Assembly (NCBI GenBank): GCA_019915135.1
Contig: JAHLMK010000007.1
Coordinates: forward strand, 1,364,001-1,428,000
From: Strobilurus pachycystidiatus
Taxonomy: Eukaryota; Basidiomycota; Agaricomycetes; Agaricales; Physalacriaceae
DNA: 64,000 nt
Direction: 5' to 3'
Positions 1 to 64,000 of this stretch are shown here, one piece after another. Position numbers and translations under genes: made by a program. Positions within the stretch are counted from its first letter, which is position 1; each line of letters opens with the position of its first letter. Under the pieces are notes generated by a model that made no database searches, was not told where the DNA came from, and saw nothing but the letters and a program-made list of their open reading frames with translations.

Positions 1-3000
1 CGCATTTCCTCCTTTAAGATTAGAACCTCCTCATTCCAGCGCGTAGAGCGAGCGCGGCTCTTCAGCCATTCGAGGCGCACGCCTGTCATAGCATGTCATG
101 CTAAGATTACAGGAAATCGGAATGACGAATATACTCACTTTCCAACGTGTCATCATCTTGGCCCATCCGCGACTCGTTGGTCCAAATCCAAGAGAGTTCG
201 TCTGAGCCAGAGCCAATGGCAAATAAGACGTCAATATCGAATGAGGCGCCCAACATGTTCGTCACATCCTCGTTGCGCAGCGGGCGCAATGCTGACTGCC
301 ACGTTCCTTCGGGGTCCAGCCTCTCGAGAGCCCTACAACATCGACGATACTTCTCCATGGCAAATTGACAGCGACTGACAGTGCTATCAATGATCGTTTG
401 GGCGCGCGTAGCGGCCTTCTGGCCGTCGCCTTGGCCTTTGCGTCTGCGCGTTAGCCGGCGAACCTCACGTTCTTCTTCACGTATGGTCCACAGAGCATCA
501 TGGCATTGGGCGATGCGAAGCTCAATCTCCTTCTCAGAGAGGCCACCAGGACATGCGGCCGAGCGGGTCGATGAGGGAAAATCTGACGGCACCCACAGTT
601 TCTCATCCTCGACGTCTACACTGACGCTGCGCGCAACAGTGGCATGGGAGAGTTTGGCCCGCGCTCCAGGCATATAGACCTCCTGAACCGAACGAAAACG
701 CCGAATGTGTTTGCCTAACGAAATGCGTCTCTTCTGTATTTTGTTCGCTTGGCCCAAAGTAAGCGTGCCCTCGCCATCCGTCTTGAGACGAAGCTTCTGT
801 CTGCACAGCTGAAATGAGAACCAATCACTGAAAAATAAAACGTCAACCTTACTGAGTATCCTCTATGATTAGCGCCATTACGAGGCAATTGATGGGACTC
901 GTATCGCAGAGGTTGACAATGCCCTCGGCCTCTGCGCGCCGGTCCTCTTCCCGCAACCTATGGCGAACTTGACTCTCCGTTTCATCTGGGGGACGATTGG
1001 GACAATCAGAATCCTATTCAAGTGCGGAACCAGTCAAAAGAACTTACACTTGACGTCGGGAACATAGGGATTTGGCTTAGATCGATCTGTCTCCCACTCC
1101 TCGACTTGCGTTGTCCATCGCGCCACCACAGTTGGTGGTAGGCTTGCTGTGAAGACGTTGTGGATGTCCGTTTGCTTAGTGGAGGTTTCCCGTGCTTTCT
1201 TCAAGCGACGAACCAGTGTCAAGCCTATGAGAGCAAATATCTGACAATGCGCACGTCAAAAAAAGATAAATGCTCACCTAATCCGATAAGCTTCGACCAA
1301 TTCAGAAACTGGAACTGATCGTCAAGCGTGTCAGAACGCGAGCCAGGTCCCATTTCTTTTATACTTGCGGCGCACATCCGCACGAAAGCCCAGACGCGTT
1401 CAATTGCCTCGCCATCCGTACGTCCAACTCCGGGCTGTATGCCCATGGCGTATGCACATTGGCACTCAAACTTGTGGCCTGGGCAGTGGCCTTTGGGGAT
1501 GCCGGTGAGTAACTTGATGGCCTCGGGGAGTCGCATTTCTGGCGGGAACTCTTGTAGCCGCTCAAAGAAGTGAATGATCCATTGGCAGACAATGTCGTAC
1601 GTCAATAGGATCTCCTGCAAGTCGTGTACGAGGCGTAGGACCATGAGTATACAGAAGTCGACGTTACACCAGCTACGAAAGTTTTCAGTGAAGTCCTCAG
1701 GAGAGCGCAACAACAGCCGAGACTGACCGCTCGCCCCGCTGCAGATTTCCCACTCCCAAAGGGCAAACCATTTCGTGCCGCGCGCAGATGACTCCCACCA
1801 CCCCAGTCGACCGAAGGCCGGTGTTATTCTTGCTATCGGCATGGGCAAGTGCCTTGAACCCACTGCATGTGGTGACCTTGCTCGTCTGTTAGGTGCCATT
1901 CGTAGCAAACTACGGTTGACTCACCTCAGGGTCAGTTGCGTGAGCAAGAATGTGGTCGCCATACGCGCCATGATCTTGGTTCATGAAAGCGCCATCCGGA
2001 TGGAGGGATGGATCCGTGGACTGATTTGACCGACAGAGTCCCGTCAACCGAAAACAGGCGTCAGCAGAGAAGCTGCCGCAATAGAGGTACCTATAAATCG
2101 GCTCGTTAACTCTTGGAACCACTGCAGCGAAAGAAAGATGAAAACTCACTGATTGGGCAATTTCTCCCAATTGTCGGGCAGGTTTACACCTGGCCTCGGG
2201 CATGCCGGGCATTGCAACGCCAGTTCTCCCGGGCGAATATTCTTCGCACCCTCCATCAGGTTACCGCGGCCGGCGCGCATGAGCATGAGCAGGTGTCGGT
2301 ATTGCCTTGCCATCCGCAAAAAGGGCTGATATCGACGCTGTAACGTTCAAGCTAATGAGACCGGGTTCAGACCTCAAAACAAAAGGAAGACGAACCTTGG
2401 GAACCTTAAGCCCTAAAGCGTCCGTTAGATAGACCAGTGTCTTGTAGTAACTGTATCCCGTTAGTTTGCCGGTCAGTGTGGCCGCATGAAATAGATCGAG
2501 AGCCTCAAAAGAGGCGCAGGTCGCCGGCTTGTAGACCGTCGCAGGATACCATCCGAAGCGAAGGAGCTGTTTGCGTCTCGGCACAACCTGTAGACAATTG
2601 CAGTACCGGACGGAAACCTCGTGGATCCCGTTGGAATGCATGACAACGAGAACATGCGAGTCTACCACTCGCATATCGCAGGTGGATCCGTCTTCGTGAC
2701 CCAAGTCGACGTGAAGACCCATCCGCATGAGAGGTGATTTTACAAAGCGACAACCATCCCATCGCTGAATCAAATGGACTTGATTAATTGATGGTACTAG
2801 ACTCTCGGTGAAAATCAGATCGTACCGAGACATTATGAAGAGGCATGGCGGCATGTTCGCGTACGCAGCACTTCTTACAAACGCGGCGCGTCGGGTGGCA
2901 TTGCCGGCAACGATAGTGAGGAGCTTTGGCTTTGAGACATCCCGGACAGGCAGTCGCACGATTGCCGCCACGACCTTTGTAGCGCAAAAGCTCGAGCAGA

Positions 3001-3556
3001 AACTCCTGTTCGTAACCCATCCCACCGACCCGCCCAGTCCACACATCCATAGCGCGCGCCTGCCGAGTGTCATTGAAAGAAGTCATTGGCGTCAATGTTA
3101 CGGGCTTACCTTCCCACGTCGATTTCGCCTGGGTAAGAGGCGCTTAGACCGTACCACTGGCCGTTCTGCCTCGGTCGTCTCAGGGCCTAGAAATTCCACA
3201 GTGATGTCGTGAGGCGCGACCAGATCGGCGCCATCCATGTCTTGCCACGGGTCTTCCATCTGCGAATCATGCAGCGAATCGATATCCTCTCCATCGTCAA
3301 ATGAGGGGCCCGGCTGAGAGCGCAGAACACCGCCCTGATCCAGTTCAAAGACATCAACATCCATATCGTAGCGTGGTTGTTGACTACCGGAGGACTGCGA
3401 GCTCTTGGCGATCCTGTTCCTTGAGCGCTTCATCGGCTGAGATGCACCCGAAGTCGACTCGGAAGGACTCGAACTGCGGCCGCGGAGAAGTGGGCGAGAT
3501 GGCTGCAGCCTTGCCTTCACCTTGTTGCGCCGTTTGTTAAAAGAGCGAGTATTCAT
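1..3556 (-). CDS. KDZ-type transposase with CxC2 cysteine cluster (KDZ1), 3' end beyond window
   Basis: Multi-exon transposase of the Kyakuja-Dileera-Zisupton class, expected to move its own DNA element by a nuclear cut-and-paste reaction. Exon 1 (3556 to about 3107) is a basic, Ser/Arg-rich N-terminus starting at ATG 3556. The next exon, after a GTAAGC intron, carries the cysteine cluster CPGC..CRQC..CKKC..H (about 2875-3000). Further exons give an LGH..CD.R motif, FKALAHADSK (about 1830), GERWCNVDF across an intron at about 1690-1745, YDIVCQW (about 1590) and GVGRTDGEAIERVW (about 1430). The likely catalytic Asp/Glu residues are retained. A C-terminal helical part follows (757-107). After one more intron it continues as VRLEWLKSRAR at 1-90 and leaves the window, so the 3' end is unseen. 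I found no obligatory frameshift. It lies divergent to gene A. The family is known to be abundant in basidiomycetes. Exon ends are approximate. Confidence 0.85.
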
Positions 3557-3756
3557 GCTCAGGGAGGACGAGAGACTAGGAATAGATGCAAAGGTAAACT
3601 CGACGATAGAGAAAGACGGGCCAAGAAGCGGGGAGAGAAACGGATGAACGCCGGCGGCCGGTCCAAAATGGGAGCTCGTACGGGCATGTCAGTCCAAGGC
3701 AAGTGGCGCTGTATTCCTGTATTTGGTCTAAATCTGGCAGATCTGGAGAAGACCGG

Positions 3757-3763
3757 TATATAA
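3757..3763 (+). promoter_or_regulatory. TATA box of gene A
   Basis: TATATAA lies about 50 bp upstream of the ATG at 3810, in the 253-bp interval shared with the divergent KDZ1 gene. Confidence 0.6.
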
Positions 3764-3809
3764 GTGTCGTCCGCACGAGAGTTGACTCTTCACCTTCTTA
3801 CCATCCACC

Positions 3810-4424
3810 ATGGTCGTACCCACTTGGACTCTCAGTATGACTGTCGAGGAGCGTCGCGCTGAGATGCGCTTCCGTAACGCGGTCCTAACCCAGGCGTAAG
3901 TAGTCTAGTCCGTCTTCTGCCCTGCAATCTAACACACCTCGAACAGCGACGAGGGTTGGGAGACGCCCGAGTACACGTTGTTCTTCACCACGGAGACGTA
4001 TCTCATCTGGTTCCCAATGTCGGAGGAAATGCTCGGCGCGATCGACGACTTCATCCCAAACGTCGAGCAGGCTCTTCGGGAGCACCGAGTCAAACGACCT
4101 TTGACTCAGTTCTACCGCGACTGGTTTGTGCGGTTCCCGGAGGATCCCTCTGGCGAGCTCGGTGCCGACATCACGGCCATGCAGACGAGGCATCGCAAAA
4201 AGGTGGGCATGTCCTAATCCCGGCTTGTGCGTAGTGCTGACTCGTTACTTTAGACCATCTTGAAGATTATCATCAACAAGCTGGCGCAGAAGTGGAACAC
4301 CCTTGACGGCCGACCGGCGGGGAAGTGGGGGCGAATGGACGTTATGTTGGTCTTCCTTGACATTTTGCACGAGTACGTAGACGATTTCGACCTCCTCTTC
4401 CCTACCCCGGGGGCGTTGCGATAG
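3810..4424 (+). CDS. Gene A: hypothetical protein, 170 aa, three exons
   Basis: Exons 3810-3895, 3947-4202 and 4254-4424 close the frame exactly (513 nt). Both introns are GT..AG, 51 bp each, and ATG 3810 follows a TATA box by about 50 bp in a CCACCATGG context. The product begins MVVPTWTLSMTVEERRAEMR and is a small, mostly helical, acidic and aromatic protein. A stretch around FFTTETYLIWFPMSEEMLG (residues about 40-60) is followed by charged helices, and it ends in FPTPGALR. I see no signal peptide, membrane segment or known catalytic motif. It sits between KDZ1 (divergent) and gene B (same strand, 295 bp downstream). The mirrored copy, if present, would lie beyond the right edge of the window. 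Function unknown. Confidence 0.75.
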
Positions 4425-4649
4425 ACAGTCTGTAAAAGTAACGTCGGATTGTATTTGTTGAAGTATCGAGAGAATAGTCGAAAAATTTACCAGGTCGCCT
4501 TGTGTCTAAAGAAGATAGAATACGGAAGACGGAAGACGGAAGAGAAGCAAGTAACGCTCAATGAAAATCGGTCCAATTGACCCGGGTATCTCCAGGCCGG
4601 CGGTTCAAAGAGGGTTCCATGGCAGATGCCGAGCACTGTTGAAATCACG

Positions 4650-4665
4650 TATATACTATATATGG
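4650..4665 (+). promoter_or_regulatory. TATA-rich core promoter of gene B
   Basis: TATATACTATATATGG lies 54-69 bp upstream of ATG 4719. This spacing favours 4719 over the upstream in-frame ATG at 4626, which lies 5' of the TATA element. Confidence 0.6.
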
Positions 4666-4718
4666 CATGCGAATCCAACGACACAGATTCCATTGCCGCC
4701 CTCAGCACCTCATTGACC

Positions 4719-5223
4719 ATGAACGACTTTCTGGACATTGAGCCTATCCGCAGTGAGGCCAAAAGTCAGATAGCCTCATTTGTGGCGCGTCAGCGTACAG
4801 TCGTAGTTCAGACGTTCGCCGAGTGGAAGCCAGGTACTGTTTCATCCTTCCACGTATTTAATGCCACCGATTGATGGGAGTCTAGACGAGGCGACGCGAG
4901 ATGCCGATTGGGAGGATGAGTCTGTGATCCGTCGCATGGAGGTTGGCGAGATGGATGACGAAGTCATGGACTGGCTGGTTGACACAGGCATTGCGCATTT
5001 GCGGAAGGACTTTCTTGACATGGAGCTGGTCAGTATGCTCAACCTTAGACTCTTCGCCGCTGGTGAGTTGTGTTCCTTGTTTTGTATCCGCGGTACTAAA
5101 TCGAGGGTAGCGGTGATCAGTCTTGAGTCGCGTGTTGCCGGGCTCCTCACACTTGCTCTTCCATTGGAGGTCGATTCTCCGGGACTCCAGAACCTTCTGG
5201 ATGCATTCAGGGATCTTGCTTGA
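4719..5223 (+). CDS. Gene B (left copy): conserved hypothetical protein, 134 aa
   Basis: Exons 4719-4833, 4886-5062 and 5111-5223 (115+177+113 nt) join in frame. The protein starts MNDFLDIEPIRSEAKSQI, has an acidic middle part (DEATRDADWEDESVIRR, then EVMDWLVDTGIAHLRKDF) and ends with a hydrophobic helix, SRVAGLLTLALP. A paralogue on the opposite strand at 63388-63907 has the same first two exon lengths, the same intron phases and matching residues throughout (DIEPIRSEAK / DVEPIRTEAK; AGLLTLALP in both). Two diverged copies with identical gene structure argue for a real, selected gene. No known domain, signal peptide or catalytic motif is visible. It is tail-to-tail with gene C and co-oriented with gene A. 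Function unknown. Confidence 0.82.
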
Positions 5224-6173
5224 TACTTGTAAATCGGTTGCCTGTAGCTCAACACGTCGTTGCTTAATTCCTGCGCTGAAATTCAAAGTTCGAGTACACT
5301 AGCATTATACTACAGCCTGAAATCCAGGCCACATCTGTCTTTGCTCGGACAGAAGCAGGCGCTGGATCTACCTGACCTCAACTTGTCGCAACGGACGGCG
5401 CCGTTTGTGGAAGTCGAGGGCGTGACCGAGACCGAACGACGATCGCGCCACTGTGGCGCCATTTAGTTAATCACCGTCATGGGGAGAATAAAGATTTCAC
5501 CGTCAAAGCAGTCACTTGATCAATGGGGAGGCGAATAGCCCATGGGGCAGAAATTGGGAGTGCAAATGTCTTCAGACGAACGGGTATGGCCTTCATTAAT
5601 TTCAGAAGAAACAATTCGAAGGCTTTGCTGCGACTGTCCGACTGTCCTCTGGTCAGGGAGGGAAGCTTGAAGTCTCCAGCGCCTTCTTTGACGGTCGGTT
5701 CCGTCAACGGTCGATGCCGAAAAGTGCTTCGTCGATGCTGAAGCACCAACGGCGTCTCTCAAGAATATTTAGCAAGAGGAAGTGTTCCTTCGCTTCCTCA
5801 TGTAGCATCACTTTGAGAAGGGCGATGGCAGGGAGTTCCTCAAGAACATGAGGCTCGGCGGCCTTGGTACGTGCCGACCCCGATGACCGACCCCGATTCT
5901 AGTGCGCAATTAAACATGTTTTTGTCGTTGCCATGCTGGCGTATGTCAAAGAAATGATCCATACAGTTGACTGCGTCGCAAATTGGTCAAAAAAACACGC
6001 GTTCAATTCTTCAAATCCAGTTACAACAAGATATACAAGCAAGTAAGTATGACCAAAAGTACAAGATATGCAACGAAACAATGAAAGTACAAGATACGAA
6101 ACAAACAGTACTGGCTTGAATGAAAGCGTTCAAAAATCTACGACCTCGGAGCTATATGTACATACAGGTCCAT
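5224..6173. other. Intergenic, no gene supported
   Basis: About 950 bp between the converging 3' ends of B and C. Only short open frames with no family resemblance are seen. The stretch near 5770-5870 has a weak coding look but is broken by stops. Confidence 0.5.
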
Positions 6174-8231
6174 TCACAAGGCCGGGTCCTGGGCTATCGT
6201 CGCGTCAAAACTCCTCTCGAGGATGTCCGTCCTGTCCTGCTCCGACATATTCATTAGAAGATGGAACAAAGCTCTGTCCAAAACATCATCAACGCTGATA
6301 GTGCAAGCAAGATCGCGATAGAACGAGGTGGTGATAACCTTGTCATCTTCAGCCTCGTCCTCCGTACGGGCGCCATCTGTCGCGCCGGTGTCAGACCCTT
6401 CGGCGGCCGGCTTGTTGACGGGGTACCATTCGCTGTCGGGATCCACCTCCATACGAGCAGCTCCAACCAACTCGTCATCCGTATGGGCGCGTTCAGCAGG
6501 CAGATCGTTGATGGGGTACCAGGGGCTACTCAATTCGGGGACGGAATCGTCGTCGGAATCCACTTCCATAGGTGGAGCAGGTCCAACCTTCGAAGGTGGA
6601 GGGCCTCTCGGTGGCTCCGCTTTTGGCACCACAAAGTAGGGACCGCTGGGAATTGGCGCCCGAATGAGAGGAGGTGGCGACTGGGTTTCAGAGCGACGAT
6701 TCAACAAACTGCGAACCTCGCGGCGGTGCGCGCGATCTTCTGCGTCGAGAAGCCTTTGCTCGTCCTCCCAGGCGGTAAGCTGAGCGGAGTCGCAGAGGCG
6801 CTGAAAGTCGCGACGTGCTTGAATCTCCACAGCAAGAGTGTCGCGAAACACGCCGCCAACAAACTCCAGTCGGTTGAGAGCAACAGCTTGCGCAACAAAC
6901 ACGGACGTGACGTTCTCAGCAAGAACCATACATGAAGCAGCCACGTCCGACTCGGGGAATACACGCTTCAAGACAGCGGTAAGAATCTCGAGGTTCAGCA
7001 GCCGGCAGTCAACGATACCGCTGGAGGGAAGAGTCTGGAAAGGAGCAACCGACGTAGGAGCAGGAGCTTCAGTGTGAGGCCCATCATCTGGACGAGTCTT
7101 CGCATAGTACTTCTGACAAACCGCGTCAAGTCGCCTCTTGAGCTCGCCGGGAGACGGTGCAGACGGGATCACTGCGGCCAGGCGACGGCCGTCGCGCGGC
7201 TGAACGGAGACAGGGGTGGTGCAAGGTGGGATATGCGGCTGGGGAACTGGGGCCGCAAGTTTAGCCAGAGGCGGAGCAGAGAGACCGGAAGGAGGTGGGA
7301 TATGCGGCTTGGAAACTGGGGCCGCAGCTCTGACTCGAGGTACAGCAGAAGGACGAGCGAGAGGCTGGGGGAAACCAGAGAAACCGGAAGTACGAACAAG
7401 AGGCCGACGCTGGGGCTCTGATGCCACAGCTGCAGCTTTTACGACAGCTGCAGCTTTGAGAGCGTCCGCAACAGTAAGACCCAAAGCGGGAGTCTTGACA
7501 CCAACAGGTAAACGAGGGAAAACGAACTTGGAACTCTGTGGGCGCGTGGAGGAACCAGAAGGACAAACTCGCCGAGGAGGACCATCAAACAAGCGGGGAA
7601 TGACAAGAGTGGTAGGAGGCAACGGGCCGGGGGGCGGTAGGCCCCATCGCTCGCGACGACACGAATGAAAATAGTGCATCACTTCGAGAATGACCTAGAT
7701 AAGAGATCGCGTCATGTTAGCAACGACAAAGACACAGGAAATGAGAAACTCACGCGCTCTCGAACAATATACAGCTCAGTAGCGTTAGGTTCGTCGATCG
7801 GGAAGCATTGCTTGAAGTTGTAGACGAACAACTGGAATTCGTGGTCGGCGTAGTCAAAGTTTTGAGCCGCGTGTCCTTCGTCAAATTTGTCGCCCCAGTA
7901 TCCCGAAAAGTTGCAGATGGCTTGGGACTGTTTGCGAGTAAACCGCTGGAGGGACGGCATCAGTGAAGGTGAACGAAAGACTAGGGAAGTATTATACATT
8001 ATGACGGAGTTCTTTCTGTTGAGATGGCTGGCATGACGGTCAGTAATAGGTCATCTTCAAGTTGTGGAGGACACTTACGACGGGTACAAGAGGGAGATCG
8101 TGCACGGCGTTGAAAGGGTGATACCGTTCACAGATTTCGATGTAAGTGCGCCACTCAAGCTTGCGGTCGGCAATGATGGCGGCGACTACCGCAGGGTCGT
8201 CGACGTTCTTGACGGTAAGGGAGTAAAACAT
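6174..8231 (-). CDS. Gene C (left copy): conserved hypothetical protein, 627 aa
   Basis: Exons (minus strand) 8231-8079, 8015-7998 (an 18-nt micro-exon), 7945-7754 and 7694-6174 join in frame. Start ATG 8231 aligns with ATG 60004 of the right copy (MFYSLTV / MIYSLVV). A conserved N-terminal block (FSGYWGD.....GHAA, then a Tyr/Phe-rich helix ending RERV) is followed by MHYFHSCRRERWGLPPPGP. After that comes a long Pro/Ala-rich tail with internal duplications (PHIPP repeated), an acidic part, and a conserved C-terminal helix pair around VITTSFYRDLACTISVDDVL. Exon 1 (153 nt) and exon 3 (192 nt) have exactly the lengths of the right copy; the low-complexity last exon is 300 nt longer. No catalytic motif, signal peptide or membrane segment. 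I do not recognise the family. Confidence 0.82.
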
Positions 8232-8547
8232 TGGGAAATGGGATGCGGGGCAAGGCGAGGCAAGAGCGGGGAGGGAAATTTTGGGAAGCTGCGGATTAAT
8301 AAAGGCAATACGGACTTTTCCTGGCAGCTCTAAGACGCAGCCGACTACCCTTCCAAGACGCCGTCCGGCTTCGTTACAATTCCATCCCAACCAAACTTGG
8401 GGCGGGGATCTGCCGAAAGAAGCAAAGCACATATGTAAGGAAATAACATATGTGGGTACGCGCAAGGGAGTCGTCTCCGCCAACAAAGGAAGAATAACGG
8501 TTGGCGGGAAGTCCAAGGATGGATTCTCACTCGGACTCGACCCCCGG

Positions 8548-8813
8548 TCCGCCGATCGCGTGGTCACCCGTTCGATCCATGATCATGACTGTCAGTGTAT
8601 ACCACACATCTTTCGAGGGAGTGTGTTGTAAGTGACTTGAACCCGGAATGAAGGCATATGTTGGATATAAAGTCAGAGTGTCATAAAATACAAGATACAT
8701 ATATATACTTCATTCCGGGTTCAAGTCACTTACAACACACTCCCTCGAAAGATGTGTGGTATACACTGACGGTCATGATCATGGATCGAACGGGTGACCA
8801 CACGATCGGCGGA
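8548..8813. repeat. Foldback: near-perfect inverted repeat, 105-bp arms
   Basis: Arms 8548-8652 and 8709-8813 are reverse complements at 103 of 105 positions (mismatches near 8558 and 8592) around a 56-bp AT-rich loop. The structure lies about 320 bp upstream of gene C. No clear target duplication is seen at its edges. It could be a foldback/MITE-like element or a source of double-stranded RNA. Confidence 0.9.
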
Positions 8814-9162
8814 CGCTCCGGCGATCAAAACTCATGATGTTACCGAATTTTGTCTCTTCACCACGGCATAATGACCAAATGACCGAATGACCGAATAACC
8901 TCAGACCTAGGGACTGTCGCGGCGGGCCCGCCTCTTGTCTCTACAATGACGCCTTTCTTGCGGGCCGAGGGCTCTGATGTATCTGGAAGGCCGGTTTCTC
9001 CCATACATATACATAACCTTACCGACAGCTTCGACTATAACTATACTGGGCGCCAGCGACTTTCTCTCTAGTGCGGTGTTGAATTACATGCCTTTAGCAA
9101 CAAACAAGACGAGGTATGTAAGACATCGTTGGAGAGTACCTACTTGAATTGAACAAGAGAAT
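8814..9162. other. Non-coding gap
   Basis: No gene, promoter or repeat structure recognised in this stretch between the foldback and the tandem array. Confidence 0.4.
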
Positions 9163-10030
9163 TTATCATACCAGGCACTGACTTATGATAGCTTCCCAAA
9201 CACAAACCGACCCCTACTTCCTCTCTCTCCTCAACGGATCGTCCTGCGCGTGTGACTGTGAATGGTTCAGACCCTATACGACGTATGTACGCGTCGCTCA
9301 GGCTGTAGATTTGGAATAACTAACAGTGTTTCCTTTTTGCAGATCGGGCATCACTAAAGACGATCGACTGACTCTGCCCGAACACAATCGACCACCACTC
9401 ACTCACTCCTTCAGGGATCGTCCTGCGCGCGTGAACTTGAATGCGTTAGACCCTATACGACCCATGTACGCTGTCACTCGGGCAGTAAATTTGCGAGACC
9501 AGACGACAACTCTTGTTCCAGATTGGGCATCACTTCCGGGCACACTCCAAGACGATCGACTAACTCTGCCCAAACACAAATCAACCACCATTTCCTCTCT
9601 ACTCCACAGATTATCCTGCGCATGTGAACTTGAATGGCTTAGACCCTTTACGATGTATGTACGCCATCGCTTGGGTCCTATCTTCAATAAGACTGACTTT
9701 GTCTGCATTTTCCAGATCGGACATCACTAGGACACGATCGACCCGATCTACCCGAAACCAAACCAGCCACCACTCCCTCTCTCCTCGATGGATCGTTCTG
9801 TGCGTGTGAACTTGAATGGTTCAGACCCCATACAACGTAGGTGAGCCGTCATTTGGGCTGTAGATTTAGATTAACTAACGACTTTTCCTTTTTCCAGACC
9901 GGGCATCACCCCCACACCACGATTGACCCGATCTACCCGAAACCAAACCAGCCACCACTCCCTCTCTCCTCGATGGATCGTTCTGTGCATGTGAACTTGA
10001 CTGGCTCAGACCCCCATACAACGTATGTAT
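9163..10030. repeat. Five degenerate tandem repeats, period about 180-193 bp
   Basis: Recurring landmarks (gatcgggcatcac, cgatcgacc.., cctctctcctc..gatcgt, gtgaacttgaatgg, gaccc.atacgacgtatgta) begin near 9163, 9343, 9522, 9715 and 9898. Most units carry a polypyrimidine-AG tract followed by a GTATGTA-like donor, so each unit resembles an exon with splice sites, but no single frame stays open across all copies. Located between C and E, as is the array at 58230-59150. Confidence 0.8.
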
Positions 10031-10650
10031 CTTGTCAATCGGGTAGAAGCCAATCAAGCATATCGTTAACAGCTTGGGCATTCGGCATTCGGACATCCCT
10101 CGGTCAAGGCAAAACGGACTAGCTCGAGGTTGAAGAATTGTCTCTGTAACAGGTCTATGCCCAAAAAGCATCAAGTCCACCGCGGCCCATTAGTGGACTG
10201 GCACCAGTGTCTGTAACTGGTTCTGGAGCCAGTCCACAATGTGCTGCAATGCGGCGCGTACCCCGATTCAGGATCTTTTTTGTACTTTTAACACAAATAA
10301 ATTGTTTTTTTATTCACACAATCAAACACCATACCACTTTTGCTCGCATTTTGTCTTTTTCGTAAGTTGAACAACGCAACATCGGCATTTATGATTGGCC
10401 CCGCTTCGATGCGTAAATTTTGTTTTGGTACAGACCACAATCTTGCTAGTTCCTGACTGGATTTGTCAACGCCGTTCTAGGGATACGTGCACCGTTTTGT
10501 TGTGGACCAAAACAAGTCACTATATTCTTGGGGTAACGACAGTGTTGAACTTTACAGATATAATGTATGCTACTACGTTTGCAGGGATTTTATACTACAC
10601 AGAATCGGACGAATACACAGAGAGATGTTGATGCACGCCGCGCGGCCCCT
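10031..10650. other. AT-rich 3' flank of gene E, no gene seen
   Basis: About 620 bp with poly-T/A runs near 10270-10310. No supported gene. Confidence 0.4.
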
Positions 10651-13600
10651 CTAGGGAAGAAGCATGCACGTACCGGCCTCTAAGGCGCTGGCGAGGACTT
10701 GACGCCCCGCCTCGAGGGACGGAACAGAGCGGAACGCGGCGGTACCCACACCGATGACTTGGGGAGACGCGCGGTCCCTGGAGAGAGTATCAGTTGGGGA
10801 CGTCCGTGGAGTAACAAGGAAGAAGTCAACTTACCAACCAGCAACGACGCCCACGACGCGTCCCCTTGTGATGGCGTAGAATGGACCAAGACTTCCGCGC
10901 CTCGGCATGACGAATGGGAAGTCCGCTGGGAGGACCTCGTTCAAGGGGTAACCTGGCAATATAGTCCGTCAGAGTCGAAGAGGGAAGTGATTGGGAACGT
11001 AACGTACCACTCTCGTGGAAGGCAACTGGCGCTGGCGCTTGTAAGACAACTGGCGCTGGCGCTGGGAAGACGTGGTAAGTGAAATGAACAATTCCATGAA
11101 AAAAGATGTCTCACGGTTGTTTCCCCCCATGGAGGGTCCAGCAGCTGGCCCCCAGACGCCGAAGACGCTACCTTGAGGAGCCGCAGGAGCGGCAGGAGCG
11201 GCAGCAGCAGGGGCGGCAGCAGCAGCAGCAGCAGCAGGGGCGGCAGCAGCAGCCGTACCAGGCGCCTGAGCGGCTGCTTGGACGGGAGCGGCAACGGCTG
11301 GCGTGACCACAGGGGGTGCCGGCTGAGCGGCGTGGCCCTGCGTGGCGTAAGGCGGCGGGACATTAGCAGCTGGAGAAGAGAAGTTAGTCATGACTGGCAA
11401 AGACCGAGGAGAAATCTTACAGGTGGCGGCTGCGGGAGTCACAGGAGGCGCGGCAACTGCTGTAGCGGTGACGACGTCTGGAATTAGAAGTGGGGAATTA
11501 GGCGGACGCATTCAACTCAAGTAACCGGGTGGACGTTGATACGCAGGGTACTATTCCAGTACTAGAAACGGGGAATTTTGCGATTCCTGAACAGCCCAAA
11601 GACCTTAGGAACCTCCAGTCAAGTACTTAGGATAGAGCACGCAGGAGTTACTGCCTTGACGCGGGCAAGCCTCCAGGACAAGGTCCAGGCGCCTTAACAA
11701 GTCCTTTAGGACAGGCGCGATCGAAACCTTCGATCACCTTCATCCGAATATCCTTATCCGCGCGTTGGATCCCTTTCAAGATCCCGTACCTTTGCGTGTA
11801 CCTTGTACTACAGACGATGTGCTATAACCATTCGCACCCAAGGAGGGTCCAAGGTCTCCAGGCGGTTCAGTTCGAGCGACCCAAGACCTGCGCACCTCAA
11901 CCCAAAGACCTGGAAGGTCCCGAAATAGTTCAAGGACGTCACAACCCTTTTGGGGAAACAATCTTCGGAGCTGTCAAGGACTCCGAACCGACGCCTTCCG
12001 CTATGCCGATCGATCATGATCCACGATCAAGGACCACCCCGAAAGCAGGGTGTATTACCACTTTAAGAAAGCACTCCCCTGTAGTGTCTGCGCTCGAAAG
12101 GACGTTCTTAACGATCTCCATCCAACCTATCCACAAGAAAGCAGGTGTCCGTAGGACCTTGCAACATAAAGATACCTAAGGATCGAAGTCCTTATCGGAC
12201 CTTGATCTCCTGGGCACAAGGATTGTACCATACCGCCAAGGTGGCGTATATGGCTAAAGGACCAAGCGGCCTGTCCGCAGTTGTTTCGACCAGGGATAGC
12301 CAATAAGAATCCAGCACTTGTATGACTCAAAAGTCCGATGTATCCGATCCTAGAATAGATGCTTACTCAGTAGGAACCCACCAGTAGTATAAAAGGGCCC
12401 AAAGGACCCATATTTCGGTAGCTTAGATCCCCCCCAGTAGCCGCTAGTCAGACGCAGCCATTGTAGTGAATCTATCTCGAGTTTCGACTCATTTCTGCAA
12501 AGAACCCAAAGACCCCAAAGACCCCAAAGACCTTTCCAAGATTTAAAGACATCAGGTGTTGCCAAGCTCCTTGAAAGACTCAAAAGAACCTTATTCCGAC
12601 GTACCAAGTCAAGTACCAACGAATCTACTTGGTGTTAGAACCTTGTATTCGCAAGAAGGCCGGTTTGCAAGTGGTTCTGCCCTGCATTCACGCTATTTCG
12701 TGAAGTACTTTCCTTTGAGGAATAAGTTGAGTTTGAACGAGTGTTGTCAACGTCTGAGACACCTTTCGGAACCTTTGGTCCCGGTGCAAGACACTAGAAG
12801 TTTGGTTTAAGTGCAAGAAGGAGTCCTTATCGTTAGCAGTCCAGTGGCGTAAAACCTGCGGTAGCGGCCTGACGATTCCAAGACAAAATCCTTGTACACC
12901 AGAGCACTTGATAGGTAGAAGCTACATTGCCTCGCGCTGTTTAAGGTCTTCATACGTCAAGAGGTTCGGCCTACGACTTCAAGGTTTTCTTGTGTCATTT
13001 CGATCAGAATCCCTACACCCCCAAAAACAACTCGTAGTTTAACTACAGCGATTCGGAATACATCTCTATTTCTCCATTACCCAAAAGCACCTTGTTCTCT
13101 CGAACCTTTGTGCACCCCAGCTCCCTTACAAGGAGTGTTAGTTGTGATAAGGATTGATAGTGTGGTTAGACGATAGCTTCTTTTTCAGAGGTCTATTCCG
13201 AACTTGCACATCATATTTTGGAGCCCACCGCGAGGGGGTGTAAATTTTGATTTCGAAAGAGACTTCCAAGTCGACCTTGAGATCGGAATCTCCATAAACA
13301 AAAGACACTGGCTGCAAAGAACTCTGGTCGTTACACCAACAGCCAGAACCGCGCAAATCCACAACCACCAAAAGGAGACCCAGTTATTGCCGGATCTTCA
13401 AATCTAGCAACCTCTGGTATCACTAGTCGCCTAAGAAGCAATCGCCCAATCGCCGGCTCACTTTACAACGGTTTACCTAGTGAAGTAGCTCAAGCACAGC
13501 GACGCTTTGCAGACCCGACTACTCCCAAGAACCAAAAGAAGAAACGTACGCAAGTACCACCTTCAACACCTACTGCCTCTAGGATCAGATCTTCTTCAGA

Positions 13601-16600
13601 TCCTGAATCACCTTCGAGAACTCCAACCAGTACCCGAAGACATTCGGACTCTAGAACTTCGCCTAGTCCCGCATTTGTGACACCTTTCGGAAGTCCTTTG
13701 ACTGACCTTGAAGACCCCGAAAGTCCAGAACCTATTACCCCCTTCATTGACTTTAACACGTCTACCCAAAACACGATACCAGTTCCAGTAATGGCAGTAC
13801 GAGCAATTGTACCTTCCGAGGAACTTAGTGCTGAAGCTAAGAAAGAGATCCAAGGCAAGAAGATTCCGATACCATTCTCAAGGGATGCTCCCAAATTCAA
13901 GGGACACTCCGGCGATGATGTGAGGGAGTTCTTCACGATGTGCAACTGGATCTTTGACCAGACAGGAATCGCCGAACAAGGTACTAAGTTGGAAGTAGCC
14001 GCGCTATACGCCGGCCACGAACAACGCCTAAGGTGGCACAAAAACCCAGACTACTTGAAAGGTGTCTGGGCGGACTTCCAAGAATCAGTTCTCTCCTCAT
14101 ACTCAAAGGGAAAGAACGATCCTACGTACGTCCCGGCCGACCTAAAGGATGCCTTGGACCCGTACCTGGCTAGGCCCATAGCCAACAAGCAAAAGTGGGA
14201 AAGCTTTCAGCGCGAAGTGCTCCATATCATGGGACATCTTATCACGTCGGGAGAACTTACCAATAAGGGTGCTATAGAAGATATCAAGTCCTCTATCACA
14301 GAGGGAGTTTGGCATAATGTCCTTGGGGACCTCAGGCGCGATGCGAAAGCTAATGCAACAGCCGGGACAACCCCCACCTATGACTTCACGTTGTCAGAGG
14401 TCGAGGCAGCAATCTCCAACTACTTCTTGACCGATAAATGGATGAGCAAGAGTGCGAAGGATAGTCCTTATAACAGAGAACTTATTCCCGCCTCTACCAC
14501 CCGAATCAAGACAGAGGAGTTGGATGAATACCTGAATAGGGTAGCTAGCCTTCAGGATATTATCCAGAAAGGAGAAAAGGAACGCGAAGAGGCTCGCAAG
14601 GCTGATCAGAAGATGATGGCAGAACTTCTCCATACCTTACAGCGTGGAGGTCCGCAAGGACTCCGCACACAAGGTTTTGTACAAGAAGCCTCGCCGGTTT
14701 ATCTACAAACACCTGCTCAAGGTGTCTCAGTCCCGACCAACTTACCGAACGGACTCTACAAAGCTCCTCCGGGCGCGTTCCCAGGAAACAAGTTCGTAGT
14801 TAACGATGGAAGGTGCTACTTCTGTCGCGAGCTAGGACACATTGTAGCAAATTGTCCGACAAAGGAAATGTGCGAAAGCAATGGTCATATCTACAAGCCT
14901 GGCGGTACCAACATATATCATGTAACGAATGGAACTACTAGTCAACCTATTCAAAGGGTTAGTCCCAAGCAGCCTCTCAGCCCTTGGGAACAAGTTCAGA
15001 AGTTTCAACAAGAAAATGCACCTAAGGTATCGGCGTTCCAATCTCAAGAAGATGAGTTCGCACCTGAGGTCGCGATGTATGTTCAAACCCCAACCCAAGA
15101 AGAAGAGTTTGCCCCCGACGCCTATCAGGGTTTCGGCAGGGCTCGATGAAGGAAGGAGTGCAGTTAGCACATACTCCTCCGGAGAGCCAGTTCACTGTAG
15201 AAACTCGTCAAACTCGTCAGAGTACAAAAGCACCTAGTGCACCTTTGGATTCAACTCCACAAAAGAAGGTAACCTCATGGCCTAAGGACCGGGTGTCCGT
15301 GGTCATTCCAAAAGCAGCACCGCCTAAGGTATCATTCTCCAAGCCGGAAGTCACTCAAGAAGTAGAACCTGTTGACCAGGAACTTCTTGACGAAGTCCTG
15401 GCGATGGAAGAACCAGACCCGGTGCCGCAACCAAAAGCAGATTCAACTCTGCCAGAAAAGAACCAACCAAAGGTTCAACCTAAGGAACCTAAGGTCAAGA
15501 GTTTCCAACGTCGTAGCCTGGCAGAAGAACTCTTGCACAAGAATCCCAGTTGGCGTGAAGCCTGGAAATTCTTGTTACCCGAAGCCCTACTAGCTACCAA
15601 CCCCCCTTGGCAGCAGAGCATTTCGGACTTCATCAGGAAACGCAACACGCCGGTGGCTGTATTCAAAACGGAAGTAGTGGCCGAAACGGTCCAGGATCAC
15701 TTCCAACCCGAGCTATATTCAGTCAACTTTCATGAACAAGGTGATTTACCTATTGGTGGGATTGTAGTCCACGATGCGGTAGAACAGTTTGTAAACCTTT
15801 CCGGAGGTCACTATACTGGTCCCTTTCAAATGATAAGTGGCAATATGGCGCCGGAAAATGCAGATCTACGAACCTTTTGGCCCTTGATCAACAAGAATGG
15901 CAAAAAGGAGAGTTTAGTGGATGGTGGATCGCAGATCGCCTCCATTTCGCTCAAGGCAGCTTTGGAATTAGGAATAGCCTACGATCCCACTTTCACCATT
16001 ACGATGGAAAGTGCGGACAAGGGACGAACCAGTACCTTGGGATTGGCTCGTAACATACCTTTTGACTTTGAAGGTATTGTCTATTACCTTCAGCTGCATG
16101 TGTTGCAGGATCCCGCCTATGAGGTCCTACTGGGACGACCTTTCGAGATCGTTTCAAACCTGGTCATCACCAACCTTCCCAACGGGAACGCAATCGGAAC
16201 CCTTACGGATAACACCAATGGGAAGAAGTTATCGCTACCTTCTTACCGTCGAGGACAGATCCCAAGACATATGATTCCAGGGGGACAGACGGGTTTTCAC
16301 GGGAACCTAAGGACGTAGGAAATTCCTATGAAGAAGCCGTGTTGATCCTTGAAAGGTCACCAGAAGGAAACATCGAAGTAAAGCAAAGTTGGATACCTGG
16401 TGATAACAGGGAGACCTTCGGGGAAGGGGACTTAACGTCCTTATACATGAAGAAGTCACCCAATAGGGTTCATCAGGCAGCCAAAAGGCTAAGGAAGCAA
16501 CACGCCTTCATGCATGCATCGATGCACCAAGCATCGACACATATGACAGTCCCAGAACATATGGTGACACCTACGGGACTATTAAAGGTCCCAACCAAGA

Positions 16601-19600
16601 CTCAAGGCTTTCGCAAGGTATTCAATATCAACCAGATTGCGGAAGACCAAGAAGAACTTAAGTCCTACGCTACTGCGACTTTGAATCTCTTCTATGGGGT
16701 ACCAAAGGAGCTAGAACAAGTCTTTACGGGCTTGTCGGTAACCTTACCAAAGGATTACATGGCGGAGGCCCAACAGGAGTTCCTAAGGTTGGAAAGTCAG
16801 ATCCCTAAGAGGGGTGTATTCGTAGGAAAGAAGTACAAACCAGTAGCCTTGAAAACCAAAGCTCACCTTGGAACCTTACCGGAAGAATTCAGGATCAAGC
16901 GCCACATTCATGGAGACCCACTAGCTGGGATGCCGGAATTAGTACCTGATCCACCACCCTTCGTACCCACAGGTAGGTATACTGCCGAAAGGAGGGAACA
17001 GATACAAGCCGACCACGTCGGGGACTTCCTGACGGATGCAGAAAGACGGATTATAGACTCCATCTTCTGTAAACAGAACGAAGGCTTTGCCTGGGAAGAA
17101 TCTGAGAAAGGACACTTCAAACCAGAGTTCTTTCCACCAGTGGATATCCCGGTAATACCGCACACACCTTGGGTGTTGAGGAATATACCAATTCCACCAG
17201 GAATCTATGACGAAGTCTGTAAGATTATCAAGCACAAACTAGACTCGGGCGTGTATGAGCCTTCGAACTCCTCATACCGCTCCAGGTGGTTCTGTGTTGT
17301 TAAGAAGGATGGAAAGAAACTTCGCCTAGTGCACAGTCTGGAACCACTCAATGCGGTGACCATTGCGCACTCAGGGTTACCTCCAGCCACGGAGGAACTA
17401 GCGGAGTCCTTTGCAGGACGAAGTTGTGGAGGGACCTTGGATCTGTTCGTTGGATATGACGAACGGCTCCTTGCCACCGCGTCTCGCGATATGACAACCT
17501 TCTCGACACCTTACGGAGCGTTAAGGTTAAAGACCTTACCAATGGGCTGGACTAATTCAGTACCTATCTTTCATGACGATGTTACAACGATTCTCAAGGA
17601 TGAAATACCAGCCTTTACCAGACCTTATATCGACGATGTGCCCGTCCGCGGACCCGCTACGCGATATGAACAAGCTGATGGCACCTACGAAACGCTTCCA
17701 GGTCATCCTGAAGTAAGGCGTTTCGTTTGGGAACACCTTGTGAACATGAACAGGATCATACAGCGAATGAAACATGCCGGAGGGACCTTTTCTGGTCACA
17801 AGGCTATCATTTGTGCAGAAGAGATTGTGGTAGTGGGACATGTCTGTACCTACGAAGGTAGAAAGCCAGCTGAAGATCGCGTTAAGGTGATCTCGGATTG
17901 GCCCCCTTGTAAAGCGCTCACGGAAGTCCGTTCGTTCTTAGGAACAGCTGGAATCTTCAGAGCATTTGTAAAGGACTACTCTAAGAAGGCGTTACCTTTG
18001 ACCAGGTTAACCAAAGACATTACTAAGTTCAGATGGACAGACGAGGAGCAGGAAAGTATGGATACCTTAAAGGAAGCCATACGAACTTGTCCGATGCTGA
18101 AACCACTGAATTATGAATGGTCCACGCCAATCACACTGTCGGTAGACACCTCTTACCAGGCAGTAGGTTTCTATCTGTCCCAGGTAGATCCCAAGGACCC
18201 TAAGAAACGATACTTTGCGAAGTTTATGTCTCTGACCTTGAACGAAAGAGAGGCAAGGTACTCGCAAGCCAAGCGAGAACTATTCGGGCTCTTCAGAGCT
18301 CTGTCCGCGTGCAAGTACTACCTTCTAGGGTGTAGGAAACTAGAAATTGAAGTAGATGCAAAATACATCAAAGGCATGTTATCAAACGTGGACTCCTTAG
18401 CGAACGCAAACCTGCAAAGGTGGGCTGAGGAGATCTTGATGTACCACTTCACGCTTGTACGCGTACCAGGAAAGGTCCATGGCCCGGATGGCTTGAGTCG
18501 CCGTCCAGCTTCAGAGCATGATGTAGTAGTACCCAGACCTCATATAAACATAGAGGATGACGAAGTCAATACCTTTGAGTACCAGGAGCCCAAGGGTCTG
18601 CCTATAGAAAAGCAACCTTTGGACTTTGACACTTTCCGGAATGACATCGACAGTAGGGGAGGCTACTTCCAAGAAATAGTGCGGAGTCCTTTACCAGACC
18701 ATATAAAGGTTTCTAAAGCGGTAAGGACTTCGGGACTAGTCAATGTTAAGGATATCGAAGGTTGGATGCATATCACGGAGTTCCCGGAGCTCAATAAGAG
18801 CAAAAGGGAGCGTTTGTGGGAGACCTATTTGCCCAAACTTCAACCTTACTTACAATCGGAAGATGTACTTGAGGACGAAGACTTGGAGAAATGGAGCAAA
18901 GACTTCTTTGTCCAGCATGAAAGGTTATACCGAAACCATTCGGACTCCCACCCCCGTCGAGTGCTACTTCCAAATGAACGAATCCCGGTTTGTAAAGCTC
19001 TACACGACCGGGCAGGACATAAAGGACAATATTCCGTGTTACAACTCATCATGAAGCGATTCTGGTGGCCAGGTATGGAGGTCGACATACGATGGTATGT
19101 AAGGACTTGCGTACTATGCCAGAAACGCCAGAAACGTAACATAAAGGTTGCACCAACAATTACTTCGACTCCAGGTATCTACGAAAGGGCTTATATAGAC
19201 ACCTTCCGGATGCCTAAGGCAGGAGAGGAATCTATTCGAAAGAAACGACCTTCAAAATGGGCCGGCTTCAATGCTGTGACCGTCGCAAGGTGTGGATTAA
19301 CAAGTTGGCCAGAGGCAAGGGCTCTCAAGGAAGAGACCGCCGAGTCGCTGGGAGAATGGATCTTCGAGGACATTCTATGCAGGTGGGGTTGTATCAAGGA
19401 AATTGTAACCGACAATGGGCCAGCAATCAAGAAGGCTTTAGTACATATTGAACAGAAATATGGTATTACAGGTATCTTGATCACGGCGTACAATAAGCAA
19501 GCCAACGGAAAGGTTGAACGAGGACACTGGGATATCCGTCAATCTCTCTTCAAGGTATGCAGGGGTAAACCCGAGCAATGGCCAGAGTTCCTACATGAGG

Positions 19601-22600
19601 TCCTTTGGGCAGAGCGCATTACCATAAAGAGGAGTCTAGGTACTTCAGCGTTCCAGGCAGTAACCGGTTGTGAACCAATCATGCCAATGGACCTGGAGGA
19701 ATTGACTTGGCTGGTCAAAGCACCAGGCCGACTGGTCTCCCATTCGGACCTTATTGCCTTCCGAGCTAGGCAGCTCATCAAGCACAAAGAAGATACTGTC
19801 AAGCTAAGGTCAAAGGTCCTTCTAAATAAACAGAAGGCCGCGGCGAAGTTCCTAGAGGATTTCCAGAACAGTATCCCTCGCTACAAATTCAAAACTGGTG
19901 AACTAGTACTAGTAAGAAACACTAGGATCGAATCAGAAATGAATGCGAAGTTCAAGGAAAGGTTTATGGGACCTTACGCGGTAGTAACAAGGACCTCGGC
20001 AGGAAACTATGTGGTCTGCGAGTTGGACGGGACGATCTACAAAGACAAGATAGCTCAGTTCCGTGTAATACCTTTTGTATCGCGACGAGATCCTATAGAC
20101 CTTGGGAAACAGTTTTTTGATCGGCTACACTTCATAAGTAAACCGATCACGAAGACCTTAGATGTCCTTGCTAAAACTACTTGACCTTGAGTACCCAGAA
20201 ATGAACCAAAGGTTCTAAGAAAGCCAAGGTACCATACCAGATGACGGGGACGTCATCAGAAAAGTAAAGAGAGAATAGAGGGACATCGGTCCATTTATTC
20301 AAAGACTATAAAAATTTTATTTAAGACTTATTCCGTGCCTAGCTGGCTACAAAGGTAGCTAAGGTAGCATTGAACTAAGGACAGAATAAGGAAGCAAGAC
20401 AAGGCACGAGGCATCAGGGAAGTGGCGGGGTGCGAATAAAGAAAAGCTTAAAAATGATAAGCCCGTAGGCGATGTGGTAAGCGCAGAAAAGGAAGCACCA
20501 CTCACCGAACAACCACCACGACCATGCCCCCTCAAGAGAACGACCCCACTGTGGACGCGAAGGTAAGTACCTGGCGCGATCACAGCGTAGAACGAGGCGG
20601 TGAACTTACTTACCAAAAGGAGCAGTCACCGCCGCCATCGCAGCCGCCGACGAAAGACAACCAGGAGCCTCCCGCAGCCCAGGAGGAGAAGGAAATGGAG
20701 GTACAAGGGCAGGAGCAGGTGCGTAGTAACGAAAAACGCGTTGAGAAACGGCGAAACTCACCACTGCCACCCCCTCTGCTAGCTCCCGTCCATTCCCTGC
20801 GAAGCCAGGCCGGACCACGTCAAAATGACGCGTCCCCTGTTCGACTACGGCGGTTTCTTGACGAACAGGACCGCGCCGCCCGAACTAGACGCAGGTATCA
20901 GCCTGCACCTGGCCGAGTCACTGTGCGCCAGTCCAGGAGCAACCCGAGATATCCTGCAGGAGGCCGGATACCAAGGATACCTCCAGAACGGTGTCTTCTG
21001 GCTAACATTCCAGGACGCGCTGAAGGCGAAACCAGCAAGCAAAGCCACTCCGCTCGAACGAGTCGAGACCGCGCTCAGCACGGCGTGGCGCGCCACCTCC
21101 GCCTACAAAAAGCAGGTCCGCCCCACCCGCGCAACCACTTTCCTAAACAACGACCGCGTTGCCCCAGAGCTCGCGATCCGGCTCTCAGAAGACGACGCCC
21201 AGCGCTGTTTTCTGGAGTTGGACCATCTCTGGATGTTCGTGCATGACCAGGACCGCGCCAATCTGTTCTGGGGCGCCTTGATAGTGGAGATGCGCAAGCA
21301 GCGCGACGACCTCCCCATCCACAGGTCGTTCCTCAAGACGATGGATAACCTCATCGAAAGCGCGATCGCCGAGCTGGGCATCGCAGACTACCAGCGCGAC
21401 GAAACACCGAGTCTCGACAGCAAGGTCGACGACGAGGGCACTCCGCGCCCCACCATGCAGCAACTGGCGCAGGAGGCGTCGCCCAGTCCCCACGACTCGC
21501 GAATCCCGTCACCAGCGCCCGCCTCGCACCACGAACCCACGCCCGAGCCCGAGATGGAACCCCCCCAGCGTCGACCATACGTCGCGGCAGGGAAGGGTGG
21601 CCCCAAATCGGTTACCAAGTACGTCGCTCACCGTACCGTCGCACCTGTAATCTTTGCTAATGCCCCGGCCAGGCCGAAGGCCGTCGTCGTCAAAGTAGAA
21701 CCGAAAGACAAGGACGTCGCCCCCACCCGAAAGACCTCGGTCGCGCGCGCCACCACCGGTGGAAGCCACAAGCGCAAGTTCGTCGAGGAGGAACCGGAGG
21801 AGGAGGACGAGTTGGAAGAAGACGCCGAAGCCAGCGACGAGGAGGAGGACGACTTCGTCCTCGATGTACGCGACAAGACCAACCCGCGTATTCCCCTCCA
21901 CCGCGACGATGGCTTCTGCGTCCCGTGCATCAAGCAGAAGTTGGGTTGCACCTACTTCAGGATCCACGCCACGCCCGCGGAGAAGAACAACAGCTTCACC
22001 TGCGACCAGTGCAAGGAGAAGGACGGGCAGCACGGTCCGTGCTGGGTCGCATGGAGGCGAAGTCAGGTCCCCGAGCCATGGAAGGAGGTCGCGCTCAAGG
22101 TTCGCGCCCAGTTGCAGGCCGTGGCAAGGAGTAAGCCCGATTCCCAGATCCGGGCCCGGCGACACCAGGACTACTCCGACGCCGCGCAAGCTATCGCAAA
22201 AGAAGCGGACCAGCGGTGGAAGGAGGAGAAGCAGAGGAAGAAGGACGAGCCCCCGGCGAAGCGCCGTCGCGTCGAGAGCACGAAAGGAAAGAAGGGCAAG
22301 GCGAAGAAGGAGGAGACGTCGGACGAAGAGGGCACTGGCGACTCCGACGTCGAGGAAATCCAAGCGCCCCGTACCCGCCTCCAGAAGGGAAAGGTCAGCG
22401 CCGCCCCGCCTCCCGCCTCCACCAAGTCCTCGAAGGGGGCCACCACCTCGATCAGCACGGCCCAGCAACAGGACAAGGGTGAAGGAGCCAGCCGTCAAGG
22501 CGCGTCGTCCTCCACCTCCGCTAGCCGTGTCGACCCCGCCGAGGACGTGGACAAAGTCCTGGCGTTGTACTTCTCCCTGAGTGAGAAGAGCCGCCGGAAG

Positions 22601-25600
22601 TTTAGGAAAGTCGCCGAGATCGCGGTGGGACGCTAGTAGCGTCCCGCCGTCATATCTTTTTTTTTATATACAAGAATACTGGTCACAGTGCCAAAAGGAC
22701 ACTCTCATATACGCATCGCCCGCCCCCGTTGTATTTTATATAAAAATTTACAACTTCTTGAACTCAAAGAACCGTGTGAAAAACACTAAGGAAACAAGAA
22801 CAAGGACCTTAGTTAAAACCTTAAGTCAAGGGGAGAGCCCAGGACTCTCCTTGATATACCAAGGGTCGCAAAGGTCGGAGGCTAAGGACCTTGGAAGGCG
22901 AAAGGGCCCACAAGGAGCTGCGTTGCAAGTAAAGTAATACAGGCAAAAGCGATGTGACTAAGGACAAGTTGTAAGGAATAAAAAGAGAGGCGACCTTTAG
23001 GTCAAAAGAAGTCATCTAAGGACTAAGCAAAACGACTCCAATCAGGAGGGACCGCAAGGTTCGCAAGGCGCGCATAGAAAGGTCCTGCGTGGCTAAGGTC
23101 GATTGCTAACATACTAGCAGCAAGGAGTTCGTAGTCTACTTCGGTGGCCTCCGACCAGTCGATGAGCCAGAGCAGTGGATCGATGATAGGCAGCGACTGG
23201 TTGGGGCGCTGGAAACACAGAAGTTACAAACGGACCTCAAACTACGAAGTTGTTCACGGACCCGATTGGCGGGAAGGTCAATCTCGGGGATCAACCGACG
23301 CATATTGGGAGGTCTATCCAACGCGTAGGCGTCGTCCCAGCCGTAAAGAGCAGAGTTCTGACGCTGGAACTCTGGCCACCACTTCATAACCGTGACAAGG
23401 TCGGCGGGAAGGTCCCCATACTGAACAGGAAGGACCTTCAGGTCGTCAGACCCGATGTAAAGCGAGCGAAGGAGTGTGGAAAAGCCGGAGTAACCACCAA
23501 AGTGGGCCTCGACCTACGTCTAAGGTCAGCGCCGACCACAAGACATGAAAGGAAACGACCAGGTTTAACTCACCATGAAAGGTCCGATGAACTTTTGGGT
23601 AAACCAAGGGTGACTCGCAAGGATGTCCATGTTAAGGTCCCCCAGGTGGAAGCGGGCGCCTTCACCGTCAAGGGTATTGCCTTCGGCGAACCAAGCTTTG
23701 CAAAGTTCGACGGCGGTGTAGTACAAAGGAAAGAAGTGCGCCTTGAAACCTTGAGGAATGGCCCCGTTCTGGAAGTGAAAAGCGGGTTCCCAGATATAAC
23801 GAAAGCGGACCTAAGGACCATCCGATTAAACGAGAAAAGTGTCGAGACAAATTCAACTAGACTGACCAGAACGTGCAAAAGATAGCGCAAGGTCGGGACG
23901 TCTAGAGGTTCGTCACGACCAAAGGCATGAACCGGAGGCTTGAGCTGGGGAAGGAGGCGAGTGTCGTCCTCCGTAGCTAAGGTCCCATCCGGATGACGGA
24001 CTACCGCAACGAAGTAGCGTGTATAGTTATACATCTCCACGGCGCAGCTCAGCGCAAGGTCCGCTGTGACTAAGTCATGTTGAAAGGAGGTCAACGGCGA
24101 GCGAAGTCGAACGCCTTGAATGCGCGTATCTGCAAAGGAAGGCAGGACGGGTGCGGGCATGATCAAAGATGAGATTCCTGCCCCCAGGACCGACGTTAAA
24201 AGAGGACCCCTCGTCAGTCGAAGGTCCGAACGAACCGATAAAATGCAAAGTTTAGGCGCCACCTATCTAAAGGTAGGTACGATCGGCGATAGCCGATCGA
24301 ACTAAGTTCGATCTTAGACCTAACAAGGTGCGGTCAGGAAAAGCTTTAAGGGTTCAAATCGAAAGGAGTTGGATTATGCACCAACTGGGCCTAGAGTAGT
24401 CTAAGGAAACAAAGTGACTACCGCTCCTACAAGTAGAGAAGAAATCCGAAACCAGTATAAAGACGAAGTAGAGAAAAACTATGAGTAGTACTGGTTAAGA
24501 CTTGGCGAAAGCTAAGCTAAAGAAGGACCTTGTAGTCTACTGAGCCTGGTCAATCGCGTCTAAGGCCGAGATATAAAGGTCGCGAGTCGACTGCAAGACT
24601 TGGATACGACCCCGAATCTCGTTGAAGGTCGAGATAATGTCGTGCCGGTACTGGCGTTCCAAAATGACCAAGTTGGGCGAGATGTTGGGATCGTCAAGAC
24701 CAGACAACCTTGACATACGCTTGTGGACTTGGGCCAAGGCAGCAGACAGACCATTGATGTACTGGTTCGCTAAGGGGAAGTAACCAGGAATCAACAAGGC
24801 AAACCAAGAAGCGAGGAAGAAGCACCTTACCGCCTTCAAGTTGTTTAAGAACGACGGGTTCGACTCCAAAGGTCGAAGGCCGGGCCGCCTTTACAACACG
24901 GCGAGCGTTCTCATCGTTAAGCTTACGTTTAGGAGGAGCTTCTTGACCATTGATCGCGCCCAAGGTTTGAAGGGCTTTCTGGTAAACACGGGCGTTAATG
25001 TCCATACCGGGAAGAGCTGCGAAAGGAAGGTAACGGACGGAAGATGACTATTAAAGAAGTCATAAGGACGTCCGGGACAAACATAGGATTCAAAGGAACG
25101 TACCGCTTCGGCTTCCTTTGACAAGGAATTGGCGAGTTGGAGCTGGCGAAAGGCTTCAATAAAGGAAGATGAGACTGGCAAAGAAATTGAGCGCACAGTA
25201 TCACCGACGACGACAACGGAGTCCTCACCGTCGCTCTCGCCAGCTGCCACATCGTCAGCCCAATTAAAGTACTCCGGACGAAAGAAGCGCGCACAAGAGT
25301 CGGGATCCATCGCGACGTCGCCGTCTCCCGTCTCGGCTCGTTTCTCCATGGCCTCGGTAACGACCTCGGGCGATTTCTTCGTCTTCTAAGCGAAGACATC
25401 CAGAGGTTACAGTAGGAAAACGACGAGTAACAAACGGACATACCTTGCCTTTCTCAAGCTTGTCCGGCTTGAAATAAGCGTTATCCGGATGCATAGGGTG
25501 ACCCGGGGACAGGCCAGGGAAGTGGGCGTTAGACGCCTTCTTGCAGCTGCTCACCAAAGGTTGGAGGATATGAGCGATGTGGTGCGTCGGCGTCTGAGGG

Positions 25601-28365
25601 TGAATCCCCAGCAGGTGTACCAGCATCCCTACATAGAGGCGAAGGTTGAAAAAGAACACCGCCATGTCCGTCGACACCTTGGAACCATTCGGAAAGGTGC
25701 GAAGGTCATGGGCGACGGCCTAAAGAAAACAAGGACAGGATGAAGTCAGGATCAGGAAAAGAACACAGCGAAGGAGTACACACAAGGACTCTCTCCATGA
25801 TCTTGTCAACATAGCCGGTGATCTCCAGTGCCACGTCGGGATTCGAACACGCCTTCTTGAGGTCCAGACGATGGACCTTGGGAATGATGAGCGTAAGATG
25901 CATGCCGAGGTACATAAGGAAGTCGGGTGTGTTGGCTGGAGGGTCGTAGTCGAGCGCATAAGCAACGAGACCGGCGCCAAGGTCGCGCGTAGTGATCAGG
26001 TCCTTCGCGGACGGAACGTGCGGCGTTGTGGGAAGCAGTTTTGCGATGGGGGTCCAAGTTTTGGGAGCCATGATAGGATAAAGGCAGGAATGAAAGGTCT
26101 GAGGACAAGTCCCAGAACCTTTTATAACGGAACGAAGTTAGGCAAAAGAGGGTCCATCGGGCGATAGAAACCAAAAGGGGACTTCGTCACGGCGGCCTGG
26201 TACCCAGGATAAAGGTTCTGAACCACCAAGGACTATGTCGCGGACGACATTTCATAAGTCAAGGGGAGATGATACGCAGGGTACTATTCCAGTACTAGAA
26301 ACGGGGAATTTTGCGATTCCTGAACAGCCCAAAGACCTTAGGAACCTCCAGTCAAGTACTTAGGATAGAGCACGCAGGAGTTACTGCCTTGACGCGGGCA
26401 AGCCTCCAGGACAAGGTCCAGGCGCCTTAACAAGTCCTTTAGGACAGGCGCGATCGAAACCTTCGATCACCTTCATCCGAATATCCTTATCCGCGCGTTG
26501 GATCCCTTTCAAGATCCCGTACCTTTGCGTGTACCTTGTACTACAGACGATGTGCTATAACCATTCGCACCCAAGGAGGGTCCAAGGTCTCCAGGCGGTT
26601 CAGTTCGAGCGACCCAAGACCTGCGCACCTCAACCCAAAGACCTGGAAGGTCCCGAAATAGTTCAAGGACGTCACAACCCTTTTGGGGAAACAATCTTCG
26701 GAGCTGTCAAGGACTCCGAACCGACGCCTTCCGCTATGCCGATCGATCATGATCCACGATCAAGGACCACCCCGAAAGCAGGGTGTATTACCACTTTAAG
26801 AAAGCACTCCCCTGTAGTGTCTGCGCTCGAAAGGACGTTCTTAACGATCTCCATCCAACCTATCCACAAGAAAGCAGGTGTCCGTAGGACCTTGCAACAT
26901 AAAGATACCTAAGGATCGAAGTCCTTATCGGACCTTGATCTCCTGGGCACAAGGATTGTACCATACCGCCAAGGTGGCGTATATGGCTAAAGGACCAAGC
27001 GGCCTGTCCGCAGTTGTTTCGACCAGGGATAGCCAATAAGAATCCAGCACTTGTATGACTCGAAAGTCCGATGTATCCGATCCTAGAATAGATGCTTACT
27101 CAGTAGGAACCCACCAGTAGTATAAAAGGGCCCAAAGGACCCATATTTCGGTAGCTTAGATCCCCCCCAGTAGCCGCTAGTCAGACGCAGCCATTGTAGT
27201 GAATCTATCTCGAGTTTCGACTCATTTCTGCAAAGAACCCAAAGACCCCAAAGACCCCAAAGACCTTTCCAAGATTTAAAGACATCAGGTGTTGCCAAGC
27301 TCCTTGAAAGACTCAAAAGAACCTTATTCCGACGTACCAAGTCAAGTACCAACGAATCTACTTGGTGTTAGAACCTTGTATTCGCAAGAAGGCCGGTTTG
27401 CAAGTGGTTCTGCCCTGCATTCACGCTATTTCGTGAAGTACTTTCCTTTGAGGAATAAGTTGAGTTTGAACGAGTGTTGTCAACGTCTGAGACACCTTTC
27501 GGAACCTTTGGTCCCGGTGCAAGACACTAGAAGTTTGGTTTAAGTGCAAGAAGGAGTCCTTATCGTTAGCAGTCCAGTGGCGTAAAACCTGCGGTAGCGG
27601 CCTGACGATTCCAAGACAAAATCCTTGTACACCAGAGCACTTGATAGGTAGAAGCTACATTGCCTCGCGCTGTTTAAGGTCTTCATACGTCAAGAGGTTC
27701 GGCCTACGACTTCAAGGTTTTCTTGTGTCATTTCGATCAGAATCCCTACACCCCCAAAAACAACTCGTAGTTTAACTACAGCGATTCGGAATACATCTCT
27801 ATTTCTCCATTACCCAAAAGCACCTTGTTCTCTCGAACCTTTGTGCACCCCAGCTCCCTTACAAGGAGTGTTAGTTGTGATAAGGATTGATAGTGTGGTT
27901 AGACGATAGCTTCTTTTTCAGAGGTCTATTCCGAACTTGCACATCAACGTACTGTTACCGAGGATGGCTAGACCGAATAGCGGAGGCAAATCAATAATGA
28001 TCGCGACGATCCAAGAAGCTGTTGAACTTACCGGAAGGTGCCGAGGCGGCGCTGCCAGTGCTGGAGGTGGCGGGGTCCGGCGTGTTCGAGTCTACAAGAA
28101 CGCAATGACTCAGCGTGGAGATAAGCAAGAAAGCAAAGAACAACACGTACTTGGGCGCGTCGCGGCGGCGATAAGGTCACTGAGGAACCCGGCCTGTCCA
28201 TCGTCCAAGGTGATGTCCAGGAAAGACTGGGCAAGATCTGAAAATCGTTAGCACTCAAGAAAAGCGGCGGCGGGATTATGAACTGCATCGGTGAGAAGGA
28301 GACTTACGGAGGAGGTCCGTGGAGGAGAGGGTCTTGGCGGCCGCTTCTTGACGTTTATCGACCAT
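10651..28365 (-). CDS. Gene E (left copy): Ala/Pro-rich protein with C-terminal RNase H1 N-terminal (Cauli_VI)-like domain, split by a retrotransposon
   Basis: Nine exons on the minus strand: 28365-28308, 28237-28151, 28091-28032, 27967-27953 (15-nt micro-exon), 11477-11421, 11369-11115, 11061-11008, 10952-10835, 10777-10651. They sum to 831 nt (276 aa) with all phases compatible. The N-terminal helix (LLHLAQSFLDITLDDGQAGF) leads into an Ala/Pro low-complexity centre. The C-terminus reads FYAITRGRVVGVVAGW, then QVIGVGTAAFRSVPSLEAG, which fits the RNase H1 N-terminal/Cauli_VI pattern (Y.V..GR..G....W...V.G..GA.F.SF.T.EEA). That family is known to bind RNA/DNA hybrid or dsRNA. A 16.4-kb LTR element lies in intron 4, six bases after the donor, leaving GTACGT and the acceptor intact. 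Whether the transcript still splices is unknown. Head-to-head with D. Confidence 0.75.
11533..11536. repeat. Target-site duplication ACGT, left
   Basis: ACGT immediately precedes the 5' LTR and matches ACGT at 27947-27950 after the 3' LTR. Confidence 0.75.
11537..13213 (+). repeat. 5' LTR of the Gypsy element
   Basis: 1677 bp, TGATACGC...TTGCACATCA. It contains TATAAAAG at 12388-12395 and a short CCCAAAGAC-type tandem near 12505-12535. Short open frames inside it are identical in both LTRs and are not regarded as genes. Confidence 0.95.
12388..12395 (+). promoter_or_regulatory. LTR TATA box
   Basis: TATAAAAG about halfway through the LTR; probably directs transcription of the genomic RNA (R region starting near 12420). 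The same site in the 3' LTR is at 27121-27128. Confidence 0.6.
13214..13676 (+). other. Leader between LTR and gag
   Basis: Contains the primer-binding site. The gag frame is open here from about 13280 but holds no ATG, with a Ser/Pro/Arg-rich predicted sequence. Initiation here would need a non-AUG codon or a spliced leader. Confidence 0.5.
13219..13236 (+). other. Primer-binding site
   Basis: TGGAGCCCACCGCGAGGG starts 5 nt after the LTR, in the position and with the TGG start expected for pairing to a tRNA 3' CCA end. The tRNA was not identified. Confidence 0.55.
13677..15149 (+). CDS. gag: Gag-like capsid/nucleocapsid protein
   Basis: Structural polyprotein of the Gypsy element, forming the cytoplasmic particle that packages the RNA. 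The frame is open from upstream; the first in-frame ATG is 13791 and 13677 is a GTG, so 13791 is the safer start. The region DAPKFKGHSGDDVREFFTMC with downstream helices looks like a retrotransposon capsid N-lobe. Near the C-terminus a CCHC zinc knuckle, CYFCRELGHIVANC (about 14815-14858), binds nucleic acid. It stops with TGA at 15147-15149, overlapping the ATG of the next ORF as ATGA. Confidence 0.88.
   Translation: MTPFGSPLTDLEDPESPEPITPFIDFNTSTQNTIPVPVMAVRAIVPSEELSAEAKKEIQGKKIPIPFSRDAPKFKGHSGDDVREFFTMCNWIFDQTGIAEQGTKLEVAALYAGHEQRLRWHKNPDYLKGVWADFQESVLSSYSKGKNDPTYVPADLKDALDPYLARPIANKQKWESFQREVLHIMGHLITSGELTNKGAIEDIKSSITEGVWHNVLGDLRRDAKANATAGTTPTYDFTLSEVEAAISNYFLTDKWMSKSAKDSPYNRELIPASTTRIKTEELDEYLNRVASLQDIIQKGEKEREEARKADQKMMAELLHTLQRGGPQGLRTQGFVQEASPVYLQTPAQGVSVPTNLPNGLYKAPPGAFPGNKFVVNDGRCYFCRELGHIVANCPTKEMCESNGHIYKPGGTNIYHVTNGTTSQPIQRVSPKQPLSPWEQVQKFQQENAPKVSAFQSQEDEFAPEVAMYVQTPTQEEEFAPDAYQGFGRAR
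15146..16318 (+). CDS. Protease ORF (retropepsin-like), 390 aa
   Basis: Starts at ATG 15146 in an ATGA stop-start overlap with gag, in the -1 frame relative to it. The N-terminal 200 residues are a Pro/Lys/Glu-rich linker. The C-terminal part holds LVDGGSQIASISLKAALELG (a D-x-G-S retropepsin flap-type active site) and later VLLGRPFE, matching the (I/V)LGRP end of the pepsin-like fold. It would process the polyproteins inside the particle. Pol lies in the next -1 frame, and that frame is open upstream across the end of this ORF, so successive -1 frameshifting or re-initiation could link gag, protease and pol. Confidence 0.82.
   Translation: MKEGVQLAHTPPESQFTVETRQTRQSTKAPSAPLDSTPQKKVTSWPKDRVSVVIPKAAPPKVSFSKPEVTQEVEPVDQELLDEVLAMEEPDPVPQPKADSTLPEKNQPKVQPKEPKVKSFQRRSLAEELLHKNPSWREAWKFLLPEALLATNPPWQQSISDFIRKRNTPVAVFKTEVVAETVQDHFQPELYSVNFHEQGDLPIGGIVVHDAVEQFVNLSGGHYTGPFQMISGNMAPENADLRTFWPLINKNGKKESLVDGGSQIASISLKAALELGIAYDPTFTITMESADKGRTSTLGLARNIPFDFEGIVYYLQLHVLQDPAYEVLLGRPFEIVSNLVITNLPNGNAIGTLTDNTNGKKLSLPSYRRGQIPRHMIPGGQTGFHGNLRT
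16339..20184 (+). CDS. pol: Pol: reverse transcriptase, RNase H and integrase
   Basis: 1281 codons without interruption. Codon 16339 is GTG and the frame is open further upstream, so true translation probably enters by frameshift. Reverse transcriptase motifs include LDLFVGYDERLLA and the YIDD catalytic box (about 17625). RNase H follows with LSVDTSYQAVGFYLSQ and YSQAKRELFGLFRAL. Integrase begins with the HHCC zinc finger (HDRAGHKGQ to CVLCQKRQ, about 19000-19130). The core Asp residues are in YIDTFRMP and VTDNGP, and the Glu is in QANGKVERGHW. No chromodomain is evident at the C-terminus. The intact frame and near-identical LTRs suggest a potentially active element. Confidence 0.95.
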   Translation: MLILERSPEGNIEVKQSWIPGDNRETFGEGDLTSLYMKKSPNRVHQAAKRLRKQHAFMHASMHQASTHMTVPEHMVTPTGLLKVPTKTQGFRKVFNINQIAEDQEELKSYATATLNLFYGVPKELEQVFTGLSVTLPKDYMAEAQQEFLRLESQIPKRGVFVGKKYKPVALKTKAHLGTLPEEFRIKRHIHGDPLAGMPELVPDPPPFVPTGRYTAERREQIQADHVGDFLTDAERRIIDSIFCKQNEGFAWEESEKGHFKPEFFPPVDIPVIPHTPWVLRNIPIPPGIYDEVCKIIKHKLDSGVYEPSNSSYRSRWFCVVKKDGKKLRLVHSLEPLNAVTIAHSGLPPATEELAESFAGRSCGGTLDLFVGYDERLLATASRDMTTFSTPYGALRLKTLPMGWTNSVPIFHDDVTTILKDEIPAFTRPYIDDVPVRGPATRYEQADGTYETLPGHPEVRRFVWEHLVNMNRIIQRMKHAGGTFSGHKAIICAEEIVVVGHVCTYEGRKPAEDRVKVISDWPPCKALTEVRSFLGTAGIFRAFVKDYSKKALPLTRLTKDITKFRWTDEEQESMDTLKEAIRTCPMLKPLNYEWSTPITLSVDTSYQAVGFYLSQVDPKDPKKRYFAKFMSLTLNEREARYSQAKRELFGLFRALSACKYYLLGCRKLEIEVDAKYIKGMLSNVDSLANANLQRWAEEILMYHFTLVRVPGKVHGPDGLSRRPASEHDVVVPRPHINIEDDEVNTFEYQEPKGLPIEKQPLDFDTFRNDIDSRGGYFQEIVRSPLPDHIKVSKAVRTSGLVNVKDIEGWMHITEFPELNKSKRERLWETYLPKLQPYLQSEDVLEDEDLEKWSKDFFVQHERLYRNHSDSHPRRVLLPNERIPVCKALHDRAGHKGQYSVLQLIMKRFWWPGMEVDIRWYVRTCVLCQKRQKRNIKVAPTITSTPGIYERAYIDTFRMPKAGEESIRKKRPSKWAGFNAVTVARCGLTSWPEARALKEETAESLGEWIFEDILCRWGCIKEIVTDNGPAIKKALVHIEQKYGITGILITAYNKQANGKVERGHWDIRQSLFKVCRGKPEQWPEFLHEVLWAERITIKRSLGTSAFQAVTGCEPIMPMDLEELTWLVKAPGRLVSHSDLIAFRARQLIKHKEDTVKLRSKVLLNKQKAAAKFLEDFQNSIPRYKFKTGELVLVRNTRIESEMNAKFKERFMGPYAVVTRTSAGNYVVCELDGTIYKDKIAQFRVIPFVSRRDPIDLGKQFFDRLHFISKPITKTLDVLAKTT
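20185..20824 (+). other. Spacer between pol and the extra sense ORF
   Basis: About 640 bp. From ATG 20524 a Pro/Glu-rich open frame with several GTAAGT/AG pairs may be a spliced 5' leader or N-terminus for the following ORF. The splice pattern cannot be settled by eye. Confidence 0.45.
20825..22636 (+). CDS. Extra sense ORF of the Gypsy element: cysteine-cluster protein, 603 aa
   Basis: An uninterrupted frame from ATG 20825. The N-terminal 190 residues are helical with conserved-looking Trp/Phe (DHLWMFVHDQDRANLFWGAL). A disordered Pro/Lys-rich centre leads to an acidic stretch (EEEDELEEDAEASDEEEDD). Six cysteines follow: C-x2-C-x6-C, then C-x2-C-x8-C (about 21919-22041), resembling a zinc cluster. 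A basic, KR-rich nuclear-signal-like region (AKRRR) and a short C-terminal helix end it. It is not gag, pol or a recognisable envelope (no signal peptide or membrane segment). By pattern it could be a nuclear DNA/RNA-binding accessory protein, but I do not recognise the family. It lies between pol and the antisense genes. Confidence 0.7.
   Translation: MTRPLFDYGGFLTNRTAPPELDAGISLHLAESLCASPGATRDILQEAGYQGYLQNGVFWLTFQDALKAKPASKATPLERVETALSTAWRATSAYKKQVRPTRATTFLNNDRVAPELAIRLSEDDAQRCFLELDHLWMFVHDQDRANLFWGALIVEMRKQRDDLPIHRSFLKTMDNLIESAIAELGIADYQRDETPSLDSKVDDEGTPRPTMQQLAQEASPSPHDSRIPSPAPASHHEPTPEPEMEPPQRRPYVAAGKGGPKSVTKYVAHRTVAPVIFANAPARPKAVVVKVEPKDKDVAPTRKTSVARATTGGSHKRKFVEEEPEEEDELEEDAEASDEEEDDFVLDVRDKTNPRIPLHRDDGFCVPCIKQKLGCTYFRIHATPAEKNNSFTCDQCKEKDGQHGPCWVAWRRSQVPEPWKEVALKVRAQLQAVARSKPDSQIRARRHQDYSDAAQAIAKEADQRWKEEKQRKKDEPPAKRRRVESTKGKKGKAKKEETSDEEGTGDSDVEEIQAPRTRLQKGKVSAAPPPASTKSSKGATTSISTAQQQDKGEGASRQGASSSTSASRVDPAEDVDKVLALYFSLSEKSRRKFRKVAEIAVGR
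22637..23022. other. Spacer with converging 3' ends
   Basis: AT-rich just after the sense ORF, then AAGGWCC-rich DNA. This is where sense and antisense transcription of the element would converge. No gene seen. Confidence 0.4.
23023..24262 (-). CDS. Antisense gene I of the Gypsy element, 356 aa, four exons
   Basis: Exons on the minus strand 24262-23867, 23810-23574, 23513-23262 and 23208-23023 sum to 1071 nt with a clean stop. All introns are GT..AG of 53-60 bp (the last donor, GTCCGT, is weak). The product starts MAPKLCILSV and contains VRFRYIWEPAFHFQNGAIPQ, then YIGSDDLKVLPVQYGDLP, WWPEFQRQNSALYGWDDAYA and PLLWLIDWSEATEVDYEL. It is rich in aromatic residues like a folded globular protein. 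No known domain is recognised. It lies wholly inside the retrotransposon and opposite to its RNA, so its introns are not spliced from the genomic RNA and can survive reverse transcription. Confidence 0.65.
24263..24536. other. Spacer between antisense genes I and H
   Basis: A short intergenic stretch of about 270 bp that would hold the promoter of gene I and the terminator of gene H. No clear TATA box recognised. Confidence 0.4.
24537..26071 (-). CDS. Antisense gene H of the Gypsy element, 439 aa, five exons
   Basis: Exons on the minus strand 26071-25784, 25719-25444, 25385-25049, 25016-24831 and 24769-24537 sum to 1320 nt and close in frame. Introns are 32-64 bp; the 32-bp one is unusually short. 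The product starts MAPKTWTPIAKLLPTTP. It has a helical N-terminal domain (MYLGMHLTLIIPKVHRLDLK, AVFFFNLRLYVGMLVHLLGI) and an acidic middle (DGDVAMDPD, GESDGEDS). The C-terminal coiled-coil-like region (LVILERQYRHDIISTFNEIR) ends LDAIDQAQ. No known family. It reads away from the 3' LTR and lies opposite to pol, so it may use an antisense promoter near the LTR. Confidence 0.65.
26261..26269 (+). other. Polypurine tract
   Basis: AAGGGGAGA directly precedes the 3' LTR, where plus-strand DNA synthesis is primed in LTR elements. Confidence 0.65.
26270..27946 (+). repeat. 3' LTR of the Gypsy element
   Basis: 1677 bp, essentially identical to 11537-13213. One substitution noticed, at 27062. Confidence 0.95.
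27947..27950. repeat. Target-site duplication ACGT, right
   Basis: Matches 11533-11536. On the minus strand it is the last four bases of the GTACGT donor of gene E intron 4. Confidence 0.75.
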
Positions 28366-28634
28366 TTTGAAGGCGAGGTTGGGTGGATGTTGAGCAGGCA
28401 AGATGAAGGATGTGGAGAGAGAAGAAGGATGAGAAGAATTCGAGACGAGTAAAGGTTTAAATAGGGAACCCGTGAGAGGTACTGTACAGTACGGCGTCTC
28501 TCGCAATAAGGTTCACGTCTCGGGATATGCCCGAGCGAGGAACCGTGACAATCGCTGGAATCGAACCGCCAGTCGTCTCCGCCGTTCTTGAAAATTCCAT
28601 TGTCTTCATCCCCAGTGCGTGCGGCAACATCATC
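28366..28634. promoter_or_regulatory. Shared E/D divergent promoter (left)
   Basis: 269 bp between the two start codons. It has a TTTAAATA-like TATA element near 28457 (towards E), a TACTGTACAGTA palindrome near 28481, and ATGCCCGAGCGAGGAA near 28527. The last resembles ATGCCAGAGCGTGGGGAA, found at a similar distance from D' in the right-hand intergenic region. Confidence 0.55.
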
Positions 28635-31600
28635 ATGGCCAAGAAGAAACCAGCGTATGTTTCCCCACATGTTTCCCCATCAGTACACTCTCTGACAAGT
28701 TGATGCTTACGTAGATCACGGCGCGATCCCTCACCGGCAGCAGGCACAGAGTCGGAGCCAGATTCCCAAACAGACGACGACGACGATGATCTGCTAAAAT
28801 TGGCCCCTTTCAAACGACTTTGGCTAAGCGGCGAAGCTCACAAATTCGCCATGGAGGAGCATTACGACAAGTTCTTCGAGGCGAACACTGAAGATGCGAC
28901 GGAGGGAACTGCGTACGCTCTGAAGGCCGCCAACGACATGATGAAAGTTTTTGGAGTCTACGGACCTTGGGGTAAGGACTCAAAGCCTCTCGACGAGCGA
29001 AGCGACTATTGTCCCAGTGACGTGGAGGAGGATTTGGACAAGGTGAAAGAGTCAGAGGACGACGGGGACAGAGTGAGTGCCACTTGCTTCTCTATACAAT
29101 GTCGGCTAATGTGTGTACAGCCTCTGAAGGGACGATGCAAGCGCAAGAAGAAGCCCAAGACTATTGTGCCGAAGGTTATCGAAGAAGAATCGGTCCAAGC
29201 TCGCGACGCCCGACTGCTCAGGGTAGCCACTATCGAACGCTTTCGCCAGGTGCGTACCATCCTTCCTCCCTCCGTACCTACTGACTGAATTGGACTCTAC
29301 TACCTTTTCAGAGTCTGCTACGCTGGTTTCGTCTGCAATACAAGCAGAATCGTGGCAACACCGCCCGAGGCCGAGCGAAAGCAACTACGCGGGGCAAGGG
29401 CAAGGCGTCTCAACGTTCTCAAGATGCTCCGACGATATCTTCCCCCGGTGGCCTTGCAACTATGATGATCCACGAACTTCTTGGTATTGGGCATGCTGCC
29501 GTCCGCGTCCCGCACGCGTTCCAGCTTTACGCTCAAGACCAGCCCGATAAGTTTCGCCGGAAATTCCTCAAAGCCTTCGAAGAATCTGGGAAGCCGGGGA
29601 AGTTTCGTGCGGGCGCCGAAATGGCTTGGAACGCTCGCAAGTTTCATTCTGCGGCCCCGGATATCCAGCAGACGTACTATGATAAGGCAGCCGCTGCGAA
29701 GGAGGCCGCCCTTGTCCGTCGCGACACGTTGACGGGTCAAGTCAACACCAAGCTGGCCCCCGAGGATGCTCAGCAGTATGTTTTCATTGTTCGTCGCTTC
29801 CTTGGTCTCGTTTAACACATCCCTCTCATCAGACTCCTCGACGACATACCCTATCTATTGGATCCACTTCTAACTGCACTCTCGACGATGCTTGATGCCA
29901 AGATATCGCTATTGATCGCGAGTCCCGCGCCTGCACAAGGCGGAGCAGTGGCTTTGAAAGCGTAAGTTCAGATTACCTCTTGTTACCACCCGACTAACGA
30001 TGCGATAGATTGACCAAGGGCCTCAACCGGGATCCCATTCCTGTCACCTTCGCACACACACCCGGTTACGCTTTGCATGTTAACACTTTCAAGCAGTTCG
30101 CGTTCGACGCCTTCGGTATGTCTCCTGTCTAACAAGTCTCTGATTGATGGTTCAACTGAAGATGTACCTTAGACTCCCATGAACTACGATCGATGGCTCT
30201 GCCGGGATGGAAGTCCCCTCGCAAGCAGAAGACGACGCAAACGGATGCCAAGCGCGAAAAGATCCACCTCGTTGTGCAAGCGATGGACGTCCCCGCCGGT
30301 GCATCTTGGACTCGCAAGGACGGTCTTGACAGCGATGGCGAGGAAGACGAGCTTGCCGCTCGCCAGCATCGCAGAGAGGAGCGAGCTGCGAAAGCCCGCC
30401 GTTTGGAAGAGGAAGGACCTCCTCCGAAGCGTCCCCGTGGTCGTCCTCGCAAAGTGGCAATCAAGGAGGTCGTTTCTTCTGACGATGACGACGACGAGGA
30501 GGGCGACGAGAATGAGAGAGGAGATTCAAAGGCGAAGAAACGGAAGAAGAAGACTATGCCTGCGCCGAAGGCTAAACGCCAGAGGACCAAGAAGGCGGAT
30601 GCGGCCACTCCTGCGGGCGATACAGTCATAGGGGACGTCACACTCAGTCGGGAGAGCAGGCAGAAACAGTCCAGGCACTCAGCAAATCAGAAGAAAGTCC
30701 GCGCGCTGGCCGCCGCCTTTACTACCAGGACCCAAGAATCGCTTGGCTCACCCCTTCGCTCCCCGCCTCATTCGCAGAGTCATTCCCACGCGCCGCCAGC
30801 GGGCACACCCTCCAGGAATCCTTCCCTCGCACCTTCCAATGCGCAGCCTTCGCCGAGTCGCTCGGACCGTACGAAGTGCCGCCCGAAACCTATCCCGATG
30901 GCTCGAAAAATACGGGAAGAGCGGGAGCGAGCCGAGAATGAGGCGGCGAGAAAGGAGCAGGAGCTAATTGAGACGCGGAGCGATGCGCAGGAGAGCAATT
31001 TCAACGACGAACTGCCCCAGTCGAGGAAGAGGCGATTCCGCGGCCGCGGCGACGTCGACCAAGATGATTGGGACGATGACCTTCCACAGGTCGGCGGGAG
31101 GAGGAAGAAGAAGAAGAGGTTGTACTTGCATCCAGTCGAGGAGGAAAATGAAGAAGGCCACGCTGTCGATCTCAGCACCGGTGTCGACTCGTCGGGTAAG
31201 CCTGGTGACGGACTCGACTCGGGTATGCCTGGCGACGGACTCGACGTCGACGACGGAGGTGGACTCGACTCGGGTTTGCCTGGCGGCGGACTCGAGGGCG
31301 GAGGTGTCGACTTGGGTTTGCCTGGCGGCGGACTCGAGGGCGGAGGTGTCGACTTGGGCATGACTGGCGACGGACTCGATAACGGACTCGACCCGTTTGA
31401 TTGGATGGAGAACGACTACCACAACTTTCTTCAGCCCACTTCCCCAGCTACCCACATGGCAGACAACGCCACTCCCTTCCTCAACCGTGCTCTCGCGTCA
31501 CCACGCGTACCATCAACCAATGATTCTGTCCACCACGCGCCATCACGCGCTCGACATACTTTGCCGACTAAGTACTCTACGCGTCCTGCACCAGCTGCTG

Positions 31601-32301
31601 CACAGCCGCCATCCACTGCTGCTGCGCAGCCGCCATCCACTCGATCACGCACTCAACGTATCCCGCCGACCAAAAATACTACGCGCCTCGCAACCGCAGC
31701 TACGAAGCCGCCATCGACTCGTGCCCGAGTAGCAGCGGAACGTGCCTCTGTACCTCCATCGGACCCACCTCCCTTCAACCCATTGGACCGGGCGGGATGG
31801 ACAGATTGGGTGCTGACGTGCTTCACGCATTTCGAGAGCGTCAGCGCGGATGAGTTCCAGACTGTCGTCAACTTATGGCTGCGTGTAGAGGGCAGGACGC
31901 GTTTTGCTGTGGGAAGCGTACATCTCCCTTCCACCCATCGGCCAACACAGGTCCAAGTATGGATGAAGTGCGCACAAAAATCACATCCAGTCATCGCGCG
32001 GACGGAGCTGCGAGACTTTGCGAGCTCGTTCTGGAAATGGTGGAAGAGTCTTCAACCGGCGTGGAGAGGTGTTAGCGACGTTGCGGGATATTTGACTGAC
32101 GAGCACCGACCAGCGCCAAACAGTCGCACCTGGGGTATCCTGCATGAGGCGCACGGACGAAACGGGATCGTCTCCGTGTTGGCTTGTCTCTGCTGGTGGG
32201 GGAAGCAGGTTGGGGAAAGGTCGCCGGCAGGACTGGTAGAGGAGTGGGGCGAGGCTTTGAATGATGTCGCCTACGTGTTGCGCGGGTTGCTGACGGCCTG
32301 A
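28635..32301 (+). CDS. Gene D (left copy): large protein with HMG-box-like segment and AT-hook, 1111 aa
   Basis: Exons 28635-28654, 28715-29072, 29121-29249, 29312-29775, 29833-29961, 30009-30115 and 30173-32301 sum to 3336 nt in frame. The acidic N-terminus leads to HKFAMEEHYDKFFEAN. At residues about 230-300, PHAFQLYAQDQPDKFR ... AWNARKF ... YYDKAAAAKEA resembles a degenerate HMG box. An AT-hook, KRPRGRPRK, lies near residue 487 among basic nuclear-signal-like runs. A Gly/Leu/Asp repeat (31180-31390), absent from the other copy, precedes Pro/Ala-rich DNA. A conserved C-terminal domain (LWLRVEGRTRFAVG, then AHGRNGIVSVLACLCWWG) ends the protein. A chromatin- or DNA-binding role is inferred. 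A likely polyadenylation signal (AATAAA) lies near 32440. Head-to-head with E. Confidence 0.82.
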
Positions 32302-32879
32302 TGGACGTCTTCATCTGTTGAATTCTTGGACTTTCTTTGTTGTTATTGATCCGAGTTCTTTACATCTGTGTTATATATATATCAATTTTGGCAAGCTCCG
32401 ATGTTTTATCTCTGTAGTAATGAGCTCTTGAAATCTTGAAATAAACTTATGTTCTTGTGGTACGCTTAGGAAAGCATTGCACGACTTCCTGTAACGTCTA
32501 GGAATGCAGATTACTTTCTAAACGCCTAGCAACCGCCATAAGAGGCAATCTGCCGAGCCGAGTCCGGCTCCAGGGTGCCAGACATCCCTGCGCAAAATCT
32601 AACAGTGCGAGGTGCTTTCAGATTTTTATCTAGAGACAGCCTTTCCTACCCTCCAGTAAAGCTTACTTTTCAGAAGTCGTTGCTAGGGTCCGGTGTTCAC
32701 CTGTTCACAACACGAAATAGTACGCGCCACTGTGCGTTCTCTTCACATTTTCCACCCGGATTCAAGCACAACACGATACCAGATGTATGACCTGTTGTGG
32801 GATTATACGGATGGCATCACGGTAGCCAAGGAAGTCGTCCATTGATTAAGTTGTGGTGTATTGCTACAAGTTTGGATTC
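32302..32879. other. 3' flank of gene D
   Basis: Contains a likely AATAAA signal near 32440. Otherwise no gene recognised. Confidence 0.45.
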
Positions 32880-33262
32880 CGGCCAAAGTTCGCAAAATTA
32901 GAGATTTGGCAAATGATAGGAAGCATTTGGCAAATTCAGATGCAGTTTGGCAAAGCCAGGTTATTACTGAGAGGTGATTTGCCAAATCAGAGATTAATCT
33001 ATATCTGAAAACAATTTGCCAAATGGCAAATTCATTGGCGTATTTTGATTATTTGGCCAAAACAGCAGCCAATATTCAGTGCTCTTCATGTTAGTTAAGA
33101 CACCCCTCCTACAAGGAACAAGGGGGTGCAGTGGAGAAAACAACACATTTGGCTAACACAGGCCTGCGAGCAAACTCAGATTGCACCTGTCCATGGACAC
33201 TCCAGTTGCCAAATGCTAAGGTATCTGAGGACATCACTATTTGGCAAATAGGGGTATTATTG
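32880..33262. repeat. Cluster of TTTGGCAAA/TTTGCCAAA motifs (left)
   Basis: The 9-mer or close variants occur about nine times in both orientations (for example 32905, 32925, 32946, 32978, 33015, 33240). The right end, GAGGACATCACTATTTGGCA, aligns over about 50 bp with the reverse complement of 52039-52085. This looks like the subterminal region of a DNA transposon. Confidence 0.65.
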
Positions 33263-33310
33263 GCTGGGCGGTGCTCATGCAGTCATCACCACATCTCGCT
33301 ACAACCGCGC

Positions 33311-33866
33311 CAGTGTGGAGTACTACCAGTCTATCTTCCAGACTTGCGTTAGTCGCGGCTCTGCGCTTTCTGTCGTGCGGTTCAATCAGGGCTTCAAGCA
33401 GGATGTCGAGGCCTTTGCCGAGTACATCTACACCACCCTTGGGCTCAATCTCGACTACATTAACTCACATCTTGGTGTCGAAAAATCACGCCGAGATGAC
33501 CTTGAGTCACTTGCTTATGTTCTCATCTATTTCATTCGTGGCAGACTCCCGTGGCAGGATTCACAAGCTGCTACCAGGAAGCAGAAACATGACCCCATAT
33601 TGGAGAAGAAAAAGAACATACCCAGTCACCTCCTTTGCTACGGCCTCCCCGACGAGTTCCGTATATTTCTCGACTACGCTCGCGCCCTCCGCTTCGATGA
33701 GGAGCCAGACTACTCGTATCTTCACAATCTTTTCCGCAATCTCTTTGCTCGCGAAGGTTACCAGTACGACTGCGTTTATGATTGGACCATCCAGCGTCAC
33801 GCAGAGGCAGAGGTCGCATCCAGTCAGCAGCTGCAGGAGGGTGCTTTTGAATCAGGAAGCAGGTGA
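33311..33866 (+). pseudogene. Casein kinase I C-terminal fragment
   Basis: From about 33468 the frame reads [20 protein letters not shown], then [24 protein letters not shown] and [13 protein letters not shown], ending YDWTIQR near 33798. This is the C-lobe of a CK1-family protein kinase (family consensus [19 protein letters not shown]). The N-lobe with the glycine loop, catalytic loop and DFG is absent. The preceding 50 residues do not match CK1, so this is a truncated, probably captured copy. It has no intron. It sits at the edge of the TTTGGCAAA cluster. Confidence 0.85.
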
Positions 33867-34128
33867 GCCCCTGACGTGGTGATTGATAGTGAGTACCGTT
33901 TCATGTTGCCATACAGCGGCTTACTTTGATTATGAGGCAGTATCGGACTAACCTGGTCGCGCGCTGATAAGTAGTAGCGATCTTGAGCATTTAGCTAGTT
34001 CACGGGCAGCGTCTCTGAGATAGGTCCGCCGTTGCACATCCATTGAACTACTCAGTTTGTCAATAGACCCACTTGACCATGGCACGATCGCATCAGACGC
34101 GTGATGGTAGAATGGAGAGGACCACGTT
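33867..34128. other. No feature recognised
   Basis: 262 bp between the kinase fragment and the inverted repeat arm. Confidence 0.4.
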
Positions 34129-35245
34129 GTAGCCAATCCTTGTAGCCAATTTGTCGCTCGTACGGGCGCTGGGCGCTGAGCGTCGCACCAGCGGCGATTT
34201 GGGAGCTGGTTTTTCATCTGTGGGATACATCTATGGTACGGATCTTCGTCACGGTAGTGTCTTTGAGTAATCTGCACAGCTGTAATCCGGCGCTGCACAC
34301 CCGCGGCCCATTGTTCTGGCGAAGTAGGATTTCAACTCCGCGCAGCGTTTCAACGCGGGCGCGGACTCAGGCACAACAGGTCCGGGAGACAACACGGTCG
34401 GGACTCGTCCGACGAGATTAGCGCTGTGTCAAAAACGTGATCACGTTTGTCACAAGTGTGAAGACGGCGGGGCTCTAGCCTCACATTGGTCAGGCTATGA
34501 GGTGATGACAGTCGATCACCATATAACGCCTGATCCCTCTTACGCCTCGTTACCCGGTAGCCCAAGATTCTGAATGATTTTCATTCTCCGCCCATCAGCC
34601 GCTCGGCGGATCTCAGTCATAGATGCTGACAAAGTCGGCTCGCTCACCTTCATTGCATCGTATTAATCTATGGAAGTCCGTCACTTGGAAGTTGACCATG
34701 GGCTCGGTTTTTGATATGAAAACACGCTCTCAAGTGAATCATCAAACGGATGCACAGTTGGGCCCGTTGTAGAGGGAGTAAGAGATTGTGTTGCTGCCAA
34801 GTAGTTTGTGGTATGGCAGGAGGAGGTTGTATTCGAAGTTTGTCCATATCAGTATCCAATGAGGACCAACTCTGGCTATCATTGACACCTCCATTGTATG
34901 TACGCAGGAGATGAGGGGAGCGCAGTGCCCACGCGCTGTTGACTCAGTGTGCCGTAGCCGGCAGCTCAGCGGCAAGAGGCGGCAAGTCACGTATTTTTAG
35001 AATCGACTGCTACCGGGTAAAGGACCGTAACAGGTCCCAGGCTAGCGGGGCTCCGCCGTTAGATAACATCACCATGTTATTAACATGTTTCTAACATGTC
35101 ACGTGCGCGCGCAGCGCCGACGTATTTCACAGTGAAAAACCTCCCGAGAACTGCGCACAACAATCCATGAGCTCAATGTGACGAGGACCGAGTACCGGCA
35201 GACGACTCTCGAGCCAACACGACGACGACCGAGAACAGCATGATG
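34129..35245. repeat. Long inverted repeat, left arm (1117 bp)
   Basis: Nearly identical to the reverse complement of 48402-49527 (1126 bp; a 9-bp indel near the inner end and a few substitutions). Starts GTAGCCAATCCTTGTAGCC. The inner portion is rich in TAACATG/CATGTTA words (35060-35100). Open frames inside appear in mirror image in the other arm and are not considered genes. No target duplication is obvious outside. Confidence 0.92.
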
Positions 35246-36072
35246 ACTTTGAAGAAACATGTTTGCCATCCTGAACATTTCACTTTGGAAAAATCTCACT
35301 GTTTTTTGTAGGCAAGAGCTGTCTTACAAATGTCTTCAACAGTACTTTGTAGACACTTGGTTCACAAGCGGCCAACATGCTTGAAGTCCTTATCAATCAT
35401 TGGAAGTTGTCAGACTAACACATGACTACCTTTTCAATCAGACTTTGGTGTGTACGCAAGGTCTCTCACTCCTGCCAGATCCTCATCTCCTTCCTTCAAA
35501 TGTCAATCAAGGACCTACGACTGGGATCAATGTACTCATTTGCATCAGTCTTAGCGCTTCAGCAACAGTTTGAGTTGATGTCTGACAACATCAAAGTTCT
35601 GCTCTTGCATGTTGGGGAGGTCAAGCAGAGTGTCGCACATTGCACCCTATGCCATAGCCTGAAACTAATAACAGACTCTAGTTAGAAGGCACCGATACGC
35701 ATTATGGCCTCTAATTAGAGAAAGAATGTTTAGAGGTATTAATACGTTTCTAGGCCGCCTTCCGCGCCCGCCTATATACCGGGGTGCTTGCAGCGTTCGC
35801 TGGTAGCGGGCAGGAAGCGGAAGGATGGATAGATCCGCTTATATCTGTGGTTGATGTGAGAGCACCGCAATTGGGATGATCGCACGGGCATATTCCCGCT
35901 GCAAATTGATCACTGCACATCTGTGCAGGGCGTCGGGGGTAGTATGGGCGGATAATCGATTGCCAGCCAGCCGTGGGGTATTGCGCCACGCTTCGTCACC
36001 CACCGCTCCTCATCTGGAATACTGCGCCACACTGTAAATTGAGCAAAGCGGACCACATTCTGAACTTGGTAT
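35246..36072. other. No supported gene
   Basis: About 830 bp between the inverted-repeat arm and KDZ2. A short open frame at 35422-35685 has no recognisable features. Confidence 0.4.
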
Positions 36073-39000
36073 TTAATCTACATCATTCTCCAGATTTCCG
36101 GGATCTTGCAAGTCATCCTCCTCCACACTAACCTCAATGACACGGTTCACTGGGAGACCATTCACAAAATCTGCCCCCATCTCTCGCAGCCCTTCCCAAC
36201 GCTCTTCCAAGGCGGTAGCACCACTCTCCTCCCAAGCAGCTGCCCGATCTGCCGCGGCACAAATTCCTTTGCTGACAGGGTCACTTGCGTTCAGGAAATT
36301 GTGCCGTGCTTGCCACCACGTTGCTTTCCACCACTTGTATGCAATGACCCTTCGCATTTCCTCCAAAAGGAGATGGACCTCCTCTTCCCACCGTAGCTTC
36401 CGCGTGCAAGCTTTGCACCACTCGGATATGTGTTTGATAAAATTTGTTACTGGCCTTTGCCGGCTCACCTTCTTTGTTCAGCCTTGCACCGTCTCCCTCA
36501 TTGACTGACCCACCATCAGGGTAACTATGCCAGATCCAGGAAACCTGGCGCTGCCCTTCACAGCGCGATACAACGGCATCCGCCTGTGAAGGCCCTGCAA
36601 TCAGCTCAAAGATCATCCCACATTCTCTGACGCTCTCAGCCTCCCGTTCCTCCTCCTGTGTGAGCATATGTTCATTCATACCTCGAATGTCAGCGAAATA
36701 GCGCATTATGTGCCTACTTGTATTGAAGTCGGGCCAGATTGATGTTAATCTGAACCTTGCGCTGGATCCCTTTGGCCCGAGTGGTAGGATTCTGCCCTGT
36801 GATATTCCGTACCGTGAATAGAACACCAGCCAAGCGCATCCGTAACCCACGACAAATTGCCTCCAGAGAATCTCTGCACTCTGCTGTGCACAAACGGGTT
36901 TCAGCGTCAACAACTCCTGGCAGGCATGCACGGAGCAAAACACAATCTGTAGCTCTCCAATTCCGACAGCAAAAAGAGTTTGATATCCTCCGCATGTAAA
37001 TTACCAACTTGCTCGAGGTGAGTCACCTGATCTGGTGTCAAGTACTCTCGTAGATTCAGCATGAAGATATTTTGGAGCTCGCACCATTTGCCGATGCATC
37101 ATCAAATGGCTGTTCGCTGCTTTTGGATGTTGAGTTCCTGGTATGTCGTTCCAGACTGCTGCACCTTGACTTCCCATGCAAGTTGGCGTCTTGATCAACA
37201 GATCAGGTTTCAACAATTGATTGCAACCCAAGAACTCACTGAGAGCTTTCGATCTCCAGCGCCGTTGCCAGAAATTGAGTCATGCTGGACTCATGAGCTA
37301 CACTGGATCTCACTATTACAGCTGCATGCTCCTCTTTTGCAAGCTGAAGCTGCACTTGCTTCAGCGTCTCCTTTGCCTGCAGCTGAGCCTTGTATGGACA
37401 GGGTTTCGATTGATCCAGCTCCCATGTTGTTAGCATGGCAAGCCACGCGTCAAGCATTCCTTAAGTGTAGATCTGAAGTAGTCCCATATTGAAACTATCA
37501 AAGTCGACTTGATGCCGCCAAGCCTCAGTAAGTGCTTCAACAAGACGGGACTCCAGAACACGGCCTGATGAAGCACAAACATATTCATAATTTATGGATC
37601 TACAGGCGGCACTTACCAAACAAGAAGATAACCTGATGATTATGGAATTGAAAGATATCATTCAAGGCATCAGCACGCGCTCCTGGGCCCATCATTTTGG
37701 TTTGCATGGCGGCCTTGTTACTATCTGACCAGTTCTCCTCAATGGTCTCGCTGTGAGTTCGGCCGACGCCCTCCATAAAATTGAACCTGTATGGAGCGTG
37801 ATACACAGCCTGATGTGCCCAAAGATGGAACTTTGAAATACAGAAGATAACGGAGGAGGGAGTGAGATGAACACGAAAGGAATCTGGCAGAAGTTCCAGA
37901 TGTTCGAAGAGATGAATGCTCCACTGACAGACAATGTCATAAGAGATGACAATCTAGAGCTTGTTGCTGTCTCGGTTAATAGCGCTGGAGACCAGCAAAA
38001 CCTAGATGAACGATCAGCCATCATTCAATTAACAGCGCCAATATCATCAACTCACCTTTCTCCGCGCTGCAAGTCACCCATTCCATTTGCTCGCCAAATG
38101 CCGTGCCCTGAGCATGTAACGCCGGTGACACCAGCCGTTCTGAGACCTTTAGCTTTCTTCAAGTCGGCCAGAAAAACCGCATAGAAACTTGGGCAAGAAG
38201 ACATTTCTATGCAGCATTAGTATAGGATAGTCATTCTAATATTGGATCGACTACCTTCCTGTGAGACGAAGTTTTTGATGTGTTTGAGATACTCCGAGCT
38301 CTTGACAAAGAATGCAAGTCCGTCACCCAGGGGAGGGTCGCGCTCATGGGTTGAAACAATTGCATTACACAATCGGAAGTTGGCATTTGTCCCGAAAAAG
38401 AGCCGATGAATGTAACTACAACGACTCAGTACAGAAACTGCACCCAAAGAATATGAAGGTTTACCTTCTGTCATTCGTTCTCTAGTCAGCGGGGAGATTC
38501 TGATCAGGATGCGGACATGTGGGACACTGTGCCATAAGCTCGCTCTGTGCGGTCCCATCAATGTCGGGGGAGTCATGTCCACGACCAGCATCCTTACACA
38601 TCATCAGAAAATGCCACTGATGAATGGCTCTGAGAAGGACCTTGTAACAGTTTAGTGGCGATTCTCCAGACCGTTCCTCAGTCAATGTTACCAAAGTCTT
38701 CCAAAGATCCCACGCTAGCAACTTTCCGGTGCAGTTCAAGTTACGCATCAAACAAAAAAGGGTGAAACTGACCGCAGTTTGCGGATTTGTTGGGGTGGCA
38801 GGAACCCATGAAGATTGAAGCAACTGTACACAACCCTCCTCGGCAGTAGAACAACCATAGAAGGCAACATCAAGGGTGTGGACACTATTGGTATGTGTGA
38901 CAACAAAGTTGGTAGTCGTCCAGTAGGGAGAAGGACACAATGATCCGGCAGCATGTCTGTCAAGCCCTTCCTCTTAAGAGTACTATACTCAAAGTAGAAC

Positions 39001-39567
39001 CCGTTCCACTTCTGTGTAGCATACCACCAGAAAACAAAACCAATTTACTTACCTCCACAAAATGCAATGGCAACATGCGATGGAACTCAATGCAGCAGTC
39101 TCGACAGACCATACCCAGGCCAAAGCATTCATTATCGCAGCAGCGAAATTCCCTGACCGTAGAGCTGCCAGGCGGGCAGCGCGAGCAGGCCTGTCCCTGC
39201 GTACCGGCAGTGTCATCAAGACGTAACAGCTCCCAAAGGTACTTGTCTTTGAATCCACGCCAGATGTGCATCGGGTTTTCCTGAAATGTGAATCAGAAAT
39301 AGCTGTGACGCTAAGTCAATAACTTAAGTAGTGTTCCTTGACGTGGACCCTAATTCCATCAGCTGTGCCTTCATTGTCAGTGGGCGGGGCGTCAATCAAC
39401 CCGGGCAAATCATCGTCATCAAGAAGATACAAGAAACCGTCAACGTGATCTGCCATAGCCATTGTCGCAGAGTCCTCTGGTAGTTGAACGTGACCGTCAG
39501 CAGCGAACACGACGACGACTATCATCCGATGTGTGAATCTCAACTGCTTTGTGGGGTCAATGTTCAA
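36073..39567 (-). CDS. KDZ-type transposase (KDZ2), probably inactive
   Basis: Multi-exon minus-strand gene. The N-terminus is at about 39567 (MNIDPTKQLRF). A CxC2 cysteine cluster (CSRCPPGS..RCCDNECF..CRDCCIEFH, about 39070-39200) is followed by the VVTHTNSVHTLDVAFYGC block, HFLMMCKDAGRGHD, CPTCPHPDQNLP, ANFRLCNAIVS, SYDIVCQW (about 37950) and GVGRTHSETIEENW (about 37750). The C-terminal helical part ends with DPGNLENDVD and a stop at 36073. The usual TDGE of the catalytic block is THSE here, so the Asp is lost. An apparent stop just before SYDIVCQW can be explained as an intron acceptor. Enclosed by the 1.1-kb inverted repeats. Exon boundaries are approximate. Confidence 0.72.
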
Positions 39568-39865
39568 AGAGAGCTGAGGCCTGTTTCTCTACTTTCTTGT
39601 GTTTGGGGACAAGCCCCGGCAATGCAGCAGGTCTGGAGGACACATGAAAAGGCAAGTAATGAAAAATGAACGATACAAACTCACTGAATTTATACTTCTT
39701 AACCCTCAAACTCAGTTGATCAATGTTCCAGTTCTGATATCTCGTGGAAGCAGTCGCGACCAGTTTGAATATCACAGAGCTTTGCTAGAGTGTCCAATTT
39801 CACGTTTAGGAGGTGGAAATTGGGGAGGAAATGGCAAAGAGAATATTCTATTTTGCTGTAGTCGG

Positions 39866-39870
39866 AGTTG
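39866..39870. repeat. Target-site duplication AGTTG, left
   Basis: AGTTG precedes the LTR at 39871 and recurs at 44380-44384 after the second LTR. Confidence 0.88.
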
Positions 39871-40753
39871 TGTTACGACCTGATCCCGCCGTGACAAGGA
39901 CTCGCTCACGATGGCGCGCCTCTACGCTCCAACCGTGGCTTTCCTGCGGGCACAACACGCATATCTCCGGGACGCTTCCGTCCAGTCGCTTGGGAGGGAT
40001 CGCGGAGGACCTCGACGGATGCTCCTCCGTATCGCCCAGAGAGTGAACACCCAGGAGACCCCGTCTCCTGGTGTCGCGCGCTTCATCGGACCCGGTCCGA
40101 GATGTGGCGCATTGAGATCCTTCGTTTGAGGAGTGGGGGGCGATACCGGAGTCACCGAGGGAGGGCATGGGGGGAGCCCTTGCTCAGAGGGAGTCAGAGT
40201 ATCCGGCAAGAGAATGCGGAAGGAAACTTGATAAGGACGAAGTCTGACTATCTACTACAAAGAGCGTCTGTATTTATACGTCGACCTCTTGATGAATAAC
40301 TCCTCTTCTCGAAGGTTCCGTCGGGAGCGCTCCCGACGCGTCGGGAGCGATGTGCTGCGGTAGCGCATGGTACCTTTGATCGAGCAAGGAAGGCGCGCTA
40401 GATCGAGCACCGCTGATTGGACGATGGGCGGGATAAGGCGGGATGAAGCGGGATAGGGCGGGCCGCCGCCCATGCCATGCGGGACTGATCAGAAGATAGC
40501 GATCATTGAGTCATTCCTCGACCCAATGGGGCGTCGCTCGTACGGAGTGGCGGGAATCGAGGGAGGCGGCCGACGGATGTGACGTTGGTCCGGCTAGCGA
40601 GGCGCGGCGAGGCGCGTAGGGATCTGATCGCGTTCCATCGGCAACTCCCGTGATGGCGCGACCTGTTCTTCGGGATAAGTTCTCTCCTGTGTGGCGCACC
40701 CAATCTATAGTTCGTGCGCGATCTCGTGACAGGTCCACGACCGAGTCATGACA
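39871..40753 (-). repeat. LTR, low-coordinate copy
   Basis: 883 bp; differs from the other copy at only a few positions noticed (for example near 40127 and 40410). Contains the 20-bp perfect palindrome CGTCGGGAGCGCTCCCGACG at 40319-40338. Confidence 0.9.
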
Positions 40754-41541
40754 ATATCCCCTCTTTAAGTTTCTCGTCCCGAGAAACGTAAGAGGAGCTT
40801 CCGTAGGCAGCGCCTTTTCGATTTTGGGAAAGGACCAAGTCCGAGTCGGACATTCAGTCCAGTCATCTCCAACGTGACGGGCGTCATACTCCTGGGGATT
40901 CTCTGGGGAATCCCCCGTCCAGTGCTGATTTTGGTGGAGACCGAAAGTTTAATGGACAAGGGCCCGCACGTTCGTTGGTTTCTTGATACGAGCCCAAGGC
41001 TGTGCGCTTCTTTTAGCTGTGACTTCTTTCGGGTACAATGCGGGTCCCTGGATTTGAGTGGGTTACAGGCGCGTTCGTCACATGGCCGTGCACGCCTCTT
41101 CACGCCGGGAGGCCTCTCCGCTTGGTATAGGACAGTCCGAATAGAGTGGTGGTGTAGGCATCCCGTCGTACTCCAGCGATTTCCCGACGCCTGATTTCGT
41201 CAAGGCGCCTTATCAATGATCGCCGTTCCCTAGAGATCTGTTTGGAACGCCGCGCGCTCAGACCCCGATGTCGTTAACTTCTGCCGATGGCATTTTCTCA
41301 TACTGGATCGTCCTTTTCGAGGACGGTAATTTCCTAATCCAGCGGGAGTTCTTAGCGCGCCTCCGTCGAATATATGTCGAGAATCCGGTTCGTCCCAACT
41401 GTCCAAAGCTTAAAGTTTTCTGATTCGGGAATCGTCCTGATTCTGGGGAATGGGAAGGTAATTCCCGGCAGGGCCTCCAGGAAGGGATTGGAGTACAAAA
41501 ACTCTTTCTGCGTCCAATTCCTTCCTCATTCCTTTCCTGCC
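40754..41541. other. Interior of small LTR element, non-coding part
   Basis: Starts (plus strand) with the pyrimidine complement of the purine tract. No conserved domain seen. Confidence 0.4.
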
Positions 41542-42356
41542 ATGTCGTCCGTGTCTTCGTTGTTGCGCTCGCCCACTCGCTCGCCCGCTCCTCCGCGGGT
41601 GTCTACCCCTCGTCGTTTGAGCACTCTCTTCGTGTCGGCCCCGCTGGTGGTCAACGGAATTCGTTTGCTGTCCCGGGACGGTTTCCTGGTTTGGGTGCGA
41701 GGTGATATTGCTCGCCCTTCACCCGCGATCGTGGAGGCCTGGTCGCGCTGCGTCGGTTGCATAACCGAGGCCCTCCGAATGGCCTCGACATCGTCGAAAG
41801 AGATTACTGATCCCTTGGTATGGGCTTCACTAGTAAGCCTCTTTTCCTTTTGGCCCCGAGGTTGGTTTTAACGGAGTCGTTTTCCTAGTTCGTCCTATTT
41901 CGCTCATCGATCGCACATTTGGGGAAGGTGTTCTTTCGTCCGCCCTTGTCGTGGTGGGCTTTGACGCGCCCGTCTCCTTCGGCTACCCTGCGGGCGTTCT
42001 CGACCTGTGCTTGGCTCCTGTTCGCCCCTCACGGTGTGGTTTTCGTCTATCGCCTCGCGATACTTTACTAACCGGGATGTTTTCCTTGGACTTTTTTAGT
42101 CAATGCCTTTCCTGGGTCGGCGCCGGACACGACGATGTACTGTGTCGACGCCTTCGACCTCATTCTTCGCTATCTTTGGGATCACCTCTCCATCCGTCGC
42201 CTCATCGCCATCCTTTGGGCGTCGGAGCGGGATCCGGCCATTGCCGCCTGTTTTCATGAGTTCATGACTGCGGAGGAGACCCCAGGATTGGCGACCCGTT
42301 GGAACATGACTTTTGAGGAGTGGTCCCGGTCGATGGACTCGGCGCAGGGTTGGTGA
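41542..42356 (+). CDS. Coding-like exons on the plus strand inside the small LTR element
   Basis: Three stretches look protein-coding. 41542 to about 41818 starts MSSVSSLLRSPTRSP and includes VNGIRLLSRDGFLVWVRGDI. About 41862 to 42040 reads VVFLVRPISLIDRTFGEGVL, then VVVGFDAPVSFGYPAG. 42115-42356 reads MYCVDAFDLILRYLWDHLSI and ends SMDSAQGW. A phase-compatible intron (GTATGG..CCGAG) joins the first two; the second junction could not be closed in frame by eye. If the element is minus-oriented, this gene is antisense to its RNA, as are the antisense genes of the large Gypsy element. Function unknown. Confidence 0.45.
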
Positions 42357-42837
42357 GGGATGTAGTCGCTTCGAGGGGATGTCGTGGGGATTTTTGAATG
42401 CATAGGTACGGGCATGGACCCAATACGTCTTCGATAGTAGTTCTCGATCCGCGCCTCTTTGTACTTTTTATAAATCTATGCACCTGTCTTGATGTCGTCG
42501 GGTGTTGGTCGAGCGAGGAGACAATTCTCCTAGGTCGAGGACCTTTGGTGAGGCGTCGGAACTTGTCGCGTTCGCGCGTCGCGATCGACTGATTGCAACG
42601 CGGTTCGTGGGATTGGGCCCTCGGCCCTGATCGCCGAGTGGTTGGGTTACCGCTTCCGCTGGGTGGGAGCCCTCTATTTCTCTTCGCGTTTTCCAGTTCG
42701 ACCTCCCCGAGGTTCTGAGGACCGTCTTTCGTTACGCGGGGCCCTGTCGAATTGCCTAATTATCTGAGTCCTGGGTTGTCCGTGCCGAATAAATGTTGTT
42801 TCCGAAAATGGGGGGGGGGGGCGTTGCGCGAAACCCA

Positions 42838-43794
42838 TCAGTCCTCTTTTTCGTCGAGGAAGAATACAACGTCGTCGACGTAGTGAATTTCGCGCCAGAC
42901 GCTGTTGGAAGGGTTTCGAGCATTGCGTCTTTGTAAACGGGAACGACGTTGGAGTTCCTTTGAGAGAGGATTATAACGAACCACTCCATTACTAGTCAAT
43001 GGTGATTCGATTGAGTATATCGGTTCGATGTGAAGTTCTCTGATGAACCCAGGGGACCGTATTCGTCGAAGGGGTTTCTCCAGGTAGCACTGGGAGAAAT
43101 GGTGCAGGTGTCGTCGGGTTCGTCGTTGCGAGGCGGGGAGGTGTCCCCCGGATATCTGTGAGAATGTTGCCAGGGCGAGTGTATACCCTTTTACAAAGGA
43201 ACGGAGGAGGGGCCAGTCCTCCACTGTTCGAGATATTTGGTGGACCACGTCCATTATCCGTAGTACCCTTCGTGTTACTTCTAGGTGGGGTGGTGTCCCC
43301 TCCTCTTCGTCGCGTAAGATCGTCACCTGAGAGGAGACATATCGGAGTTGGGAGAATAACCGGATGTCGGTTTGGTCGAGTGGATCGAGGGAGGGAGCTT
43401 CGTGCGAGGTGGTGCTGAGTACCAGAGTAGTTGTTGTGAACGGGCCTTGAGTTATTGATATGGTGTTGTACGGGCAGTAGGGAGACTTCGTCCTATTGTT
43501 ACGACCTGATCCCGCCGTGACAAGGACTCGCTCACGATGGCGCGCCTCTACGCTCCAACCGTGGCTTTCCTGCGGGCACAACACGCATATCTCCGGGACG
43601 CTTCCGTCCAGTCGCTTGGGAGGGATCGCGGAGGACCTCGACGGATGCTCCTCCGTATCGCCCAGAGAGTGAACACCCAGGAGACCCCGTCTCCTGGTGT
43701 CGCGCGCTTCATCGGACCCGGTCCGAGATGTGGCGCATTGAGATCCTTCGTTCGAGGAGTGGGGGGCGATACCGGAGTCACCGAGGGAGGGCAT
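42838..43794 (-). CDS. Sense ORF of the small LTR element, 318 aa
   Basis: Starts at ATG 43794 inside the upstream LTR (minus orientation), about 100 bp after TATAAATA, and runs through the LTR end into the interior. The first 100 residues are encoded by LTR sequence. The rest is Arg/His-rich (RRTRRHLHHFSQCYLEKPL), ending HYVDDVVFFLDEKED. No retroviral-type zinc knuckle, protease or polymerase motif is present. It could be a degenerate gag or a chance frame. Confidence 0.4.
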   Translation of the reverse strand: MPSLGDSGIAPHSSNEGSQCATSRTGSDEARDTRRRGLLGVHSLGDTEEHPSRSSAIPPKRLDGSVPEICVLCPQESHGWSVEARHRERVLVTAGSGRNNRTKSPYCPYNTISITQGPFTTTTLVLSTTSHEAPSLDPLDQTDIRLFSQLRYVSSQVTILRDEEEGTPPHLEVTRRVLRIMDVVHQISRTVEDWPLLRSFVKGYTLALATFSQISGGHLPASQRRTRRHLHHFSQCYLEKPLRRIRSPGFIRELHIEPIYSIESPLTSNGVVRYNPLSKELQRRSRLQRRNARNPSNSVWREIHYVDDVVFFLDEKED

Positions 43795-44379
43795 GGGGGG
43801 AGCCCTTGCTCAGAGGGAGTCAGAGTATCCGGCAAGAGAATGCGGAAGGAAACTTGATAAGGACGAAGTCTGACTATCTACTACAAAGAGCGTCTGTATT
43901 TATACGTCGACCTCTTGATGAATAACTCCTCTTCTCGAAGGTTCCGTCGGGAGCGCTCCCGACGCGTCGGGAGCGATGTGCTGCGGTAGCGCATGGTACC
44001 TTTGATCGAGCAAGGAAGGCGCGCTAGATCGAGCACTGCTGATTGGACGATGGGCGGGATAAGGCGGGATGAAGCGGGATAGGGCGGGCCGCCGCCCATG
44101 CCATGCGGGACTGATCAGAAGATAGCGATCATTGAGTCATTCCTCGACCCAATGGGGCGTCGCTCGTACGGAGTGGCGGGAATCGAGGGAGGCGGCCGAC
44201 GGATGTGACGTTGGTCCGGCTAGCGAGGCGCGGCGAGGCGCGTAGGGATCTGATCGCGTTCCATCGGCAACTCCCGTGATGGCGCGACCTGTTCTTCGGG
44301 ATAAGTTCTCTCCTGTGTGGCGCACCCAATCTATAGTTCGTGCGCGATCTCGTGACAGGTCCACGACCGAGTCATGACA
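43497..44379 (-). repeat. LTR, high-coordinate copy
   Basis: 883 bp, matching 39871-40753. In the inferred orientation this is the promoter-bearing 5' LTR. Confidence 0.9.
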
Positions 44380-44384
44380 AGTTG
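44380..44384. repeat. Target-site duplication AGTTG, right
   Basis: Matches 39866-39870. Confidence 0.88.
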
Positions 44385-44631
44385 CACAGATGTATATACC
44401 GGTAGAGCAATCACAGTCAGTCAAGATGACAGCTGGCAGAATAGCAAGTCTTAGGAAGCGGCTCAGAAGCAATGCGTGATTATAGAGAACCATTTTCAAG
44501 AACGTCCCAGCTCGCACAAAGCAGAGGTAGCACGCTGTTGATGGTCATAAGACAGCACTTGGTAATGTAAGTATATCGATCAAATCAATTTTATCTTCCT
44601 TCCACGATCTGCCTCAATCGCCAGCCATGCC

Positions 44632-45197
44632 ATGGACAACCTGACTATTGGTCAGTGCCTGTCCCCGTTCCATCCAGATGCCGGATGCGAAAATCATCGC
44701 GCCATGGGTCGGAAAATCTGGTTGGTTCGCAGGGGCGTGCAGCTTGGTGGTTACATGAGCTGGTATGTTCTATGCAGTGATACCCTGGCATAGATGACTG
44801 ATACGCTCCTCGCTCAGGGAGTCGGCTCAGCCAATGGTCGAAGGCTTTTCAAACAACTCACACAATCACTTTCCGAACTGGATTGCAGCAGTGGTGGACT
44901 GGCAAGCAAAGTATTTGGCCGGTAACATTGGGCCTCACGTCTGCGGGCGCGTAGTACGTACAAGCCTCCGCTCTGACCTTGTCTCAGACCCACCCTTCCA
45001 CTTCTACTGCTGTATCTGCTTCTACTCCCATCGCTGCACCTGCTCCCGTCACTGCTCCCACTTCTGTCCCTGAGTCGTCTTCGACTCCGATCGCGGGACC
45101 ATCAACCCCCTCCATCTCTGCATCTGCTGCTGTTCTAGCTCCCCGTATTTCTCCCACCTTTTCCGCTTCATCTACGCCATCTCGCAAGCAGGCTTGA
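44632..45197 (+). CDS. Gene G: small protein with RNase H1 N-terminal (Cauli_VI)-like domain, 157 aa
   Basis: Exons 44632-44762, 44818-44950 and 44988-45197 close in frame; the second intron is only 37 bp and therefore less certain. The N-terminal half reads KIWLVRRGVQLGGYMSW, then PMVEGFSNNSHNHF and AVVDWQAKY. The order is a beta-strand with R-G, a Gly-Tyr turn, Trp, Val-x-Gly-F, Phe, Ala-Val-x-x-Trp, which fits the RNase H1 N-terminal/Cauli_VI pattern. The C-terminal half is Ser/Thr/Pro/Ala-rich and disordered. This is the reverse of gene E, where the disordered part comes first. It lies just beyond the small LTR element and inside the 1.1-kb inverted repeats. RNA/DNA-hybrid or dsRNA binding is inferred only from the domain. 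Confidence 0.6.
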
Positions 45198-45539
45198 TGG
45201 TATGGAGTCTATATTATTGGCGACGACGATAGCGGTGACGTGTTCAATTTTATATACATACATGTACTGGTATACTTGCTCAACCAAAATACTAAATGTC
45301 ATTTTAGAGACAGTGCTGAGCAGCGTGCAGTTGAATTGCGCACTGACGGTCATGAGGTTCACATCCGCATCGGTTGTACACTGGCTGAGGTAATCTGAGA
45401 AATATATACATTTACATCTACCAATTGCTGCTAGCTTTTTTGTCGTATGTTTACTGTAAATATCAAATAACTGTAAATGCCAATAAGTATATGAGGATGA
45501 ACAGTGGCTGTGTAAAAGGTCATGAGAGTCCCGAGAAAC

Positions 45540-47860
45540 AGAGCGGGGCCCCAAGAGCTGGATTTTTGGGACCAAAGTCAACTTTTTCGGGTCCTTCGAC
45601 GCAGAATGGAAGCAAGCCTGCGATGCGGGTACTCTCAGTTACTGGTTGCATTGGATTGCCATTATGTATCGCATTGCGTACGGCGCCCTTTCGCTTCAAG
45701 ATGACCTAAAGGAAGCACCTCCCATTCCAACGGCAGATGAAGTGCAGCAGTGAGAGACAGACGAGGCGACGGCACTAGGTTTCATTGCTCCTGATGAAGC
45801 ACAGGACAGGATTGAGGCGCTCACCAAGTTTGCAAAGGTGCGTTTGATAGAAATTGACACTCAAATATTCATCTCATAATATTCTAGAGACAAGTTCACC
45901 ACTATTCGGACAACCGAGCAGCGGGCTTTCAACAATGCCCTCGATGAAGCCTTCGACAAGAACCCTCCACCCCGCCGCCTGCAGAAGATCCATGTCTATA
46001 CAAATATCTACTGGGATTTGAAGCTGAAGCAGGCCGTTAGCGACAAAGTCCAACGGCTTGTGGATGAGGACACCAAAATGCGCAAGGAGGTCCAGAAGGC
46101 CATCTTTATTGCCATGGCAGCGTGCCAGCATCAATCCCAACAGGCGCCTCCTCTCGACATGAAGGAGCTCAACATGAAGGTTCTTTGGGACATCCCCAGG
46201 GCGATATACAAAGCAGAGAGTGACGTCGTCAAGGCTCACATCGCCAAAATCGTTGCAGAGAAGTATGATGAAGAGATGGAGATCTATAAGGCATGGAAGA
46301 AGGAGCTCAAGAAAAGAAAAGCGAAGCCTGTGGCGGCGGTGAGACCGACCAAGACTGCCTTGCAGCATCAACAGTACGTGCCAATTATGTTCTTTTTCCG
46401 TTTCCCTTGCTCACTTCCTACAGAGACTTGGAGCGTGCGGCAAAGGTGCTTGAAGACGCAGCAGCCCTTCTCTATCACAAACATGGGCTCATCACCGCCA
46501 TTCTCATTGCCGCGCCGCTTGCCGAGAAGATTGGGCTTGTTGGAATCCGCAGCGTTCATACTGGGGGTTCAATTTTGACTGGCATCAAGTGGCCCGTCTC
46601 AGATCCTGTCGGCTACGCTGCAGCAGAGTCATCCTTGATCCAGCACGTCAATCTCTGCTACAGTGAGTAATGTTTATTGTTTTCTGCTCTGTACTAATAT
46701 CTAATAACTCCTAGCTAACGAGGAACAAGTTGCTTGCTCGTTGAATAGAGTACTCGGTACCCAATCTACAAGCAGTGCCACACCCGGAGAATCAGGTCCA
46801 GTGCAGCCAACATCTTCCACGATGGGACTGACACCGACCACCACACCTATTTGCCCCGGTACTCCTCCCTTTCCTCCCACCACACCTCTCAGCCCTGAGC
46901 TTGTTGCAGCTCTCGCTGAACTCCGCAAGATGTTGCCTGGTGAGATCGACCGCCAAAGTACGATTGTCCGGAATTTCATAATCGGTATGGCTTGTAGAAT
47001 AGACATCGGGCTTCTGACTTCTGTTCTTTTGGGCAAGCGACACGAGGGACGATGTTCAAAGACTTCCCCACCCTGGATACATCTGACAATAATGACAACA
47101 GATCTGACAAGTTGTCGCACAAAGACTCTGGGGACGAAGGAGACAGTGAGAGTGAAGATGATGATTTGAAGGAACGGAAATATGCAAGGGTGGCAGAGCA
47201 GATGTGCTTGGAGACGGAGATGGAGATGGAGATAGATCAAGATGCGGGTGGGAGTGAAGATGAGGACACGGGAAGCGCAATGGATGTACAGAGTGAGAGC
47301 GGACACAGAGAGGAAGACGAGGAGCTCCCACCCTATCCGGATATGGGTGACGACGACGACATCAACCCCGTCATGAAGCCACGCAGCAGCAGCAGCAGCA
47401 GCATTGCTGCTACTGCAAGCAAGATAAGATGTGTTCACGTATTAATTTTGACATTTTCACTCATTTTTGAGTCATACAAACGCCACAAAATGACGAGTCC
47501 GATCCTGAGCAAGAACTTGAGCGAGAACCCGAGGCGACACAACAAACTGGTGGCCAGAACTTATCGACATGTTTAATGGCTTGCAACGCGGCCGCAACTG
47601 GTTATTTTACTGGTCACGTCTCGTTGACGTTTTCTTGCTCTTTGAGAAGAAGTCAGGCTATGTCGACGATCCCAAGAAGATCATCAAGAGTTTTGAATCT
47701 CGCCCGGAAGTGGTCGACATGTATGGAAGAAGCAGTGGGATATTGGGGATTGTGACACGTTTGGACAGGTATGGTGGATTTGGTGGAAGGGGATGCAGCC
47801 GGTGGGCTGCCTCAGCAGGGACTAGCTACACCGCCAACTGGAGCTGACCTCGAGATGAGA
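45540..47860 (+). pseudogene. Gene F: broken multi-exon hypothetical gene
   Basis: Coding remnants in order: FFGSFDAEWKQA / YWLHWIAIMYRIAYGALSLQ (45560-45720), an in-frame TGA at 45751-45753, ALGFIAPDEAQDRIEALTKF, and an intron ending TCTAG at 45888. A long charged helical exon follows (45889-46374, including KVQRLVDEDTKMRKEVQKAI and a KKELKKRK basic run). Then come AAALLYHKHGLITAILIAA (46425-46670), a Thr/Pro-rich exon (46715-46985), an acidic Ser-rich exon (47052-47430), and WLFYWSRLVDVFLLFEKKSG (47569-47760). The stop at 45751 and the lack of a clear start make it a likely pseudogene. The family is unknown to me. Enclosed with KDZ2 by the inverted repeats, so it may be former cargo. Confidence 0.55.
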
Positions 47861-48401
47861 TCGGTTCGACGATCGCGGGAGATTGTAGCGCTGAGGTCAG
47901 GCTGATTCAGGTTGAGATCAGTACAAGATCAGCCGCAACGGTCGATCGAGCATCTCTCAATGCGCATTAGACACTGAGCTCAGTCTTGAGCTCATCGTGA
48001 TGTCGGTGCGAGACCCTCTGAGTCTCATTCACACCATACATATTTGGTAGATTTTCATATTAATATTCATTTTCTCTCAAAAAGATATAGCAGTCAAATA
48101 GTTGAATCAAACAACATTATATTCATAGAGACAAATGTCTATACGGACAGGCTGGTACCAGACGATAGACAGGCAGGCAGGATCACATACCATACAGAAA
48201 GGCCGTCTTCCATACGCGTGATGAACAATGCTTACCTTCGTGCTTGATTCTTGGTGCTTGTTTGGAGGCCGCGCAATCGTGCTCATTTGTCGGGCATCCA
48301 AAAGTTCTCAGTACTCAAAGGGCATTGAGCGCGGCAGCCGTCGTCTCTGGTCGTTGAGGCTGATTTGTGGTGGTCAATACTCGAAGGTTGGCCTCAGTGG
48401 C
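47861..48401. other. No supported gene
   Basis: 540 bp with AT-rich DNA near 48040-48130. Nothing recognised. Confidence 0.4.
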
Positions 48402-49527
48402 CATCATGCTGTTCTCGGTCGTCATCGTGTTAGGGTCTTGAACTCGAGAGTCGTCTGCCGGTACTCGGTCCTCGTCACATTGAGCTCATGGATTGTTGTG
48501 CGCAGTTCTCGGGAGGTTTTTCACTGTGAAATACGTCGGCGCTGCGCGCGCACGTGACATGTTAGAAACATGTTAATAACATGGTGATGTTATCTAACGG
48601 CGGAGCCCCGCTAGCCTGGGACCTGTTACGGTCCTTTACCCGGTAGCAGTCGATTCTAAAAATACGTGACTTGCCGCCTCTTGCCGCTGAGCTGCCGGCT
48701 ACGGCACACTGAGTCAACAGCGCGTGGGCACTGCGCTCCCCTCATCTCCTGCGTACATACAATGGAGGTGTCAATGATAGCCAGAGTTGGTCCTCATTGG
48801 ATACTGATATGGACAAACTTCGAATACAACCTCCTCCTGCCATACCACAAACTACTTGGCAGCAACACAATCTCTTACTCCCTCTACAACGGGCCCAACT
48901 GTGCATCCGTTTGATGATTCACTTGAGAGCGTGTTTTCATATCAAAAACCGAGCCCATGGTCGACTTCCAAGTGACGGACTTCCATAGATTAATACGATG
49001 CAATGAAGGTGAGCGAGCCGACTTTGTCAGCATCTATGACTGAGATCCGCCGAGCGGCTGATGGGCGGAGAATGAAAATCATTCAGAATCTTGGGCTACC
49101 GGGTAACGAGGCGTAAGAGGGATCAGGCGTTATATGGTGATCGACTGTCATCACCTCATAGCCTGACCAATGTGAGGCTAGAGCCCCGCCGTCTTCACAC
49201 TTGTGACAAACGTGATCACGTTTTTGACACAGCGCTAATCTCGTCGGACGAGTCCCGACCGTGTTGTCTCCCGGACCTGTTGTGCCTGAGTCCGCGCCCG
49301 CGTTGAAACGCTGCGCGGAGTTGAAATCCTACTTCGCCAGAACAATGGGCCGCGGGTGTGCAGCGCCGGATTACAGCTGTGCAGATTACTCAAAGACACT
49401 ACCGTGACGAAGATCCGTACCATAGATGTATCCCACAGATGAAAAACCAGCTCCCAAATCGCCGCTGGTGCGACGCTCAGCGCCCAGCGCCCGTACGAGC
49501 GACAAATTGGCTACAAGGATTGGCTAC
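48402..49527. repeat. Long inverted repeat, right arm (1126 bp)
   Basis: Reverse complement of 34129-35245 with a 9-bp insertion near the inner end and few substitutions. The outer end is GGCTACAAGGATTGGCTAC. Confidence 0.92.
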
Positions 49528-50021
49528 TGTGGTCCATCCAGAATTGCCAGCGCAAATTGGACAGATATTCGGCCTTGGTAGCAGATCGGACTACGATCTC
49601 AAGTTTGCTGTCCGCACCCGGGCCGGGGACAGTACTGGGCTTGATCAATGGTGCTGCCAGCGGAGATGTGCAAGCGCACGAGCGGTAGAACCAACCATGG
49701 CAGTAAGGAAAGGGGAATTTTTCTGATTGTAATCCAAGAGCCATTTTGCAGATTCTGTTGTTATAACCAGGTCAACAACGCCCTGTAATTCAGCATTTCA
49801 GTGGATGTAAGCGTACTCTGACTGCGAGCTGCATTTAGGACAATACATGGCGTTGTCCGTGGATCTTATTCACCCATTTGGGCGTCAGAACCCTAATCTT
49901 CTCGGACTCAATAAGTCGACCACAAACGGATGATATAAACGTCCTAGTGTGGCATATGTAAAGTAAACGTCCGAATGTAGCGTAAGTGAACGTCCGAATA
50001 TAGCGTTGTAGTGTAAGTATG
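49528..50021. other. No supported gene
   Basis: About 490 bp between the inverted-repeat arm and the KDZ3 stop. Short repeated words (aacgtccgaat) near 49940-50000; otherwise nothing seen. Confidence 0.4.
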
Positions 50022-52035
50022 TCAGTCATCGAGCGTTGGGTCATCCTCGTTCCGCGCCAATACCCGCGCCTCCTTGAGTCCGTCCTCGCGCAGGTCCTCG
50101 TCATCGGAATCCTCCTCCTGTTCCACCTGTGTGAACTCAATGCGGTCCGGTACCCGTTGCCGTGTCTTGTAAGGTTTCGACCAGATATCCCTGAAATGCT
50201 CGGCGAGGCTGCGGTAGACCGATGCTTGTCGGGTGGCATACGCGGAGACGCCAGCGGCAAGCAAGGGGCTGATACCATTCCACGGCTGACCTCGCTGCAA
50301 CCAAGCTAGCTCGTCCTGGTAGCAGGAGATGAGAGTCCGCCGCTTCTCCTCCTCCACCAACCTCACCTCCTCTGTCCACGTTCTCGCCCTCGCTCGGCTC
50401 TTTAGCCACTCTACGCGAATGGAGTCATGCAGCTCATCGTTATCTGCCTTGTCCAGGGCACCCTCGACACGATAAATCCACGAGATGGAGTGGCTGCCAC
50501 TGCCGAACTGAACCTCGCTCTCGTGCATCCCAGTCTTCCGTTTCTTTTCTGGCGGTTTGTCGATATCGAAGATGAAGCTGTTAAGGGCAGCAACATCTGA
50601 GTCAAGAAGGTTACGAAGAGTTTGTTCCCAGGTTCCAGGGCCACGCAATTGCATGAGAGCTACGCGAGCGGCGCAATACTTCAAGACCGCGAGATCCGAC
50701 TTGACGATGAGACAATCTATAATTTTCAGCACGCGAGTTGTCCGTTTCTGACCCTTCACGTTAACTCTCCTAAAAGCAGTCACCTTACGGCGAGCCGTCT
50801 GCATGGAGCAAATCGTCTCCAGCGCCTCAAAGCACTGAGCCTCGCGCAAAGCTTCCTCCTTCTCCGCGACCCCACCCTGACAAGACGCCCGCTGTCCAGA
50901 AGGAAGAGCTGAAGGGAGAAATAAGACCTCAGTCTCCACATCTCCTTCACGCGTTCCCCCCAGGTCCTTCAAAACGCGTGTAACCATGGGCATATACACC
51001 GCCTGAATGTTGCGGAACTGTCGCAGTTGGGTTTGAACAAGGGTTCGTTTGTCCTGGACCTCCTTGATTGTACCGGGAGCGTCCTTTTCCGTACATCGCA
51101 AGAGGAAGTTAATGCGGCGTCTGCGAAGGGTTGGATTAGAAGAGCGGTTGATGCAAATGGAGAGGAAACATACTGGTCATCTTCAATTAGCAGACCAAGA
51201 CCGATGCACACCGAAGGACTGGTTTCATGAAGTGGGACCTCGGTCGCCGCTGCTTTACGCTCTTCCTCCGCCAATGCCTGTCTGACCGAATTCTCCGAAG
51301 CACCTGCGCCGAAGGATTAGCGAAATGTCTAATTGATAATTGAAAGAAAACTTACGCTTCATGACACGGAAGTACGGATTCGGTTTCGTTCGATCTCCCT
51401 CCCATTGCTCGACCTGGTCTGTCCACAGAGCCTCACAACCTTGTGGCAGCGTCTCTGTAAACTCCAGATGTTCCGAAACATGTTGAGCCATGCCAAGAGC
51501 GGCTAGATGCCCTTTCCGATGGAGGCTTTTTCCTGAAGACGAGGACGTTAGTTAAAAATTGATATCCCATAAGACCGAGCTTACCCAAATCGACAAACTT
51601 GTCCCAATTATGCGATCCTATCTGACGATCTATGGTGTCATGGCGACCGCCTGGAAGCATCTCCTTTGTTGAAGACGCAGCATTGTTCAGTTTCGGCCAG
51701 GTGCGCTCGATCCCTTCGCCACAGGTCCTTCCAACACCGGGTTGAACATTCATGCTGTACTCAACCTGACACTCAATCTTGTGTCCCTTGCAGTGACACT
51801 TCGGGACGCCCCAGGCTATCGCAAGTTCATTAGGGAGGTGGAGACAGAAAGGAATAGCGCGCATTCGCTCCAAAAAATGTACACGCCACTGGCAAGCAAT
51901 GTCGTATGAATAGAAAAGTTGGCGGAGGAGCGAATTCCGGACTGCTGAGAGTGCGATATAGTCCATGTTGCAGTATCTAGAATTGTTAATCAGAATTGGT
52001 GCTCGGTGATGGGAGGAAGATCGTACCTCAGGCGA
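50022..52035 (-). pseudogene. 5'-truncated KDZ transposase (KDZ3)
   Basis: The preserved part begins at YCNMDYIALSAVRN (about 51970) and continues with YDIACQW, CHCKGHKIECQ, GVGRTCGEGIERTW and SSTKEMLPGG (51433-51966). An exon with QGCEALWTDQVEQWEGD (51255-51491) and the C-terminal coiled-coil part (51101-50022) follow, ending EDDPTLDD. Everything upstream, including the CxC2 cysteine cluster and the HADSK block, is missing. Homology stops at about 52035, next to the start of the TTTGCCAAA region. The catalytic TDGE is TCGE here, so the conserved Asp is replaced by Cys. Its C-terminus resembles KDZ1 (VEWLKSRARARTW / LEWLKSRARSTRW). Confidence 0.8.
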
Positions 52036-52038
52036 TAA

Positions 52039-52790
52039 ATACCTTTTTTGTCAAATAGTCATGTCCCCTGATTCATAGGCATTTTGCAATTGAAGTGGCT
52101 GTGGCCAGGTGTAAATCTCATCTAGGATCTGACAGCTCAGTTAGGCAAATTAGTGAATTTCCTTTATTTTCCAAATTACTCCTTGGCTTGGGTCAGGAAC
52201 AGTTCTATTTGGCAAACAATTTTTTCTCTCTCTCTTTGATGCACCAAAATCAAGGGAAACTACCAGGGCAGACACCAGTACAGTATCTGTCAATACGGCA
52301 GACAATTGAGCTTTTGTGTGTCACTTTGTGTTGAGTGACACTAGTACAGTATTTGTCAATACAGCAGACAATTGAGCCTTTGTGTGTTACTTTGTGTTGA
52401 GTGTCTGCCATATTGTCTGCCAATATGACAGATACTTTGTGTTGAGTATTTGCGTATTATTGTCTGCCAAATATGACAGACACTTTGTCTCAAGTATTAG
52501 CTGTATTGGCAGACACTTGCGTGTGCCACAGTCATTGCCCCCAGTGATAGATCTTATTGATCAGAATAAAAAATATTCTGTTTGGCAAACTTGAGTTGTA
52601 CTTGACAGAAAATCAAAGTCGGAGTTGTGTTTGTCAAATTTGGCAAATTTGACTTCTAAATTGTATTTGCCAAATTGGACTTTTATTTGTGAGTTTGCCA
52701 GATATAAGGTGAATTTGCCAAATCAAATCAAATTTGCCATTTGCCAACAAGTCAACTTGCATTTGCCAAATAGGCATTTGCCAGGGTAGC
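52039..52790. repeat. Cluster of TTTGCCAAA and TGTCTGCCA repeats (right)
   Basis: 52260-52540 holds several degenerate copies of a unit with TGTCTGCCAATATGACAGA..CTTTGTGTTGAGT. 52570-52790 holds at least six TTTGCCAAA/TTTGGCAAA motifs (52581, 52639, 52667, 52714 and others). The outer edge, TTGTCAAATAGTCATGTCCC at 52049-52068, is the inverted counterpart of the left cluster's edge near 33230-33255. Downstream of D', as the left cluster is downstream of D. Confidence 0.65.
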
Positions 52791-52963
52791 CTGACAGGAC
52801 TAGACCAAACACATCTGACTTACACATTGTTTATATTTATACCCCAAACGTACATACAAGCAGCTGTACAAGAGAGCTAAAGTACCGCAATCACCACAAG
52901 CACAAGACACAAGACACAAGAAAGGATCTGCCAAAGTACAGTACAAAAAAGTCCGTCCGAAAC

Positions 52964-55900
52964 TTACGCTACAACCCTCAAGAGCTCTTCCAAGACATAC
53001 GACACATCCTCGATAGCCACCGCCCACTCCTCCGCCAGACCCGCCGGAGCACTCTTGCCAATCAGGGTGTGGTGTCTTCCCCACCAGCAGAGACACGCCA
53101 CGATCGATGCCATCCCGTTACGCCCATGTGCATCCTGCAGAATACCCCACGAGCGACCGTTGGCTGCTACACGGTATTCCTCCGTCAAAGGCCCATCTAC
53201 CATCGCCACTCCTCGCCAGTCTGGCTGGAGCCTCTTCCACCAGCTCCAGAATGATCCACTGAATCCTCGCAGTTCTGCTCTAGTGATTGGCGGGTATGAT
53301 TTGCGAGCGTACTTCATCCAGACTTGGACCTGCGGCGGACGATCTCTCACAGGCAGGGCAACTTTTCCTACGGCAAAGCGGGTGCGTCCCTCCACGCGTA
53401 ACCACAGATTGACCATGTTTTGAAACTCGGGAGCACTGATACACTTGAAATGCGTGTAGCAGGTTTGAACCCAGTCCGGCCAGCTCTTCTCGTCCAGGGG
53501 ATTGAAGGGAGGCAAATCTGCGGGAGGAATCGAGGCTCGCACCGCTGCGACACGGGCGCGCGTTGATGGCGGCTTCACAGGAAGTGATCGCGTGGGGCGA
53601 GGTTTTCTCCCATCGTTATTCGGGGGAACCCGAAGGGCGCGCTGTGACCGTGTAGTAGGAGGAAGAGGCGGTGATGCAGCAGGAGGAGAAGACCCCACTG
53701 TGCGACGAGGCGACGGAGAACGAGCAGCGCCGCGGGTCGGTAGAACCGCTCGAGTATGAGGTTGCGCCGCCGCCTCCGTCGAAGGTCCTGCCTGTTGAGT
53801 CACGTCGTCGTCGTCGTCGTCGTCGTCGACAGACCCGAGGTCCCAGTTCACATACGAGACGTCGTCGACGTTCCAGCTCTGATACGCGTACGCGTACGCC
53901 TTGTTGTACGCCTTGTTCTCCGCCTCGTTCTCCGCCTCGTTGTCGACGTTCTCGTGAGAGAATCCTGGAATCGAATCCTCTGTGATGGAATCAAGATACG
54001 GAAGAGTCGTCGCACTCCTGTCGGGATCGGCATCGTCGTCAACTCGTCGTCTCTTCTCTGCTCGGCGACCGACGACCTCTTGTTCATCACCCGCGTTGAT
54101 CTCTTGGTCTGCGTCTGACCGGCCCTCTAACTCCTTCGCACCTCGCTGGACATAGGCAGGCTTTGGGCGGGGCCTGGGCTTGGTGGATGCCGAAGGTGGG
54201 GATAGGCGGGGCAGAATGGGCGATGGTTCACGTTGGAGTGGGAGCGATGGCGCACGCGGAGGAAGTGAAGGAGAACGGCTCCGACTGCGCAGAGGGGAGC
54301 CGACTGGGGACGGCTGACACCCTACCACCGCGCTAGCCAGAGCGCGAACTTTCCTGCGGTTCGCCGTAAACCTGTCGTCGACATGTTTCCGAGAGCGGCT
54401 CAAGGAGACGTCGCCGATGGACATGTCGCCAGCGGCGGTCTCTGCCGCCGCTTTTTTCGTCCGCTGTCGTTTCGGCTTGGGGGCGGGCATATCCTTCTTT
54501 TTCCGCTTCCTTCTCGTCTGTCCCGTGCCGTCATCGTCCTCCTCCGCATCGGAATGGACGACCTTCTCCTTGCGCGGACGCCCGCGAGGTCGCTTAGCAG
54601 GAGGACCTTCTTCGGCGAGACGGCGTTGCTTCCCGTCTCTCGCGAGGCGCCGCTGGCGTTTGGACTCCAACTCGTCATCAGGTTCTTCATCTCCCTCGAG
54701 GTCGAGACCGTTGCGAGAGGACCATGACATGCCCGCCGGGACCTCCATAGACTGTACCACAATGTGTATCTTCTCGGCATCGCTCGGTTGCGTATTAGGT
54801 TTTCTGGGTGCTTTCCAACCGGGAAGTGCGCTTTTGGCGAGCTCGCGGGGAGCTAAAGCCGTTGTAAGCCGGGATAATTTTTGCAGTGGCGTTAAGTTAC
54901 TTACTATATGCGTCGGCTAAAAACTGCTTGAACGTATTCACATGGAGCGCGTATGCAGGTGTATGTGAGAACGCGACTGGGATAGGCTGCTGATTGAGTC
55001 CTTTTGTCAATCTGCGCGTCAAGTTAGGGAAGATGTATGACCACGAGTAGTGATATACGTACGCCTTCACAGTTACTTCGCCACCCAGCGCCGGCTCGGG
55101 TATGCCCATCAAAACGGATATCTTGGCGTTGAGCATCGTGGACAGGGATGTGAGAAGTGGGTCCAATAGGAAGGGAATGTCGGTGAGCAACCTGGAAAGA
55201 AACAAAGGTAAGTTGGAGAAATTTCACGCTGGTAGAACACATACCGTTGTGCATCTTCAGGACTCAACGGTGTGTTGACTTGTCCTGTCAAGGCTTCGCG
55301 GCGAACGATCGCGGCTTCCTTCGCGTCGTAGACCTGTGTGTGATACTTCTCCTGAGTCTTGGCATCCGCGGAGTGAAATTTCCTGGCGTTCCAGGCCGCT
55401 TCCGCCCCCGCTCTAAATTTGGCCGGCTTGCCCGACTCTTTGAAGGATTTGAGGAATTTCTTGCGAAATTTGTCGGGCTGATCCTTGGCGAAGAGTTGAT
55501 ACGCGTGTGGTACGCGAACGGCGGCGTGGCCGATGCCAAGGAGCTCATGGACGATCATGGTCGCTAATCGTCCCGGCTGGGAGGGGTCGGCGGAAGGTTG
55601 GGAAGGGTTGGAAAGATGAGTCGCTTTGGCAGTTTGAGCCGCACGCCCACGACGAGTATTTCCGCGGTTCTGCTTGTATTGCAGACAAAGCCACCGGTTT
55701 AAGCTCTACAAAATTATCAGACATATCTGCTGCGCAGAAAATGACGGTAACTCACGGATCGAAAGCGTTTTGTCGTGGCTGTCTTCAAGAGTCGGGCGTC
55801 CCTGGCCTGCACACTCTCCTTGACGTCGCTTGCTTTGACTGGTACGGCGGTCTTCTTGCCAGTCATGCGCCGCCTGGTGCGTCCCTTCGGCAGAGGCTAC

Positions 55901-56384
55901 GGCCTAGGTCAGCACCCACATCTTTGTCGAGACCATCGAATTTCACTCACCCTGTCGTCTTCGTCGCCGTCGCCGTCATCCTGCTTTCGTGCCTTCAAAT
56001 CGTCTTGCTCGTCGTCCTCGTCAGCGCTGGGGTGATAGTCGCTTAATTCCTCGAGGGGTTTCGAGTCGGCGCCCCATGGTCCCCACATCCCAAAGACCCT
56101 CAGCATGTCGTTCGCCGCCACCAAGGCATATGCCGTTCCCTCCTTCGGATCGGCGGAATTCCGGGCGAAGAAAGTGTCGTAGTGCTCGTCAATGGCGAAC
56201 TGAAGGGCGGCGCCTTTGAGCCAACCCTTCTTGAACGGTGGCAACTTCGGCAGTTCGTCGTCGCTTTCGGCATCTGACTCAGTATCGGTGCCTGAACTAT
56301 GTCGGGAATCGTCCATCAGGCATCAATGATTGGACGAATTGGGAAGACATACTCTTGATCGTCTTTCTTTGGTTTCTTTGGCAT
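52964..56384 (-). CDS. Gene D' (right copy): HMG-box-like and AT-hook protein, 1034 aa
   Basis: Exons on the minus strand 56384-56353, 56296-55951, 55896-55756, 55705-55245, 55191-55063, 55011-54905 and 54852-52964 sum to 3105 nt in frame. Exons 5 and 6 (129 and 107 nt) and the combined length of exons 1+2 (378 nt) equal those of D. Conserved features are LQFAIDEHYDTFFARN, the HMG-like segment PHAYQLFAKDQPDKFRKKF..AWNARKF, the AT-hook KRPRGRPRK, and the C-terminal block RVEGRTRFAVGK to AHGRNGMASIVACLCWWG. The low-complexity centre differs completely (Asp run and NKAYAYAY repeats instead of Gly/Leu/Asp repeats). It is intact, so both copies could be functional. DNA binding is inferred. Confidence 0.82.
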
Positions 56385-56661
56385 CGTGTTACGCGACGTT
56401 CGAGACAGTGAAAATAATGCCAGAGACTTGACAGTGAATCTTCTTTTTGCGGCGGTCGATGACACAGCGGCCTCTTCGAATCCTGATTTCCCCACGCTCT
56501 GGCATTACCCGCGACCGCTGGCTGAACTCAAGCTGCCACAACTATATAGTCAGTCACACGGCGCCAGTACATAAAGCTTTCCTTCATTTCCCACAATCGT
56601 TTCATACTCTCTCTCAACTTCCATCATCGCCAATAGCCCTCCGCCACAAGTCCTTCCCAAC
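56385..56661. promoter_or_regulatory. Shared D'/E' divergent promoter (right)
   Basis: 277 bp. ACTATATAGT near 56540 is a palindromic TATA element, and the CCCCACGCTCTGGCAT stretch near 56490 is the counterpart of the left-hand GCCCGAGCGAGG element. Spacing to D' is about 110 bp, versus about 100 bp on the left. Confidence 0.55.
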
Positions 56662-57944
56662 ATGGTCCAGAAACCCAACAACAACAACAACAACGTCTCA
56701 AAAGACTCTAAGTCGGTGTCAGCCGTCGAGCTCTTGCGTGAGTGCTTGGTCGTTGTCATCTTGGTGGTCAGTCTGACGAGTATCTCTGCCAGAACTGGCG
56801 CAGGGCCTTCTCGACATCAACCTCAACGGCAGCCAGGCCGAGTTCCTCAACGCCCTCATCGGAGCGGCTACGCGTGCCAGTACGTGTCGTTTCACCCTCT
56901 GACCCTAAGTGTTGACTCATTTCCTCCCCACCTAGACGACGGGGACTCAGCGCCCCCCGTCTCTTCGTCCGTCGCCGCCTCGGCATCTGCCGGTACGTGT
57001 TCTTCTTGCATCTGTGGATCCACGATCACTCAATCAAGTCCCGTTTAGGTGGCTCGCCCAGTGAGCCGAACTGCCTGCGCTATCTTCCGGTGTCTTACCT
57101 CTTCTTCTAGATGTTGGGACTGCGGCAGGCTCCGGCCGTACTGGTAAGGGTTTGATAAATCCATGCGTCTATGAACTGACACATTTTCTTCTAGTGAACA
57201 CTGTCCCGCCGCCGTGCGCTAGACAGTCGCACGTTGGACCGCCCGCCGCGCCCGTCGTCACGGCGGCTAATGCTACGCCTGTCGTCGCTACCGCCGCCGC
57301 TGCGCCCGTTCAGCCCACCCCCGCCGCAGCCCAAGTTCCTGCTGCTGCGCCCGTCCAACCTGCTCCGGTCGTTCAGGCCGCGTCCGCGCCTGCTCCCGCG
57401 TCCGCGCCTGCTCCCGCGCCCGCGCCTGCTCCCGCGCCCGCGCCTGCGCCTGCTCCCGCTCCCGCGCCCGCCAACCGTGAGTGATGAATAATAATGTTCC
57501 TCCGTCTCTCATTGACTTGTCCCCGGCAGCTAACTTGGCTGGCTGGACTTACCCGGCCAACTGGGCTGCGCCCGTCCTGCATAGCAACGGTAAGCTTGTA
57601 TATGATTTCTGGATCCAAATTTGTGCCTGATCAATCCCGATGTAGGCTTTGCATACAACGAAGTCCTTCCGCAGGATTTCCCCTTCGTTGTCCCAAGGAG
57701 GGGAACTCCCGGGCCGTTCTATGCCATCACGCGTGGCCGAAATGTCGGGGTTGTCGCTGGCTGGTACGTTGTTCATGTCTTGACGTTGCGAAGCCGCCAC
57801 CTTATTCTTCTTTCCAGGGACATTGCCTCGCCCGAGGTCATTGGGGTTAGCGGCGCGGTCTTCCGCTCCGTCACGACTCTTGAGGCGGGTGTTAGCGTCA
57901 TACAAGCTGCTCTCTTGGCGGGTGCGTGCATGCTCCTACAGTGA
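56662..57944 (+). CDS. Gene E' (right copy): Ala/Pro-rich protein with RNase H1 N-terminal-like domain, 283 aa
   Basis: Nine exons: 56662-56737, 56793-56879, 56936-56992, 57049-57060 (12-nt micro-exon), 57111-57143, 57195-57476, 57530-57589, 57646-57763, 57818-57944; 852 nt in frame. Exons 2, 8 and 9 (87, 118, 127 nt) equal those of E. The N-terminus has an Asn run and LLQLAQGLLDINLNGSQAEF. The centre is (PAPA)n, encoded by a GC-rich tandem at 57385-57470. The C-terminus, EVLPQDFPFVVPRRG, FYAITRGRNVGVVAGW, VIGVSGAVFRSVTTLEAG, fits the RNase H1 N-terminal/Cauli_VI fold. No RNase H catalytic domain follows, so it is a stand-alone binder by prediction. Head-to-head with D'. Confidence 0.8.
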
Positions 57945-58229
57945 GGTGTCTCGGTGTCTCGGTCTGGCGTCTCCGTGTCCATTTATTTATTTAATCCAAA
58001 AAACATGTATCTTGCCCCGAGTCTGTACCTGTACTTATCACAGCACTGTCCTTACATGTAGTAGTCAATTTGTGTTTGAAAGATGTGTTTGAAAAAGAAT
58101 CAATTTTACCATGCATTGTGAAGATATAACCACGAAAAGTACATGATAAAATCAACGTGACGAGCGCCTGAGTCGAACTTGTGCGGCGAACAAATTCTCG
58201 GCTCAAGACCGAGCGAACGAAACATGTGG
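57945..58229. other. 3' flank of E'
   Basis: 285 bp, AT-rich; nothing recognised. Confidence 0.4.
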
Positions 58230-59150
58230 AATGATAGTAGAGATGAGAGAGACTCACAAGAGGACAGAGAGGTACCGTGTTTAGACGACGAAGTACCTGG
58301 ATGTTTCGATGTACAAAGGGATTAATGTCCTGTCAATGAGGTCAGGCATAGCGATGCAGCAGTGGGACGGACAATATGGGAACGAGTTGAGTCCGTGAAG
58401 GCGGGCTCGATCACTTGGTCCTACCAAATCTTGTCACCCTCGATGGCTCTCGGAAGGTCGGATACGAGTGACAACGTACTCGAGTCCTTTGGGATCCGAA
58501 GCACTTGAATCTCTCGTCGAGAAAGTAAGAGAAAGCAGAGCGACGGCTCGGTGGACAATATGAGATCGAGTGTGTTGGGATGAGGCGGGCTCGTTGTCTA
58601 TTGTACTCGATCGTATTAGTGTCGGCCGCTCTCGCAACATTGGACAAAAATTACAACGTACTGCAGTCCTTCAGAGTCCAAAGGACTCAACCCCCCGGCG
58701 AGGAAGAGACGGATGGCCTAGCAATGGCCAAACAAACACTATGAGATCGGAGGTGTTGGCGTAGGAGGTTTCGATCACCAAGTTGGATGGACCCCGAAGT
58801 CCTTCCCAACCTGGTTGGTGTGAGCTCGCAAGGTCAAATAAGAATGGCTTGACAGCATACCTTAGTAGTTTGGGGTATGAAGCACGCAACGCCACCGGCG
58901 GAGAAGGGAGAAATGACATAGCGACGACGCGCCGAAGAATATGGGATCGAGTGTCAGGGCGGGCTCAATTCCCTTATCCTACCCCAACTTAATTGGGGTC
59001 GACGGCTCTCACAGCGTTAGATGATATTGACAACTTACTTGTGTTCCTTGGAGTCTGAAGCAATCATGTAATCGCCCAGGAAGGGACAGATATCATAGGG
59101 ACGGGGTGGGGAACAAGCGGGCTCGTTCGATTACAGACCTACTCAAGTGC
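58230..59150. repeat. Degenerate tandem repeats, period about 160-195 bp
   Basis: Landmarks (gacaacgtact..agtcctt..gatccgaagc, ggacaatatgagatcgagtgt, gcgggctcg) recur at about 58401, 58584, 58764, 58959 and 59117, with a weaker unit before them. Located between E' and C', the mirrored position of the array at 9163-10030. Confidence 0.7.
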
Positions 59151-60003
59151 TATGAATGCGGAATTAGGGGTGTCAGTCTTGCCATTCTTCATTGGAAGAT
59201 CACCTCATCTACCATTTATCTTGCCGGTCTGTTCAACACTCAGACGTGCACCCAACCAAATGATTGTAATGGTTCACAGTAACGTTCGCCAGTTTAGATA
59301 GCCCACTAGAGTCGTCCGTGGTAGGAAGCCATAGGAGTCAGCCGTTCGAGGAATCTTGCTTGTTGGGTCGACTGAACCAGCGAAGAACTCCCCTTGGGAC
59401 GAATGCAAAAGGTTACAGTCCCTTTCGGAAGTATAATGAGAGATATTTTTGATCGCCGGGAGATTGGTCATGTTATTGATCGCGGCTATGATGTTTTCCC
59501 GTTTCCGACTTTCTGCTTTCCACTACGACACGTTACACGTTTCACTGCTCCAGGCGTTTTGTGGTTTCGTGGGAGGCTTGAGGCTTCGTCCAGTGTGCAA
59601 AACACGGCTGACATATACAAAGGTATGCAAAATATTCATATTCATCTCCTCCGCTAGTGGTCAATGGTTGTTCCCGACATAACTGCCATAACTGCGCCTC
59701 GCCAAGGTGCAAGGTCGCCACAAGCTCTATGTCCGCACGCACGTAGACACGAGTCGCCTGATTCTTTTGCGTCTGACGTCGGTCTTCTAACAGGTTTGCG
59801 GCCGGCGATTTGACTGTGACCCGCTTCGTTGGATTGGTACCCCCGCGCCACATTGCTCCTCGGCAGCCCAGTCGCGATGACCTTAGTGGTCGGAGATCTC
59901 CTTCGGCATCATGAGGCAACTCCCGTTCTTCTTAAGGTGGCAGCCCGAGGAATGGCTGGTATCTTTATTCCCATCTCCAAACGACCCCACGCCTTCTCCC
60001 AAT
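59151..60003. other. 5' flank of C', no gene supported
   Basis: The last 60 bp (ATCTTTATTCCC...) resemble the 5' flank of gene C (CCTTTATTAAT...). No coding region recognised. Confidence 0.45.
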
Positions 60004-62242
60004 ATGATTTACTCGCTGGTCGTCGCCGACACGCCTGATCCCGCCATCGCCGCTGCGATTCTCGCTGATAGGAGGCGCGAGTGGCGCATCTATGTCGACT
60101 TGAACGACAGCCTACACCCGTTTGATGCTCGCCACGACCTTCCGATTGAACCAATGGTGAGAATAATTGACTTGGCGTGCAGCGCTTTTTGCTAGACATG
60201 ACCACGAATAAGGAGTAAAGGAGAATATTCATGAATATATTCCTAATCTTATTCATGAATATGAATATGATGAATATATTATATTCGTGAATAAGAATAA
60301 GTTGACGAATATAGAATATGAACCTTCAAGTTCACATAATCCTCAACTCATTCATGAGTGTCTGACAATACTGAATTCTCAGTACTGAAAACAAGTTTAT
60401 GATAAATTTAGATGCTGTTTGAATGATTTATAGTTCATTCAATAACTTTAACTGTGATTTTGAGTGACATTGAGATGATTATACTTGTATATTCGTGAAT
60501 ATTCATGAATAAAAGCGAAATATTCGCAGTGAAGATTAAGTTGACAAATAAGATTAAGAGTATATTCATGAATAACAATTATGACCCTTGGAGGGGGGAT
60601 TATTCGTGTGCATGAATAAGAATATACTCGAATATATATTCGTGGACATCTCTACTTTTTGCTGATACCCTTCATAGCCTGCCCAGCAATACGAGATTGG
60701 CTACAACGTATGTTCTCCCCCCTCCGCTTCCCACCCTCACCACTAACCGACGCCTTCAACATCAGCGCCTGTCGCGTGCCCAAGCGCAAGCGGTGTCTAA
60801 CTTCTCTGGGTATTGGGGCGATCTTCATGACCAGGGTCACGCTGCGGGCAATCCTACCTTTGCCGACTACGAGCTGAACAATTTCCTTTTCGAGTTCAAG
60901 CGATTCTACCCTATTACTGAGCGCCACGCAGCGGAGTTGTACGCTAATCGCGAAAGAGTCGGTCTTTTCGTCTCTTGAGTATCACTGGGGGAAACTGACA
61001 GCGACTTCGCCGCACACACAGGTTATTCTGGAGGTATTGCATTACTTCCACGCTAGTCGCCGTGCTCGTTGGGGTCTTCCCCCGCCGGGCCCTCTCGCGC
61101 CAACTTCTTTGGTCATACCTCGCCTTCCGGGCGCCCCTACCGCTCACGTCGCGTCCGATCCTATTGCTCCGGATCGGCCTGCCCCCGCGTTCGTGATTCC
61201 TCGGTTGGGACCGGGCCAACCTTCCAATGGGCGCACCACCCCGTCTCTATCGCGCCCCCGTACTGCAGCGTCCAGGCCTGCGTCCTCCAATCCCACTTCT
61301 CCTACCTTCACCCGGGGCAACCCCAAGCTTCCTATCATCATGCAGGGGATCCGTAGCCTTTCTACTGAGGAACTCAACAAGTGCATGCGCGAAATGCGCG
61401 AGAAATACGCCAAGAAGTCCACGGCCTCCTCTCATTCTGCGGCCCCGGCTCCCACTCCCACCGACAACCATCTGCCCACTTCTGGCCTGATCGATGGCAG
61501 GCAATTGCATGTGGACGTGCTCGCTGCCTGCTTGAAGCGCATATTTCCTGAGTCGGAGCTCGCAGCTTCCTGCCTTGTCTTGGCCGAGAACATCTCGCCT
61601 TGCTGGGTCGCACCAGGTCAGGCGTTGGACCGCTTGGAGTCAGTCAGCGCTCTCTTCCGCGACACTTTGGCGCGAGAGCTTCAAATTCGGCGCGACCAGC
61701 TCCGTCGCGACGATTCCCCTCAAGTCACAGCCTGGGAGGATGAGCGGACCCGGATGGATGCCGAAGATCGTCAGAACCGGCGCGAGGCGCGCGAGCTCAT
61801 GCATCGCCGTTCCGAATCACCTCCCAGCCAACCGCCTCGCAACCTTCCGACGGGCGCGTACTTTGTCGCACCCAGGCGTGCTCCTCCCGCCGCCCCTCCG
61901 CCTTCTAAGGTCGGGCGTCAGAGGAGGCTCCCAGCGGCCGATTCGGAAGAAGAGACCACCGACACAATCATGGGAGATCACAGCACGCCATATGTCATCA
62001 ACTCACGGATGGAGATTAGCGTCGTGGACTCCTCCACAGAGGGTGACCGGTCTCCCTCGCCTGACGATACCGACAAGGTCATTACCACTTCCTTTTATCG
62101 CGATTTGGCCCTTTCCGTCAGTGTTGATGAAACTATGGACAGGGCAATGATACATTTGCTCACGACCATGTCCAAGAGTGACCGGGTCGACATAATCGAG
62201 AGGAGTATTGACATATCTTTCGCACACGACTCAAATTTCTGA
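60004..62242 (+). CDS. Gene C' (right copy): conserved hypothetical protein, 528 aa
   Basis: Exons 60004-60156, 60674-60694 (a 21-nt micro-exon; boundaries plus or minus a few bases), 60766-60957 and 61022-62242 join in frame. It matches gene C with exons 1 and 3 of identical length and the blocks FSGYWGD, NRERV, HYFHASRRARWGLPPPGP, LNKCMREMREKY, LAACLKRIFPESELAASCLV and VITTSFYRDLALSVSVDETM. The last exon is shorter than in C because the Pro-rich part lacks internal duplications. The first intron contains a 462-bp hAT-like MITE. Likely polyadenylation signal AATAAA near 62363. No catalytic motif; function unknown. Tail-to-tail with B'. Confidence 0.82.
60185..60192. repeat. hAT MITE target-site duplication (left)
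   Basis: CTTTTTGC, repeated exactly at 60655-60662. Confidence 0.9.
60193..60654. mobile_element. hAT-like MITE, 462 bp, in intron 1 of C'
   Basis: Terminal inverted repeats TAGACATGACCACGAATA and (from the other end) TAGAGATGTCCACGAATA match at 16 of 18 positions and fit the TAGRGATG-type ends of hAT elements. An 8-bp target duplication, CTTTTTGC, lies at 60185-60192 and 60655-60662. The interior is AT-rich with many ATTCATGAATA/ATTCGTGAATA palindromes and no coding capacity. The host intron keeps its splice sites. Confidence 0.92.
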
Positions 62243-62880
62243 TTGTATTCTTGTCCCCGGCTGTACTTTTTGTTGCTTTTGTGCTCTGTGTTCGTATCTG
62301 TTTGTATTCTCGCATAGTCATCATTGTACCTTCCGCGTAGTTGCAGTCCTCAATTTTGAAAAAATAAAACCAATTTCCGTATGCTGCATGTGTTACATTC
62401 TGGGTGATTGCCTAACTCGGGGTCTCCGCGTGCGACATGCAACATGCAACCGACAAACCTGATCTGAACGCCTTCGGCCGTGTCCAGATTTTCTACTGAC
62501 CTTTCTGCGATGGACGCACACCACTGTTTCCAGTCTGTTTCCCTTCCTTTCCTTCTGCGAGGGATCCACATCACTGTGTCCCTTCCTAACGACCAAGCCC
62601 GCTGTTCTGCAAACCCACGGAGCTGGTTTGTATGCCTTCGCCTCCGTGTCGAGCAGATCTTCTGGCCTTCTGCATTGAAACATCTTCACAGTGTCGCTTC
62701 CACCCATGCCCGCGGTATAGCGAACCAACGGAGCTGGTATGAATGCCTTCGCTTCCGTGTGGAGCAGTGCTTCCAACCTTGAGGCGATGAAATAAAGCCG
62801 TCTATTCGTATCGACTCTTATAATCTCTGCCCATGCAAACTCCTCACGTCCTGGCTATGAACAACTCAATTGACAAGTAA
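62243..62880. repeat. 3' flank of C' with a two-copy imperfect direct repeat
   Basis: CGGAGCTGGTTTGTATGCCT (about 62619) and CGGAGCTGGTATGAATGCCT (about 62731) begin two units of about 112 bp; a weaker third unit lies near 62510. The minus-strand translation shows LLHTEAKAFIPAP / LLDTEAKAYKPAP, but no complete gene is supported. Confidence 0.55.
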
Positions 62881-62895
62881 ATTCTTCTCTGCCTG

Positions 62896-63120
62896 TTGTA
62901 TGAACAGGCTGAACTCAGGGATTACAGACTCGTCTCCCTTGCCCTTGCCGCTGGGGCCATGAGCGTCGATTACGAAGTCGTCTGTCAAAAGCCATGTCAA
63001 TGCGTCTGCCACCATCAACCCTGCATGACTATTCAGACGGGTTTAGGGCGCGCCGACGGGGAAGGGATCGAGCGGACATGGCCCGAGCTCAGTCGTACAG
63101 CCGTGGCCAAGGAGAAGCTC
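62896..63120 (+). pseudogene. KDZ transposase fragment (KDZ4)
   Basis: A short frame containing TGLGRADGEGIERTWPELSR and KEKLPG, the catalytic block of KDZ transposases with its Asp retained, followed by a GTACG donor. The upstream 40 residues match poorly and no other transposase segment is present. It intervenes between C' and B'. Confidence 0.7.
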
Positions 63121-63387
63121 CCTGGTACGTTTTGCTTCATTAGTCTTATCTTGTCGTTGACTGTTACCTTATCAATTCAACAGCGGCCCTTCCTTGACAA
63201 GTCAAGTGAATTCACGAGCGACGGGCCTCGTAACACTGGCAAACGCCGTGCGCCGCCACTCATTTACAAGGGTCATCTATGTCTACGGCCCTCGTCGCTT
63301 GGGCTCATCTTAAATAAGTACACGCAAGCAATTGAGACCACAAAAAGTGAATGCTACAACAGATGGAAACCTTAGTCTACCGTTCCA

Positions 63388-63907
63388 TTACAACCGTTCC
63401 ATCACACGCTTCAGGGAGTCAAGGAAGTCGTGGAATGCCGAGGAATTCGATTCAAAGGGTAGCGCCAGAGTAAGGAGGCCGGCCATTCGCGATTCATGGC
63501 TCATGACCGCTGCGAATCCATAAGCATTCTTCGGCATTTGCCATTCGAAGAGCAGACTCACTGGAAGCGAATAATTGAAGGGACAACATATCGACCAGAC
63601 CCATCTCAACAAAGTCCATTCGGAGGTGCTCGACGCCAACCTCAATAAGCCAGTCGTCAAGTTCCTCGTCCACCTCCCCAGGATCCCTACGGCGGATGAT
63701 GGAAAACTCTTCCCAGTCCTGTTCACGAGTCGCCTCATCTAGACAACACGATAATCAGGGGTCGTCATGTCAATTTATGATTGATAGCGTACCTGGTTTC
63801 CAATGTTGGAATGTAGACACAATGATGCGACGCTGACGAGCGACGTTCAAAGCAATTTCCTTCTTTGCCTCTGTACGGATGGGCTCGACATCAAGGTAAA
63901 TGTTCAT
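63388..63907 (-). CDS. Gene B' (right copy): conserved hypothetical protein, 137 aa
   Basis: Exons on the minus strand 63907-63793, 63738-63562 and 63509-63388 (115+177+122 nt) join in frame; intron positions and phases equal those of B. The protein starts MNIYLDVEPIRTEAKKEIA, has DEATREQDWEEFSIIRRR, EELDDWLIEVGVEHLRMDF, and ends MAGLLTLALP..LKRVMERL. ATG 63907 corresponds to ATG 4719. A TTATATG element near 63957 could be its TATA box. Tail-to-tail with C'. Function unknown; the conserved exon structure in two diverged copies supports a real gene. Confidence 0.82.
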
Positions 63908-64000
63908 TGAAGGTGCTCAGGGAGGGATAGATGCAAACAAGCCGCCGGGGCAGCATATAACAATTCGCCAAGGCCCAGACCCATCGACCGGCAAGACGCG
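63908..64000. other. 5' flank of B', window edge
   Basis: 93 bp; upstream promoter of B'. By mirror symmetry the counterpart of gene A would lie just beyond. Confidence 0.4.

Follow-up and report, generated by a model that had tools for sequence, protein, structure and literature searches.

Mirrored gene units in Strobilurus pachycystidiatus are very probably two insertions of one giant KDZ transposon family

Results

The window, meaning the whole 64,000-nucleotide stretch of DNA that was analysed, contains four genes, B, C, E and D, each paired with an inverted counterpart. The pairs were recovered by six-frame self-comparison: B at 4716-5211(+) and 63409-63910(-), with 54-63% amino-acid identity; C at 6186-8273(-) and 59968-62230(+), 44-55%; E at 10657-10953(-) and 57645-57938(+), 57-80%; the E 5' exon at 28146-28238(-) and 56792-56884(+), 61%; and D at 28725-32292(+) and 52979-56310(-), 38-76% across blocks. 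The best E-value was 1e-82, so the mirror pairs are not due to chance. The preliminary description, in which four genes occurred twice with order and orientation reversed, was therefore right about the arrangement. The inner edges of the mirrored units lie at 32301 and 52964, 20.7 kb apart (about 20 kb had been claimed), and the start positions bear out both gaps described between the head-to-head genes E and D: 269 bp on the left, from the E start at 28365 to the D start at 28635, and, on the right, 277 bp (from positions 330280 and 330558 of contig C9, which holds a copy of the right unit). The proposed four-gene module was incomplete, since a KDZ transposase is a fifth mirrored gene. The KDZ gene noted as a left flank is indeed present, but it lies inside the mirrored unit and has a counterpart on the right.

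The left unit is a KDZ element on the forward strand, running from C7:1363474 (527 bases before the window) to 33266, with its ends aligned to those of the right element. Its KDZ transposase gene (1..3556, minus strand, continuing outside the window; PF18758 and CxC2 PF18803) has about 12 exons in the gene model. It is followed by gene B (4179..5223, plus strand, first exons uncertain) and gene C (6174..8344, minus strand, start uncertain), both coding for proteins of no recognised kind. The 3' part of gene E, with an RNase H1 N-terminal domain, lies at 10651..11391 (minus strand). Gene E is split in two by a nested Ty3-type LTR retrotransposon (11537..27946, plus strand) of 16.4 kb with TG..CA ends, whose two 1677-bp LTRs are 99.9% identical and which is a later arrival than the left element around it. 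Beyond it, a homology block marks the E 5' exon region (28146..28365, minus strand). Gene D (28635..32301, plus strand) encodes an HMG-like segment, an AT-hook-like motif and a conserved W-rich helical C-terminal domain. The right-hand terminal inverted repeat (33178..33266, plus strand) is bordered by one copy of the target site duplication, GGCGGTG (33267..33273, plus strand). With the retrotransposon subtracted, the left element is about 17.4 kb long.

The right element extends on the minus strand from 52029 to 69224 (52029..64000 within the window), and its target duplication, read on its own strand, is AGGTACG. It contains D' (52964..56384, minus strand, start placed from the C9 copy position), E' (56662..57944, plus strand, a poly-Pro/Ala stretch and an RNase H1 N-terminal domain), C' (59911..62242, plus strand) and B' (63388..64000, minus strand, with 5' exons reaching 64816 past the window end). 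The right KDZ transposase gene, at 65085-68886, is also past the window end. The whole element sits inside the KDZ transposase gene of another element (50022..52028, minus strand); that gene is interrupted, and its frames resume on the far side at 69225. A 461-bp insertion near 60193-60655, in the first intron of C', is missing from the C9 copy. A solo LTR was considered as its identity, but a 9-bp duplication and short inverted ends speak against this, and a small DNA transposon fits better.

Ends were read in four elements: left, right, and the copies on contigs C9 and C4. All four have CA..TG ends and imperfect terminal inverted repeats of 65-100 bp, scoring 71-109 against shuffle maxima of 29-34, and each of the four insertions has a different 7-bp target duplication (GGCGGTG, AGGTACG, CAGCGCT and GTAATAT). 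In every case the ends enclose the KDZ gene together with B, C, E and D, in an element of 16.7-17.4 kb. The gene order from one end is KDZ transposase (-), B (+), C (-), E (-), D (+), and this order and orientation is common to six places in the genome, including the four with ends read. The earlier suggestion of a co-inherited module carried as cargo by a large KDZ element is thus supported by defined ends and 7-bp duplications around the full set.

The C9 copy aligned end to end with the right element, at 99.94% identity over 8,570 bp and 99.73% over 8,183 bp, indicating that the family has been mobile recently. DNA identity between the left and right units is only about 67%, counted in alignable stretches. 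Among three elements, the left-right pair was the closest in all five genes, as for one shared history. Within conserved stretches of the gene frames, synonymous change exceeded amino-acid change; this is taken only qualitatively because just the columns in stretches of at least 40% identity were used, which biases pN downwards, and because synonymous sites were saturated.

We conclude that the mirrored genes are very probably two separately inserted, diverged copies of one giant KDZ DNA transposon family, Kyakuja-like by its ends and target duplication. The mirror arose when the two copies inserted, oppositely oriented, into the same transposon-rich island. The event first proposed, a mirror-image duplication, is replaced by separate insertions, each with its own target duplication. 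Had a host cluster of four genes undergone inverted segmental duplication, as a palindrome that later diverged, the exactly mirrored gene order and orientation in the window would be accounted for. However, the two units have separate ends and differ in their 7-bp duplications, the flanks are unlike (to the left, sequence that we take to be FAS2-like; to the right, a further KDZ gene), and the right unit resembles the C9 copy much more closely than it does the left unit, making such a duplication extremely improbable.

KDZ stands for Kyakuja-Dileera-Zisupton. The KDZ domain PF18758 scored 174 bits (cut-off 26.6) in the spliced right/C9 protein, which also gave 127 bits for CxC2 PF18803, and 102.8 bits in a single left exon. 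With a linked CxC domain and with terminal repeats and a target duplication around the gene set, the elements have the features of KDZ DNA transposons. The 7-bp target duplications and CA..TG ends seen in all four are Kyakuja traits (PMC12730594). Kyakuja elements are also described as lacking terminal inverted repeats, and the imperfect repeats found here score well above the shuffle maximum of 34; we therefore file the elements as Kyakuja-like rather than as members, noting that this absence was stated for two Laccaria families only.

Linkage of the passenger genes to KDZ was measured across the genome, against 119 listed KDZ positions, with matches confined to the N-terminal half of the profile left out. 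D lay within 30 kb of a listed KDZ match in 83 of 91 places. The corresponding counts were 14 of 17 for B (positions condensed from 32 listed matches), 10 of 14 for C (from 39) and 22 of 32 for E (14 positions from 22 listed matches, plus 18 from a further search). The controls were far less linked. A retrotransposon, for which 150 of 271 candidates were scored, lay that close to a listed KDZ match in 38 of 150 places, and random points did so in 587 of 5000 cases. All of these lists, for KDZ, the four genes and the retrotransposon, are lower bounds and include copies of common descent. Of 26 E-D pairs, again including copies of common descent, 23 were head to head. Within the Strobilurus pachycystidiatus genome, the predicted co-occurrence of B, C, D and E near KDZ genes was therefore found far above controls and in one repeated order, and not as the scattered, independent genes that would have spoken against a module.

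These counts bear on whether B, C, E and D are an element or host cluster of their own that just happens to lie beside KDZ genes in islands of transposons. Because KDZ is abundant (at least 174 matches in the genome, from scoring 150 of 249 candidates), closeness by itself says little, and a number of the B, C, E and D places lack a listed KDZ match within 30 kb. Yet KDZ and all four genes lie between the ends wherever these were read, order and orientation are fixed in six places, and the retrotransposon control is far less linked to KDZ. A separate unit is thus very improbable, and the five genes are better regarded as the content of one element.

The domain first described for E was recovered, and those for D probably so. 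E had been given a nucleic-acid-binding-type domain; the RNase H1 N-terminal domain PF01693 scored 31.8, 28.0 and 24.6 bits in three elements (cut-off 21), and it aligned with the yeast RNase HI domain 1qhk (E 7.5e-4). No catalytic RNase H domain was matched in the C-terminal part of E, the part scanned. For D, described as having an HMG-like segment plus AT-hook, the helical segment of a homologue matched HMG boxes best, with modest scores, and D carries KRPRGRPRK, which we take to be an AT-hook-like motif. In the predicted structure of P0001, a Hymenopellis homologue of D (mean pLDDT 42), only residues ~229-308 were confident throughout, and plain Foldseek returned nothing at E below 1. The predicted C-terminal domain of D (mean pLDDT 60) was all helical and had no useful structural match.

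Searches of 5.8 billion proteins, in which further relatives may have been missed through splice errors and the word-based filter, gave five relatives of D, all from Hymenopellis radicata (7996 candidates scored), none of C at E 1e-3 (the 7990 sharing most words scored) and none of B at E 1e-3 among scored candidates. B had no match in NCBIfam.

TET/JBP is the best-known KDZ passenger. PF12851 (TET/JBP) had no match in the left, right/C9 or C4 elements, nor did the TET-like proteins of this genome at E 1e-3, a search that very distant types could escape. TET/JBP as the identity of B, C, D or E thus found no Pfam or blast support. Elsewhere in the genome, of 77 places with TET-like genes, 19 had a listed KDZ gene no more than 5 kb away and 26 had one within 15 kb; in a narrower control of 13 Pfam hits, one was within 30 kb of KDZ. 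In 12 of the 77 places a D gene lay no more than 15 kb away, and two C genes, on contigs C26 and C2, adjoin a TET-like gene.

Discussion

The kind of KDZ element described here is already known; its passenger set is unusual. Kyakuja-1_LB and Kyakuja-2_LB (Kojima 2025, PMC12730594) are KDZ transposons carrying TET/JBP genes. They share with the present elements the KDZ transposase, 7-bp target duplications, CA..TG ends and extra genes, carried as passengers by a basidiomycete KDZ element. They differ in their stated lack of terminal inverted repeats, which are present here in imperfect form, and in their cargo: here no TET/JBP was found, and B, C, E and D are carried instead. The Cryptococcus transposons KDZ1, KDZ2 and KDZ3 (PMC12810828) are likewise active, large KDZ elements with inverted repeats. 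However, they are 9-11 kb long, have CxC1 where CxC2 is found here, and make target duplications of 8 bp (KDZ1) or 4-8 bp (KDZ2 and KDZ3) compared with 7 bp; the available part of their description contains no passenger set of the B-C-E-D type. In Pleurotus, the helpo1.3 insert holds capD, capE (PF01693) and capF, described as helitron-captured genes (PMC4289320). As in the present elements, the gene with PF01693 is next to one for a putative RNase H-fold transposase, and inverted repeats surround both; the extra stretch that holds them measures 10.7 kb. We suggest that it may be an inserted KDZ-type element.

A combination of KDZ and an HMG-like protein is also not without precedent. Iyer et al. 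in 2014 reportedly linked KDZ both with TET/JBP and with a divergent HMG protein, so that their elements likewise pair KDZ with an HMG-like protein, and D is probably the same kind of protein. We know of no mention of B, C or an RNase H1 N-terminal protein such as E in the abstract of that work. In the literature searched, which left aside the full text of Iyer et al. 2014, we noticed no account of E, B or C as KDZ passengers, so that any novelty of the cargo is provisional.

In the mechanism that we propose, the KDZ protein would excise and insert the element. D, through its HMG-like and AT-hook-like parts, may bind and bend element DNA or chromatin, which might help to assemble the transposition complex or to open silenced copies. 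E would bind nucleic acid, perhaps RNA-DNA hybrids, via its RNase H1-type domain, and B and C may be accessory proteins, with no role assigned.

Alternatively, D and E may be anti-silencing factors, handling chromatin or RNA-DNA hybrids, and not parts of a transposition complex, a role proposed for TET/JBP elsewhere. In PMC12730594 it is argued that TET/JBP passengers work against silencing by methylation. In this genome, for the TET-like genes close to KDZ (the 19 of 77 within 5 kb) no counterpart was found in the present elements, and those adjoining the two C genes sit as if in an optional slot. Counting against this role, D is not simply a TET substitute, since it also occurs near TET-like genes. 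We consider the anti-silencing role plausible at somewhat less than even chance. A more elaborate scheme, which we regard as rather unlikely, places the elements in a KDZ sublineage whose five proteins would form a mobility kit. In that scheme the divergently transcribed pair, E as a hybrid-binding protein of RNase H1 type and D as an HMG-like/AT-hook protein, would act on element chromatin or on RNA-DNA hybrids while the element transposes or escapes silencing, and related elements could carry a TET-type dioxygenase next to C as an optional module.

The elements provide a context for proteins that are listed in databases as 'hypothetical', those of Hymenopellis related to D among them. With defined ends, target duplications and a five-gene content, they are a concrete family in which accessory proteins, among them the RNase H1-type nucleic-acid-binding-type protein E, can be tested for a part in transposition or silencing escape.

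Results

Six-frame self-comparison of the window (contig C7, 1364001–1428000, in a 51.8-Mb genome) paired four left-hand genes, the passengers B, C, E and D, with right-hand genes D′, E′, C′ and B′, whose order and orientation are reversed. The coordinates in the preliminary description were correct, as were its E–D gaps of 269 and 277 bp. Its reading of the mirror as a duplication was not borne out: each unit has its own ends and 7-bp repeat, and the surroundings differ.

Aligned to the flanking sequence and to contig C9, the right unit proved to be a single block from window position 52029 to 69224. It matched C9:318170–334913 at 99.94% over 8,570 bp and 99.73% over 8,183 bp, with identity dropping abruptly at both ends; the 7-bp direct repeat was AGGTACG around the C7 unit and CAGCGCT around the C9 copy. 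For the left unit, equivalent ends lie at −526 (527 bases ahead of the window) and at 33266, and its repeat is GGCGGTG; in a third, diverged element at C4:2960829–2977524 the repeat is GTAATAT. All four elements share CA..TG ends; their inverted repeats are imperfect and align over about 65–100 bp (scores of 71, 71, 101 and 109 vs shuffle maxima of 29–34). Without nested insertions the elements measure 16.7 to 17.4 kb. The right element interrupts a transposase gene that belongs to a different KDZ element; the broken reading frames go on at 69225, and a D-like gene lies further on, at 76264. The left element's insertion site is what we take to be a fatty-acid-synthase-like fragment. This mobile element family is real and well bounded. 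The two units are diverged members of it that entered a transposon-rich island in opposite directions. A duplication event is superfluous, and the mirror arrangement itself is accidental.

The suggestion that the genes form a co-inherited cargo of a large DNA element held up. The KDZ transposase gene (K) and its passengers form K-B-C-E-D sets, always in the same relative orientation, in six places: C7 left, C7 right, C9, C4 and two on C3. Ends were read in four of these six, the two C7 sets and those on C9 and C4. Partial or rearranged sets occur on C1, C7 (1312588), C26, C28 and C2; on C3 and C28 there are also some isolated matches to B or C. Within this genome, a listed KDZ match lay within 30 kb of B at 14 of 17 places, C at 10 of 14, D at 83 of 91 and E at 22 of 32, vs 38 of 150 for a Ty3-type retrotransposon domain and 587 of 5000 random points. 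Of 26 E–D pairs at most 12 kb apart, 23 were head to head; the pairs include copies of common descent and are not independent. C28:58691–142082 carries an inverted arrangement, E(−) D(+) C(+) B(−) then C(−) D(−) E(+), whose halves score equally for E and D and unequally for C; it is either rearranged elements or an assembly feature.

Among the three diverged elements, the left–right pair was closest in all five genes, as expected under one shared history (identities: KDZ 72, B 61, C 51, E 68 and D 57%; other pairs: KDZ 57–59, B 43–50, C 34–37, E 49 and D 45%). Synonymous sites were saturated and amino-acid change was limited in conserved stretches, as counted only in columns of stretches with at least 40% identity, which biases pN downwards. 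Given this saturation and limited change, selection has probably maintained the reading frames.

Several insertions and repeats lie in and around the elements. Gene E of the left C7 set is split by a 16.4-kb Ty3-type LTR retrotransposon (11537–27946), which must be recent, with 1677-bp LTRs 99.9% identical and a 4-bp repeat on either side. An intron of C′ holds a 461-bp insert (60193–60655) that the C9 copy lacks; a 94% copy of this insert lies about 15 kb ahead of the window. With a 9-bp duplication and inverted ends that are short, the insert is probably a small non-autonomous DNA transposon. Left gene C has a hairpin with 107-bp arms (98%) immediately 5′ (8547–8814), and five tandem copies spaced 179–193 bp apart (9192–10046) lie between that gene and left E. 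Between the two elements lie an inverted pair of 1.1-kb repeats (34119–35245 and 48402–49535; 98.7% identical, 13 kb apart) and a further KDZ transposase relative (36281–39289), in which a TAG codon inside the KDZ match may reflect an intron or decay. A 4.5-kb unit between 884-bp direct repeats (39871–44380; 99.8%), possibly a short LTR-type element, has a second copy (98.9%) in opposite orientation about 5.4 to 0.9 kb ahead of the window.

Discussion

In Kojima 2025 (PMC12730594), Kyakuja elements have 7-bp duplications and CA..TG ends, as do the present elements, and Zisupton and a Dileera family have 8-bp duplications. Kyakuja is described there as being without inverted repeats, unlike the present elements. 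Because of this conflict we call them only Kyakuja-like, a putative assignment by ends and duplication. The same paper focuses on TET/JBP dioxygenase passengers; no TET/JBP gene was found within the present elements. Across the genome, 19 of 77 places with a TET-like gene have a listed KDZ gene no more than 5 kb away, and at two places a TET-like gene adjoins a gene C relative. One is C26:272382–275717, where the dioxygenase-like gene directly adjoins the C relative and scores 24.2 bits for PF12851, under the cut-off of 34.9; C2:1411219–1416728 has the same neighbours. In Pleurotus, PMC4289320 describes a PF01693 gene and a putative RNase H-fold transposase gene inside inverted repeats, perhaps a related element.

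Insertion with 7-bp duplication, recent movement and a fixed gene set are demonstrated. The KDZ protein would carry out cut-and-paste of the element, with the HMG-like/AT-hook protein D acting as a DNA-bending or chromatin factor and E, which has an RNase H1 N-terminal domain (PF01693), binding RNA–DNA hybrids or a related nucleic acid. HMG proteins aid other DNA transposases. That D and E are transposition cofactors is about an even chance; that they are instead anti-silencing factors is a more tentative proposal.
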